From Astropecten irregularis (Eukaryota; Echinodermata; Asteroidea; Paxillosida; Astropectinidae), in NCBI GenBank assembly GCA_963971285.1, contig OZ020250.1:14740499-14804498 (forward strand): a stretch of DNA of 64,000 bases. The letters are read 5' to 3'. This document shows, one piece after another, positions 1 through 64,000 of the stretch (the stretch's first letter is position 1; every line of letters starts with the position of its first letter). A program made the position numbers and the translations under genes. The notes below the pieces were generated by a model. That model did no database searches, was not told the origin of the DNA, and worked only from the letters and a program-made list of their open reading frames with translations.

Positions 1-1203
1 ACGTACTGGACCACCCGTATACGAACGAACAACTATTGCATCTCAGACTGTGATCCATGCTATAAGAAATGGCTTCAATTCAGGCGGTTTGGAGACGGCA
101 TTTGATGCAGCCGGTGTCACGGGATAGCTAGGTTGCCCTGGCATGCTAAGCAGTCTGATTGCACGCACGCGCATAGCAAACGAAATAGTGGACATGCGCG
201 CTCGGGTAATACCAGACTGTAAGGCACGCAGGGCAGCTGAGCTCGTTACACCGGTGCGACGGTGCCTCCAGAAACTTGAGAAGTTGAGATCAGTGTTGGG
301 GCTACCACTCACTTGCAGTTCTTGTCCTGATCCACGTGGTCGAGATTCTAAACACGCATGCCCAGATTGGATCGATTTTGATTGGTCGATTTCCCCACGT
401 TAGGTGATTCGGGTGAAGTCGCTGCGTGTGTGCACGCTGGCACAGCCTGAAACTTATGGCGATTCATCAAGCGATTGCGGAAAAAATAAAATAAGCATGG
501 CTAACCTGGGAGGGAGAGGGAACCTTATTCGTAGCTTGCTTGAAAGTATAGGCATATGATTAAAGGAAGAACTGAACAACAGATTAATCTCAATTATAAA
601 AACCAGGGTTTCATTTCAAACCTTATTTGCAAAAGCAGAGACTGCTTTGTCCCGTGGCGACTCAACGAGATGGGAAGTTGTTTGAAAAGTAAGCAGTGTT
701 TTGTGTATCATCTGCAGTCTTCTCATTTCATACGAGATTAATTTATCCTGGCTGGTTGATTGCCATTGCAATTCAATCTGTTCACTGGATTATTGCCATA
801 ACACCGACTAGAAAATTCTTCGAATCGTTTGCGAGTCTTGCGGCTTACCGTACACGAACACACGAGCGGCCGACCGTGTTGTCTATTTGCTCCGAAGATT
901 ACGACAAGGAAAGCGATATTACATGGACGGCAGGACCGTACCGGTACGGCAAAGGGAAAACAAACCGTGTACATGTAGACGGCTTTTCCAGGATTAAGAG
1001 TGTTCAGAATTGCTGTATAGGCCTATATGGGCACTTTACTGTGAAAAGGACAACGTACGGTACGGGTCAGTTTTATAATTGTACCATTATGCTGGCCAAA
1101 TGCTAATTTTTATGTCCACTTATATTAGCATTGTGATATGATTGGTCACGTTTTTGTGACTTTTCGTTGTTTTTGGAAGCGTGCCAAAAAGCGCCTGCGA
1201 CCT
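1..1203. other. Unassigned region, weak coding-like fragments
   Basis: No gene can be supported here. On the plus strand positions 2-127 read as an open segment ending in TAG at 125-127 (it includes the residues ETAFDAAGVTG). It could be the end of a terminal exon entering from the left or an old transposon ORF. A second open stretch at 143-403 and an overlapping minus-strand one (43-312) have no recognisable domain. The rest (404-1203) is unremarkable AT-rich DNA. Confidence 0.3.
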
Positions 1204-1204
1204 G

Positions 1205-1443
1205 GGGCCAATTTCATCAAACTGTTAAGCACACAAATTTGCTTAGCACAAAAATATCTCGACCTGTAAAACAAACCACCATTGAAAATTCCTTTTGATA
1301 TTCATGGTCGGCGAACAAGAGCCAAAGGACAATTGCAACTGATACACAACACGTGGAAATTTGGTTGTTAACCCTGTTTTTATTAAGACAGAAATGTCAT
1401 GCTTAGCGAATGTTTGTGCTTAACAGTTTTATGAAATTGACCT
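1205..1443. mobile_element. MITE-like element with ~40-bp terminal inverted repeats
   Basis: The left end reads CAATTTCATCAAACTGTTAA followed by GCACA. The right end carries the inverse complement (TTAACAGTTTTATGAAATTG), and the match continues inward through GCTTAGC. The element is about 240 bp with no ORF, as expected for a non-autonomous DNA transposon. Target duplication is unclear because both flanks are CTGG-rich. Confidence 0.8.
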
Positions 1444-2559
1444 CTGGAGCGTACAGCGTCCTGCTGTTTTACAGTCAAGATGTTATGTAGCAAGTTAAAT
1501 GTCAGTCCGCGAGAAGACCATGCAAAATCTTGAAAAAACGACAAGGTGAGGGGTCAGCGAATTAAGTTCAAATCTTGGCCATTGGATCCCCACCTGGTAC
1601 CATATCACATGATAGAGTAGCTCGATCTATAATCCCACAGTGACCGAGTACGGGGCATTTGTAATTTTCGGCTGAAAGTGTACTTTTTTACTAATTTGGG
1701 AGGGTCAATTGAAGATGTTTTGGGGGTATAGTTACAACCGCGGTTCTGCCCTTAAACATAATCGTTTATTGTCGAGTTATACATCAAAAGAAAGAACGTG
1801 ATCTCCTCTACATGGTGAAATAAAAATAAATGCTGTATAAGCATTGATTGCAGATATATAGGCGTTAGAAAAATAGGTATCAGCTTTACTATGAAAAAAA
1901 GTAATGTACAAAGTAAGCTGTATCTCAATTAGTGCAGGGCTGACGGTCACCAAATTTGGACAAAATGTAATTGAAATACTATTCTACAAGGGCAAAAAAT
2001 AAAAGTTTTGTCAGCTCTTTTCGATTTTCTTTTGTTGGCGGTCAAATATATGCAAAATTCTTCAATTTGTGATAAACCTACAATACAGTTTGAGTGTTAT
2101 ATTGCATTTCATCATTTCACATTAGATTCTGTTTTGACCTTGCAAAATATTTATTTTAAAGTCTTTATGTATTGGGAAGGGTGGATCAACCCTTTGGTGC
2201 ACACCCATAACTGATGTTGGAGGAAAGGATCAGGCAGCGCAGGTGCCGCGCCCACATTGTCAAAGTTATTATCCATTTTCTACCTGTCACCGACAGAGGG
2301 CGCTATAAGAAACTGGGGTAGTGTTCAATAAAGCGGTCGGCATGGATATCATGCCGTCTGTGCAGCTGCCTGAGCGCGATTTTAAGGATTGTGTGCATTG
2401 TAAAGCCATCAAGTGCGGTGTCTATCGGTATTATCCGCGTAATGTATGTTTCAGTGATCCTTCGTCACTGTACGAAAGATTATACTTGAGGCATTTGCAG
2501 AAAAGTGGAAGGTGCCCGCCCTGGATGTTGCTGTAGAGTGGAAAGTTATTCTCCTGCGA
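1444..2559. other. AT-rich intergenic DNA, no gene seen
   Basis: There is no supported ORF. Short open frames (for example 2008-2214 and 2321-2536) show no domain, splice context or conservation elsewhere in the window. Sequence near 1930-1945 (TTAGTGCAGGGCT) recurs inverted near 5355-5370, so the foldback described next may extend weakly out to here. Confidence 0.4.
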
Positions 2560-2839
2560 TGTGGATTGATAATGGTCTATTGAAAGCATATAAATAACAC
2601 TTTTGTCAGCAGTGTTGGGTATAAATATACAGGAGCATGTTTTTAGCACAGACTATTTTTAGAGGAATTTAGCAGGTTTTGATGAATAAAAAAACGGGTG
2701 AAAGCTTTAAGTTTGAAACACATTGCACATGGAAATAACCTCTATCACCCAGCATACATGTACGTTCAGATTATTTTGTTGCAGGTGCAAAGATAGCGGG
2801 GGGTGGGTTGGTGCCAGGGGGAGCGAGTTACACCACCAA

Positions 2840-3166
2840 TATATATATATAATATATATATTCACCTGGATCAGACCTTAGGGAAACAAGGTTTGCTATA
2901 AATTCGACCTTAGGGAGACACCGAACATTAAGGAGACATTTTGGTGTCTCCCTAATGGTTAAGGTACCTTTTATAGACACATTTTTATAGAAAATAGAGA
3001 ATGCTCTCAACAAAAACATAATTATGTCAATTTCAAGTTTATTGGTTTGGAGGATGTTTAGAAATAGGTAAATAAAGTTCAGTGCACAACCCTATGGGAA
3101 TGTCTCCCTAAGGTCCCATTTAGGATAAATACGTATATCTATATATATATATATATATATATATTC
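2840..3166. repeat. TA microsatellites flanking a small palindromic element
   Basis: (TA)n runs at 2841-2861 and 3139-3164 bracket a segment whose ends carry GACCTTAGGGA and its inverse TCCCTAAGGTC. Inside, GGAGACAC (2914-2921 region) and GTGTCTCC (2943-2950 region) form a hairpin. It is probably a small MITE inserted into TA repeats. Confidence 0.5.
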
Positions 3167-3984
3167 GTGCACAATGCATTATTTGTGTTATATGAAAATA
3201 CGACCCAGGCAGAGGAGCATACATCCCCCGTCTGAGGACATTTCTATGCCACTGTTTTGTTGGTCACAGTTGGTCTCTGATGACGTGGACAGAAATTATT
3301 CAAAAATATTCAGCAAAGTCACAGCATGAAAGGAACAGAAAATTGCCCAATTTGCATTTTTCAGTGTACTCTGCATATATCTCAATGATTCATCTCAAAT
3401 TTGTTACTGCGTCCCTCAAGCTTTTCAGTCTTTAGGGTGGGTATTTAGGTTCCTTTAGGTTCCATCAGTGTAAATTTGTTTGGGGCAATTGCAGCTAGTA
3501 TGATTTCTTTCAAGCCCCCCCCCCCCACCTTGCAAAGCAATATAGTCCTTTATTTTCAGAAAAATAAAATGACACACAAGGCACTTTCATAATTTAGAGG
3601 TGACAAAATTGATTCCTTAGAAACTCTCTTCATTTATTGTTAAAAAATGAATATTACACAATCATCTTAAAACCATATGAATGTAGGTATATTGTTGCAT
3701 GAACAAATAAAGAGGAAAACCTTTCTGTTGCATGTGTCACAACAATGGAGGGTTTGCAGAAATATTGTCAACATCATCAGTTCTCGAAAAGACGGGATAT
3801 CAGGGGAGACCAGAGCCAAAAGGGAAAAAATCATTTAAAAAAGGAAAAATAAATAAATCCCCCATGTACCGTTCCCAGGTTGCAGCATTTCTGCACGTAT
3901 CATTGAAACAATCCTTGGGGTATGGCGGTGTGTGCGTGATTCATGGCTTCTGACTGCCAAACGAACAAAGGTAATTGACTATTG

Positions 3985-4165
3985 GGGTCACCACCAACGT
4001 AGGGCTGGATGGCTCAGTTGGTAGAGCGCCTGTATGTTATTCAGGACTGGTTTGGCGGTTCGAATCTCGCTCCGCCAGTGAGTCAATTTTTCTTTGTTCA
4101 CTTTTCAATGACTTTAAATTCAGTCAGTTTCCCTTGTGGTAATTTGATGATTGAAAAATAAATGA
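3985..4165 (+). repeat. tRNA-derived SINE, copy 1
   Basis: The head contains a canonical pol III box A (TGGCTCAGTTGG, near 4011) and box B (GGTTCGAATC, near 4056). The would-be acceptor stem does not pair, so this is not a functional tRNA. The body after the head (AATTTTTCTTTGTTCACTTT) is shared with copies at 33258 and 47258, which marks it as a dispersed SINE family. Confidence 0.75.
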
Positions 4166-4449
4166 GTTAAAATCAGGGATTATCAATCTCACTGATTATG
4201 TAAAGCATGTAAATCAAAACTTTTCTTTCCACCAATCCTACATGTACAGTATTATTATTTACAGCTCAGTGTAATGAATGATTCAAATTTCAGAATTGTC
4301 GAATCCCTGAGCCAGCACATGATTTTTTGACGAGCACTCACAAGCACTGAATATACAGTGTTCATCCACGTCGGTGAAGGGCAAGCCTAATTTGCATATT
4401 ATTGTTCTTGTTTCTCCCATGAGGTTCATGTTGTTGTGGACATTTCTTT

Positions 4450-4745
4450 TCCGAAACAGAAATCTTCACAGATTTATAAAAGATAATGATGGTAGAAACA
4501 TAATTTTTTTATACAACTTTTCTGCCCGAAATTTTGTATTTATCCAGAAAAGAGTACAACCAGTGCCCACATTTTTGGGGGGATTTTTTAAAGATAAAAA
4601 ATAACAGAGAAAAAGACATAAGAAATACTGTGGTTTTCTCAAAAAGTGGGCATCGTATGGGACTGAAATTTTCACAGATGACTGTTACTGCATCTTCCTT
4701 GATATTTTTGTCCATGAATCTGTATTATTTCTTTATCAAAAAGTA
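4450..4745 (+). mobile_element. Degraded copy of the TTAA-MITE family
   Basis: It shares internal blocks with the complete copies at 6729 and 18721: AACAGAAATCTTCACAGATT near the left end, then CTCAAAAAGTGGGCA and GATGACTGTTACTG further in. The terminal inverted repeats are eroded. Overlapping open frames on both strands (4374-4764) are by-products of the element and not genes. Confidence 0.65.
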
Positions 4746-5340
4746 CAGTACATGTGATGGATGATATTATAACAATGTGACATATGCAAACTGTTTTAAA
4801 TGACAAGGATCGTTGCCAGTTAAGGGAAAATAATTGCATTTTTTGCACAGTTATAGAAGATCATTACTGGCTAAAATATGAATCACTCATTACATTCAGC
4901 TGTAAATGATAATAATGTACATGTGTAGAATTTGTGGAAAGAAATGTTTTGCTTTACATGCTTCTATTGTTGTGAGACATGCAACATGAAGGATTTCTCT
5001 TTATTTTTGTACGCAACAGTATACCTACATTCATATGGCTTTAAGATGATTGTGCAATATTCATTTGTTTTTTTCAATAAATGAGTTTCAAAGGAATACA
5101 TTTTGTTTAATACCTCTAAATTATCAAAGTGCCTTGTGTGTCATTTTGTTACTGCTGATAGAGGTTATTTCCATGTGCAATGTTTTTCAAACTTGAAGAT
5201 TTCACCCGTTTTTACCTCAAAACCTGCTAAATTCCTCTAAAATAGTGCTAAAAACATGCTCCTGTAAATTAATACCGAAAACTGCTGACAAAAATGTTAT
5301 TGATGCATTAAATAGACCACTATAAGGACCTTCTTTCATC

Positions 5341-6724
5341 AAAGTTTCATTGTTCAAAGCCCTGCACTAATGACGCTACAGCTACTCAAAGATAGCGATA
5401 TCTATGACGCAAATTTTGGGGTACCCCTAAGAAAAAGATATGCAATCACATCTGAAAAACATTATTTTTTCTTTATTTTGATAGCCATGTTTAGGGTAGG
5501 ATACAACCTTGAAACCCTGAAAATATCAATACTCTACTACTTTCCATTGTGATATAGCAAGTGTTTGAAAATGTGTACCCCTAAAATCATGAAAATCGTG
5601 CATTTTTGACCAAAAAAGAACTTTTTTGCCATTTTTTTCCGATAGGAAGTTCCGATTGGGCTAAAAGTTTATACAACGTCAAGGCTCCACATAACCCCCC
5701 TACCCACCAAATTTCAGCAAAATCCGTTGACCCCCACCTTATCACTTTCTGCATGGTCCTCTCGTGGAATGTGAAAAAAAAAACTACTCCCAACCACAGT
5801 GATTCTTTGTTGATAATAATATTAATATTCCTCCACGCCCTCCACACCAAACACGCCCTCCACACCCTCCACGCCTCAATTTTTCTGTGTGAATGGGAGA
5901 CTTTTGAGACGTTGTCGGCAGCAGACTGACGGTTTTTTTCCTATCACTGAGCATGCGCGCGTTGTTGTGCGCGTTCGTGCGCGTGCGCTATCAAATTGAA
6001 GATGCAGCTCCAAAGTCTCCCATTGGACTAAGCTCCTTTAGTCATTTTGACACCGATGTAGGCCTACAGTCGTGTCAAGTTTTATTATTTGAAAACAATA
6101 ATCCGATATCAAAATGTCATGCAGGCGGTGCGGGGGTGTGTTAATACATGGTGTCACGTATAATTATGGTCATACAGTGTATAGTGTTGAAGTTTCCGAG
6201 GGACATTTGTTTTGTTTTCGAATTCATTTTTGTTTTTTTGCAAGGCACCAGCCTCGGCCAAGAATATTTTTACTTCGCGCTGCCTGTCAACTGGTTTCTC
6301 TTTGGAGATTTATCTTTAAAAAAAAATCGCCTGTATGGTTTGCACACATCGACGAAGGTTCCAATAACAAGCATAATTGCTTCTAGCTGTTTTTGCTTCA
6401 GCTTTGAATATTTCCCAGACTAAGCTTGTCGGCCTCGACTCCGTAACATGGGATTACCTTGCACCAGAGGTGTGATAAATCCAGCTAAACGATGCCGGTT
6501 GATGCTTTAATTCCAATTCTGTTGTTGTCAGTTACAATTGATTTATTCGTGGAGGAGATATGATAATGCAAAGAATTAATTGCCCTTTTACCCCGTAGAT
6601 AAGCACTTCACTAAGTGCCTTTGAGCAATAGGCAGTGTTTGAATTCGATAATTGTAACCTAAACCCATGCCTTTCTTGAGACCAACCTTTTTACCCTAGC
6701 GTACAGCAATTTTCTAAACCGAGC
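5341..6724. other. Intergenic DNA, no gene seen
   Basis: Nothing here can be supported as a gene. A short CCTCCAC-type imperfect repeat lies at 5830-5873, and a GC-rich CpG-bearing patch (GCATGCGCGCG...) at 5951-5990. Overlapping ORFs on both strands have no recognisable domain. Confidence 0.4.
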
Positions 6725-6728
6725 TTAA

Positions 6729-7063
6729 AGGTACATTAGTATCATACTTTGGTAAGAAACCAAAACAGAAATGTTCACATATTTACGTATAACTTACAGG
6801 GTATGAAGATGGCGGTGGTAGAAACATACTGTTAACATTTTCCCGCCTGAAATTGTGTATTTATCAAGGAAATTAGTAAAACAACGACCGGAAAAAAAAG
6901 AGAAAAGACTTCATAAATACTGTGGCTGTTTTTCACTGTTTTCTCAAAGAGTGGGCACCGTAAGGGACTTAAATTTTCACAGATGACTGTTACTGTATAT
7001 GTCTTGATATCTTTGCCCATGAATCTGTATTTCTTTGATAAAAACCAAAGTATGATATTACCT
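6729..7063 (+). mobile_element. TTAA-MITE, complete copy
   Basis: Flanked by TTAA on both sides (6725-6728 and 7064-7067). The right terminus is ACCAAAGTATGATATTACCT, and the left has the inverse with a small insertion. TTAA duplication is the insertion signature of piggyBac-like (also Kolobok-like) transposases. At 335 bp with no ORF, it must be mobilised in trans. Confidence 0.85.
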
Positions 7064-7067
7064 TTAA

Positions 7068-9264
7068 TAATTCTTGAAGTTATTGATATAAGCCTAATCA
7101 GTTTGCGGCGGTGTCAAGAAACAGTTGCTCGTGAACGTTGAGATAATATCCAGGCACCCAGTTTATGCACAAAGATATTGTCTTGGCTTTTCTTTTACCT
7201 TTATTTCTTTTCGTCTTCTCATATGATTTTAGTCTGAATTGAATACTTGTGAATTTGGCTCACATTTTAACCATTGAATGAATGTTAAAGTCACTGTATA
7301 AAAACATTTATATACAGAAGGAATTTACTGAATACCTTCAAAACGACTTCGCTATTTGACCTTATGATAATTTCGGCTTTTCGCCTGTATCGCTGTGTCC
7401 TATATATAACTGTATAACTTGGTGTCTTGTTTTTTTAATAAATGAAACGTCATGCCAAATGACATTTACACTGGAGACTGGTGTCGAACTCATAACACGG
7501 AGAGAAAGTATTGCAATTGAATGAATGGCGCGCTCTCGTTCAGCAAATATTATTTTGTCTCGCTCTTCGCCTGCATTAGTTATTTTGTTCAATTGCATGT
7601 ATATTAACTTCAGCACAACCCCATTTATCTCCTCATTCGTGCACAAATTGGGTTACTCGGTGAATATTTGCAAGATCTGTCTATTAACTGGAGGACTCAC
7701 TCTTTAACACACCTTGTTTATGTTAATCTGACCATCTTACTTACTTTTTTTCTCTTTTGAAAATGCCTCCATGTTAACCCTTTTCCCTAATAATTACTTA
7801 TTTGTATGGTTATATTGAATGTATAGCTTATGTCCTTTATAGTCTCTAATTCTTTGAAGACTGAAATAGTACCCTGGTTCCCAGACCCAAGAATCTCCCT
7901 CTGTCTGTCAATTATATAATTTTTTTAATAAGAGTCGTCAGGGAATCTTTGGGCAGGGAACCAGACTATTGAAATAGTTGATTGATTTTGTCTGCAGGCG
8001 ACATGACTTACGTTTGTCAAACCGTCACAATCATTGGCCATTCAGATGTCACTGTCATTGGGTCACGAGGCGCCATCTTTTGAAAGTAACTACACGCATA
8101 CGATGTATGATGTTAGGCATAATAGCACCATCAATTCATTTATGTACATTTCATAACCAATGAGCATTGAATATTGCTTATGACAATGCACACAGTGGCT
8201 TGGCACGTGCATCACCCAACGTCAGCGTGTCTATTTGATTAATCTCCATTTAAAATAATACAACAGAATTAAGGGCCATAAAAAGAGGAACTGATATTTT
8301 CCTATACGTAACCAACCATATCTTAGTTTTTTACAAATTAGTTCTTCGAGCAGCCATCAAGAATGATGATATACAGCATTGGTTTCGTTTGTTTTTCTGA
8401 TTTCCTAACCTTTGAATTTCAAGTAAACTAACTTTTGATTACGTGGGTTATATGGGCTCATGCGCTTTCTAAATTTTGTTTGCTCGAAAAATTAAATGTA
8501 GTTTGAGAAATAGTCGTACATCGGAACATGCGTGAACATGAGGCGGAGTCGACTGTGCAGTTAGAAAAAGCTACCTCTGCGCATGTGCGAAAGGTACACA
8601 AAAAGTGACACAACGTTTCACTTTTGAGGAATGAATAGATTTACCAGATTTGCCATAGTACCCTCACAAATCTTTTTGTTGTAGACCCTAGATTGCTAGG
8701 AATACTGCAGTCCGGATTAATGTCGATTTTTCGAAGACCTAAACTAAGGTGACCTTGTCCTTTGGTTTTGTTTTAAAATATCACAAGGTGAGTCCCTGAA
8801 TGCTATTGTAAGAAATGGAACGTTTGGTTGCGTAATTCAAGAAATATTCTCTGCGCTACGACTTAAATCTTAAGCCTCTTCTAAATCAAACGATTTACCC
8901 TTGTCCTTTTTTCTACAGAAACCCAAAGCTTATAATGCGACTGAAATATTGGTAAAGCACGCAATTTACTACACCTACAAAGAGAATTTCAAGCCAATCA
9001 CGTCGACGTCTGAAACCAGCTTACCGCAGACTTTCCCTTTCTCTTTTTTTCGTTTCTCTGCATGACAATGGATAACTGGTCCCATGGGTTATATAAGGCA
9101 TACACGTTTTCCTTTTTTTTATTGCGTTGTATTGTGTGGTCGTATCGTTACGCCAAAATGACAAATGAATCTTTGCACGCAGTTGACAAGTGATCAAAAC
9201 AAAGACAGTTCTGGGTTACATAGTTTGATGAATGTCTGACTGAAAGAATACGGCAATTCACACA
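7068..9264. other. Intergenic DNA upstream of exon A1, no gene seen
   Basis: About 2.2 kb of AT-rich sequence without a supported ORF, RNA gene or clear repeat. Open frames at 7362-7646 (-) and 7978-8163 (+) show no family features. Confidence 0.45.
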
Positions 9265-9599
9265 GTCACCCGACGTGTATATATACTATTCTCAAATGAT
9301 ATTGGATTCATTTGGTGTGGTCCGAGTGAGACGGAATACCGAGTAGAAATCGTCATGCAATACAGACTTTGAAGGCAGTGCTTCAATTGAGTAGCAATAA
9401 GGAGAGGCTATTGAAACATTGCTGTTTCTTGGACAAACGTAAGACTGGTACACCGGTTCAGTGGTCATCATCTAGTTTGTTATTAAAGCGCGATCTCTCT
9501 TACATTTATATACACGTTTTGACCCAGTGATAATTGCAAAGACTGGGCTTCATTGTATAAAATAAGGCGGAACCGAAACATTGTTCACTGCATGTCATC
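9265..9599 (+). promoter_or_regulatory. Candidate promoter/leader of exon A1
   Basis: GTCACCCGACGTGTATATAT begins at 9265, joining a CRE-like CGACGTG to a TATA run. A closely related arrangement precedes exon A2 (21581-21603), and a weaker one precedes A4. A second TATA-like sequence (TATAAAATA, 9555-9563) lies 45 bp before the ATG and could instead set a short leader. Which one is used cannot be told from sequence. Confidence 0.4.
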
Positions 9600-10278
9600 A
9601 TGGGTAGCGTAATACATTTGATCAGGACAAACATTTTGTTGTTCACTGTTTCATCCACGATCGCAGCACCCATAGGCATATCTGTGTTTTTATCCAATAG
9701 TGTTAGTACTGATGGTAAACCGTCCATTTATTCTTACATTCGTTTACTGCCCCCCTTCGAAATTGCCCAAAATAAGATTTCCCGTCTTGTGGAGACCAAC
9801 CAATATGCCAACTTTTCCCTAATTTTGCATCATTCGCCGACTGGATGTGCTAAAACAGTGAAATACGCCGTCGGCATCTCCGCTAGACTTTTCCTTGACA
9901 ACACCATATCTGCAATTTTCGGACCAACCTGCAGCACCAGTGCTCTGGTTGTAGGCGACGTAGCTGCTTCACTCAACGCTACAATGCTTTCTATGGGTGC
10001 AAATGATCACCAACTGGACGATAAAGCAAGGTATCCTACACTCACCCAAACTGTTTTGAAATCGACAACATGGGTTAACTTCTTCAGAGAACTATGTTAT
10101 CTCTACGGCTGGAAATCTATCATCTTGATCAGGAGGCAATCTGGCTATTTCTCACTTCCTGCAAATGCATTGGAAGATTGTCTTCGAGAGGCTGGAATCA
10201 GGGTAACGATAATATACCTTGATTGGTACACGGAAGATCCCGGACTCGCCCTTGAAGAAGTTGTCACGCAAGGAAGAG
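9600..10278 (+). CDS. Receptor ligand-binding first exon A1 (ANF-receptor/NPR-like)
   Basis: Encodes a signal peptide (about residues 1-22, hydrophobic core ILLFTVSSTIA) and the first lobe of a PBP-I/ANF_receptor ligand-binding domain. Visible landmarks are the beta1 strand PIGISVFLS, the helix FEIAQNKISRLVE, SPTGCA, and FGPTC, which corresponds to the chloride-binding disulfide loop of natriuretic-peptide receptors. These are followed by LTQTVLKSTTWVNFFRELC, YGWKSIILI and EDCLREAGIRVTIIYLDW. Four cysteines sit where NPR-type receptors have two N-lobe disulfides. Sequons are NFS and NAT (SLNATM). The coding exon is 226 codons plus 1 nt and ends AGAG|GTAAGT, a phase-1 donor. The first ATG after the TATA region is used. 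The remaining receptor (second lobe, membrane span, catalytic part) must lie elsewhere. Confidence 0.85.
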
Positions 10279-12391
10279 GTAAGTGCATTTTTACTTGTTA
10301 ATTTCTAGAATTCTCAAACGCGGAAGCACACACCATTGTGCTATCGTATTCACAAGTTGGTTCATGCATTTAGAGAAAAAGTTGTATCCTGCAGTTATCG
10401 GTTTTCGCTCCGATAACAGGAAAGTTTCTCAAAAATGGAAACGAAATGGAATATCAGAAAATCACTCCTCATACCTTTCAACTGGACACTTCCAGATTAT
10501 TTTCTGTAAATATCCTCGAAGTTCAAGTCTTTTCTTTGAAAATATTGTCCTTCATTTACAGGGACACCAATTCTGCTATGTAAACGCGACGTCATGTGTT
10601 TTCACCCCCTTGGCTAAGTGGCAAAGTTCATTGACATCGGAGTAGCAATGGCGCACCAAGTCACTCAAAAACGGCTGGAATATTGTCCTGACTCGATTCT
10701 TCTTACTGGGTCAATTGAGTTTCTTTTAAAAAGGTTCCAAAACAGTCTTGATTCCAAGATTGTGAATTATAGATAATTTATCAACAATATCATGCATGAC
10801 ATATTTAAAGGCAAATAAAATTAAATCAAATTTTTTATCTTGATGCGAAATATTATCACAGGATTTTTCATAATATCTGGCATCATTATGCATATGAGAG
10901 GCCTAAACATGGATACATCAGCTTATCAAAGTAAACATTTAAAGGAGAAAAACAAAACACTGTCACTCCGATTAGAGAAAGACTTTACCACACTTTTGTC
11001 TCATTGGCACGCCATAAAAACCCAGATCGCAAAAGGGTCACATGACCTGCAGTCTGACATCTGAAGAATGAAAGTTGCTTGAGCAGACGACAGTTTAGTT
11101 TGGAATATTTGACCACAGATTGTGTCTTTTATAAACGTTTGAACATTAGCCTTAAAATGCATTAGTAATATACACCCAAAATCACATAGTTTTGTAACTT
11201 TTGAGTATCACTCAGGACTGGAAACTTTATTTTCAACATTCTGAATGTCGGAGATAGCCCTGAGTGTAGTCATCACTTCAGGGATACTGATCACAAAGAA
11301 TCTCTCACGATCTCGCGGTATACGGGAGTCGAATTTGGGGAGCGAAAACACAGGTCGGGTGAAAACACATGACCGGACGATACATACCTACCTTTTGTCC
11401 CAGTCCGTCATTTGTATTGTAGAGTTTAACAATCAAGACATTTTAATTTGACAAAAATTGATAATAGTATTAACAATAAAATCAAGGATGAATACACGAG
11501 TATGTTTCAAGTGCAGCCAAACATCGAGGCCATGTGACTCATTATGCTAGAGACATGGAGTACATGTATTACCCATACACGGCTGATTAATCCTAATCGG
11601 GTGATCCCGTATGCGGTCAGTGTGACGAGAAGCTCATTATTTTTTAGGTAGTACATGTATATAAAATGTAAGGAAATAATTCACACCCTCGGTAGTACAG
11701 TAATTACCTAAAGTTCATTTTTGTCACAGACTAAATCGCATATTTCTTCTCAAACGAACGGAGTTTTGTTGGGATTTATAGCAAAGAGTGAGTATGAAGA
11801 TGTCTGGTTCTTTTTTGTATACATGCCGTACGTGTACGTTGCATGTTAATTATATCTAGATGATTATTTATTATGATTGTGGTTATCCGTGGGGTAGCCT
11901 ATACGTAGTTTTGCCTTGTTTGTAAGTAGATTTACTTTATAATTGGTTGTGGAGGCCAGCCCTATAGAGATAAAAGAGTAATATTATACGCCAAATGGAT
12001 TTACTATAATGGAATAAGGTCTTTGCTTCAATATTGTGTGCCACATAACCTTAATATAATTACAAGACTGTTAAAAACAGAACATAAGGTTTTCGCGAAA
12101 ATGATATGAAATACTTCTCAACCTTATACATACCAAGACGTTTGGTTACGATCTTGTGTTTTAAAAGTGGCCATATTTTGATGTATAAAACTAGTTTGAA
12201 GACTTTGAACTAAAACGAATGTAGAGCAACTATAAAATTGCAATGTTTTCCCCTTGAAGGCATGTCATGTAGCATATGGTGATGTCATGATGACGTCGTT
12301 GCAATCTTTCGATATAACACTACCCGACCTAGACACATACCAAGTTAACTATTTTTTTTTTCATAATACTGTTGTGTGAAGTTTGCCTCTT
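10279..12391. other. Intron/intergenic DNA after A1
   Basis: No acceptor followed by receptor-like coding sequence was found. The ORF at 10838-11064 has no family features. From about 12090 the sequence is paralogous to 30470-30740 (shared blocks such as AAAAGTGGCCATATTTTGAT). This gives an uninterrupted comparison for the transposon that follows. Confidence 0.5.
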
Positions 12392-12735
12392 TACACTCTA
12401 AAAACTCCTGGGTCAATTTTTTAACCCTTTCTCCGGGTCAAAAAAAATTGACCATTTTCCGGGTCAGTCTAATGACGTCACTGCATGGTACCCTCTTGTG
12501 ATTGGATAAGAAGTGGTCACATGACGCGTCCGTGCAATCTCTCGGGTCAAATGTTTAACCCTTTCTCCGGGTCAAAATAAAATTGACCATTTTCCTGGTC
12601 AGTTTTATGACGTCACTGCATGGTACCCTCTTGTGATTGGATAATAAGTGGTCACATGACGCGTAAGCGCCAAGCACAAGACCACAAACATTTTCTCCTC
12701 AACTGCCATTTTGTCAACCGTACTGTCGCCGCAGG

Positions 12736-12800
12736 ATGGATTGGCGTCAAAGAAAAACTTCAGGCTTGGAAATTGAGAGAATACTAAGACATATTTCAAG
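12736..12800 (+). CDS. Possible first coding exon of the 4.4-kb transposon
   Basis: ATG at 12736 opens a short frame (MDWRQRKTSGLEIERILRHI...) that stops being needed at a donor-like AAG|GTATGT (12801). It lies just inside the left subterminal repeats, where a transposon gene would start. The sequence is too short to assign to a family. Confidence 0.35.
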
Positions 12801-13246
12801 GTATGTAACCTTTATGTATGTATAATATACAGTAACACTAGTGGAGTGGATGGAAAAAATTACAACTTTGGGGTAGGACCAATAAACCAAAATTTGAAAT
12901 TGACAGAACTGAAGCTGGGCTTCCGTTACACCATGGATGGTTACACGTACAATATACTATAGGCCTAACGTTAGGTCCTACAGTACAGTACAGTTATAAC
13001 ATTCCATTCCGCTAACAGGGTTTGCAAGGAATCTGGAGGAATTAACTGCATGGACGTGTCCAGAAATATCCGATATTTATCCTGTTTTTAGGAATGGTGT
13101 CTCTGATGCGTGACTCTTCATACAATTTCTATAGTATTAACTATTAATTATAGGGCCTAGGGGGCCCTAGTACATGCAAGCATCAGGAAATAATCATACA
13201 AACATCATAGGCCCTAGGCATATTACTGCCTATACAGTATACTGCA

Positions 13247-14471
13247 TTGCTAGTCAGGCTACTGAACTGTGGGGTCCCCCAAGGCTCTTGTTTGGGTCCT
13301 CTTTTGTTTACTATTTATGCGTCTGAGATTTTTGATATAGTTGATAAACACCTTCCCAATGTTCATTGTTATGCTGATGACACCCAGCTCTATTTGTCTT
13401 TTAAACCTGGTTCAATTGTCACTCAGGCAGCAGCCATTAAGGCTATGGAAAAATGCATAAGTGACATAAGAGCATGGATGATTCATGATAAATTAATGAT
13501 TAATGATGACAAAACGGAATTTCTCATTATAGGAACCAAACAACAACTAGCTAAACTTTCAGTTGAGAACCTTAAAATTGGTAGTAGCAGTATTGTTCCA
13601 AGTACATCGGTTAGAAATCTGGGAGCTTGGTTTGACTCGAATCTGTGTATGAGTACTCATATTACTAAGGCTTGTTCCATATCTTTTTTCCACCTTCATA
13701 ATTTAAGACGTATCAGTAAGTTTTTGTCCAAAGATTCATTAGTTACCCTTATTCATGCGTTTATTACCAATAGACTTGATTACTGTAATAGTCTTTTGTA
13801 TGGCTTACCCAACTCTGAATTAGCTAAGTTACAACGAGTTCACAATGCAGCTGCTAGGCTTGTTAGCAACACGAAAAAATTTAACCATATATCACCAGTA
13901 CTTCGTCAGTTACATTGGCTGCCTGTGAAATTCCGTATTGATTTTAAAATTCTCCTTTTAACTTTTAAAGCCTTGCACGGTTTGTCCCCAAAGTACATTA
14001 GCGATCTTGTTGTTGTGAAGAAGGCATCCATTTACGGTTTACGCTCTAACAATAAATTGTATCTAGATCATCCTAAAAGCAGAATGTCAAAAACACTGGG
14101 GGGACGTTCTTTTCATTGTGCAGCCCCTGAACTGTGGAATAAGTTGCCTGCTGATATCCAGCAATCACAATCCATTGCTATTTTTAAACGTAAAGTAAAG
14201 ACTTATCTTTTTAAACTCGCTTTTTATTAATTGTGATGTAAATGTTTAATATTGTATTTGTAAATTTAGATATAACCTCCTTGTTTTGTATTATTTCTCT
14301 CTTCTAAGTTTTAACTAGTGTATTATTACTTATATGACATTTTAAAGTTGTAAACTTAAATGCTGTTTTTTATTTTTAACTAAATTTATTTGAATTTCAT
14401 GTAATGCGCGATCGATCATTGTCATGAAGACCGCGCAATACAAATGGTAATTATTATTATTATTATTATTG
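13247..14471 (+). mobile_element. 5'-truncated LINE (non-LTR retrotransposon), reverse transcriptase C-terminal half
   Basis: A 327-codon frame runs to TAA at 14228-14230. It begins within the reverse transcriptase at motif GVPQGSCLGPLLF, continues to the catalytic YADDTQLY, then the thumb (AWMIHDKLMINDDKTEF) and the typical tail LNRLDYCNSLLYGLP-like, QRVHNAAARLV and LHWLPV segments of CR1/L2/Jockey-related LINEs. The 5' part (endonuclease and early RT) is absent, as in ordinary 5'-truncated insertions. About 220 bp of 3' UTR ends in an (ATT)n tail at 14452-14470. The frame is uninterrupted, so insertion is recent. It sits in an intron of the surrounding transposon. Confidence 0.9.
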
Positions 14472-14834
14472 GAACCGATTCCCCAGTACAGTGTGTATAT
14501 GTACACATGACCTTGGTCACATAGGGTCACATAGTAGTAGTTGTACGCAGATTATGCACAATGCAATCTCTATGCATCAGACAACTTGAAACTACACTTT
14601 ATCCAAACAAATTCACTTTCCTCAAGTCAGACAACTAGGACATGCAGCTCAGAGCATATAATCATTGGCTACGCCTATATGTCAGGTAATACACTGTAAC
14701 TACTGCAGTAAGCGGGTCATCATCCTGTTTGTACTGCATATACGTGGGGTGATGGGTACACTGTAGGCCTATTTTCTTGTCTTAATCCTTGGAGCAACTT
14801 TGCATTGATTTCCAATTTTCTTTTGTTTTCACAG

Positions 14835-14959
14835 AAAATGCTGTCGACAAAGAAAGCTTCATGCTTCTGGACTCTTGCATTGAGTCCTTAAAAGAGCTCA
14901 TCCCCCAAGTAGGACCCCACATGCGCTTCATAAAGAATCTCAGAGAATGTCAGGAGAAG
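14835..14959 (+). CDS. Transposon-internal exon, SAM-like segment
   Basis: A pyrimidine tract ending in ACAG (14834) precedes ENAVDKESFMLLD...ESLKELIPQVGPHMRFIKNL, which ends at GAGAAG|GTACAT. The LKELIP..GP..RFI..L pattern resembles the last helix of SAM-type domains found in transposon-derived animal proteins. Function in the element is unknown; the exon may mediate oligomerisation. Confidence 0.4.
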
Positions 14960-15164
14960 GTACATGTGCAGTCTTTGTAGTCTTTTGTTTTTTACCTGTG
15001 CTAAGCTAGTGTGCATCCGCCATCCGATATCAACTCATCTTGTTTCGTCTTGGCTAACCACTATTTTTCTGCTGTTACTGAATTTGGTAATTTTTGGAGG
15101 TAATTTTTGGCTGTGAAAACCCTCAATGAAATACCCATATTTGTTTCTTGATCAACCTCCTCAG

Positions 15165-15583
15165 TAATGGGATACATCTGCTACAAATGTGGGAACCTGA
15201 TCGCTGGCAACCAAGACAGTTTGGTGTGGCATTTTAGAAATACACTGTACATGTATTCATGCAATTGTTCATGGGTTGTTTATTGCACAGATCACCTGCA
15301 GTCAAGATGGATGCCTGCGAACATTTCGAACTCATGTGCGGACATTCAAGAATCATCTTCAAAAAGAACATCCCCTTCATCAGGAGTATCCCTACCATCA
15401 TTTCAATCCTGTTCACGATCCGGTAGCTATTGGAAATGGTGACAGCATTGATGAAGGACATGAACTGGAGAAGATGAGAAGCTGGAGGTGCCTGAAGAAG
15501 GCATTGAGTTGTGGGATACATTTGCCCAATATTAGCTTTGCCATCATGTCATCTTGTAATATTTGTGTGGAAGGGTTTATATA
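15165..15583 (+). CDS. Transposon-internal exons with C2H2-like zinc fingers
   Basis: After TCAG at 15161-15164 the frame reads MGYICYKCGNLIAGNQDSLVWHF, with a CxxC and downstream His. After an acceptor at 15290 a second exon reads CSQDGCLRTFRTH and then NHLQKEH, a C-x4-C ... H-x4-H finger. Such fingers are common DNA-binding modules of eukaryotic transposon proteins. The exon continues open to TAA at 15582-15584. A further short exon at 16133-16179 (VVLSSLHREYNSYLK) lies between a TTTTTCAG acceptor and a GTAAGC donor. Confidence 0.4.
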
Positions 15584-16806
15584 AAGTTGTGAGTTCCTGA
15601 TATTTTAATAATTTTTATATGTTTCATTATTTTGACTATTTGGAACATGTGTATTTTGCCCTGCAGGAAGATACTAGCTAGATTTAAGACCAGCAGGTAA
15701 CCTAACCCTATTCTACCTGGTTGTTTTAAATCATAGTTGCAGTATCTGGTTGATAATGTTTGTATAAGGAAAGGTTGTTCCGTTTTGTTCCATGTTTGGA
15801 TTCATTCTTGCTGCTTCAAGTTGATTTAGGTTGCCTAAACTGCTATCATGGGATAATAATATTATATATGTCTAATGGAGCAAACAAAATAATAGAGTTG
15901 AGCACGCCTAAAACTAGGTCCTTGTGACTGTAACGTATAACCTGTGAGATTAACAGTAATATGGAGAAAAAAATTGTTATTGCAAAAAAGTGCAATATTG
16001 CACTCAGTATACTCACATTGCTCCTGATTAAATGTGCATCTATAATTCTATGAAAAAGGAACTTGTCATATGAAATAAAAAAGTGAATGCAATACTAAAT
16101 AAAAACATGTTCTCTGTTTGTTTGTTTTTCAGGTAGTTCTATCCAGTTTACACAGGGAATATAACAGTTATTTAAAAAGGTAAGCATGTGTTCTTGGCTA
16201 AGGTCTTCAATTTCTTAAAAAACAGGTGCAGTTCAAGATCCAGTAATTGGGGAGTGCTTAATTCTTTAACCCATTACATCACATTAATAAGGTTTTTATA
16301 AAATGACTAGAAAACTGTATTCATGAAGAAGGGGGGCTGCCCCCCCCCCCCCCATTGTTACTGCACCTGTGAAACAGACCTTGTGGACCATGCTCAGAGA
16401 ACACATGCTTATAGACAGAGTGAGCAAATTTTTTAGTCATTTTGACCCACAACTTCTTGTTATGACTTGGAAATGAGTCAATTTCCAGGTCCAGTGGGTT
16501 TAACGGAACTATCCGGGTCATTTTGACCCGGAACTATTAGCTGTGGCCCGGAAATTGGTCAGTTGCTGTGACCCAGAAATGGGGTCATTTCGCTTGACCC
16601 AACTATCCGGGTCATTTTGACCCGGAAGCATTACCTGTGACCCGGAAATTGGTCAGTTGCTGTGACCCGGAAGTTGGGTCAATTTCGCTTGACCCAACTT
16701 TCCGGGTCATTTTGACCCAGAGTTGGTCAAGCCCATTAGAACCCGTTTTCTGGGTCAAATTTGACCCGGAACGAGTCAAATCTGACCCGGATGTTTTTAG
16801 AGTGTA

Positions 16807-17760
16807 AGGCGCTGTAGCGCAATACGTGATGATGTTGCAACGAATCTTCGAATCGTCGGATTTGCAAATCCGGTGCGACGAAACAAGGAATCCCAGTTTC
16901 GTTGACGGATTTTCAAATCCGTTGTTGTGTTCAGAGATTTCCGTGGTCAGGTTAAAAAAATTTCCAGTATATTGGTTTATTATTTGTTGTTTATTAGATT
17001 TGTGGCAAAAAACAACTTGGGTTTAATCATTTTGGTGGACAGCGAGGCTAAAATTTTAAAAACACGTCGCCCACGGCCTACGTTCACGTCCGTTCACGTT
17101 CATTCTGCTACTGCGCACCATCTTTTAATAGACCGAGTCCCAGTCAAACTGTGAGGTTTGGGCACCGGTCATGGAGTTAATATTTTTAAAAAATCTATGG
17201 GCACCGGTCGCGGTGCACGTCCTGCAGCATGCACTGCACGCTGCACTAAGTTGGTCTAAACCGTTCTCGCTTAAGCCGATCCAAGACCGAATGGTCTTAT
17301 ATAGTTTTTGTCTACTTAACATCAACAATGTGATGGGGACTGGCAACGAGTCCACTTAACAGATTTGCAAATTCGGTACCGAAATTAGAATCGGATGATA
17401 GAGGTCGTTTATGATCTAGTTTCGTCGAATTTCGTTGATTCGTTGTATGACACCATGATAACAATATCGCTATATACCTACTCTGCCAAGACCAAGTTTG
17501 ATTCGGATCGACTATTCAAAGGTTCTAAGCGGAGTGTAAAACCGCCTGTGTACAATGTCTATGGGATTTTAGACGACAAGAAGAAGGAAAAAAGAACATA
17601 AACAAAGTGTTAAACAGAACAAAAACCTTCAAAAACAAAAACCGCTGGGAAAAGCAAAATAAGAAAACGAACAAAAGCAAAGGCTTTTCCGCTTTGCTTG
17701 GAAAAATCATGATATTAAACACTATTTGCCTAGGCCTAAATAAATCCAATTACTTGAAGT
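16807..17760. other. Paralogous block, no gene seen
   Basis: This continues the pre-insertion sequence after the transposon. It matches 30740-31020 in blocks (AAGGCGCTGTA near 16807, GTCTATGGGATTTTA-type near 17560, the AACAGAACAAAAAC stretch). About 600 bp (16830-17440) with repeated CGTCGGATTTGCAAATCCG-like palindromes is unique to this copy. No coding sequence is supported. Confidence 0.45.
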
Positions 17761-17763
17761 TAA

Positions 17764-18242
17764 AGATACTTCCATACTTTGGTAGCATACCGAAACAGTA
17801 ATCTTCACAGATTTACCTATAACCTTCATGGTATAAAGACGGTGATGGTAGAAACATATCGTTAAATTTGTTCTGCCTGAAATGCTGTATTTATCCAGCA
17901 AAGAGTAAAACCAATGGCCAAAAATAATTTTTGATCTTTTTAAAAAATTATAATAATAAAATTCTGTGGCCGTCTTTCACTGTTTTCTCAAAAAGTGGCC
18001 ACAGTATATGGGACTGAAATGTTCACATAAGACTGTTACTGTATCTTCCTTGATATTTTTGTCCCAAAAAAATCAAGGAAAAATAATAATAAAATACCGA
18101 GGCCGTCTTTCACTGTTTTCTCAAAAAGTGGCCACAGTATATGGGACTGAAATGTTCACAGAAGACTGTTATTGTATCTTCCTTGATATTTTTGCCCATG
18201 AATCTGCATATCTTTGACAAATAAACCATGATATGATTACCT
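17764..18242 (+). mobile_element. TTAA-MITE with an internal tandem duplication
   Basis: Flanked by TTAA (17760-17763 and 18243-18246). Sequence around 17965-18060 is repeated at 18100-18200 (shared TCTTTCACTGTTTTCTCAAA core and GGCCACAGTATATGGGACTG). This makes the element about 480 bp against roughly 340 for its relatives. The duplication probably arose by slippage or template switching after insertion. Confidence 0.8.
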
Positions 18243-18720
18243 TTAAATGGAAAAGAACACAGAGCAGTTGCAAAGAGAACAGAGACAGCGTTGTATAGGC
18301 CTGTGAACCACGTTCAAGAGAAAGCACTGCAATCGCTGGCTGATCTTCTTATTCAAGCAAGATCATTCTAGATCGTTGTCTGCACTCAGTCTGTCCCAGG
18401 TATTGTTGTTAGTTTCAGAGCAACTTGTTTTATCCCAGACTCCTGGGTTTACGTTGATAAATAAACACACCGATGTCTAGTGGTGCATTATTGGATAGAC
18501 TTACATTTTGTTTTCATGACACGAAACAGTGATCACGATTTTAATCTATATCGGTGGTCTTGTTTCTTTTCAAGGCATATTATGCAGATGAGAGTCAATG
18601 CGAAAGTGCGTTATTCTTCCATTTTGTAATTAGGTTATGGCATTTGATTTATCCAACAGACTAGGAATATATGTTTATATTCGAGTCGAAGGGACTACCT
18701 TTTATACGCAGTCCGTTTAA

Positions 18721-19077
18721 GGGTAGTATCATACTTTGGTAAGAGACCAAAACAGAAATGTTTACAGATTTACGTATAACTTACAGGGTATGAAGATGGT
18801 GCTGGTAGAAACATGCTGTTAAAATTGTTTCGCCTGAAATGGTGTATTTATTCAGAAATTAGTAAAACAACGACCGAAAATCTTTTTGATCTTTTAAAAG
18901 ATCAAAAATAAAAGAGAAAACACTTAAGTAATACTGTGGCCGTTTTTCACTGTTTTCTTAAAACGTGGGCAACGTATGGGACTGAAATGTTCACAGATTA
19001 CTTTTACTGTATCTTCCTTGATATTTTTGCCCACGAATCTGTATTTCTTTGACAAAAAACAAAGTATGATACTACCT
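18721..19077 (+). mobile_element. TTAA-MITE with paralogous empty site
   Basis: Termini GGGTAGTATCATACTTTGGT and its inverse, flanked by TTAA (18717-18720 and 19078-19081). The matching uninserted site in unit 2 is near 33831 (GTCCGTTTTATAAAGAGGCG), so the insertion boundaries are directly supported. Confidence 0.9.
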
Positions 19078-19793
19078 TTAAAAAAGAGGCGTCACAATTA
19101 TGTGTATTATGCTTCCATTTTGTTTCCAAGTAGAGCGTTTGGCCCCAAAAACATGTGTTACTGCACTTTGCATAAGACCAACGGTTCGCTGTACATTGAG
19201 ACTTATTTTATGTTTTCATGTCATACCATTCTTGCTCCAGCGAAGCTTTAAACATCGTGCGCATATCGTGTACGAAAAACTTGGAATAAGAACTTGATGT
19301 CTGTCTACGCTCGACATACTCGTGTATAGTCTTAGAAATGTCACTGTCAAGACGGTATTAACGGATCAGTCGAGTCGATAGCAATTCAAGGCTGGGATTA
19401 TTCAATATATTCATAGCAGGCCAAGCACAATCTCTTGGAAACATCACTATGTTCACCAAATCACACGCCAAACACATAAGTTCCACTTGTTTTTGATAGG
19501 TATAAACTATGTATCCCTAAAACCTCACGAAAAACAAACCAAAAAACCGCTGAAGTGAAATTGCTAGAATTGTTTATTCAACCTTTATATTTTCTAAAAC
19601 TGAAAGTTTGTAATTCTATACGTATATATTCTCAAAGCATAGGCTTAAACGTTCAGGGACATTTGAGGTTTTTTTTCTTTGGAAGTTCCACTAAGGCTGA
19701 TGGACCGTCATGTCGGCGCCTCAAAGCAGACTTAATTCTTACTTCGTTGTTTGTTTTCTTTGTTCGGCGGAGTTTTCTTGCGAGATTCCTTAA

Positions 19794-20097
19794 AGATATC
19801 ATACATTGGATTTTGTCAAAGAAATACAGATTCATGGGCAAAAATATCAAGACAGATACAGCAACAGTCCTCTGTGAAAATTTCAGTCCCATACGTTGCC
19901 CACTTTTTGAGAAAATCGTGAAAAACGGCCATCAAGATTTTCGGTCGTTGTTTTACTAATTTCTTGATAAATACACCATTTTAGGCGGAACAATTTTAAC
20001 AGTATGTCTCTACCACCACAATCTTCATACCCTGTAAGTTATATGTAAATCTGTGAACATTTCTGTTTTGGTCTCTTACCAAAGTATGATACAACCT
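19794..20097 (-). mobile_element. TTAA-MITE, reverse orientation
   Basis: Flanked by TTAA (19790-19793 and 20098-20101). It is the inverse complement of the copies at 6729 and 18721, shorter by about 50 bp. ORFs crossing it (19555-19959 and 19653-19892) are artefacts of the repeat. Confidence 0.85.
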
Positions 20098-20407
20098 TTA
20101 AAGAAAGATTCTCTTTTACTTGGAGATTGAAAGTGTGTATTGTCCGGTCATACAATATGACTTTTGCATATTCAAGTCACTGATCAACGCGTGTATTATA
20201 AAACAGTGAACGGCTTGTTTCTAAACACGATAGTTTTGCTTTAGAAAAATGATTCAATCAATTTGCTTCAAAATACTTGGTATTATAATTTTGGCGTACG
20301 TTTTTATCAAAGGTCATTTAAAAACTGTGATATCGGTCAACCGTAAAACAAGACAATATAGAACGAGGGGAAATATTAAGACATAGGTAAAAGGGCTATG
20401 CGCAATT

Positions 20408-20732
20408 AGGCCTAAAAAAAATTGTTGTGTTGCCCTCAAGTGGAAAAATTAAAATTTTGGGTCGGTCGGTCGATTTTTATTTTGGCAGACTTTCAAACAT
20501 TAAAGAATAAATACAGGATGTATGGTCACCAGGGCTTATAAATCAACGGTTTTGGGTCGTTTTGAGGAGACACGCTTTTTTACTGCTAAATCTTACATTT
20601 TCTGTCAAAAATTGTGTGTTTTTATACTTAAGGGCTTAGAGAAAAAAGAAAAAAAAACCAAAAAACCCGACCCAACGTTTTGGCATTTTACGGTCGGTCG
20701 CTGAGGGCAACACAACCATTTTTTTTAGGCCT
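20408..20732. mobile_element. MITE with 30-bp AGGCCT-ended inverted repeats
   Basis: The left end AGGCCTAAAAAAAATTGTTG continues into TGTTGCCCTCA. The right end is TGAGGGCAACACAACC followed by T-run and AGGCCT, the inverse. Inside, GGTCGGTCG motifs recur near both ends. The paralogous site in unit 2 (around 34436, CGCAATTGGATATG) lacks it, and comparison suggests a short ATT-like target duplication. Confidence 0.85.
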
Positions 20733-20828
20733 TATTGGTTATGGGAAATAGATGCATTTCACTCGGCGATTGTTCACCCCTTGTAAGTGTCAGATAAAGC
20801 AATAATTATAATGCTTTTTCAACAATAC

Positions 20829-21187
20829 AGCGTGTCCCCCAAAACGCAACACTTTGTGTCGAGAACCATTATATTGAAATTAAACTGTTTATCACTTCAA
20901 GATTCAGATATCACGATGCAACTGTGTCTTGGCTATCACCATGTTGAATCTGAGCAAGTGAGAGAATAATCGAGAGAAAAAACTAAGACTGAATAACCCA
21001 ATCTCAAAACCCGATTTTCATCTTTCTCTCATACACACATCAGTAATGTGTATGAAAGAAAGATAGTTTTCCCTCAATTTCAGTCAAATTTTGCTTAAAT
21101 TCTATACATGGTGATAGCCAGGACATTATTGTATATATCTGAACCTTGAAGTAATAAACAGTTTAATTTCATGTACGAAGGTCATGC
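20829..21187. mobile_element. Palindromic MITE with mariner-like left tip
   Basis: Left arm 20870-20945 (AAATTAAACTGTTTATCACT ... GGCTATCACCATG) is the inverse of right arm 21108-21180. The centre folds as a hairpin (TCATACACAT/ATGTGTATGA near 21032-21055). The left tip CGTGTCCCCCAAAACGCAAC resembles Tc1/mariner ends and the tip at 40301; the right tip is eroded. Confidence 0.65.
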
Positions 21188-21486
21188 CTCCCATAATAGT
21201 ACTATAACAATTTTGACTGCTGTACATATTGACCCGGATGGCTTGAAAACATCAGTTGTAATGTTGAGACACGTTTAAGTCGAAACTTAAGACATTCTTT
21301 TTATGTTTGTAAATTTCCTAAAATTTGGCCCGAATTGTGATTTCCCACACCTACATTTCTGTCTGTTTTCTCACTTCTATACCCTCGACGCATCTGATTT
21401 TTTTTCTTGATAAAATGGTGCTTTATAAAATGTATAAATCCCTATAATTATATGACATGGGTTTTCCAAGTGACTTTCTGACAGGT

Positions 21487-21901
21487 GATGAAAGAGGCCC
21501 CACCCATATTCTTTCCGTCATGAAACTAGTTCAACCACGCGGCCGCGCCATACTTATACTGCGCAGCGCAACGAGTCACTGTCACCGTGACGTATATATA
21601 CGCTTACATACACGGCTCCTCAGAACCTGTTGTTCGAGTCTGACTAAAACGTATTTAGGCTAGCGAAGCAGTTATATCTGAGATAAGTGGGTATTAGCGG
21701 CATTCTCAGACTCGAACGCCGTGCTTGAACTATAGAGCTACTATAAGCTCTATGCTTGAATAAAGGAAGGACAGGTGACTGTTGAGCAACATCGAAATTT
21801 TCAGACAAGCTTCGATTGAATACTGAACAGATGTTGGAAACGGCCTACCGTACGTTCAACGCGTTTATATTGAGGGAGTATTAAGTGCAATACAAATCAC
21901 C
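21487..21901 (+). promoter_or_regulatory. Candidate promoter/leader of exon A2
   Basis: A CACCC-type motif (GCCCCACCCATATTC, near 21497) is followed by GTCACCGTGACGTATATATA at 21581-21600, a CRE-like TGACGTA overlapping a TATA run about 300 bp before the ATG. Both elements recur in the same order before A4 (35150 and 35234). The last 60 bp (TTTATATTGAGGGAGTATTA and on) are reused almost unchanged before pseudogene A9. Confidence 0.45.
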
Positions 21902-22577
21902 ATGAATAAGTTAATTCTAGTCTTCGGAAAATGCATTTTGTTGTTGACTGTTTCTTCGGCGATGGCAACACCAATAGGCATCGCCGTGTTCTTGGCTAAT
22001 GCTACTGTCGGTGTTAGGCCTTCGACTTATGCTTATCCACGTTTATTACCGGTCTTCGAAATTGCCCAAAATGAGATTTCACGCCAAGTGGAGAGCGGCC
22101 AGTTCGCCAACTTTTCCCTTGTTTTGCATCATTCGCCGACTGGGTGTGCTAGAACAGTGAAATACGCCGTCGGTATCTCCGCTCGACTTTTCCTTGACAA
22201 CACCATATCGGCAATTTTCGGACCAACCTGCAGCTCCAGTGCGCTGGTTGTAGGCGATGTAGCTGCTTCACTCAACGCCCCAATGCTTTCTATGGGTGCA
22301 AATGATCACCAACTGGACGATAAAGCAAGGTATCCTACACTCACCCAAACTGTTTTGAAAGCGACAACATGGGTTAACTTCTTCAGAGAACTCTGTTATC
22401 TCTACGGCTGGAAATCTATCATCTTAATCAGAAGGAAATTTGGGTTTTTCTCACTCCCTGCAAATGCATTGGAAGATTGTCTTCGTGAGGCTGGAATCAG
22501 GGTAACGATAATATACCTTGATTGGTACACTGAAGATCCCGGACTCGCCCTCGAAGAAGCTGTCACGCAAGGAAGAA
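21902..22577 (+). CDS. Receptor ligand-binding first exon A2
   Basis: 225 codons plus 1 nt, ending AGAA|GTAAGT. Signal peptide is residues 1-22 (predicted cleavage after SSAMA). The ligand-binding N-lobe follows: beta1 at 25-31, a variable loop at 32-46 (NATVGVRPSTYAY), helix at 50-65, and cysteines at 82, 110, 165 and 193. The conserved GPTC is at 107-110. Sequons are N33 (NAT) and N70 (NFS). It is the undamaged counterpart of A4 in the other segmental duplicate, and the closest relative of pseudogene A9 including leader sequence. Reading through the donor would add an intronic tail to 22723. The receptor class (guanylate-cyclase-linked or clearance-type) cannot be decided from this half-domain. 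Confidence 0.85.
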
Positions 22578-22906
22578 GTAAGTGCCTTTTCATAGATGCT
22601 AATGCACTACAGGAAGTGTACTTGTATAAATATTTCTTAATAAGTCCTCTTTTTTCTTCGGCCCGGGAAAGTCTTTTTAAAAGAAAACGTTTTTTTTTGC
22701 CACGGAATATTGCTATTTGCTAGGTGCATTTGCTGGGCCGATTTTTTCCTACCATAATACTTCATAATATATTGCAGATCGATTGAGACAAGACGTGTCA
22801 CCCTGCAATCTAAAAAGTTTGATCTGACTTGAATTCCCATTAGTGACCGCAGCGCCGTGGTCACAGTAACGACACAATTATCATTTGCAAAATTATGACA
22901 TTCAGG
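22578..22906. other. Intron/intergenic DNA after A2
   Basis: No acceptor or receptor-like exon is seen. The sequence past the donor diverges at once from that of A1 and A6, although the exons are very similar. Confidence 0.4.
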
Positions 22907-23054
22907 GGTCGATTTCACGAAGCCCTACGATCGATCGTAACTCGAGTTACGAGGGATAACCCATCGTAGTGGCCTATCCCACGTATAGGGCTTCAATGCA
23001 TCAGAAGTCCTACGATTGATAGTAAGTTACGAAGAGTTTGGTGAAATCGACCAC
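22907..23054. mobile_element. Small MITE with GTCGATTTCAC inverted termini
   Basis: The left end GGTCGATTTCACGAA and right end GTGAAATCGACC are inverse complements. The interior has AGTTACGA-type and TCCTACGAT/ATCGTA palindromic blocks. Partial relatives lie at 53085-53215 and about 36397-36440, so it is a dispersed family. Confidence 0.75.
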
Positions 23055-23708
23055 AGAAAGGATAGTTTGGGACTGACAGTGCTTTAACTTGTGCTTTGAT
23101 TAGTTTAGAAATTGCCAGTCCGTGTTTTTTTTAAATTTATTTCTTCATAACCTTGCTTTCCGTGACTGCCCGGTCTTGCTTTTGTAAAAAAAAATCTTTA
23201 AAAAGCTGTGCATTGTCACGTATACTATAGCTGACCGCATTAAATCTGAAACAAGTACTTCTCGCACAATGAAATGGAACGTTACGTTGAAGAAGAAAAG
23301 CCTATCAGCCGGTAAATTTAGAAACACATAGCTCACAAGATCGAGAGTACCCCTGCGATTGGACCAAGCGCTAAATATTGCGCCCCTATTTCCAACTTCT
23401 GATGCCAATGGCAGACAATCTGGAATTGGAATCTTTCTGTCTTTGTTAAAACTTAATTGGATTCGATTTCCAAGAACTTAAACTGTACAGCTTATTTTTT
23501 GTTGCTCTCTTTTTTCTTCATTTTGTGCCTTTGCGAAGTTTCACGTCCCCTAAAAAGCGGCGCCCGGTGCACTTGCTCAGCGCAGCACAATTCAACCAAC
23601 CATGAACCAACCATCCTCATCCTTTACAGTGTAACCTCCCTGTAAACATTCACAAATAAACATAAAATTAATTAGCTTTCCTTAATCTTAGTTTGGGGGT
23701 CTCCATTT
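23055..23708. other. Intergenic DNA, no gene seen
   Basis: No supported ORF or RNA. Sequence near 23600-23690 (ACCATCCTCATCC, then CCTCCCTGTAAA and AAATAAA) is paralogous to 36620-36710, another trace of the segmental duplication. Confidence 0.4.
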
Positions 23709-23712
23709 TTAA

Positions 23713-24068
23713 AGGTAATATCATACTTTGGTTTTTATCAAAGAAATACAGATTCACGGGCAAACATACAGATGTACAGTAACTGTCATCTGTGAACATT
23801 TCAGTCCCGTACGGTGCCCACTTTTTGAGAAACCAGTGAAATACAGCCACAGTATTTTTTTTAAGTCTTTTCTCTTTTATTTTTGATCTTTTAAAAAGAT
23901 CAAAAAGATTGTCGGTCGTTGTTTTACTATTTTCTGGATAAATACACCATATCAGGCGGAAATATTATAACGGTATGTTTCTACCACCGCCATCTTCAAA
24001 CCCTGTAAGTTAAAGGTAAATCTATTAACATTTCTGTTTTGGTTTCTTACCAAAGTATGATTTGACCT
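23713..24068 (-). mobile_element. TTAA-MITE, reverse orientation
   Basis: Flanked by TTAA (23709-23712 and 24069-24072), with AGGTAATATCATACTTTGGT at the left tip and its inverse at the right. The internal GATCTTTTAAAAAGATC palindrome at 23887-23903 is shared with the copy at 18721. Confidence 0.85.
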
Positions 24069-24072
24069 TTAA

Positions 24073-26639
24073 TGTAGGTTAATTGAGCCGGCTGTGTCGC
24101 CACGGTAGTTGAATGACGTAATGTCTCATTTTCTTGCCCGGGGTTTCCCCATCATGAGCAATACCCATCTTGGGAGTTCATTGTCCACCAAGCTAATTTG
24201 CATGTGACCTGGCCGTATTGAAGAAACTTCCCTACGCGGTCAATTTATAGTTCCGTTTAAACAATCCCCCATAAACAATGTGAAATTCGGTTTAAATGCT
24301 AAAATGCATGTGTTGTATAATCATGCCGTACTATTATAATATAATATTATTTTGGGGTGTTATATTTTACAAATGGTTACGTGTATTAAGAACAGATAAA
24401 TGTTTCCCACGGAGCGTCTCACTCTTACAGTATTCTTCCGCGTCGCGTCTAGAACTTTCTTGAAGCTGGAAAACAACCACCTCGTGTACACGTAATGTAT
24501 GTACTGTACATAACGTGCATTATGCATACTGCACACAGTACATATAGGACGGCCATGTTTGCATGTAACGCGTACAACTTGTGTGTGCAAGAGACATTAC
24601 AGCGGCAATCTTCGATGCCCGAATAGCGAAGTTCCGGTATTTTGGGGTGAGTGTCTACTTCCACAATGATCATAGGCATAGTGTGTCTATTTTGTACTGT
24701 CAGTCATTAGTGTAATGAGCATAACTTTTGGACTTTGTATTGAGCTATCGGCCGTGAACTTGTCTTATTTGAGTGAGCCCCACAGTGCATAATTATAATG
24801 TCATTATATACTGTATGTATTGTGTATTGTTTACCTATCGATGACCAGTACAGTTATTCGTATGATGGACTTATAAGTTCAGAGGATCTTCCCTGATTGT
24901 TCATGACTGGTTTTTGTTTCAATATCATAAAGAAATGCTAGTTAAACCTGCGCATTATTTTCTCTAAGATCCAATAACTGTATCACTGTAAACCAATTGG
25001 TTGTGCGTCTGTTATTGCTCTGCTCATTGGGGGATACTCCTTTAACCGTGCCTATAGGCCTATGTTTCTTGAGCCGTCGCATATTTTGCGTGTGAAGTTG
25101 TGAGTCTTCGTTCCCTTCCTTCTGAACTTGTAATAGTTGTTGATGTGTTCGATCTTTTCAAGTTGAATGGTGGTTAGCTTTTTATGTCGGTATTAACTGA
25201 TATGTTGGGTTGTAGTCAGATCAACAATGGCTATACATAAAATAGTGTGTCCTTCGTGTGTTCTCAAATTCCAACCGTCCTTATAGGCTTTAAATGTCTA
25301 AAACTGCCGTGCACGCTTTAAAGTAGGATAACTGTTCGACCTAGCAGTGATAACGTTCAAGGTAGAATGAGCAAACGTACACTTTACATAGTCGAACTGT
25401 ACATTCCAATAATGCTGACGTGCAAAGCATCATGTTGACAAGATTGTCCATATTTTTTGCCTCTCGCGTAATACGCACTGAGTATTCATGCGTACCGTAG
25501 AGGCAAAATGTTCCCGGTTATAAACCATTTGTATTATTTCTCCATGGTTAAACCAAGTATGGGCAGGAAAATAATTATGCGTTCGTCGCCATAACTTACG
25601 ACGGGCAGCGAGATGAATTCTAGTCATGAAGTCTATAATGTACACTCCGGCTATGAGTCCTATAGGAAGCTAAAATGTCGAGACGATTAAACATGTAATA
25701 TTGGCAGGGTCCATTTCAAAGGATTCGACTGATTTATGCCACTTTGTACACTTGTTGTCTAAAATAAGGCTAAAAGCCATCCTTGGTAAGGGGCTATGGA
25801 CAAAAAAAATCTCAGTGAAGCAGAATGTAATTAAGATAGGAATTCACATTGCCTTGAAACCAATTCAGGGTTGTAGGATATAGGAAAACGTGTATCAAGC
25901 ATAATAAGGTATAGATTTCTGGGCCAATTTGCGTTGCCCAACAATCGTACATTGAGAATACGTATGCGCCTCGCTAGTACATTGTATCTCGATACAGTGC
26001 ACAATAATTCACACTTTTATTTTGATTGTAGACCAAACGCAAGTCACGCCAAGATATTCACGCGCGTTTTTTGCACATCGAATAAAAAATGTGTTGCCCA
26101 TTAATGTCTGATTTAACAACAATGTAAATGCTGAGCATAATGCAATTTTCTCTGTGTGTTTTCTGCACCTTCATGACTACTCATATTTGTAATGCGAGAT
26201 GTGTCATTTGCACGAGTAGGCCTATATATAATTTTATAATTGCTAATACCAAATAGCATATTGAGCAATGAACAATAGCCCATTGTGTGACTCAGTTTAA
26301 TATTAGTAAAGAATTATTCAAATTTCTTTACTAATATTACCGCGAAAAGGTTTAATGCGTTGAATAACGTTTGTTTAGATTTGTAACATTCAGTGGTAAC
26401 ACATTTATCAGTTAGAACCCTTTCAACGTATCATTCCCATCATTTTTTCTACGCCTAAGCACTTCAATTGGACTGTTACTTAGTAATACTGATAGTAATG
26501 ACTCCAAATTCCGCACAATACCATTGAATACAGCGTTGTAAATAATGAACATTGGTTGTTGTTTTGGTTTTTTTTTTTTTCGATTTTAACAAAGCAAACT
26601 TTTGAAGAGAAATGATACTCTGTCTTTAAAGCTTAAACT
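24073..26639. other. Intergenic DNA, no gene seen
   Basis: About 2.6 kb present in only one of the two duplicated blocks. A short perfect hairpin lies at 26297-26339 (arms TAATATTAGTAAAGAA and inverse). A poly-T run is at 26568-26580. ORFs at 24360-24679 (-) and 25430-25645 (-) have no recognisable features. Confidence 0.4.
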
Positions 26640-27820
26640 ACAACAAAACAAGTTCACAGAGTCCGTCTCACTTTAAGTTCTTAAAACTTAAATGAGTGAA
26701 CTGAAAATGACCTTAATGTCCACTCGCCATTGTTGCGGCATGAGCGTGCTTCACAAAACCTTTTGTGTATACTTATTTAACTGCACAAAGAGGTACCGTG
26801 TTTGATCTGACAAACAAGGATGAGTTGGATATTTAGATGGTCTTTTGCTTTGAATTGTCAAATACGACTGAATCTGGACCCAAATAAATTCTACTTATGT
26901 TTGATGGCGTCTCATAGACGAGATCAAAGATTAAAGGAAATTTGTTTGTTAGCCTGGAGACATCCAAAAGGCAATATTCTTAAAATCAGCCCCATCCTTG
27001 TTGTTTTGTTAAACTAAAGTCAACCTTGTAATGCCACTCATATATCTAGAGAGCACGTGCAGGCCCAAGGAATATCTCCTTGTCAGTATAGGTGAACAAG
27101 ACTGCCAACCATTGGTGGCGATTAGACGTCCTTGTATTATAAGCTGGCTTCTGTGGGCCGGTGGCTTTCTTGCAAATTGTCCATTACCATGATTGTTTGG
27201 AGAAGTTTAATTCGTGGCAATTTGTTGGGGAATGGAGTTAATTTTGACTGTACTTTAACCGTCTTAATCTTAGGATGGATTTATTGTCTTAAAAATAATC
27301 AAAAATATATCAAAACTGTAAAATGCTCCAATCGGTAGGTTTGTTCATAAAGTACATGTAATACGTTTAACATTAGATCACGTAAACGCTGTTGTGTTTC
27401 GCTGCGCACCAAGTCAGCCAAGGTATTCTGGCGTATATTTAAAGTGTGGTTCTCGCGCTGGGAGCGTAGAATAAGGGGCGATAAAGATTCGCTGTACGTA
27501 CCATGGTTGAAATTTCCATGTATCCTTCATTTCGATAATGACAGTTTCTTCATGCGTAGATGTGTTTGCTTGTAGTCAATTTCGGCGTCGTGGTAACTGT
27601 TGCATGAACGAATGCGGGATAAAGCCGGTTGAGGCAGGCAACATCTAACTTTAGCATTTCAATCAAAGGTCGACCACTATTACGAATATAACATCTTCAG
27701 CCCAATACAAATCTGATCACACAGACACACACTGACTCAAACCCATTATAGGAAGCTGGACCGATGTTCGATGGAAACCATGTACAAGTCTGAGTAACGT
27801 GGCACAGGAACAAAATCAAA
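26640..27820 (+). repeat. Segmental duplicate upstream of A3
   Basis: Collinear with 36900-38389 upstream of A5. Shared blocks include ACAAAGAGGTACCGTG (26787 and 37040), GATGGCGTCTCATAGACG (26903 and 37156), GACTGCCAACCATTGG (27101 and 37346) and TTAGATCACGT (27373 and 37641). Open frames inside it (26820-27017, 27132-27338, 37075-37275) are parallel in position but have no domain and differ by indels, so they are probably non-coding. Confidence 0.75.
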
Positions 27821-28499
27821 ATGGGAAGAATTTCGCCAATCATCTTCGAAAAATGCATTTTCTTGTTGACAGTCACTTCCACGATTGCTAAACCGATAGG
27901 CATTGTTGTGTTTTTTACCAATAGTAGCTACAATGGTGTACCGTCGATGTTATCTTTCCAGCGGTATACGCCTGCCTTCGACCTTGCCCAAATTGAAATC
28001 TCGCGTCGTGTCGAAAGTGGCCTATACGCAAATTTCTCCTTGGATGTAACTTATTCAATGACCGGGTGTCCGAGGACTGTGAAATACGCCGTGGGTGTCG
28101 CCGCTAGACTTTTCCTTGGAAACGCCGTGTCGGCATTTTTCGGACCAATCTGCAGTAGCAGTGCGCTAGTTGTAGCTGACTTGGCTGCTGCACTCAACGC
28201 ACCAATGCTGTCCTTCCTCGCAAACGATCACCGACTGAACGATCCAGACACATATCCAACGCTGACACAAACTGTCTTGAAATCAACACCATGGGTTTAC
28301 CTCTTTAAGCAACTTTGTTTCCTCTACGGTTGGAAATCCGTCGTATTAATGAGAGTGGACTATGGCTTTTACGCACTTCCTGCTAATGCCCTGGAAGACT
28401 GTCTTCGTGAGGCGGGAATCAGGGTCACTGTTATACACCTTGGCTGGTTCGCTGAAGATCCAATGCTCTCCCTTGAAGAAGCTGCTTTGCATGGCCGTA
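27821..28499 (+). CDS. Receptor ligand-binding first exon A3
   Basis: 226 codons plus 1 nt, ending CGTA|GTAAGT. This is the most divergent intact type A copy. It carries PIGIVVFFTN, a loop NSSYNGVPSMLSF with its own sequon, FDLAQIEISRRVE, YSMTGCPRTVKYAVG, FFGPICSSSALVVADLAAALN, LANDHRLNDPDTYPT and YGWKSVVLMRVDYGFYALP. It closes with EDCLREAGIRVTVIHLGWF. The GPxC disulfide loop and the four cysteines are kept. Flanks on both sides are paralogous to those of A5, yet the 3' third of the two exons differs strongly (see findings). It is likely functional by frame and donor integrity. Confidence 0.83.
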
Positions 28500-30469
28500 G
28501 TAAGTACAATTTTCCAATTTTGCACGGAAGAAGTCCTCCAATACATAATGTCAATTGTTGGGCCAGCTTCTTTCCATTGTATTTTGCTCGACAGTGAAAC
28601 TCCAATTTCTATGTCAATCCATTTTTCCACCAGATACTTCTGACGAGATAATGACACACATTTCACCTCTTATTTGTATGGCCGGCCGATTGGTACAGTG
28701 TACTTTTTCTGGATATCTGGAAAAAAAAACATCATCTGTCCCTTATTATTGCTGCTTGGAACAGTCTGATCTTCCTTATGAACTAAGATGCTAACATTGC
28801 GGGCAATCAAATTGTGTCTTTCGGCTACTAGCCATCTGTGTTGCACTACAAAAATGATATTTAGGCATATTGCATGATTCTGGTTTATCTACTACTACTT
28901 TGCGATCTCATCTTTTCTCTTGCACAATTGTTTCCTTATTTTAGTTCGAGTGGGTTATTGCGATGTAATGTTTGAAAGTTACTTTCGAAGTGAGCCACGT
29001 CACATTGATTTGGCAGGTTCTATAGCTCCAATCGCGCGTGTTCAAAAGAAAATATAAATTGGTCTCCTGCAGCCGTATGAATTATAAATATATGATATAT
29101 GATATACTTCATAATTATAAACATACAACACTACTTAGAAATATCACTTTCAACATGCTGGTAAAAATTCATATAAATCCGTATACCAGGTTTGCAGCTG
29201 GAAGAGCCGCACGGTTTTTGGAAGTGCTCGCTTGGCGGTCGTCGTTGTTGTAATGCTCTATAATAAGTAGGATAGGCGTAATCGATGTTGCGCGTATATA
29301 AACATTAATGGCCGCAAATAAATAATGGATATAACTGAAAAAAGGAAGGAAAGGCCACGACAACGGCAGAGACGATAATTAGTCGACGCAGATTGAAAGA
29401 ACAAGCGTGATGCAAACAGAAGAAAACGCCGGATTACCTGCAATTTAAAATAAACAACAAACGGCCTTCTTTGTAGACCTCTGCTGTCGCTTTGATTGGA
29501 AATCCATGATCTTAATGAAAAGACGTAGCTAGAATTCTCATAATACTTAAGTCAATGCGCAGGAAGATTGCTTTCGCGAGGCCTAAAATACGGGTCGCGA
29601 TTATACGAATATAACTTAGCGGCATGGATATAGATGTATCATTATAAGCTCGCCTGAAGAATGATTGTTTATACACGGTGTAGGTACATAGCCCGATCGT
29701 TCAAAAGGCGTATATAGTCATATACACTGAGGGACACTCCAAGAAGTAGTGACATTTATGGGGATTTCGTCTCAAATCAGTGACGGTTTTTAGTTTTCGA
29801 CTCCTTCTTAACAAGCAGTTTAAAAAAATAACTGTAATTAGGTAGACCTATGTCCCATACATGTGTATTTTCCTTCAAATCTCCCTTTTAATAACTGTAC
29901 AGTACCGAAAGCCTTGTATCTGAAATTACCCGTGCTTTACCGTTTGTTTACGTACTCTGGAAAATACATTAGAAAGAGATTGCTGATGTAGCGTATGATC
30001 AGCACTCTAGGTTTGGGACTATGTCGCACTCTCAAGGGAAATTAGGTTCCAATCGTGCTGGTCCGACTCTGACGAATTGGCGTTTAAAAAAAATGTCTAC
30101 GTTTTTATTTACATTCTTGTTTAAAACTATAGCCGCGTCTCATTCCTTTCCGTCTCATACAATGTAAAATCTGCTGTATCAAAGAACTATGTAGGTCAAT
30201 CACTACATAAATATTTATTAAAGGTGTGCCACGTTGTGATGTATGCATGGCATTCGTGCATGCACTGGTGCCATTTTGACATTAACTATATTGATTTATA
30301 GTTTAAATTGTCCATTGTTAACTTAGATTTTTAAGTACGCTGAGATTACTTTCTGTTATGAAAAGCGCTTTGTAAAAAGACTTATTATTAATATTATTTA
30401 TTACTCAGAAATTTGATCGGATATAAAGAACTTGGTATTAATGAAAATGTGTAGCCATTGATTACGTAA
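28500..30469 (+). repeat. Segmental duplicate downstream of A3
   Basis: Collinear with 39072-41790 downstream of A5. Shared blocks include GGGCCAGCTTCTTTCCATTG (28559 and 39127), CAGCTGGAAGAGCCGCACGG (29195 and 39607) and AAAGGTGTGCCACGTTGTGA (30220 and 41677). It holds a degraded type A fragment (next entry) and no intact gene. Confidence 0.75.
29461..29632 (+). pseudogene. Degraded 3' fragment of a type A exon
   Basis: Reads ...FFVDLCCRFDWKSMILMKR and then a stop (TAG within AGACGTAGC). GAAGATTGCTTTCGCGAGGC follows, corresponding to the EDCLREAG segment of type A. The first half of the exon and the splice donor are gone. A paralogous fragment is at 39845-40027, so decay began before the segmental duplication. 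Confidence 0.7.
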
Positions 30470-31258
30470 AATTCGTAGCCTTATCCATACCAAAACGTTT
30501 GTATAAGGTCTTCTGTGTTAAAAGTGGCCATATTTTGATGTATACAACTAGTTTGAACCCTAACCAATGTAGGGCAACTACAAAATTGCAGTGTTTGTCT
30601 CTTGAAGGCACTGTGTCTCGTAGCAAATGGTGATGATGACGGTGTTGCATTTTGTTTCGATATAACACGTTCCTGCTTAGACACATACCAATTTCGATAG
30701 GGTTTGTTGATCATTTTTGGTGTGTAAAGTTTGTCCCTTTAAGGCGCTGTAACGCGATACGTGGTGACTACATGATGACGATATCACTATGGGTACTTTG
30801 TTAGGACCAGATCGACTCTTGACAAAAGGCGGAATGTAGAAGTCTGTATAGAAAGTCTATGGGAATTTTAAATCTAAACGACAAGAAAAAAGGAACGAAT
30901 TAAGGCTTGAATCAACAGAACAAAAACAAAGGCCTTGTTCGCATTGCTCGGCAAAGCCAATGAAACACTTTATGCGTAGATAAATCCAGTTTCCTGAAGT
31001 TAATGGAAAAAGAAACAGGAACCCAGTACAGATATTTACGAGTAAATATCGATATTTGTTCAGTCAGTAAATGCTAAACGAGCACGCCTGCCAGCGCCCA
31101 TCTACATGCTGGCAAAGCTGGGCTTGATATCACCTCATTCGGCATTCAAACATCAACCTTTCATTTACCATGAACAACGAATCGAAGATACGATCGAAAC
31201 TACCGTGCCCGATCCCTTACTAAGTAGTGTTACCGAGTACATGTACTTAGTACAGATA
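30470..31258. other. Paralogous block with empty transposon site, no gene
   Basis: Matches 12090-12391 joined to 16807-17760. The uninserted counterpart of the 4.4-kb transposon site is near 30736-30745 (CCCTTTAAGGCG). ORFs at 30462-30714 (-) and 31106-31360 (+) show no family features. Confidence 0.5.
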
Positions 31259-31904
31259 GGGCGCGCGCGCCGAAAATGCCATCGGCCATTTTGTGACAAT
31301 CAATTATGTATGGCCAATAATCCCCAATTTCCTGTCAAAGTTTGTCATGTGAATTTATAATGATCACACCAGAGGTTAGCTGAAGTAAGGGCTTTGGGCA
31401 ATCATAAAACATTTATGAGCATTATGCAGTCAAGTAGAATTGTAAATTGTTTTGTAATTATTGTTGTTTGTTTCTGCACAAAGTTACCTACTGTATGTGG
31501 TGTTGGTGGTTGTTGTTGCTGCCGTTGTTGTCGCCATTGTAGTTGTCTTTGTCGTCGCCGTCGTCACCGTCGGTGTCGATGGTTGTGTCGTTGTCGTTGT
31601 CGTTGTCGGTGTCGTCATTGCCGCTACCGGTCGTTGTCATCATCGTCGTTGTACTACCATTGTTGGCAATAATAAATGTTCTTGTGAATTGAAACAAATT
31701 GTGAACAAACATTTAGGTTTAGGTCAGACTGCATAACGCTCATAAATGTTGTATGATTGCAAAAACAGCTTACCTCAGCAAACTTCTGGAGTGATCATCA
31801 TAAATTCATAGGACACTTTTTGACTGGAATTTGTGGATTATTGGCCAAACACAATAATATTCATTGTCGCAAAATGGCCGAAGGCACTTTTTGGCGCACG
31901 CGCC
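31259..31904. mobile_element. Foldback element with ~175-bp arms and a GTC-rich loop
   Basis: Left arm 31259-31431 and right arm 31727-31904 are inverse complements. Their ends are GC-rich (GGCGCGCGCGCCG... against ...GGCGCACGCGCC), with inner blocks ATTGGCCAAT-type, GAATTTATAATGATCAC and ACATTTATGAGC. The loop includes a GTTGTCG/TGTCGTCG simple repeat at 31500-31660 that creates spurious ORFs in several frames. Confidence 0.8.
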
Positions 31905-32859
31905 ACGCGGTGACACTTTTAAGTATTAAACCTCCGTTTCAGACTGGCGTGCTAGCGTTGCGCCGAACTAAATAGATTAGGAGCGACTCTGGGTCAACCC
32001 GATTCAGATTTTGATTTCAGACAGGCGAAACTTAATACACTAGAGTATAAGTAGGTATACGAACAATACGGCCATAGTAACCAATTTGGAAGACTTTTGG
32101 GGGTTGTTTACGTTTCAGACCGTTCGTTGTTCATATTGTAGACTTTGTTGTTATGAGGAGGAAATGGACATAATTGACTTTTTGACTGTTGTCATCGTAT
32201 ACAACCGCTATACTACTGGCATCGTATAGCCGTCATCATTTTTGTTTAATATAATTAGGCCTACCCCATTTTTGACTTTGACTTCAAAATTATTATTTTT
32301 TTATATTTTTTTTTATTATTCCTGGGCAAAGATCTACTGAAAAGTGCACCCAATGATGTATGACCGGCAAGCACATATAGTCCTTATTTTCAGGCCAAAA
32401 AGTTCACCACATATTTGCATAAATTGACATACATTTGCATTGATTTCGGCTCATGACTAGAGCGACGTTAATGATGTCGCTCTAGCGCCGTTCTGAACGA
32501 GCCAGACCGTCGATCTTTTGACATCAGGCGCGCCGGGTTGCTCCTTGTTTCAGACGTCAAACTTTCAATGTACCTTATTCAAATCTTGCCTTTCGATTGG
32601 TTCGGCACGACGCTGTAACGCCTGTCTAAAACGGGGGTAAGGGTCCTCCTAACACGGCATGGAACCATTGAAAAACCATTGATAATTATGTACATGAAAG
32701 TTGTAGATCATAAGTCGTACGTACGAGATATAAGTCGTACGTACGAGATTTAAGTCGTACGTGCGACATACGTACGGGTTTTTGTCACGATGTCCCTAAT
32801 ACAGCTTCGTTATGAGGCTTCCGTGAGTTGAATAGTTTACATACTCTTATATGAAAATG
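31905..32859. other. Intergenic DNA with short palindromes and a 22-bp tandem repeat
   Basis: A hairpin lies at 32459-32486 (AGAGCGAC ... GTCGCTCT). About three copies of a 22-bp unit built on TAAGTCGTACGTACGAGA occupy 32705-32780. No gene is seen. Confidence 0.6.
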
Positions 32860-33257
32860 TCAGCACACGGAACAGTTGAAGTGAGAGCGCTGCTACCGCC
32901 TGATCTTCTCTGGGATCATTCTGGATCTTTGTCTGCACTGTACCAGTATGTATACAGTTATTAGCTTCAGCGCAACCTGATTTATTTCCGACTTGTTCTC
33001 ACAATTGGGTTTGATAAATAAACACACCGATGAATAATTGTGCATAATTGGATATATGCTTATGCCTATTTCAGGTCATTTTTGCTGATGACCAGTTTGC
33101 AGCAATTTATTACTATTATTGTTGGATAGACTATGTCTTACATTTTTGTTCATGACACGAAAAAGTGAGGATGATTTTACTTTATATATTTTCTATAGAT
33201 CTGTACACTTTTTGCGTGGTTTCATGGCGTCTGACTACCTTACAAACGAAGATAATT

Positions 33258-33745
33258 GATTATTAGGTACACCACCAACGTAAGGTTGGATAGCTCAGTT
33301 GGTAGAGTGCCTGTACTCAGGAGGTCGCCGGTTCTCTAGTCTATGTGATAGATGCACTCGCCGTACGGCGAGCAAGCGTCTATCATATGTGTGCCGATTT
33401 CCTAATTAATTATGCAAGCCAACCCAGCACTGATCTCGCTAAGTTTTGACCAATCAGGGGGTATCTACTATCGTATCGTCTGGCGAGAGCGTCTATCACA
33501 TAGATAGCTGCTGCCGTAGGGACGCGCGAAATTGACCAATCAGCATCCTCTGTCACGATCCTGACGGAAATGTTCTCAAAACAGATCTGATTGGCTGATG
33601 TGCCGCGTTGCATAAAATTTGCACGCACACATGTATCAGACGTTCGCACGTAGTGACACGAAGTAGAATGGGTGATACTCAGACTAGTTCTAATCCCGCT
33701 CCAGTCAATTTTTCATTGTCCACCTTTCAATTAGTTTTTTTTTAT
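33258..33745 (+). repeat. tRNA-derived SINE copy 2, split by a MITE
   Basis: The SINE head (box A GATAGCTCAGTTGGTAGAG near 33289) runs to 33335 and resumes at 33688 with TTCTAATCCCGCTCC and the family body (AATTTTTCATTG). It is interrupted exactly inside box B by the element in the next entry. Confidence 0.8.
33336..33687. mobile_element. MITE inserted into the SINE, 4-bp target duplication
   Basis: Ends CTAGTCTATGTGATAG and inverse of CTATCACCC-like CTAGTCTGAGTATCAC. Flanking direct repeat TTCT lies at 33332-33335 and 33688-33691. At 352 bp it has internal palindromes (CACTCGCCGTACGGCGAG near 33355) and no real ORF. The minus-strand frame at 33410-33649 is incidental. Confidence 0.88.
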
Positions 33746-35567
33746 TAGAATTTCATTTGAATTATCCAACGAAGTTGGAAATCGGGCCTATTCTATGTCA
33801 TCGAAGTTACAAGGGACCTTCATGCAGTCCGTTTTATAAAGAGGCGTCACTTAATTGTATTTATGTTTCCATTTATGTTGACTTCCCAAAAAGCATAATT
33901 GTTACTACCCTTTGAATGTATCAATGGCTCGCTGTACCTTGAGACTTATTTCCGTCCTGCATTTTATACCATTATTGCTCCAGAGAAGCTGTAAACATCC
34001 TGCGCACATCGTGTTCGAAAAACTTGGTATAAGAACTTTATGTCAACGCTCGATATCTTAAGATATCTCATGTATAGTCTCAGAAATGTCACTGTCAAGA
34101 CGGTATTAACGGATAAGTCGAGTCGACAGCAATTCAAGGCTGGGATTATTCGACGTACACCTAACAGGCATCACAGCCGAGTGCAATCAGCTGGAAATGT
34201 CACTATCCACACGAAAAACAAACACTTAAGTGAAATTGCATTAACTTTGAAACAGCTTAGTATAGATAGATCTTCAATTTTGTTTTAATTCACGTACTAG
34301 CTGGAAAAATAAGTCGCGATAGTTGTTATCTTCATGGTGTAGCCTGGAGTTGACACGGACCAGAGACCTGCAAGAGATAGAACAGAAAAGCATTGAAGCA
34401 TTGGTACAAGAATATTGAGGGTTATGCGCAATTGGATATGCGAAATAGCTGTATTTTGCTCTGTAATTGTACAGCCCTTGTAAGTGTCACATAACGCGAT
34501 TGTGATACATATGCCTACCATACAGCAGGCGAGGTAATTGGTTTTCGTTGGCCAATCCAAACTAGATGTTTTGTATGCAATACGTTACTGGTGGATAGTG
34601 GTATCGTTTGTAACGAGGCCATGTACGTATTAATATCTAAACTTATATTTAATGCCTCCCATAATAACCATTTTGACTGATAGATGTCATTACCTATTCA
34701 TCACCGGATGAGTTGAAAACATCACTTGTAATGTTGAGGCACTTTTAAGTCGAAACCGAAGACATTTTGTGTTTGCAAATGTACTATAATTTGCCCTTCA
34801 TTGTGATCTCCCAGCCCTAAATTTCTGTCTCTTTTGATTCTCTTGTACCCTCAATGCCTCGGAATACATTTTCTTAATAAAGATGGCGCTTTACCAAATG
34901 TTTATTATTAAGACCAGACCGATAACTTTTGTAAGAAATGATGACACATGCTGAGAGGTGTTCCACGTCTCCACTGCAAATATTGTGTGCCTATTATTTT
35001 TCTTTGACGGTCCTATTTTCCAAAGATATGGCGAGGAACGAGGACGCAAAGCAGTATAGCAAGGGATATGGTTTTGTTTTTCTAGTATTGGCTGTTATTA
35101 TATGACAGGGTTTTTCGAAGTGACTTTCTGACAGGTGAGCAAAGGGGACACACCCACATTCTTTCCGTCATGAAACTATAGTTGAACCATGCGGTCGTGC
35201 TATACTGCGCAGCGCAGCGAGTCACTCAATTCTGTCACCGTGACGTACGCCAACATATACGGCTTCTCAGAACCTGTTGTTCGAGTCTGACCGGACACAA
35301 AGGAATGCTTTATTCAGGCTAGCGGAGGAGTTATCCGAGTTTGTGGATATTAGCAACATTCTCCGTATTCATCGCCGCGCATGAACAAGGGCAAGGCGGG
35401 TGACTGTTGAGGCATTACCGGTATCGAATTTGACAAGCCTCGATCGAGTACTGAACAGATGCTGGAAACGGCTTACCACACATTCAACGCGTATAGTAAA
35501 AATTGCACGATCAGTCGCAATGGTGAATTACTTAAGTTATTAATAAGGAAGTACAATACAAATCACC

Positions 35568-36243
35568 ATGAATGAAGTAATTTTAGTCTTTGGAAAATGC
35601 ATTTTGTTGTTGACTGTTTCTTCGACGATTGCAACACCAATAGGCATCGCTGCATTTTTGTCAAATAATACTGTCGATGGCAAACCTTCGATTTATTCTT
35701 ATCCACGTTTATTACCAGTCTTCGAAATTGCCCAAAATGAGATTTCTCGCCGAGTGGAAAGCGGCCAGTTCACCAACTTTTCCCTTGTTTTAACGCACTC
35801 ACCTACTGGATGTGCAAGAAAAGTGAAATACGCCGTCGGTATCTCCGCTAGACTTTTCCTTGAAAACACCATATCGGCAATTTTCGGACCAACCTGCAGC
35901 TCCAGTGCGCTGGTTGTAGGCGACGTAGCTGCTTCACTCAACGCCCCAATGCTTTCTATGGGTGCAAATGATCACAAACTGGACGATAGAGCAAGGTATC
36001 CTACACTCACCAAAACTGTTTTGAAATCGACAACATGGGTTAACTTCTTCAGAGAACTCTGTTATCTCTACGACTGGAAATCTATTATCTTAATCAGAAG
36101 GAAATAGTACTATTTCGCACTTCCTGCAAATGCATTGGAAGACTGTCTTCGTGAGGCTGGAATCAGAGTAACGATAATATACCTTGATTGGTACATTGAA
36201 GATCCCGGACTCGCCCTTGAAGAAGCTGCCACGCAAGGAAGAA
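35568..36243 (+). pseudogene. Type A exon A4 with one in-frame stop
   Basis: Same length and donor (AGAA|GTAAGT) as A2, of which it is the duplicate. Signal peptide, FGPTC loop, cysteines and the last 45 codons are all intact. The single lesion is TAG at 36105-36107 (after LIRRK), where relatives have F, S or Y; TAT to TAG would explain it. The loop reads NNTVDGKPSIYSY, with an N-linked site. The loss is recent, or this is an allelic null or a sequencing error. The rest of the frame after the stop (36108-36243) is still open and conserved. Confidence 0.8.
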
Positions 36244-36899
36244 GTAAGTGCACATTTCCACTAGTTTCACTTGTTTTCACTTGCAAGATGGATCAAGACA
36301 CTGTTCGTAAAATCTGCTTCCCTAGAGGCCAGATGCGCCCTCCATGCTCTTGATAGGTATAAACCAATCACCGCAGACGTTCCTCAACCTGACCAGGGTC
36401 GATTTCACAAAACTCATCGTTACTTACCATCAGGCGTAGGACGTATGAAATTTCTCACTGGCTATAGAATCAGGAACAGCCCAAACTGCATGAGCCCATT
36501 TGGTCATATGCGTACACTTCCACCACCAATGAGAGCAACAGTCTGGTGACTGCTTCCAGTTATCTCTATCATAGAAACCTTTCTCTGCTACTGTCCAGCT
36601 ACACCTTAGACCTAATAACCCTCGTCCTGTACAGTGTTACCTCCCTGTAGAATTGTTACGTCCCTGTAAAATTGCACAAATAAAGGTAAAATCAGTTAGC
36701 CGTCCGGAATCTTAATCCCATTTGGTAATCATGATTTGATTTCTGCAATGGATAGTTCGAATGGCATCATTTTCTCTAATCAAATCGCGCTTGTTTGTGA
36801 ATGTGCCTGTAAATGCTGATAACAGCATTTTTTTTTTTACCTTCAACAGATCCAGAGTTACAAGTTCCATCCCCGAGTACGTGTACCAGGATCCAACCT
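36244..36899. other. Intron/intergenic DNA after A4
   Basis: No receptor exon seen. A partial relative of the GTCGATTTCAC MITE lies at about 36397-36440 (left end only). The ORF 36271-36549 crosses it and is not supported. Confidence 0.4.
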
Positions 36900-38389
36900 T
36901 ATAACAAAACAAGTTTAGTTAGTCCATCTCACTTAAAGTTCTTAAACGAGTGAACTAAAAATGACCTTAAAGTTCACTCTTCATTGTTACGGCATTAGCG
37001 TGCTTCACAAAACCTTTCTCGTTATACTTATTTAACAGCACAAAGAGGTACCGTGGTTGATATGACAAGCGGGAATGGAATGGATATTTAGATGGTCTTT
37101 TGCTTTGAATTGTCAAACACGACCAAACCTGGTCCCAAATGCATTCCTATGTTTGATGGCGTCTCATAGACGCGATCAAAGAGAAAATGAAATTTGCTGT
37201 GGACATTCAAAGCCAGTTTTATTCTTAAATCAGCCCCATCCTTGTTGTTTTGCTAAACTAAAGTCAACCTTGTAATACCACTCAAATATCTGGAGAGCAC
37301 GTTAATGTCCGACGAATATCTCCTTGTCATTGTATGTCTATACAAGACTGCCAACCATTGGCGGCGATTAGACGTCCTTGTATAAGCCGGCTTCTATGGG
37401 CCGACAGTTTTCTTGCATAATGTCCCTAAGCATGATTGTTTGGTTATTCGTGGCAGTTTGTTAGGAAATTGAGTTACTTTGACTGTGCATTAACGAGTCT
37501 TAAACCTAGGAAGGATTTATTGTCCGGTCGACCGTCGGGATTTTTTTTTTTTTAAATGATAATAATCTTTAATCTGATTAAATTGACAAAATAAATATTA
37601 TGCAATCGGTAGGTTGGTTCATAAAGTAATACTTATAACATTAGATCACGTCACGTTGTGTATCGCGGCGCACCAAGTAAGCCAAGGTATTCTGATATTT
37701 ATAGTGTGGTTATCGCGCTGAGAGCTTAGAACACTAGCCGCGATGAAGACTCGAAGCAGATACCAAGCTATACTCATACGGTAATATGCTACTTCTTCCG
37801 CGTCATTACAGTTTAGTTGAAAATGCAGAATTGGCGTATCCAACTGTCAAGGCAAGTCTTAAAACGTCGTGATTGGTTGATATCAGCACCGTACTTTTAT
37901 TTTGATAAAGAAGCAGGAAGCGCACTGTATACTTGAAGAACTCGTGACGAAGAGCGGAGGATTCATGATCGCAATTGAATAATTTTGGCGTCCAAGGAAA
38001 TAATAAAACGAGAAGCTAGCACACTCGGGAAAGCATTGCGAACATGTTCACTCAGGGTGGTACCACATGGCACATGCTAAGGTACCATGGTTGAAATCTC
38101 TGTGTATCCTGCCTTTCGACTTTGACAGTTTCTTTCAAGATCGCAGCACGATCATGATGCGTTTCCATGTAGTCAATTTCTTCGGCATCGTGATAGCAGT
38201 TGAGGCAGGCAACATCTTACTTTAGCATCTCAATCAAGGCTCGACCACTATCTGACAAATACAACATATTCAGCACGATAGAAATCTGACCACACACCGA
38301 CTCAAAACCCATTGTGGTAAGATGGACTGATGATGGAAGGCAACCATATGTACAAGTCTGAGTAATCGTGGTACGGGGACAAAATCACC
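36900..38389 (+). repeat. Segmental duplicate upstream of A5
   Basis: Paralogue of 26640-27820. It runs straight into the A5 leader, which ends GGACAAAATCACC before the ATG (A3 has GGAACAAAATCAAA). No TATA run comparable to A1/A2 is seen close to the A5 or A3 start. Confidence 0.7.
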
Positions 38390-39071
38390 ATGGGAGGAAT
38401 CTCGCCAATCGTCTTTGGAAAATGCATTTTGTTGCTGACAGTTTCTTCCACGATCGCTAAACCGATCGGCATAGTTGTGTTTTTGGCCAATAGTACAAGC
38501 AGTGATGGTGCACCGTCAATGTTATCGCTCGTCCGTTATACTCCTGTTTACGACCTTGCCCAAAATGAAATCTCGCATCGTGTTGAAAGTGGCCTATACG
38601 CAAACTTCTCCCTGAATGTAACCTATTCACCGACCGGGTGTGCGAGGACCGTGAAATACGCCGTGGGTATCGCCGCTAGACTTTTCCTCGAAAACTCCGT
38701 ATCGGCAATTTTCGGACCAACCTGCAGCTCCAGTGCCCTGCCTGTAGGTGACGTAGCTGCTTCACTCAACGCGCCAATGCTGTCCTTCCTTGCAAACGAT
38801 CACCAACTGAACGATCCAAACAGATATTCGACGATGACACAAACTGTCTTGAAATCAACACCATGGGTTTACTTCTTCAAGGATCTTTGTTTCCTCTACG
38901 GTTGGAAATCCATCATCTTAATCAGAAGGCAATCTGGCTTTTTTTCATTTCCTTCAAATGCATTGGAAGATTGTCTTCGTGAGGCTGGAATCAGGGTAAC
39001 GATAATATACCTTGATTGGTACACTGAAGACCCCGGACTCGCCCTTGAAGAAGTTGTCACGCAAGGAAGAA
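38390..39071 (+). CDS. Receptor ligand-binding first exon A5 (chimeric)
   Basis: 227 codons plus 1 nt, ending AGAA|GTAAGT. Signal peptide about 1-24 (LLLTVSSTIA), then PIGIVVFLAN. The loop NSTSSDGAPSMLSL has a sequon, followed by YDLAQNEISHRVE and YANFSLNVTYSPTGC (two further sequons, NFS and NVT), FGPTC, and LANDHQLNDPNRYST. The first two thirds follow A3. From YGWKSIILIRRQSGF to the donor it instead follows the A1/A2/A6 sequence almost base for base, while the intron after it returns to A3-like sequence. The frame is intact, so the chimera is probably functional. Confidence 0.85.
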
Positions 39072-40299
39072 GTAAGTACAATTTCTCAATTTGCTTTGTA
39101 AGAAGTGCTTCATGCATGCTATCTGTTGGGCCAGCTTCTTTCCATTGTATTTCAATAGACAGTGAACGCAAATTTCTTATCACTCCCCCCCTTTTTCCAC
39201 CAGATGTTTTTGACGAGATAATGACGTACATTTCATGTCTTATTATTAGGGACAGCCGATTGGTACAGAATTTGTACTGTGTAAATATTCAAAATATCTT
39301 AAACGATTCATAATTTGTTCCTTATTTGTATATTCTTTTTTTATATTTGTTTTGTTCTCTTTTTGATGAGCTAAGTTGCTGAAATTGCGGGCCATCAAAT
39401 TGTATCATTCGGCTCCTAGTTATTTCCGTTGCTGTCTTTTCACTACAAAAATGATATTTAAACCTATTGAATGATTTTCTTCTATTTACTACTATGTTGT
39501 GATCTCATCTGTTGTCATGCACTTATTTCTGTATTGAAGAGAGGGGAATTTTTGATGTTATGTGTAACGGTATTGTCAAAATATGCCGAAATTTGCCCCA
39601 GGTTTGCAGCTGGAAGAGCCGCACGGTTTTGGAAGTGCTCGCTTGGCGTTCGTCGCTGCAGTTTTGTTCTAACTGTAGGATAGTCGATGTTGCGCGTATA
39701 TAAACATTAATGGCAGCAAATGAATAATGGGAGTTAATGGGAAAACAAGGAAAGGCCACGACAACGGCAGAGACGATATTAGTCGACCCAGATTGAATGA
39801 ACGAACGTGATGCAAACAGAAGAAAACGCCGGATTACCTGCCATTTAAAATAAACAACAAACGGCCTTCTTTGTAGACCTCTGCTGTCGCTATGATTGGA
39901 AATCCATGATCTTAAGGAAAAGCCGTAGCTAGAATTCTCATAATACTTACCTCAAATGCGATTGAAGATTGTTTTCGCGATGCCTAAAATCTGGGTCGTG
40001 ATTATACGATATGATTGGTACACAATGCGGCATCTTTCTTTTTTTTAAAGTAGCTCTCCTAGTACTAATGAATGATTGTTTACATAGTGTAGGTACTTTC
40101 CCATCTATAGCAGATCTTTCAAAAGGCGTATGGGCGTTGATCGGGGGGGGGGGGTGGAGGTAGTACACCCCCAGGTTTTCATTTTTGTATATAAAATGTA
40201 TGCATGTATTTGTGCTCAAACGTACATGGAAGGAAGTACGACCCAGCTACATGATCATACCCCCAGGTCTGAGGGCGTGTCTACGATACTGGCGTATAC
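39072..40299 (+). repeat. Segmental duplicate downstream of A5
   Basis: Paralogue of 28500-29700. It includes the GCTGGAAGAGCCGCACGG block and the degraded type A fragment at 39845-40027. A G-run is at 40143-40153. No intact gene. Confidence 0.7.
39845..40027 (+). pseudogene. Degraded 3' fragment of a type A exon (second copy)
   Basis: Reads ...FFVDLCCRYDWKSMILRKS and then a stop, followed by GAAGATTGTTTTCGCGATGC and ATATGATTGGTACACAATGC, matching the EDCLREAG ... DWYTED region. It is the paralogue of the fragment at 29461 and no longer has a donor. Confidence 0.7.
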
Positions 40300-41003
40300 A
40301 GTGTGTATCCAAAAAAAACGCAACAATTTCTCCTCTTTCCAATGATATGTTTTTTATTCATACACGGTCATGGATGGCTGAGTAATCATTCTTTTTGGAC
40401 AATGGGTCAGAATGGACTTGGGACCAAGTTTTATACACGGCTTAGAGCATCAAACACATCAATGATTTTTTGTCGGAGAGTTGCGATATCAGGTGGAGGG
40501 GTAATAAAGACTTTGCCAAAGAAAAAAGTTAGACCTGGAAATGGATACTTAAAAAATAAAAATGTTCTATGAAAATGTTATTGGGATTTCTGAATTAATG
40601 GAAAACTTTCCTATGCAACAAAGGGGTGTGTTCAGACGCCTATGGAGGGCACAGGATGGCACACCAGCCCATCGACTAGTTGCAGTAAGAAACAGATTGG
40701 CTGAGGTATTTGAACATCGAGTGATTGCTTGTTTCGTGATGTGGAGTGACCATCGCGATCTCCGGATCTGACTTCCTGTTGTGACTTTTTCCTCTGGGGG
40801 TTATTTTAAGAGCAAAGTGTTTTTTACCCCTCCACCTGATGCAACTCTCCGACAAAGAATCATTGATGAGTTTGATGCTCTAAGCCGTGTGCAAAACTTG
40901 GTCCCAAGTCCATTTTGACCCATTGTCCAAAAAGAATCATTACTCAGGCATCCGTGACCGTGTATGAATAAAAAAACATATCATTGGAAAGAGGAGAAAT
41001 GTG
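40300..41003 (+). mobile_element. Tc1/mariner-like element remnant with duplicated inverted 3' end
   Basis: The centre (about 40600-40990) encodes a broken transposase C-terminus: QDGTPAHRLVAVRNRLAEVFEHRVIA, then, after a stop at 40768-40770, GGYFKSKVFFTPPPDATLRQRIIDEFDAL. This matches the DDE-domain tail of mariner-type transposases (usually W.QQDGAPAH ... FLWGYLK). Unusually, about 200 bp of the 3' end (40812-41003) is also present in inverse orientation as the left end (40300-40517), so the element has very long inverted repeats made from its own coding 3' end. It is not active. Confidence 0.8.
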
Positions 41004-42534
41004 GCTTTAACGTGATGCTACTCACTTTGCCTTAAAGCTAACACAAGCTTCACAAATTCGAATTTAAATCCTTGTGCGTTTTTTTTATACAAACTGTATA
41101 TACCCGCTGATGGACATTTCAAGAAATCATGAGGGCGGGGGGGGGGGGGGGGAGGGAGTGGTTCCCCTCAAATCAGCGACGGTTTACGGCACACTTCTTC
41201 TTAACAAGCAATTAAGAAATATGTGTGGTATACCTATGTCACATGTTCAAATCTCCCTTTCCAACTGTACATTCCTAATTCAAAGCCTTGAATATGAACT
41301 TAACCGTGTTTTGTCGTTTATTTACTTACTCTGGAAAATGTACTAGAAAGATTGCTGAAACAGTCAGTAGGATATTGATCGGATCACTGTATCGGCACTT
41401 CATGTTTGGAACTATAGGACAATTAAATCACAATTGTCCTGGTCTCTGTAACGAATTGACGTTTACAATTTATGTCTACGGTTTTTTGTTTACATCAGTA
41501 AATAAAAACTATAGCCGCGACTCAGTCTACCCATGCTTGAATAACAAGGTAACCGATTGTGTGCGTGATTTTCAGGGGTGCTTTTTCTTACATCTCGCCG
41601 TTATTATGTCTTACACAATGTAAAAAATCTGCTGTATCAAAGAACTATGTAGGTCAATCAATAATAATTTTTTATTAAAGGTGTGCCACGTTGTGATGCA
41701 ACCATGGCATTCGTGCATGCACATGATGCCATTGTAATATTAATCATTACTCAGATCATTACTTCGGATAAAAAGAAGTTGGTAATGAAAATTTTAATGT
41801 GTAGGACCTATAGCCATTCAGCACGTAAATTGCAAAATTTAGGGCCTATGTAAAATTGAGATGCATCACCTTGTTGTGGAATTGTTGTCGCACCTATATG
41901 TGGAATTGAAACTTGCGATATGCATGTATAGGGTTTTGCTTTATTCAGAAGATGACATGCATTTGCTTGCGCTTGGTTTGACCGTAACATTTTATCATTC
42001 CTATTTCAGTTAAAAACAAAGCTAATGGTGCAGCTATAGGCATTATCTGCTTACAAACAGTGCATGTTGTTGATTCTTATGTGACATCACGTGACTTCCC
42101 CTACACGTGACTTTCCCTACAGTGGGGTAGCCTTCGGAAATTTAACTTTTAAAATCAACGTGCAAGCTGTACTTGCGCTTGCGCACCAGAAATCCCCTTT
42201 GACGTCAAGAATGTAGATTTTACATTGGATTCTGGTGGTAGTGGGGGGAGGCAGCGTCGTAGCTCTGGAACTTAATTAAACTCGATTGAAGCTCGTGATT
42301 GACATCGGGGATAAACCTTAAATCCTGGAGGAATATTGAAGACATTTAGAAACAAGGGGAAACGGCCTTCAAAATTCAAATCCCCGTATTTGTCGAAATC
42401 TTTTCGTTTCTGTCAACAAAAAAACAGCAACTTAGTTTGTCTCTTTTCTGATGTCAGCCTGTGTTGTCTAAGTACCTTCAGAAAGCACAGACCCATGTGA
42501 TGCAGAGGATTTCAAAAATCCAGTCTTGAGCCTG

Positions 42535-42565
<31 letters not shown>

Positions 42566-42700
42566 CAGGCCAGGTCTTATCAACACCGAAAACTGCCGTT
42601 ATTTAAGCAGATGCAATATTGCTGAGGTTGAATACAATGCATGCAGTGTGATGAGTGCAGGTTGAGTTGATCGGGAACAACGTGCACACTTTCATTCATC
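41004..42700. other. Intergenic DNA upstream of A6, no gene seen
   Basis: 41150-41790 is still paralogous to 29760-30450. A G-run lies at 41138-41152 and an (ATT)n run at 42543-42565. The last 120 bp before A6 contain a TATA-like CCGTTATTTAAGCAG (about 42594) and end TTCATTCATC before the ATG, similar to the A1 leader end. Confidence 0.45.
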
Positions 42701-43376
42701 ATGGATGTTGTTACACTCTTGTTTGTGAAATACATTTCACTATTGCTTGTTTCCTCCACATTTGCGACACCCATAGGCATATCTGCGTTTTTAGCTGATG
42801 TAAGAAGTGATGGCCGACCGTCCACTTATTCCTACGTTCGCTTACTACCCGCCTTCGAAATTGCCCAAAATAAGATTTCCCATCTTGTGGAGACCAACAA
42901 ATATGCCAACTTTTCCCTAATTTTGCATTATTCGCTGACTGGATGTGCCAGTACAGTGAAATACGCCGTCGGTATCTCCGCTCGACTTTTCCTTGACAAC
43001 ACCATATCGGCAATTTTTGGACCAACCTGCAGCTCCAGTGCGCTGGTTGTAGGCGACGTAGCTGCTTCACTCAACGCTACAATGCTTTCTATGGGTGCAA
43101 ATGATCACCAACTGGACGATAAAGCAAGGTATCCTACACTCACCCAAACTGTTTTGAAATCGACAACATGGGTTAACTTCTTCAGAGAACTATGTTATCT
43201 CTACGGCTGGAAATCTATCATCTTGATCAGGAGGCAATATGGCTTTTTCTCACTTCCTGCAAATGCATTGGAAGATTGTCTTCGTGAGGCTGGAATCAGG
43301 GTAACGATAATATACCTTGATTGGTACACGGAAGATCCCGGACTCGCCCTTGAAGAAGTTCCCACGCAAGGAAGAG
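42701..43376 (+). CDS. Receptor ligand-binding first exon A6
   Basis: 225 codons plus 1 nt, ending AGAG|GTAAGT. It begins MDVVTLLFVKYISLLLVSS, a clear signal peptide, then PIGISAFLADVRSDGRPSTYSYVRLLPAFEIAQ split by the variable loop. It shares LVETN(K/Q)YANFSLIL and SLNATM with A1, including the extra NAT sequon. Over the last ~420 nt the two differ at only about ten positions, yet the introns diverge immediately after GTAAGTG. One substitution changes the near-terminal Val to Pro (EEVPTQGR). No lesion is seen. Confidence 0.85.
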
Positions 43377-43702
43377 GTAAGTGTCATTTCCAGTACTTTG
43401 GCTCTCTCACACAAAATATGCCTTCACGACAGGTGAGCTCAGATTGTTTTTATTTTTGTAATATGTTTACCAATTCTCCAGTTCTTTTACTGTTAAAATT
43501 TTCCTTTTTACAGTGCTCTTTAACATTTTCCTTCCCGTTTTACAACCAAATCCGTGCTTTTTGACGTCTGGAAGTGTTTATAACCATCTGCGTTTTACAG
43601 ATAATGCGACACGGCAATTCGATATCCGGTTTTAATTAATTGTTGTCAGAGCAAGGTAGGTCTTCCATAAGCAAACAAGTGAGCCGTCTCATTCTAGGAG
43701 TC
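43377..43702. other. Intron/intergenic DNA after A6
   Basis: Reading through the donor continues to a stop at 43562-43564 but shows no domain. No acceptor with receptor-like coding follows. Confidence 0.4.
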
Positions 43703-44060
43703 CACTGGGCCGGCGCCAGTTGGTGCCAGTTCGCGCCAAAGATTATGTGATTGGCGCGTAGTGGCGCAACTTGGCGCGCGCCATTACATTAAAGTAGATT
43801 CCAATAGGCGGATTGTTTGCGCCATTTGGTGCCACTTGGTGGACACTTCGCGCTGGTTGCTCGATGCAAGTGGCGCGAAATTCAAACATTTTGAAATTTT
43901 CTTGCCGCCAAATTCAATTTTTGGCGCCGTTACGGGCCACCACGAGCCAGTTGGGAGGCAGTTTGAGCCACTGCGCGCCACTAGGCACCTTATTGGCGAC
44001 ACTAGGCGCCACAGCAAATTGCATTGGCGCGAACTGGCACCAACTGGCGCCGGCCCAGTG
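43703..44060. mobile_element. GC-rich MITE with 35-bp perfect inverted termini
   Basis: Starts CACTGGGCCGGCGCCAGTTG and ends with the exact inverse, continuing to GTGCCAGTTCGCGCC. Inside, TGGCGCC/GGCGCG motifs recur roughly every 15-25 bp on both strands, as subterminal binding sites would. The GC content contrasts sharply with the surroundings. No target duplication is obvious. ORFs across it (43761-44069, 43784-44017) are by-products. Confidence 0.88.
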
Positions 44061-44284
44061 AACTTTTGAGTAGGGTGGTCGGGGGCCTTAAATGCTACAT
44101 ATTTAATCCTAACGCCAATCGGCTATACAATGTACCTTGGGCATTGCATAGAAGAAAATGTTATTCATCATTGTTACGTCTCAAAATCATTCAGACAGTC
44201 CTATTATAACCCTATATGTAATAAGATCAATAGAAAGCTGAATCCTCATTCCTTCCAGAAACACTCTTTGATGAGAACTTACTA
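44061..44284. other. Short spacer between two elements
   Basis: AT-rich; nothing recognised. Confidence 0.4.
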
Positions 44285-45040
44285 GGCACGTTCTCACACA
44301 CCAAAAAGCGCAACTATTTTGGGTCGCACTCCAAATCGCGACCCAAATAGTCGCGCTTTTTGTTGAGTTCCCACGGCCAAAAAAACCGCGACCCAAGTAG
44401 TACCGGTACGATTTCTATCAAACTGCCCGTGCGCAGTGAAGCGTGAAGTTGGCATGCATCCTGCGCTAAACTCGCGGGCCCGCCTTGCATGATGGGATAT
44501 AAAAAACCGGTATTGTTTTGGTGCACCGTTCACACAGCAAATAATCGCGACTATTTGCAAAAAAGACGCACTATTAGTGCGATTTGGAGTGCACTCCAAA
44601 TCGCACTATAATAAGGCACGTTCTCACACACCAAAAAGCGCGACTATTTTGGTCCCACTCCAAATCGCGACCCAAATAGTCGCGCTTTTTGTTCTGTTCC
44701 CACAGCCAAAAAAACGCGACCCAAGTCGTACCGGTACGATTTCTATCAAACTGCCCGTGCGCAGTGAAGCGTGAAGTTGGCATGCATCCTGCGCTAAACA
44801 CGCTGGCCCGCCTTGCATGATGGGATATAAAAAAACGGTATTTTTTGGTGCATCGTTCACACAGCAAATAATCGCGACTATTTGCAAAAAGACGCACTAT
44901 TAGTGCGATTTGGAGCGCGCTCCAAATCGCACTAATAGTCGCGATTATATGTGTCCCCACACAAATAAGCGCAACTATTTGGGTCGCGCTGCAAATCGCG
45001 ACCCAAATAGTCGCGCTTTTTTGGTGTGTCAGAACGTGCC
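44285..45040. mobile_element. Palindrome-rich MITE with internal tandem duplication
   Basis: Outer termini GGCACGTTCTCACACACC and inverse (GGTGTGTCAGAACGTGCC), flanked by TA. A unit of about 330 bp is repeated head-to-tail (44285-44613 and 44614-44942). Each repeat holds a strong palindrome (GCGATTTGGAG/CTCCAAATCGC) and copies of AAATAGTCGCGC with its inverse. A decayed relative lies at 48885-48960. Minus-strand frames (44294-45140) are produced by the palindromes and are not genes. Confidence 0.85.
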
Positions 45041-45991
45041 TACTGTTGACAGTTGGTGGTGACTGGAGAAATTCGGTCCTTTGTGAGTTATGACAGGGAA
45101 TTTCTGAGACCTGTACTGTGCACCGCATCGTAAAGCACAAATTCCCTATTTTTCACTAATGAGTTCACCTTCAAACGGCCTTTTCAACACACAAAAGGGA
45201 AAAATCCAGAACATAAACAACTCCAGTTGAGTTGATTAAAAGAGCCCATGGCAGAACTACAAAGCATTATGAGCACAACCAACGAAGGAAAATAAAATCC
45301 CACAAGAAATTAGTTTCCCCTTTATTTTCATAAAGTCGACCATCGCCCCTAGATTAAATGAATACAACTATGCCCCGTTTGTGGTATATTCATGGCAATA
45401 GCATAGTAATTATTACTCCCATTCATCACCATTATATTGACTGTATAATGGATATCTATTATGACACTATGGTATTCACGTATAGCTCCGTAGATAAAAT
45501 GATCCCTATTGAAATAGGCCGGGAATAGAGTATGAAAATAAACGGAGGCATTACTGCTACCATACCAACAAGGCTAGCATCTGACGTATCCTCGGCCGTT
45601 CCAATCACTGGAAGTCCTTGCCACTCTGCTGAGGAAACGTGCATTCCTTTATTTTCTAAAAAATGTAGGTGTCGCCGTTCCGTAAAATATACTCAGATAT
45701 AAACACCGGTGCGGCGAAGCCACGCCCCAATCTGTGACCAATATAATTAGTTTTACTTGAATTCGATGTCCATACTTTTGTCCTTTTTTGTTAATAACAT
45801 GCAGTATCCTCTGAAGTATAAATACATGGGGAGTGATTTAAATATCGTCACTGCCGTCAGTTTTCTTAAGGCGCCTCGAAGGAAAAGCAGCGTAATACGT
45901 GCAAAGTGTATAAGATGCCAATGGTATTTCTGATAGATACTGCGTATCCAAAGAATCATCTCTGAAAACGAATGATACCATTAATACAGTC
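45041..45991. other. Intergenic DNA and candidate upstream region of A7
   Basis: No gene is supported. GGCGAAGCCACGCCCC at about 45713 resembles a motif before A8 (near 60773) and may be a CACCC/GC-type promoter element. TATAAATACATGG lies near 45818. Confidence 0.35.
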
Positions 45992-46658
45992 ATGGGCATT
46001 TTTACACACTTATTGGTAAAAGGCATCTTTTTGTGGACTGTTTCTTCCGCAATGTCAACGCCGATAGGCATAGTCGTGTTCTTATCAGATGATGCAACGC
46101 CGTCCATTTTATCTCAGACACGATTAGGACCGGCTTCGGAAATCGCCAAAAATGAAATCTTGCGTCGTGTAGAAAACGGCCAGTTTGCCAACTTCTCTAT
46201 AAACGTACTTTACTCACCAACGGGTTGTACAAATAAGGTGAGATATGCAGTTGGTATCGCTGCTAGACTTTTCCTTGAAAATACCGCATCGGCAATATTC
46301 GGACCCGTCTGCAGCTATGCTGCCCCAGTTGTAGCTGACTTGGCTGCTGCACTCAACGCGCCAATGCTTTCCTTCGTTGCAAACGATCACCAACTAGACA
46401 ACAAAATAAGGTATCCTACACTTACCCAAACTGTTTTGAAATCATCACGATGGGTTTACTTTTTTTTTTAACTTTGTTATCGCTATGATTGGAAATCCAT
46501 CACCTTGTTGATAGAGGAGCATTACTTGTTTAGCTTCATGTGAAACGCGCTGGAAGATTGCCTTCGTGAGGCGGGAATTAAGGTAACGATTATACATCTT
46601 AGTTGGTACACTGAATATCTCGGGCTTGCCCTTGAAGAAGCTGCCACCCAAGGTCGTA
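45992..46658 (+). pseudogene. Type A exon A7 with two in-frame stops
   Basis: 222 codons plus 1 nt. MGIFTHLLVKGIFLWTVSS signal, PIGIVVFLSDDATPS, SEIAKNEILRRVE, SPTGCTNKVRYAVG, FGPVCSYAAPVVADLAAALN and NDHQLDNKIRYPT are all present. After WVYF a T-run of ten leads to TAA at 46469-46471, and a second stop (TGA, 46541-46543) follows SFM. The original frame otherwise continues to ALEDCLREAGIKVTIIHLSWY and CGTA|GTGAGT. FGPVC followed by YAAPV is the copy most like vertebrate NPR (GPGCVYAAAPV) at this loop. The two stops make it inactive as read. Confidence 0.82.
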
Positions 46659-46930
46659 GTGAGTATCATTTTATCAAATAATTTGCTATTAAACCACAAC
46701 CGTTTATATTGATTTTGCACTAAAATCAACGAATCCGCACTGGTGTCCACTGTTTGTGTTCGGGAATGCTTCTTTTGTTCATTTTTGTTTAAAAATTACA
46801 GATTTGTGAAAAGCAATTCTGCCAAATTGCTGTAATTATTAAAATGGTCCGTGAAATCTATTTAGAGAATACTTCATAGACCTTGTAATAAACTGTTTCA
46901 TTTAGAACCATGATGTGACTGATGCTTCAA
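46659..46930. other. Intron/intergenic DNA after A7
   Basis: No receptor exon is seen. It ends at the left tip of the next MITE. Confidence 0.4.
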
Positions 46931-47413
46931 AGGTACTATTGTACTTTTGTACGAAACCAAAACGGACAGGTTTACAAATTTAGGCCTACGTATATAACTT
47001 AAAGGACAGAAAGACGGACCTGGTACAAACATTTTGTTAACCACCTGAAATGCTGTAGGCAAAATATAAAAATCAGTTTTGACCTCAGAGATCAAAACCT
47101 TACAGTTAAAATTAAAAAACAAATTAAATGGTTAAAATTGAGCGTAACAATTGTAACGTTTTTTGGCTGTTTCACACTTTTTCCGATGATCAATTTATCT
47201 GAAATTGAGCTAAAATGTCACAGGTTTGTTCTTATTTCATGACAATTTATATTTAATAGGTCGCCGGCTCGAATCCCGCTCCAATGTTTCCTTGTTCACT
47301 TTTCAATAACTAAAAAGATTCAGTGAGTTGCCCTTGTGGTTATTTGATGAATAATTTAAATTATGAACAGACCGCAGCGGTTCTTTTAACTTTAACAAAG
47401 TATGATACTAACG
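46931..47413 (+). mobile_element. TTAA-MITE (subfamily 2) carrying a SINE fragment
   Basis: The left tip AGGTACTATTGTACTTTTGT is preceded by a decayed TCAA, and the right tip AACAAAGTATGATACTAACG is followed by TTAA (47414-47417). It shares CAGTTTTGACCTC-like and GAGATCAAAACCT blocks with the copy at 49807, which separates these two from the main subfamily. A SINE fragment lies within (next entry). Confidence 0.75.
47258..47362 (+). repeat. tRNA-derived SINE copy 3, 5'-truncated
   Basis: Begins in the pol III box B area (GGTCGCCGGCTCGAATCCCG) and continues with the family body (TTCCTTGTTCACTTTTCAAT, then CCCTTGTGGTTATTTGATGA). Box A is missing, so it cannot be transcribed from its own promoter. 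It is nested in the MITE at 46931. Confidence 0.75.
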
Positions 47414-47417
47414 TTAA

Positions 47418-48399
47418 ACAAAATATTTAAGGTCTTTCGTCAAAATGGTCGAGTAAAGTAAAAAAAAAAAAACTAAATAAAAAAAAACTAGCCTACACTA
47501 GAAATGATAGACATTATTTATCCAGAAATGTGAGTCTCCTCCAATTGGCGAAGCTAGCCTCCACAGTCTCAGTGATACCCGACCACCATTCTGTTGATTA
47601 AAGAAAATAGAAAGCAAAAATAAATTCCCATTTCCAGCAGCGGCGAACCTTCATGTATAATATTATGTGTAATTGAATTTACTCACCAAGTACGAATCGG
47701 CACTTTTCTTTATTCCTCAAGATTCTTTTTAATCCCCAAAAAGTAAAAACAAATAATAATAGATACCCGTAAATACAAAAATGAAGTATAGAGGTGGGAC
47801 AGTTGACTTTCGGTGCAGCTTTGCATAAGTTTTATCTCATGAAATGTATTGGCCTTGTTGTTTAAACCTTCATGGGCGGTTTTGTCTTGTACAAGTTTGT
47901 GATACCGTCTCCCGATGCCCCAACGTATAGCGCCAAACAATTAATAACTAATTCCTCTTGTTGGATACATGTACAACCATGATGCATTGTGGCTTCGGTG
48001 CTTACCAAGGCCTTTGGCTTCACGAGACATAGGGATGTGTTATTTGTTTTTGTTGCTCGAGTGACTGCAGTTACCCTATTCTCAGTCTGTATTTTTGAAA
48101 ACTCTTTATCAGAAGTACATCTAAAATCGTGCATATTTAATGCAGATGCTTGGTCTGGTACGGATAAAAGCGTTTCAAGGTGAAATGTCAAATGTTCTGT
48201 AGGCATTTATAGCACGAAGCATTAAACCTAACAAATGGAGATGGAAAAAGATCGATAATAACGAAATTACTAATGACGAAGTGTAAGTTTAAAATGTAAC
48301 CGGTTCAGTTGGTGTCAAACGTCTAAAGTAGTGTATACAATTCCCCATGGATTGTGATTTATCTGCGGTAAGCGAAACCAAATCAAACCAAGTGGAGCT
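47418..48399. other. Intergenic DNA, no gene seen
   Basis: An A-rich run lies at 47459-47489. Overlapping frames at 47710-48206 (-) and 47989-48183 (+) lack domains. Confidence 0.4.
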
Positions 48400-48658
48400 A
48401 CGCCAAGCAAAGTTGAGCATAGCTAATCTTAGCAGAGCATGTTTGGGCAGAGCTGAGCTGAGCTATAAGATAAGCTAAGTTGAGCTGAGCTATTAAGCTG
48501 AGCTGAGCTGGGCGGAGCGGAGCGGAGCTGAGCTGAGCTGAGCTGAGCTGAGCTAAGCTAAGCTAAGCTAAACTGAGCTATAAGCTAAGCTGACCTGAGA
48601 TGTATGAGCTGAGCTGAGCTGAGCTGAGTTTTTTTTTTTTTTTTTTTTGGGGGGGGGG
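48400..48658. repeat. (AGCTG)n / GAGCT pentanucleotide satellite with T- and G-runs
   Basis: From about 48405 the sequence becomes reiterated GAGCT and AGCTA pentamers, densest at 48470-48565 and 48605-48628. It ends in a T-run (48629-48648) and a G-run (48649-48658). It is degenerate at both ends and has no coding value. Confidence 0.9.
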
Positions 48659-49806
48659 TTTGCATGTCTCTACAGGCAGAAAACCAAATTAGATTCGAAC
48701 CGGTTCGATTTCTTAATTCACGATTCTCGAAGTCTGACCTGAATTTGACCTGTCATCTTGTGCCACGCGCACAAAGTACTGAATTGATGTTGCACAGTGA
48801 TTTGCCAATAATTGAGTTCAATGGGTACAGTTTACTTTTATTGTGCTGTGACAGCGCGCGCCTTGCATGATTTCAAGCACCGTTCTCACGCACTTCGCAC
48901 GGTAATAGTCGCAACTCTTGCAAAAAAAGACGCACTATTAATCGCGACTCGGGGTGTTGGTATGGGGATGTGAACGACTAGAGAAATGATTATGTATATT
49001 ATTATATTCAATTACTTGCATTATATATGCATGCGTCCCCTTTTTGCCTTGCTGTATATCTCAAAGTCAATGACTTCCTTTTTGCGGGGATCAATAATGG
49101 TAATAATAGATCATTAATGCGCACAGATGTGCCGTTTGTTTGTTGTTCATTTCCTCTGAATAAAATCAGAAATAAAATGTTGCAAAATGCATTGTGAACA
49201 CACCATGTGTGGGCACGCATAAGTGCATCAACACCATTCAAATTCAGTCCATACTCAAAACGATTGGGAATTCACTACTGAAAATTACAATTAATTTGCA
49301 ACATTTCACTTTGACATTGCTGCATATTTATCAAGTTTGCGCATTTCATGATTGCATTAGCGTAACAAATGACACATAATTATAAAAAGGAATTATCACG
49401 TTTTCCAATGATACCATATTATCATATGATACTGGAGCAATAAGAAATGTATTACCGCTCAAACTTCAGTTGCAAACCTTTTTTTGAGAAGTTTGTATTC
49501 AGAATTGATATATTGCTCACTGTGGGTTTATAGGTAGGTCTGATTTATTTCCCCAGACTTTGGTTCGATGTCCAACGACACTATACACCAAAGAGCAATG
49601 TTGTATCGGGCTGGCTGTGTTGTCAATGACCGAATAACCAAATACGCATTATAAGATCCAAATATAAATCGAATCCATTATGAAGTGTTAGACATTTTGT
49701 TATCGAAAGAAACAGTGTGTTGTTCGCAGTTTCGCCCACATTCCCTACATCAGTAGTTATGGTGATTCTGTCCTAATGATATCCGTGGCCGGAGTTAATG
49801 TGTTAA
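48659..49806. other. Intergenic DNA, MITE remnant at 48885-48960
   Basis: A decayed relative of the 44285 element is recognisable by GTTCTCACGCAC, ATAGTCGCAACT and AGACGCACTATTA. Otherwise no gene or repeat is supported. Confidence 0.45.
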
Positions 49807-50157
49807 AGGTAGACCTACTATGATACTTTGGTACAAAATAGGAATGTTTACAGATTGATGTAAAAATTAAAGGGTAAAACCAACAAGCATGCTGTTAAAA
49901 TGCTTCCATCTGAAATGCTATAGTTATCCAGAAATGAGTCAAACAAACACCGAGAACTGTTTTGATCTCCGAGATCAAAACCTCACAGTTACAATTATAC
50001 ATGTACTTCACAATTTTACGTAACATTTGCATCAATTTTCGCTGTTTTCTACTGTGTCCAATGATCAATTGATCTAAAAGTTTCACAAGTTTGTTTTTAT
50101 TTCATAAAAAAATCAGGTTATAAACAGACCGCATTAGCAAAGTATGACTCTACCTTT
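49807..50157 (+). mobile_element. TTAA-MITE (subfamily 2)
   Basis: Preceded by TTAA (49803-49806) and followed by TTATTAA. It shares GAGATCAAAACCTCACAGTT-like and CATCAATTTTCGCTGTTTTC blocks with the copy at 46931. The termini AGGTAGACC... and ...AGTATGACTCTACCT are imperfect. Confidence 0.78.
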
Positions 50158-50982
50158 ATTAACAGTGAAATAATTATGTGGTGTTGGCGCCACTTCGTCT
50201 ATGTTAAAAACACCATTATTGGTAATTTCGGGATCGCGGTATATTTATTATTGATTTCGACATCCGTAGTTTGCATTGATAAAAAAACACTGAATGCATT
50301 CAGATGCTTTTCACTTTCATGGTACATTGTATGCGAATTGATAATCCTTTTATCCATTTAATTTTTCTTTTGTGGGATTGAATTCGAATAAATAATATGT
50401 CGTGACACCTTTCAAACATACATAAGCGCGCAAAATGTAGGACCGTCTGAGCAGAATGACTGTTTTATTCTTTTACGGTTTGACTGACAAATCAATAATC
50501 CAAAAAGAAAAATCACACTGGCTTCATTTTCATTTGATTTCCGTTGGTAACGCGAAAGAATGCAACGCAGTTATAAGCGCAATCCATCTTATATCGCTGT
50601 AATTCAGAATAATGTGATTACACATCTTTCAGAAAGTAAAGATACACATGGAACACGAAGCTCATGCGCAAGGAAATTAAATTGCGGCAAGAATGATCAT
50701 TCGTGAAAGCATTGAGATACATTTGTGGTTAGTTCCACAAACGAATGTCTGCTCACATTATTTAAGACTGCGGATTACTACGTGGGTAACAGCCATATCC
50801 ACCGCTGTTCCGATTTAGATATCACTTGCTGTCTTCGGCTTGTCGTAATAGTCTGAGAGCTAGGTACATAATATTTCTACCCATTTCACCCAGAAGTTAC
50901 CCCTTAACGTTACTTAGCCTAGGTTATCCATGTCATTCCTAACGAAATTGATCAGCCTGCACTTTTGGGACCGATGCTTAAT
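50158..50982. other. Intergenic DNA, no gene seen
   Basis: AT-rich sequence without a supported ORF or repeat. Confidence 0.4.
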
Positions 50983-51128
50983 GCGTAAGCGAGATGCACC
51001 GAAGAAGCTATAAAAAATACAACCAAACAGGTCGCCAGATATTTAAGAAGGACTGGTGGGCTGCAGTGGATCACTCGAACTGTAGGCTTTGCTCAGAAAC
51101 AGTCCTCATGTTTCCGTTCTCGTGTTGA
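50983..51128 (+). promoter_or_regulatory. Promoter/leader-only copy of a type B unit
   Basis: Nearly identical to 51780-51925, the leader of exon B1. It includes the TATA-like CTATAAAAAATAC (about 51007), AGATATTTAAGAAGGACTGG and ACTGTAGGCTTTGCTCAG. Identity ends 24 bp before where the ATG should be (GTGTTGA then unrelated TTGGACC). It could drive non-coding transcription or be debris of unequal exchange. Confidence 0.7.
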
Positions 51129-51779
51129 TTGGACCTAAACCCCCGACCCCATTAAAAATAGCCCACAGTTTTTTTTCACCCCCATCTTATTCATGGACCA
51201 AATTTAACATTGTCAAAACAAAGTAGTATGATAGGACATCGAAAAACAAAAACTCCCTCAATACCTGATTTGGAAGGTGAGGCAAGAAACCCCCCCCCCC
51301 CACCCAGCCACAAAATGCCTCCACAGAACCACCCCCCACCCCCACCCACCACCACCACCACCACCCAAGTTTATTTCAAGCCATGAACTTCAAAGACGAA
51401 ACTTTGTGAAAACAAAGTATTATGATAGGCAATCACAAACAGGAAAACTTACTTAATACCGAGGAATTTGTTCTCTTGAGTCTTCAGAAAGACAGTCGTT
51501 TGTTCACTGCATAACATTGATGTTTGATATGAATTCATCTTCGTCAGAGCTACGCCAGAGAGGATTACCTTTCAAAATTGAAGATTACTTTATACAGAAA
51601 ATTCGATAGCAATGGAAGGCTTAAAGAGATTCCTTTCCTCCATTTTACTTTGATATTACGAGACCGATGGAAGACCGTATGCTGGCTTAATGCTTAATTT
51701 TGACAAATATAGCAACCGAGGACAGCTGAAGTTACCATGAGCTAAACAAGGATACGTACGTACGCATGGCACTTTGTGG
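51129..51779. other. Simple-sequence rich spacer
   Basis: C-run at 51288-51301 and (CCA)n at 51343-51366. The flanks CATGAACTTCAAAGACGAAAC and ACAAAGTATTATGATAGGC repeat an earlier local stretch (51200-51240), so a small tandem duplication is present. No gene. Confidence 0.5.
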
Positions 51780-51948
51780 CGTAAGCGAGATGCACCGAAG
51801 AAGCTATTAAAAAATACAACCAAAAAGGTCGCCAGATATTTAAGAAGGACTGGTGAGCTGCAGTGGATCACTCGAACTGTAGGCTTTGCTCAGAAACAGT
51901 CCTCATGTTTCCGTTCTCGTGTTGAGAGATCAACAGAGTGGGTTGAAC
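51780..51948 (+). promoter_or_regulatory. Conserved promoter/leader of type B exon B1
   Basis: The block CGCCAGATATTTAAGAAGGA, then CTGCAGTGGATCACTCGAAC and TGTAGGCTTTGCTCAGAAAC, recurs before B2, B3 and B4 at the same distance (about 110 bp) from the ATG. An upstream TATA-like A/T run (CTATTAAAAAATAC here, TTTATAAAACCC before B3) suggests the core promoter. Such non-coding conservation supports a promoter per exon. Confidence 0.55.
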
Positions 51949-52612
51949 ATGGTGTCTCTCGCAGTATTTTTTTGTTTGGTGTCCGGGTATTTGATTTCAT
52001 ATTCAGCTGCAGATCAGACGACATTGAGAGTGGTGTTCTTTTTCTCCAAAGAACGGCGCGTGTTTTTGTACTCGGTAACACGTCTTTCACCAGCCGTGCA
52101 GATAGCTCTTGACACCATATCTGACCGGGTAGAGTGGGGAGAATATGCAAACTTCACTCTTGAATGGTTTGTCTCTCACTCCGGCTGCGATTCTCCTCAG
52201 CGGACGTCCGCAGGTGAAGCTCCCGAATTCTACTACCGTGATAATGTGGTAGCTTTCTTCGGGCCGGCCTGCAGTGGAAATATCATAAGCGTCGGGGACT
52301 TCGCTGCCATTCGGAACATCCCAATTCTCACAGGCAGCGGCACTGCCGTTGATCTTGAAGACAAGGACAGGTACCCAACAATGACTAACTTGATCTACAA
52401 GACTGGCTCCATGGCAAACATGGTGGTCGGTCTGTTCCACCGATTCGGTTGGTCAACATGTGTACTGCTTCATTACGGATATGGGTACAAACGCGCTTCT
52501 GATGCGTTGACAGTGGCATTCCGTGCTGCGGGGGTACGATTGTATACATTGTACATGCAGAGGAACCCGAACTACGTTGACATTCTGAACGAAGCTTCAA
52601 TGCACAGTAGAA
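51949..52612 (+). CDS. Receptor ligand-binding first exon B1
   Basis: 664 nt, 221 codons plus 1 nt, ending AGAA|GTAAGTGA. ATG at 51949 gives MVSLAVFFCLVSGYLISYSAA, a signal peptide cleaved near residue 21. The N-lobe of an ANF_receptor domain follows: beta1 VVFFFS at 28-33, helix at 47-62, Cys80 paired in position with Cys108 of FFGPAC, DFAAIRNIPILTG, DRYPTMTNLIYKTGSMANMV, FGWSTCVLLHYGYGY and AFRAAGVRLYTLYMQ. Sequon NFT at 68-70. The layout resembles NPR receptors more closely than type A does (LTAG/ILTG and DKDRYPTMT segments). Intron retention would add only SK before TGA, giving a secreted half-domain. An in-frame upstream extension lacks ATG and is not used. Confidence 0.87.
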
Positions 52613-53229
52613 GTAAGTGAATCATTCGAGATATATCATTATTTGACTTTCAAAAAAGAGTTGAAATTAAAAAATTGTTGTATGTAATGGGTTTAAGTAT
52701 TGTCTTCGGAGGTTTACCTGAAAAGAAATGTACCTGAAGCCCTCTGAACGTCCCCTGCTGAAAGTAGTAATTCCTACTCATTAGGCGAATCATTTTTAAT
52801 GGTTTGGTTGTCATCATGGCCTGAAAGATTATTGCACATGATGAGATTACAGCTATTATATTTCCAAACTTATAATGATTCTGAGCTTTCTACAAAGGTG
52901 AGGTTGGTATAAGTTGAGATTTGAGTCCTTAATTGGTGTGTAGCGAGACGCTAGCACACTGGCTTTAACACAGGGTCTGAACACCCAGTTTTGTTGATTC
53001 TTTTTAATTGCCGCACATTTCTCAGTCGTAATTTAGAAAATATGTAAACAACGTGAATTGATATGAAACAGAAGTCTTAATTAATTCGAAGCCCTATTAT
53101 GATCGAACGTATTTTGAGTTACGAAGGATACTCCATCGTATCTTACGTAGGGCTGCAATGCATCCTGAGTCCTAGGATTAAAAGAAAGGTACCGTGACTT
53201 GGTGAAATCGAACCCAGGTCTATTAGGGT
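52613..53229. other. Intron/intergenic DNA after B1
   Basis: The first 150 bp are conserved among all B units. A partial GTCGATTTCAC-family MITE lies at 53085-53215 (GAAGCCCTATTATGATCGAA ... GGTGAAATCGAAC). No coding sequence. Confidence 0.55.
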
Positions 53230-53452
53230 TGGGTCCATGTTGTCAGACGACAAAGTATATCCCCTCTGCATTCAGAGACTAGCATTCTACCCCGCTATGG
53301 AATTACCTCTGAAAACCATAACGTGGAGTCCGGTGAATATACCAACTTTTCCATGGACTGGGTCCTTTCTCCCACCGGCTGTGCCGTGCCCAAGCGACTG
53401 GCGGTAGGCTCAGCGCGTGGTTTATTTTGCCTGGACAATGAAGTACGAAAAG
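53230..53452 (+). pseudogene. Type C ligand-binding exon remnant C1
   Basis: The first part (TCCATGTTGTCAGACGACAA ...) is frame-broken relative to C2 and C3. From 53326 it reads ESGEYTNFSMDWVLSPTGC, then AVPKRLAVGSARGLFCLDNE. This aligns with type A ESGQFANFSLVLHHSPTGCA and B RGEYANFTLEWFVSHSGCD, proving the C family is a third ligand-binding subfamily. It ends abruptly at 53452 before the GPxC motif. Confidence 0.75.
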
Positions 53453-53997
53453 TGGACATACTCTTTTTGTTCTAGTCAGGAAAGTCGATGGCTCTCCAGA
53501 TGGTCACTTTTCGTGCTCCATACTGGTCGTAAATTGGCCATTGGCTTGTCTGCCTTTCGTCCTCCATAAGATTATCCTAAGTCATTTCAAGAAGGGTTTA
53601 ATTGTGTATAATTATGTGCTTTATGGTTTCTTTATAAAGCACTTAGCTCAAGTGGCACACAGTCCGATTGTTTCTTGTAGAAGTTACACAAGTTAACGAA
53701 TGGTTGGCGCAAGCCGAGCTACGTGCTGAGTTTCGTACTGTTTCAGATTAGAATGGGCTAAATTGCTTCGAACAGAGGATCATCCGTATACGTTAAGTAG
53801 CACTGTGCCGGTGGTATAAGTGAGATACGCTGAATAAAACCCATACGCAATGACGAAACACAACCAAATAGAAAACGTCGTCAGATACTTAAGAATGACT
53901 GGTGAACTGCAGTGAATCACTCGAACTATTGGCCCAGCTCAGAAACAGTCCTCACGTCTCCGTTCTCATGTTGAGAGATCAACAGAGTGGGTTGAAC
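53453..53997. promoter_or_regulatory. B2 upstream region
   Basis: The tandem-unit sequence (AGCTCAAGTGGCACACAGTC near 53644, GTTTCAGATTAGAATGGGCT) leads into the conserved leader (AGATACTTAAGAATGACTGG near 53883). The TATA-like run is weaker (TGAATAAAACCC). Confidence 0.45.
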
Positions 53998-54661
53998 ATG
54001 GTATCTCTCGCAGTAGTCCTTGGTATGGTGTCTGGGTACTTGATTTCATATTCAGCTGCAGATCAGACGACATTGAGAGTGGTGTTCTTTTTCTCCAAAG
54101 AACGGCGCGTGTTTTTGTACTCGGTAACACGTCTTTCACCAGCCGTGCAGATAGCTCTTGACACCATATCTGACCGGGTAGAGAGGGGAGAATATGCAAA
54201 CTTCACAATTGAATGGTTTGTCTCTCCCTCCGGCTGTGATGTCCCCCAGCGGACGTCCGCAGGTGAAGCTCCCGAATTCTACTACCGTGATGATGTGGCA
54301 GCTTTCTTCGGGCCGGCATGCAGTGGAAATATCATAAGCGTCGGGGACTTCGCTGCCATTCGGAACATCCCAATTCTCACAGGCAGCGGCACTGCCGTTG
54401 ATCTTGAAGACAAGCGCAGGTACCCAACAATGACTAACTTGATCTACAAGACTGGCTCCATGGCAAACATGGTGGTCGGTCTGTTCCACCGATTCGGTTG
54501 GTCAACATGTGTACTGCTTCATTACGGATATGGGTACCTGCGCTCTTCTGAAGCATTGATCACGGCATTCCGTGCAGCGGGGGTACGATTGTATACGGTG
54601 TATATGCAGAGGAACCAGAACTACGTGGACATTCTGAACGAAGCTTCAATGCACAGTAGAA
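53998..54661 (+). CDS. Receptor ligand-binding first exon B2
   Basis: 664 nt with the same phase-1 donor. Differs from B1 in the signal peptide (VVLGMVSG), at FVSPSGCDVPQ (against FVSHSGCDSPQ), DDVAAFFGPAC, and at the second-lobe entry GYLRSSEALITAFR with YTVYMQRNQNY. The beta1 loop SKERRVFLYS is identical to B1. An additional in-frame ATG 30 nt upstream (53968, MLRDQQSGLN...) exists only in this copy; the conserved MVSL start is preferred because all four copies have it and it begins the hydrophobic segment. No lesion. Confidence 0.87.
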
Positions 54662-55528
54662 GTAAGTGAATCATTCCAGATTTATGTTTGACTTTCAAAA
54701 TAGAGTTCAAGCTTTAAAAATATGTCGTCTTTAATGGGTAAAGTTGTCTTCGGAGGTTTACCTGCACATGTGTACGTAGGTCTACTTGATACAAAGCGCG
54801 TTGAACGCGCTGAAAGTAGTAATTCTTATATTTGATTAATCAGTAGGCGACTCCGTTTTATCATAGTTTGGTTATATCATCATGGCTTGAAAGGTTATTG
54901 CACATGATGAGATTATGACTTTTATATTTACATAGCTTGATACAGAGTGGCTATGGTATGAGTTGAGATTATGACCCGTTGATGGTTACGTAGAACACAA
55001 GAGGTAGTCTGATTGTATCGAGCAAAACATGTGGCGAAGATTAACTATCTAGTTTATTCAGAAAGCGCTGCCCTTGTCGTACACAAAAAGGTGAGTAGTA
55101 CGCTGTACTATTCTTGTTTTTCTATTTCCAATTGCAGTCTGTAGACATTTCGCTCAGATTGCAGATGCCCAACCTTAGATGATGTCGTTACAGACCCTAC
55201 ACGTCCTTGCCATTGTGAAATAGCGTTCACGTGGAACACCTGGAGATGTTTGTATTTGATTTTATGATTGCAAAAACAACTGGATGGATCTATTTCTATC
55301 CTCGTATACATAATACAATTATATTATTATTAGTTTATATTGCCTGAAAGATAGCACGAAAAATTAGCTTTTAAACTTTACTCCGGAGGACGACTTTAAG
55401 ATAGGATGCCATAAAGCTGTCGGTAAACACATCCTAGCGTACTTAAGTGAAGGTGTCAATCAAGAATAGATAGCCGTCGCTTGACATTCAGTTGTAACTT
55501 CAAGCTAACTGATAAGTTACTTTAGAAA
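54662..55528. other. Intron/intergenic DNA after B2, conserved segment inside
   Basis: 55115-55310 is paralogous to 57286-57482 (shared CAGTCTGTAGACATTT and GATTGCAAAAACAAC). Both can be read on the minus strand as an open frame ending YRLxxEIExx, with no known domain. No plus-strand coding is supported. Confidence 0.5.
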
Positions 55529-55765
55529 ATGGCATTTCTGCGAACCTTTGTGAGTTTTACGAGATTTCTTTCAGATCTCATCTGCCCGAAGGACACCTCT
55601 TTCAGGTCTTATATGATTGTGTTCATCTTGTCAGATGACAAAGATAGCCACTCTGTAATCAGAGACTCACATGCTACCTGTGGTAGAGTTCTCTCTGAAG
55701 ATCATAACGCGCCGTATACGGAGTCCGGTGAATATGCTAACGTAAATCATATAAAGGAGGAATAA
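55529..55765 (+). pseudogene. Type C ligand-binding exon remnant C2
   Basis: ATG opens 78 codons: MAFLRTFVSFTRFLSDLICP signal-like start, then YMIVFILSDDKDSHSV (beta1 and variable loop), ending in ESGEYAN, the family landmark before the first disulfide. After that the reading leaves homology (VNHIKEE) and stops. The downstream two thirds of the exon, including GPxC and the donor, are deleted. A truncated secreted peptide is possible but there is no sign of selection for it. Confidence 0.7.
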
Positions 55766-56161
55766 AATGTTTACCAAAGCTTTACGGTGGTCTCTATATA
55801 GAGCATTTTAATAGCTCGAGTGACGCACAGTCAGATTGGTTCTCGTTGAAGTTACACGAATCAACGAATGGCTACCGCGCGGGGAGCTCCTTGGTAAATT
55901 GCTTTCTGTTTCAGATTAGCATCAGCTAAACATACTACGGACAAGAGGATACGTATAGCATTGTGTGATATAAGTGATATACACAAAGGAAACTATTTAT
56001 AAAACCCACAATGACGAAACACAACTGAATAGAAAAAATCGCCAGATACTTTAATAAGGACTGGAAGGCTGCAGTTATTGTCACTCGAACTGTAGGCTTT
56101 GCTCAGATTCAGTCCTCGTGTTATCGTTCTCGTGATGATAGATCAACAGCACGGGTTGAAC
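55766..56161 (+). promoter_or_regulatory. B3 upstream region
   Basis: Contains the unit sequence (AGCTCGAGTGACGCACAGTC), a good TATA-like box (TATTTATAAAACCC at about 55997) and the conserved leader from AGATACTTTAATAAGGACTG to the ATG. Confidence 0.5.
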
Positions 56162-56825
56162 ATGGTATCTCTCGCAGTATTCTTTGGTTTGGTGTCCGGG
56201 TGCTTGATTTCATATTCAGCTGCAAATCAGACGGCATTCAAAGTGGTGTTCTTTTTCTCACAAGGACGGCGTGCGGTCTTGTACTCGGTAACACGCCTTT
56301 CACCAGCCGTGCAGATAGCTCTTGAAACCATATCTGACCGGGTAGAGAGGGGAAAATATGCAAACTTCACAATTGAATGGTTTGTCTCTAACTCCGGCTG
56401 CGATGTCCCTCAGCGGACGTCCGCAGGTGAAGCTCCCGAGTTCTACTACCGTGATAATGTGGTAGCTTTCTTCGGGCCGGCCTGCAGTGGAAATCTCATA
56501 AGCGTCGGGGATTTCGCTGCCATTCGGAACATCCCAATTCTCACAGGCAGCGGCACTGCCGTTGATCTTGAAGACAAGGACAGGTACCCAACAATGACTA
56601 ACTTGATCTACAAGACTGGATCCATGGCAAACATGGTGGTCGGTCTGTTCCACCGATTCGGTTGGTCAACATGTGTACTGCTTCATTACGGATACGGGTA
56701 CCTGCGCGCTTCTGATGCGTTGACAGTGGCATTCCGTGCTGCGGGGGTACGATTGTATACATTGTACATGCAGAGGAACCAGAACTACGTGGACATTCTG
56801 AACGAAGCTTCAATGCACAGTAGAA
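56162..56825 (+). CDS. Receptor ligand-binding first exon B3
   Basis: 664 nt, intact, donor AGAA|GTAAGTGA. Distinguishing residues are SGCLISYSAANQTAFKV, the beta1 loop SQGRRAVLYS, ERGKYANFTIEWFVSNSGC, and GYLRASDALTVAFR. NQT at the mature N-terminus and NFT are N-linked sites. From GEAPEFYYRDNV through GSMANMVVGLFHRFGW it is identical in protein to B1 except for one residue (Ile to Leu after ACSGN). This suggests homogenisation with B1. Confidence 0.87.
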
Positions 56826-58050
56826 GTAAGTGAATCATTCCAGATTTATTTTTCACTTTCAAAATGGATTTTAAGCTTTAAGAAATGTGTCGTCTGTAAT
56901 GGTTAAAGTTGTCTTCGGAGGTTTGCCTGCAAAGACTTGGACCTGATTGTGAAGTGCGCTGAACTTCCCATGACGAAAGTAGTACATGTAATTTGTACTC
57001 GTTATTCAGTAGGCGAATCCCTTTGCCATAGTTTGGTTGTCTTCATGGCCTGGAAGAGTACTGCACGTCATGGTCATATTCTGGCAATCATATTCCGTAC
57101 TGATTCAGGGCTTGTTAAAGACGAGTTTGGTATGATTTGACGTTTTGAGTCAAGGATCAGCCACAGAGAACCAAATAGGCAATCTGATTGTGTGTAGCAA
57201 ATCATTTAGCGAAGATAACATTTGTTCAGGAAACGGTGTGCATATCGTACATATAAAATATGAGTAAAAAGTAATTTACTGATCTTGTTTTTCTTTCAAT
57301 TTCCACTGGCAGTCTGTAGACATTTTGATCAGATTTCCGATACCCAACCATGATGTCGTAGCGGACTCTGCATTCAATTTGCTTTTGTGAAAATACGTAG
57401 TTTTTACCTGGAACACCGGAAAAGGTGTTGATTTCATTTTTGATTGCAAAAACAACAGGATTGTATTTAGTTCTATTTGCGTATACTTCGTACAATAATA
57501 TTATTTTCTATATTGCTGATGGCCATTGTTGTCGATTTCTTTTCATAATTGGGGGATGATGGATAATTTGATGTCCTATGGGAGGGAGCGAAACGACCGC
57601 GCGGGGCGAGCGTGGACGGCATACCCCCTCCCGTACCAGGGACATTAAAAACAAAAACGATTCGAAAAGTCACATTTTAGAGCATTTGAAAACGATGTTG
57701 CTATTTTTTTCATTATTTTGTTGGTATTAAACGACAACCAACATCGAAATATTGGGGGATGATAATACACGCCACCCCACCTCAAATATTGCGGGATATA
57801 TCCCCCCATTCCCCCGTGATCGACACCCATGCTGATGGCACATTCATATATTCTTTGTGATGCATGTGCCCGACGGATAGCATGAAACTTAACCATTTAA
57901 AATTCACTCCGAGAGATGATGTAAAGATAGGACACGATATGCTGTCGGTAAACAGACATCCTAGATTAATAAAGGTGTCATTCAAGAATAGATAGCCTTC
58001 GCTTGTCATTCAGTTGTAACTTCAAGCCAGCTGATAAGCCACTGTGGAGA
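56826..58050. other. Intron/intergenic DNA after B3
   Basis: Contains the second copy of the conserved minus-open segment (57286-57482). An inserted stretch at 57520-57840 has repeated ATTGGGGGATGAT and a GC-rich centre (GACCGCGCGGGGCGAGCG), absent from the B2 spacer; it may be a small element. No gene is supported. Confidence 0.45.
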
Positions 58051-58329
58051 ATGGCATTTCTTCGAACCTTAGTGCGTTTGACGAGATTTCTTTCAGATCT
58101 CATCTGCCCGAAGGACACCTCTTTCAAGTCTTATATTATTTGGTCCATGATGTCAGACGACAAAGATAGCCACTCTGTATTCAGAGACTCGCGTTATACC
58201 TGCAGTAGAGTTACCTCTGAAGACCAAAGAGCACCGTATACGGAGTCCGGAGGCCGTCTATTTTTCTACAAAACGAAAACCAATGTTTTTCCAGATGGTC
58301 ACTTTTCGTTGTCCATAAGATTATCTTGA
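58051..58329 (+). pseudogene. Type C ligand-binding exon remnant C3
   Basis: MAFLRTLVRLTRFLSDLICP, then YIIWSMMSDDKDSHSVFRDS and YTCSRVTSEDQ, ending at TESGG. There the homology is cut and an unrelated tail (RLFFYKTKTN...) runs to a stop. The break falls at the same landmark as in C2. All three C copies are therefore truncated, at different depths. Confidence 0.7.
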
Positions 58330-58685
58330 GTCCTTTTAAAGGAGGGATAGATTGTTTATACATGTGAGTGCTTTATGTTCTCCTTATAGAGCATTTAGCT
58401 CAAGTGGCACACGGTGCGATTGTTTCTCGTAGCAGTTTAACTAATCAACGAATATATGCCGCAAGGAAAGCTACTTGCTGAGTTCCATACTGTTTCGGAT
58501 TAGCATCAGGTAAACGTACTACAGACAGGAGGATACGTATGTATAGCAGCAATTTATGGTGTAAGTGAGATGTACCTGTTCTGGGACTGGTGAGCTGCAG
58601 TGCATCACTCGAACTGTAGGCTTTGCTCAGAAACAGTCCTCTCGTTTCCGTTCTCTTGTTGAAGAATCAGCAGAACGGGTTGAAC
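58330..58685 (+). promoter_or_regulatory. B4 upstream region
   Basis: Unit sequence AGCTCAAGTGGCACACGGTG near 58399, then a shortened leader: the AGATATTTAAGAAGG block is replaced by GAGATGTACCTGTTCTGGGA, while CTGGTGAGCTGCAGTGCATC onward is kept. Of the four B promoters this one is the most altered. Confidence 0.45.
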
Positions 58686-59349
58686 ATGGTTTCTCTCGCA
58701 GTTGTCTTTGGTTTGTTGTCCGGGTATTTGATTTCATATTCAGCTGCAGATCAGACGACATTCAAAGTGGTGTTCTTTTTCTCGGATGGAAGACACGCGG
58801 TCTTGTACTCGGTAACACGCCTTTCACCGGCCGTGCAGATAGCTCTTGACACCATATCTGACCGGGTGGAGAGGGGAGAATATGCAAACTTCACTCTTGA
58901 ATGGTTTGTCTCTCACTCCGGCTGTGATGTCCCTCAGCGGACGTCCGCAGGTGAAGCTCCCGAGTTCTACTACCGTGATAATGTGGCAGCTTTCTTCGGG
59001 CCGGCATGCAGTGGAAATCTCATAAGCGTCGGGGACTTCGCTGCCATTCGGAACATCCCAATTTTCACAGGCAGCGGCACTGCCGTTGATCTTGAAGACA
59101 AGCGCAGGTACCCAACAATGACTAACTTGATCTACAAGACTGGCTCCATGGCAAACATGGTGGTCGGTCTGTTCCACCGATTCGGCTGGTCAACATGTGT
59201 ACTGCTTCATTACGGATATGGGTACCTGCGCGCTTCTGAGGCATTGATCACGGCATTCCGTGCAGCGGGGGTACGATTGTATACGGTGTATATGCAGAGG
59301 AACCAGAACTACGTGGACATTCTGAACGAAGCTTCAATGCACAGTAGAA
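58686..59349 (+). CDS. Receptor ligand-binding first exon B4
   Basis: 664 nt, intact, donor AGAA|GTAAGTGA. Beta1 loop SDGRHAVLYS, FKVVFFF as in B3, LEWFVSHSGCDVPQ, RDNVAAFFGPAC, NIPIFTGSG (Phe where others have Leu), GYLRASEALITAFRAAG and YTVYMQRNQNY as in B2. It is therefore a mosaic: its start resembles B3 and its end B2. NFT sequon retained. Confidence 0.87.
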
Positions 59350-61014
59350 GTAAGTGAATCATTCCAGATTTATATTTGACTTTCAAAATAGAGTTGAAGT
59401 TTAAAAAAATGTGTCGTCTGTAATGGGTAAAGTTGTCTTCGGAATTTTACCTGCAAAGAATTGTATCTGGTTGTGAAGCGCGCTAAACTTTCTCTGCTGA
59501 AAATAGTAATTCCTATTAATTAATCAGTATAGATGAATCCTTTTGCGATACTATGGGTGTCATTGTGGTCTGAACGATTATTGCACTCATTCGAGCGATT
59601 AATTGGAGGGATAACTAGAGGACTTATAAAAAGCTATAGTGGCACACGGTACGATTTTAGCTGGTAGAAGTTACACAACTCAACGAATTATTGACGCAAG
59701 GGCAGCTACGTGCTCGGAGAACGGCATACAGAATGATTGTGTTTAGCTCAGTAGATATCTGTCGGTTGTTTGTTTTATGAAATCTAGAATAGATTCTGCC
59801 TTACTGTTCGGCCCACTGACTTGACATTTCAGACAGGCAAAAAATGGCGGCAATCTGAATTTTTGCAAGATACAAACTATCTTTTATAAAGAAAAAAAAA
59901 AGAGAAAATAAGAAAGTGTTTGAGCTCTCCGGGTGGGCACAAAACATGTTTCTTAATTAGTGTGATACATGTACTTGGAATCTATTAAGATTAACATAAT
60001 ATTAAAAGGTTGACACAGTCCTATAAGTGTCCTATTGTACTATAAATTGCTTGGCGTTAATTTTGGATAAGGATGAGTTTAGAGTTATTTGCAATGTCAC
60101 TATAACGATGTTTTATCTCCACTACTATCCTCAATAAAACATTCGATTGCCTTTATGGGTATAGTATGAGTTTCAACAACGTGCTGAAACGAAGTATATT
60201 ATTCAATTCCCATTTCCCAAGCGAGCATGTCTTTACCTGCACATGCTCTATTGTAATGATGCTAATATTAGAAACCTGTCTGATACCAACAATGGAGGGG
60301 TTACATCTGCTCCACTGTCCACATTGATACTTCCAATTTCTTGGCTATTTTCGTGCGACTTCCATTCTCTATTTCGTTACACAAGCTCGGGGCATTCTGT
60401 GCAAATCATGTGAATACAATGTCATATTTCTTCCACGATAAATGGCGGTGACGCGACAGCATTTTTGCAAGCCAATAGCAGTTAGCCACATTGGTATACG
60501 TATCTTCAAAAGCCAATTGTATTTCGTAAGTTTCACCTGCTAAGTCCGATTGTATTAATCATCCGTACGTATATAGCCGCAGTCAGCTGTATTCATTTGG
60601 CAATGTGCTTTCGTTTTCTGATATTGGCTTTAGAGAGGTAGATAAGACATATGTCGTTTTGTGTATTCAGGACAAAAAGACCCACAAAATCAATTACGCA
60701 CGGGGGAATTTCGGAAACGTCTATTTATCGTGATCAAGGATATAATACAAAATAATTAGGACGGTTGGGTAGGCGAAGAAGCCACACCCACAGTCGGTGA
60801 TATCATGTGGCGTAGACTTAGTGTGGTCGTCATATTGTTTATGCATGTGCACATTATAAGATTGTTAATAATTGTGGACAAAATGGTATATAATGTGACG
60901 TTCTAGGAACCGAAGAGGATAACAGTAATACAATTTTGTTATAATTGTCTGGCTGAAATTCTTTGGTGGAATCACTTTTTTAAGAAACCCTCTTGAAATA
61001 ATATTCAATACAAA
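59350..61014. other. Spacer after the B array, partial fifth unit at 59608-59710
   Basis: Unit sequence (AGTGGCACACGGTACGATTT ... GAAGTTACACAACTCAACGA, GGGCAGCTACGTGCTCGG) recurs once more and then stops without leader or exon, marking the 3' edge of the tandem array. Further on, GGCGAAGAAGCCACACCCAC at about 60773 resembles the A7 upstream motif. No gene. Confidence 0.5.
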
Positions 61015-61326
61015 ATGGTTATTGCAGCAAACTTGCTTGGAAAAGGTATTTTGTTTTTAGTAGCTTCATCAGCGATCGCTGCACCAATAGGTATAGCTGT
61101 GTTTTTATCTAGTACTGTTCTATTATTAAATATTAAGTATTTATTCTTACGTTGGCTTACTACCGGTCTTTGAAATTGCTCAAAATGAGATTTCTCGTCG
61201 AGTTGAGAGCGGCCAGTTCGCCAACTTCTCCCTTTTTTTAACGCACTCACCGACTGGATGTGCAAGAAAAGTGCGATACGCAATCGGTATCTCCGCTAGA
61301 CTTTTCCTTGACAACACCATATCGGC
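61015..61326 (+). pseudogene. Type A exon A8, truncated and frameshifted
   Basis: Starts MVIAANLLGKGILFLVASSA and PIGIAVFLSSTV, then an indel near 61115-61140 shifts the frame (stop TGA at 61171-61173). In the shifted frame the family continues: SYVGLLPVFEIAQNEISRRV, then GQFANFSLFLTHSPTGCARK, and on to ARLFLDNTISA. It is cut at ATATCGGCG, where the sequence jumps to the A2-type leader (TTTATATTGAGGGAG). The GPxC loop and all after it are missing. Confidence 0.8.
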
Positions 61327-61365
61327 GTTTATATTGAGGGAGTATTAAGTACAATACAAATCACC

Positions 61366-62028
61366 ATGAATAAGTTAATTCTAGTCTTCGGAAAATGCAT
61401 TTTGTTGTTGACTTTTCTTCGGCGATGGCAACATCAATATGCATCCCGTGAGTCTTGGCTAATGCTACTGACTTATTCTTATCCACGTTTATTACCGGTC
61501 TTCGAAATTGCCCAAAATGAGATTTCACGCCGAGTGTAGAGCGGTCAGTTCGCTAACTTTTCCCTTGTTTTGCATCATTCGCCGACTGGATGTGCTAGAA
61601 CAGTGAAATACGCCGTCGGTATCTCCGATCGACTTTTCCTTGAAAACACCGTATCGGCAATTTTCGGACCAACCTGCAGTTTCAGTGCTCTGGTTTTTGG
61701 CGACGTAGCTGCTTCACTCAACGCGCCAATGCTTTCTATGGGTGCAAATGATCACCAACTGGACGATAAAGCAAGGTATCCTACACTTACCCAAACTGTT
61801 TTGAAATCGACAATATGGGTTAACTTCTTCAGAGAACTCTGTTATCTCTACGGCTGGAAATCTATTATCCTGATCAGAATTCAAATTCAATATTTCTCAC
61901 TTACTGCAAATGAAATGCAGTGGAAGATTGTCTTCGTGAGGCTGGAATCAGAGAAACGATAATTTACCTTGATTGGTACACTGAAGATCCCGGACTCGCC
62001 CTCGAAGAAGCTGCCACGCAAGGAAGAA
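61366..62028 (+). pseudogene. Type A exon A9, multiply disrupted
   Basis: A copy of A2 with its leader. Lesions are a 1-bp loss in the signal peptide (ACTTTTCTTCGG where A2 has ACTGTTTCTTCGG), small deletions after it, a stop TAG at 61537-61539 (RRV*SGQF), and a ~5-bp insertion at 61910-61920 (AAATGAAATGCAGTGG). This insertion shifts EDCLREAG out of frame. The donor has changed to GTGAGT. Long parts of the frame remain clean (61570-61900 with FGPTC, DDKARYPTLT, YGWKSIILI), so decay is fairly recent. Confidence 0.82.
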
Positions 62029-62984
62029 GTGAGTGCAACTGTTCTGTTTCCCTGCTTGGACAATTACAGCAAAGTCATTTTAGAAATAATGGGTTTCCCA
62101 GCACTGGCAATCCATATCAACCAATTACGATATTGTTCACTTCCAAGTAAACGAAAGATAAATTCAGTGGTCGAAATTAACAATATTAATCAGCTAAAAT
62201 TCAAGTTACGTGTACTATCCCACTAACAAAATATAATGCCTGGCCGGCGCGAAGCTCGAAATAAAGAAAAATCACATCTGAAGATCTGTCCATAAATCTT
62301 TCAATCAAAATGTCTTCTTTCGTTTGAGATTTCCAACGAACCAATTTACATACGTGTACCTCTTCTTCGGTCGCATGTTGTGTGATTAGCGTTGTAATCT
62401 GATTGGCGACAAAATGGCCGCAAATTTAACTTAATGAGCGATAGTTTCAAAGAGACGTTTGCACATTTTACACTTTCGCTTCTCAGTATTACATACTTAT
62501 TTGAATCTCCAGTACGGTACGTACCAAGTGTGCTCAAATATTTTGTTGTGTACTGGTCGCAATTCCGAATTAAGTTTGGGAAAACAGCCTCAAGTTTGAT
62601 CAGTTGAAAGTTGTCTACTGCGATGAAAATCAGTTATGAACTAACACAGTATTTTATTTAAAATTTAAAGTTTTGTTTTGTTTTGTCACGTCACATTATT
62701 AATTTCTTAATTTCTTTTTGAACCATAAATGGTGCGCCATTTAGCTGACCCTTTATAAACCCCCATAGATCCTGCTTTGCAATTTCCAGTGAAAATCGAA
62801 ATCCTAATAGATTCATAGCTTAAATCTACACGCCCAAATACAATTAGAATGACATAACGCGGTGACATAACGTTGCTTGCTGACATCCTATTGGCCATAA
62901 AGTCATACCGTGAAATAATATAGTTGCAGTGCGCATTGTGAAAGCCACTCCTCCACCTCGAGCCCCCCATCTTCCCCTTAAGTC
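62029..62984. other. Intergenic DNA, no gene seen
   Basis: No receptor exon, RNA or clear repeat. Frames at 62346-62537 (-) and 62707-63024 (-) lack domains; the latter overlaps the D fragment on the opposite strand. Confidence 0.4.
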
Positions 62985-63197
62985 TGAACCGATGGTATCG
63001 TTCTTCGAAGAACTGTGCTTTCATTTTGCTTGAAAAACCATCGTTTTGTTGACTGAATACGATCGCTACTACGGCCGTGTCGGAGATACCTTACGACAAG
63101 GTCTGCGCGAGGCGAATATCCGATATGTCATACTCTACCTTGAGAGGGATATTGAAAATCAAACTCCTATGCTTGAAGAAGCTGTACATAATGGTTG
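62978..63197 (+). pseudogene. Type D ligand-binding exon fragment (3' half)
   Basis: In one frame it reads LKSEPMVSFFEELCFHFA, a TGA stop where relatives have Trp (GW), then KTIVLLTEYDRYYGRVGDTL, REANIRYVILYLERDIENQ and MLEEAVHNG before a stop. This aligns along its length with LKSTTWVNFFRELCYLYGWKSIILI ... LREAGIRVTIIYLDW ... LALEEAVTQGR of type A. The donor position is mutated (GAA|ATATAA). It differs from types A, B and C, so a further subfamily once existed. Confidence 0.72.
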
Positions 63198-64000
63198 AAA
63201 TATAAAGTCCGTTCATAACTTAAAGCTCATTTACAGGAGATCATCATTTTATTTTCTCTAAAGAGAATAAAATAAACACATATTCGTTCTAATCGCTTTA
63301 ATTATTTTTTCACGTTTGTTTTTTCAAGTATTTTTCACGCGTTTCTTCTATAAATATCGTCATGTAGTATTTCACTTACCAGGATTCCATGCAAATAATA
63401 ATTAACAATTTCAACTATTTACCCATGCATTTTTTCAGATCTGATGACAGCACGATTTTCATTCCAATTTGATTTAGCTTTACCAATGACTGTTTGAGAC
63501 AGTAAGCCCTAAAACTGCCCAATTGACTTGTGCCGGACTAAAAAGAATATACCCCTCCACTACGTGACAAAAGTAGAGCGACTTTAGGTCCTGATTTCAT
63601 CCAAACACCTCAGAAGTTCAAGTCCAAACTTTGGGTACCGGGTTCCATCCATTTTTGTTTTAAAGACTTTCCACAGATAGATATTAACTACCGGTACATA
63701 GGCCACATAACAGTCTTACAAAGGCTCGGGACGTCAAAGAGAGGAGGCCCTCTTGAATGTTCTCACAAAACGTCACGTTTATTTCCAATTTTGCTTACCA
63801 TCGCCATTGTTGGGAATGATCTGCAAGAAATATAATATGTCATTATCCGTGCTTTTTTCAAAAGTAAGTCATGAATTGGAACAAATTGTGCATTATTGCC
63901 ATATCGAATTTGAACTCTTTTCTATAATTCATTTAGTGTCCATTTCCATCCCGAACTTAACAACTTAAAAATGGAAGCTGAAGAACAACGCTAATCTGAT
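63198..64000. other. End of window, no gene seen
   Basis: AT-rich DNA. The ORF at 63753-63968 has no recognisable feature. No constant exon (second lobe, membrane span, kinase-like or cyclase) is present before the window ends. Confidence 0.45.

Follow-up and report, generated by a model that had tools for sequence, protein, structure and literature searches.

Vertebrate NPR1 has one first exon, insect gustatory receptors have seven membrane spans, with the variants of Tribolium Gr214 using alternative N-terminal exons, and the receptor guanylate cyclases of echinoderm sperm are represented by the speract, resact and asterosap receptors. Tandem variable first exons with common downstream exons are described for the vertebrate UGT1 and clustered protocadherin loci in the abstracts of PMC1885805 and PMC3325998; the latter assigns a specific promoter to each UGT1 first exon, and hypervariable regions are described at the UGT acceptor pocket. 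A passage of PMC6720082 describes a bark beetle gustatory receptor in which unique N-terminal exons are joined to shared C-terminal exons, and puts the number of splice variants at 30 for Tribolium Gr214 and at 17 for Anoplophora Gr99. Receptor guanylate cyclases are reported to diversify by whole-gene duplication, with 21 genes in one nematode clade (passage of PMC1435932), and echinoderm sperm are reported to carry them as egg-peptide receptors (passages of PMC1435932 and PMC6787079); the word 'exon' is absent from the main text of these last two papers.

By analogy, the sea-star array described here appears to work in the manner of variable-first-exon loci such as UGT1, the protocadherins and the gustatory receptors of insects. 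As at UGT1 and the protocadherins, variable first exons stand in tandem before one common downstream set, and, as at the gustatory-receptor loci, a receptor carries variable N-terminal exons on shared C-terminal exons. The array differs from UGT1 and the protocadherins in protein family and in phylum, and in having a junction that falls in the middle of a receptor enzyme's ligand-binding domain; compared with the insect gustatory receptors, the predicted product is a single-span cyclase in which half of the ectodomain varies. The domain order is that of NPR1/GC-A but, unlike vertebrate NPR1, the sea-star gene has many first exons. The product resembles the echinoderm sperm receptors in being an echinoderm receptor guanylate cyclase, and a role in sperm or egg is putative. 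Among the papers that searches of the open-licence literature listed, none was seen to describe such a receptor-cyclase first-exon array.

The locus is very probably one receptor guanylate cyclase gene with a tandem-duplicated first exon, placing at least 28 intact fronts on one shared body. The array comprises 44 copies or fragments over 124 kb, all 44 on the + strand, and 28 of these places hold intact first exons, each with an ATG, a hydrophobic stretch, half of an NPR-like ligand-binding domain and a GTAAG donor that is in phase 1 in all 28; the other 16 are non-intact. Coordinates beyond 64000 continue the numbering of the 64-kb window (the whole stretch of DNA that was first described) along the same contig. 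An earlier note on this DNA had described at least nine intact exons on one strand between 9600 and 63197, and the strand and the nine exons stood, whereas the extent did not: the part in the window (9600..64000, + strand) continues outside to 133654, with 19 additional intact first exons, and is followed by 21 constant exons.

The 17 places in the window are nine intact exons, three broken exons with a donor and five fragments. The intact exons of clade A lie at 9600..10278 (226 codons), 21902..22577 (225 codons), 27821..28499 (226 codons), 38390..39071 (227 codons) and 42701..43376 (225 codons), and those of clade B at 51949..52612 (221 codons), 53968..54661 (other ATGs are present and the start may be 53998), 56135..56825 (with another ATG, the start may be 56162) and 58686..59349 (221 codons), all on the + strand. 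At all nine donors that had been named beforehand (10279, 22578, 28500, 39072, 43377, 52613, 54662, 56826 and 59350), an open frame of 221–231 codons was found to run from the ATG to a phase-1 GTAAGT. The broken exons, also on the + strand, are at 35568..36243 (in-frame TAG, donor 36244), 45992..46658 (two in-frame stops, donor 46659) and 61030..62028 (interrupted, donor kept), and a 3′ first-exon fragment at 62956..63195 (+ strand) has no GTRAG donor that could be found. Of the 38 array copies examined, 33 have the donor at the homologous position.

A hydrophobic ten-residue stretch starts within the first 30 residues of all 28 intact exons, which is not a signal-peptide prediction, and in several of them the best such stretch starts at residue 20 or later and may lie past the leader. 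Internal coding exons were rejected as a reading because every one of the 28 has its own ATG and this stretch. Pfam scanning of three window exons gave ANF_receptor matches above the curated cut-off in each (9600..10278, E 3.7e-17; 27821..28499, E 3.4e-16; 51949..52612, E 6.1e-17). The earlier assignment to an ANF_receptor/NPR-like domain was thus upheld for three of three exons, but not the idea that exon 1 is exactly one lobe: mapped on the structure predicted for a Patiria relative, it spans strands 1–7, that is, most of lobe I and the first units of lobe II.

A single set of 21 constant exons lies directly downstream of the array, on the same contig and strand, where the earlier note had predicted shared second-lobe, membrane and cyclase exons. 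The search 3′ of 64000 found a phase-1 acceptor at E2 (135987–136132), followed by the rest of the ligand domain in E3–E6 (142439–148603), the membrane span in E7 (151243–151327), the kinase homology domain in E8–E14 (152967–169254) and the cyclase and stop in E15–E21 (169770–178945), all on the + strand; exon E8b (154098–154160, + strand) was added after the 1016-residue model had been made. The 21 exons have AG/GT junctions and join in frame up to the stop at 178945. The spliced model (1016 residues, without E8b) matched the Pfam families Guanylate_cyc (3.1e-69), ANF_receptor (4.7e-46) and PK_Tyr_Ser-Thr (1e-36), the first of which bears out the guess of a guanylate cyclase, and the combination of ectodomain, kinase homology domain and cyclase in one protein is that of a receptor guanylate cyclase of the NPR/GC-A type. 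E7, as read by eye, codes for one long hydrophobic stretch, as in a single-span receptor. The motifs FFSDIVGFT, VETIGDAYM and CLFGDTVNTASRM are present in the cyclase, and carry the metal-binding aspartates and the guanine-selecting Glu/Cys.

Only one close E2–E8 set was found in the genome (73–98% identity, with every other match at 32–65%). No receptor exon was detected between the array copies by tblastn with the constant part, as had been claimed; the single match, at E 8.8, was taken as chance. Separate complete genes were rejected because the copies have no second-half exons between them. In a variable-first-exon cluster, homologous first exons that each have a start codon and an equivalent donor stand in tandem on one strand, followed by one constant set with a matching acceptor, and at the level of genomic DNA the array, the intact frames, the phases and one compatible constant part are all in place. 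For the Patiria relative P0002, full-length GC-A chains were matched at E 6.5e-243 and the ectodomain model has a TM of 0.82 to 1dp4; exon 1 ends at a point that aligns with QKGR in NPR1 QKGRIVYVCC. The proposed gene would have 22 coding-exon positions, the first of them duplicated into the array, and each transcript would begin at one of the intact first exons, at least 28 in number, which would provide a leader and the first ligand-domain half. The chosen phase-1 donor would be joined to the single exon-2 acceptor, so that every product would have the same second ligand-domain half, membrane span, kinase homology domain and cyclase. Intron 1 would be as long as 125.7 kb for the farthest exon, a point against this reading.

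Support for alternative first-exon use comes from the annotation of Patiria miniata. Two isoforms that are database gene models, X2 and X3, are both listed on one contig (8,323,591 bases) and have 814 identical C-terminal residues in common, while their fronts (222 and 172 residues) are 32% identical, and the divergence switches at the same junction as that of array exon 1 and E2. The X2 front groups with the exon at donor 133655 (100/97 in the first tree, 95/80 in the second), to which it has 46% direct identity, as against 35% or less for the remaining window exons. When two relatives were added in the second tree, these two, exon 133655 and X2 held together at 100/100; both trees came with a long-branch warning on exon 133655 with X2. 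The X3 front groups with clade D (89/86 and 87/76), but its exact lineage is unsure because clade B is almost as similar (59%, clade D 60%). The Acanthaster front went from 93/85 in the first tree to 89/85 in the second. The relatives were searched for with the 1016-residue model without E8b, and the matches are those among the best 7999 candidates. In the Asterias proteins the fronts were similar and the bodies differed, and these proteins therefore gave no confirmation of a shared body.

It is proposed that the exons are chosen one at a time by private promoters, for which the upstream regions give partial support. Upstream conservation is present in clades B, C and D, with little in A and E: clade C keeps ~ 300 upstream bases and not the downstream intron, and TATATAA lies at −116 to −129 in five of six clade D copies. 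The same variable and constant parts could instead be served by splicing choice, with one distant promoter and a shared noncoding 5′ exon supplying a long transcript in which the array exons are mutually exclusive, and motif counts upstream of the 28 exons, which gave no promoter motif common to all (TATAWA in 9 of 28 stretches, compared with 18% of background windows), would suit such a scheme. The clade B exons also have a CTCAG stretch upstream of the ATG that by eye is conserved in four of five copies, but by eye clades B, C and D share no conserved acceptor ahead of the ATG. With the clade C and clade D upstream regions and the specific promoters of the UGT1 first exons (abstract of PMC3325998) also set against it, splicing choice was considered unlikely.

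The 16 of 44 places that are non-intact could be taken to mean that the copies are mostly decaying duplicates, with use confined to the exon closest to E2 (donor 133655) and a small number of others, and with the remainder a by-product of tandem duplication. This is a distinctly improbable reading given the 28 intact exons and a P. miniata X3 front that belongs to lineages far from 133655. The median within-clade dN/dS was 0.32–0.56, well below 1, with single clade D pairs reaching 0.99. In simulation, an exon under neutral mutation stayed open in at most 15% of runs, at analyst-chosen divergences near half the observed dS and with indels ignored; the intact frames are therefore beyond chance.

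A reading in which each exon is a gene of its own, coding for a short secreted half-domain protein, is hardly credible: although short open reading frames run through the donor, some stopping a few codons later (HSRSK and a stop at 52613), and stand-alone frames of 220–276 amino acids occur in public assemblies, the latter may be gene-caller products on exon DNA, the donor is conserved and followed by an in-phase acceptor, the half domain would lack the rest of its sheets in the predicted structure, and in the P. miniata models fronts of this kind are joined to a receptor body. In a protein search for which 13 of the 28 intact exons served as queries, RSK or QSK stood near the donor point in 11 of 11 matches, as translation through an A|GTAAG donor would give. 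One clade B front used as the query returned four proteins.

For the single gene with alternative fronts, the intact exons show the signature expected of purifying selection, with change apparently concentrated in two loops (beta1-alpha1 and beta6-alpha5). The ratios for loops 1 and 2, which were chosen after viewing the variation profile and rest on nonindependent pairwise counts, were 0.65 and 1.01 in clade A, 0.31 and 0.33 in B, 0.67 and 0.76 in C, and 1.0 and 2.2 in D, and in E 0.48 with no changes in loop 2. The clades thus differ, and it is A, C and D that give the loop signal; the clade B loops evolved no faster than elsewhere in the exon. Of 24 NPR-A contact positions taken from a docking paper, 18 were usable, and within-clade variation was not clearly enriched at them (permutation p 0.45); the same test re-anchored on Cys164, which had been one residue off in the first numbering, gave p 0.07.

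Each first exon may specify one peptide or chemical ligand, and the array would then yield many ligand specificities, all reporting through cGMP. A tentative extension is that each cell (sperm or sensory neuron) activates one or a few of the ~ 28 first exons and the two loops set ligand identity, which would be the cGMP equivalent of protocadherin or odorant-receptor choice and might serve egg-peptide or pheromone recognition. Receptor cyclases act as dimers, so coexpression could give up to 28 × 29/2 = 406 dimer types from one gene. One gene seems to gain many ligand specificities by multiplying half of a ligand-binding domain while the signalling body stays single, and one signalling enzyme could in this way become many different sensors. 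The locus offers a ready test of how sea stars distinguish peptides or chemical cues and a new natural system for first-exon choice outside the protocadherins. A second locus on the same chromosome, a small and distantly related array, has four of four stand-alone lobe exons with phase-1 donors, which suggests that the variable-front design is not a one-off.

The sequence taken in comprised the window (C14:14740499-14804498) and its flanks, 40 kb on the upstream side and 160 kb on the downstream side, from an assembly of 475.7 Mb in 168 contigs. A tblastn search with five window exons, repeated with the intact exons, identified 44 array places, all on the plus strand and spanning 9600-133653 when window numbering is continued past 64000. 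Of 38 places inspected for a donor, 33 had GT(A/G)AG at the homologous position (six additional fragments lie outside this count), and 28 copies had an open frame of 221-232 codons from ATG to donor; the nine first exons named in the earlier note proved to be exactly the intact ones inside the window. All 28 intact exons had a phase-1 donor and a ten-residue hydrophobic stretch (Kyte-Doolittle mean at least 1.6) starting within the first 30 residues, and protein identity between pairs ranged from 25 to 93% (median 37%). The exons fell into local clades on the plus strand, A (9.6-43 k and 68.6 k), B (52-67 k), C (71-89 k), D (101-119 k) and E (123-127 k), with single exons, called by donor position, at 94382, 130868 and 133655, a pattern as would be expected from repeated local duplication. 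Inspection of the alignment by eye showed a cysteine pair at NPR-A 164/213-like positions (LCYLYGW ... ALEDCLREAG) to be complete in clade A and missing from clades B and D; clades C and E keep just the first cysteine, which could leave it free. Between first exons lie a 261-residue open reading frame resembling, by eye, the terminal part of a reverse transcriptase from a non-LTR retrotransposon (13445-14230, +) and a 184-residue open frame on the opposite strand (44574-45128, -).

One receptor guanylate cyclase was found downstream of the last array copy. Shared receptor exons with a phase-1 acceptor had been predicted beyond 64000, and exon 2 (E2; 135987-136132, +) has such an acceptor, lying 2.3 kb past the final donor of the array and 125.7 kb past the first, with the cyclase body following. 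The 21 constant exons have AG/GT borders and, once joined, stay in frame as far as a stop at 178945; borders were placed manually, guided by open frames and splice sites, and one exon (E8b) was added on comparison with Patiria. The spliced model contains ANF_receptor, kinase-like and Guanylate_cyc domains, cyclase motifs were found in the constant part, and the top eight hits of the gene in the protein search were all from sea stars. A genome-wide search with E2-E8 recovered their own set with 73-98% identity; for matches to other exons, identity was 32-65%. No constant exons were detected among the array first exons by tblastn with the constant part, in agreement with the earlier claim that no downstream receptor exon lies between them, and a search for cyclase domains, in which all 107 candidates were scored, placed one cyclase near the array. 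Array anatomy, phase match and single body are plain features of this locus. A long minisatellite-like repeat (5983-7062 of piece L017, window ~149983-151062), open on both strands with units SESLPSKSE and DLDGNDSDG, occupies the intron preceding the membrane-span exon.

On the best reading, the array would provide alternative first exons, probably each with its own promoter, every one spliced onto the single exon-2 acceptor, so that one body producing cGMP is given many different ligand-binding fronts; we infer promoter choice, exon exclusivity and ligands. Putative private promoters are likely because of the pattern of upstream conservation across clades. In clade C, ~300 bases upstream are conserved (0.52-0.80) and the downstream intron falls to ~0.4 past 30 bases, while five of six clade D copies carry TATATAA at -116 to -129. 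Clade B is conserved both upstream and downstream of the exon, and clades A and E show little upstream conservation. No motif common to all upstream stretches of the array exons was found.

Vertebrate UGT1 and protocadherin variable-first-exon clusters work in this way (PMC1885805, PMC3325998), and insect gustatory receptor loci are alike in having variants with common C-terminal exons and a differing N-terminal exon, up to 30 variants being described for Tribolium Gr214 (PMC6720082). Receptor diversification through alternative N-terminal exons is, from the same account of gustatory receptors, already known. The novelty lies in the family, here a single-span receptor enzyme, in the phylum and in a junction placed inside the ligand-binding domain; no description of a receptor-cyclase first-exon array was found in the open-licence literature searched. 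Echinoderm receptor cyclases are described in sperm responses to egg peptides (PMC1435932, PMC6787079), and by analogy the gene could serve that function; alternatively, it could serve chemosensation.

The use of different fronts, the parts before the junction, was further studied in other sea stars. For both Patiria miniata isoforms X3 (P0001) and X2 (P0002), which are gene models of the public annotation, the listed contig measures 8,323,591 bases. Their last 814 residues are identical, including two (SR) ahead of the junction, their fronts (172 and 222 residues, respectively) share 32% identity, and the switch point is the exon 1/2 junction of the array gene. This annotation supports real use of alternative fronts on one body. 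In a maximum-likelihood tree, the X2 front grouped with exon 133655 (100/97), the X3 front with clade D (89/86), and an Acanthaster front, of 68 residues only, with the group formed by clade E and 130868 (93/85). In a second tree, with 11 more relatives and two rows omitted, these values were 95/80, 87/76 and 89/85, with X3 inside a larger group of B, D and 94382 (98/91). On these joins, at least two first-exon lineages appear older than the separation of the compared species. When 13 of the 28 exons were used as queries, 11 proteins (220-276 residues) were recovered from public assemblies. All 11 have RSK or QSK where the donor would fall, the reading that A|GTAAG gives when translated through. 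Two Asterias amurensis proteins (P0005 and P0006), listed on contigs of equal size, match each other at 184 of 205 front residues and have clearly different bodies after the junction, which hints at possible front exchange between whole genes.

The intact array exons are under constraint, with median pairwise dN/dS of 0.32 in clade A, 0.37 in B, 0.56 in C, 0.56 in D and 0.44 in E (one pair). Variation peaks in loop 1 after strand 1 (NPR-A ~7-19) and loop 2 after strand 6 (~154-168), where pooled dN/dS was 0.66 and 1.07, respectively, against 0.41 elsewhere; by clade, loop 2 reached 2.2 in D, yet only 0.33 in B. Both loops come after parallel-sheet strands, and in the ANF_receptor-type fold loops following such strands face the cleft between the lobes. 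Loop 2 lies within the segment, NPR-A 154 to 169, in which a docking study names several residues as peptide contacts (PMC9699598). As a set, the NPR-A contact positions were not clearly more variable (p 0.45, or 0.07 when re-anchored on Cys164). An AlphaFold2 model of P0002 (33-row alignment) had a mean pLDDT of 76.7, ~85 over the ectodomain, and a pTM of 0.45; Foldseek matched its ectodomain to NPR-A (1dp4, TM by target 0.82) and NPR-C (1jdn, 0.86). The exon junction in this model lies midway through the ligand domain, immediately ahead of a strand, so that each first exon encodes half a binding domain and all of them have to pair with the same second half.

The same chromosome carries a second array, read from three 10-kb pieces, with four stand-alone exons (near 583617, 605224, 618563 and 621630, minus strand) of the same design, each with an ATG and a phase-1 donor (4/4) and ~20-28% identical to main-array exons by tblastn. 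Beyond them, on the minus strand, E2-E5-like exons occupy 556-534 kb and exons for a cyclase lie at 475 kb, and all presumably form one gene. Six other places, on this chromosome and three other contigs, had, among the matches listed (115 of 244 candidates scored), a single match to the first half of ANF_receptor close to a single cyclase. A tandem cluster of ~700-residue open frames with an ANF_receptor domain was also observed at 17.53-17.64 Mb of contig C18 (G000, pieces L003-L008), and the member that was read (L003) resembles, by eye, a class C GPCR.
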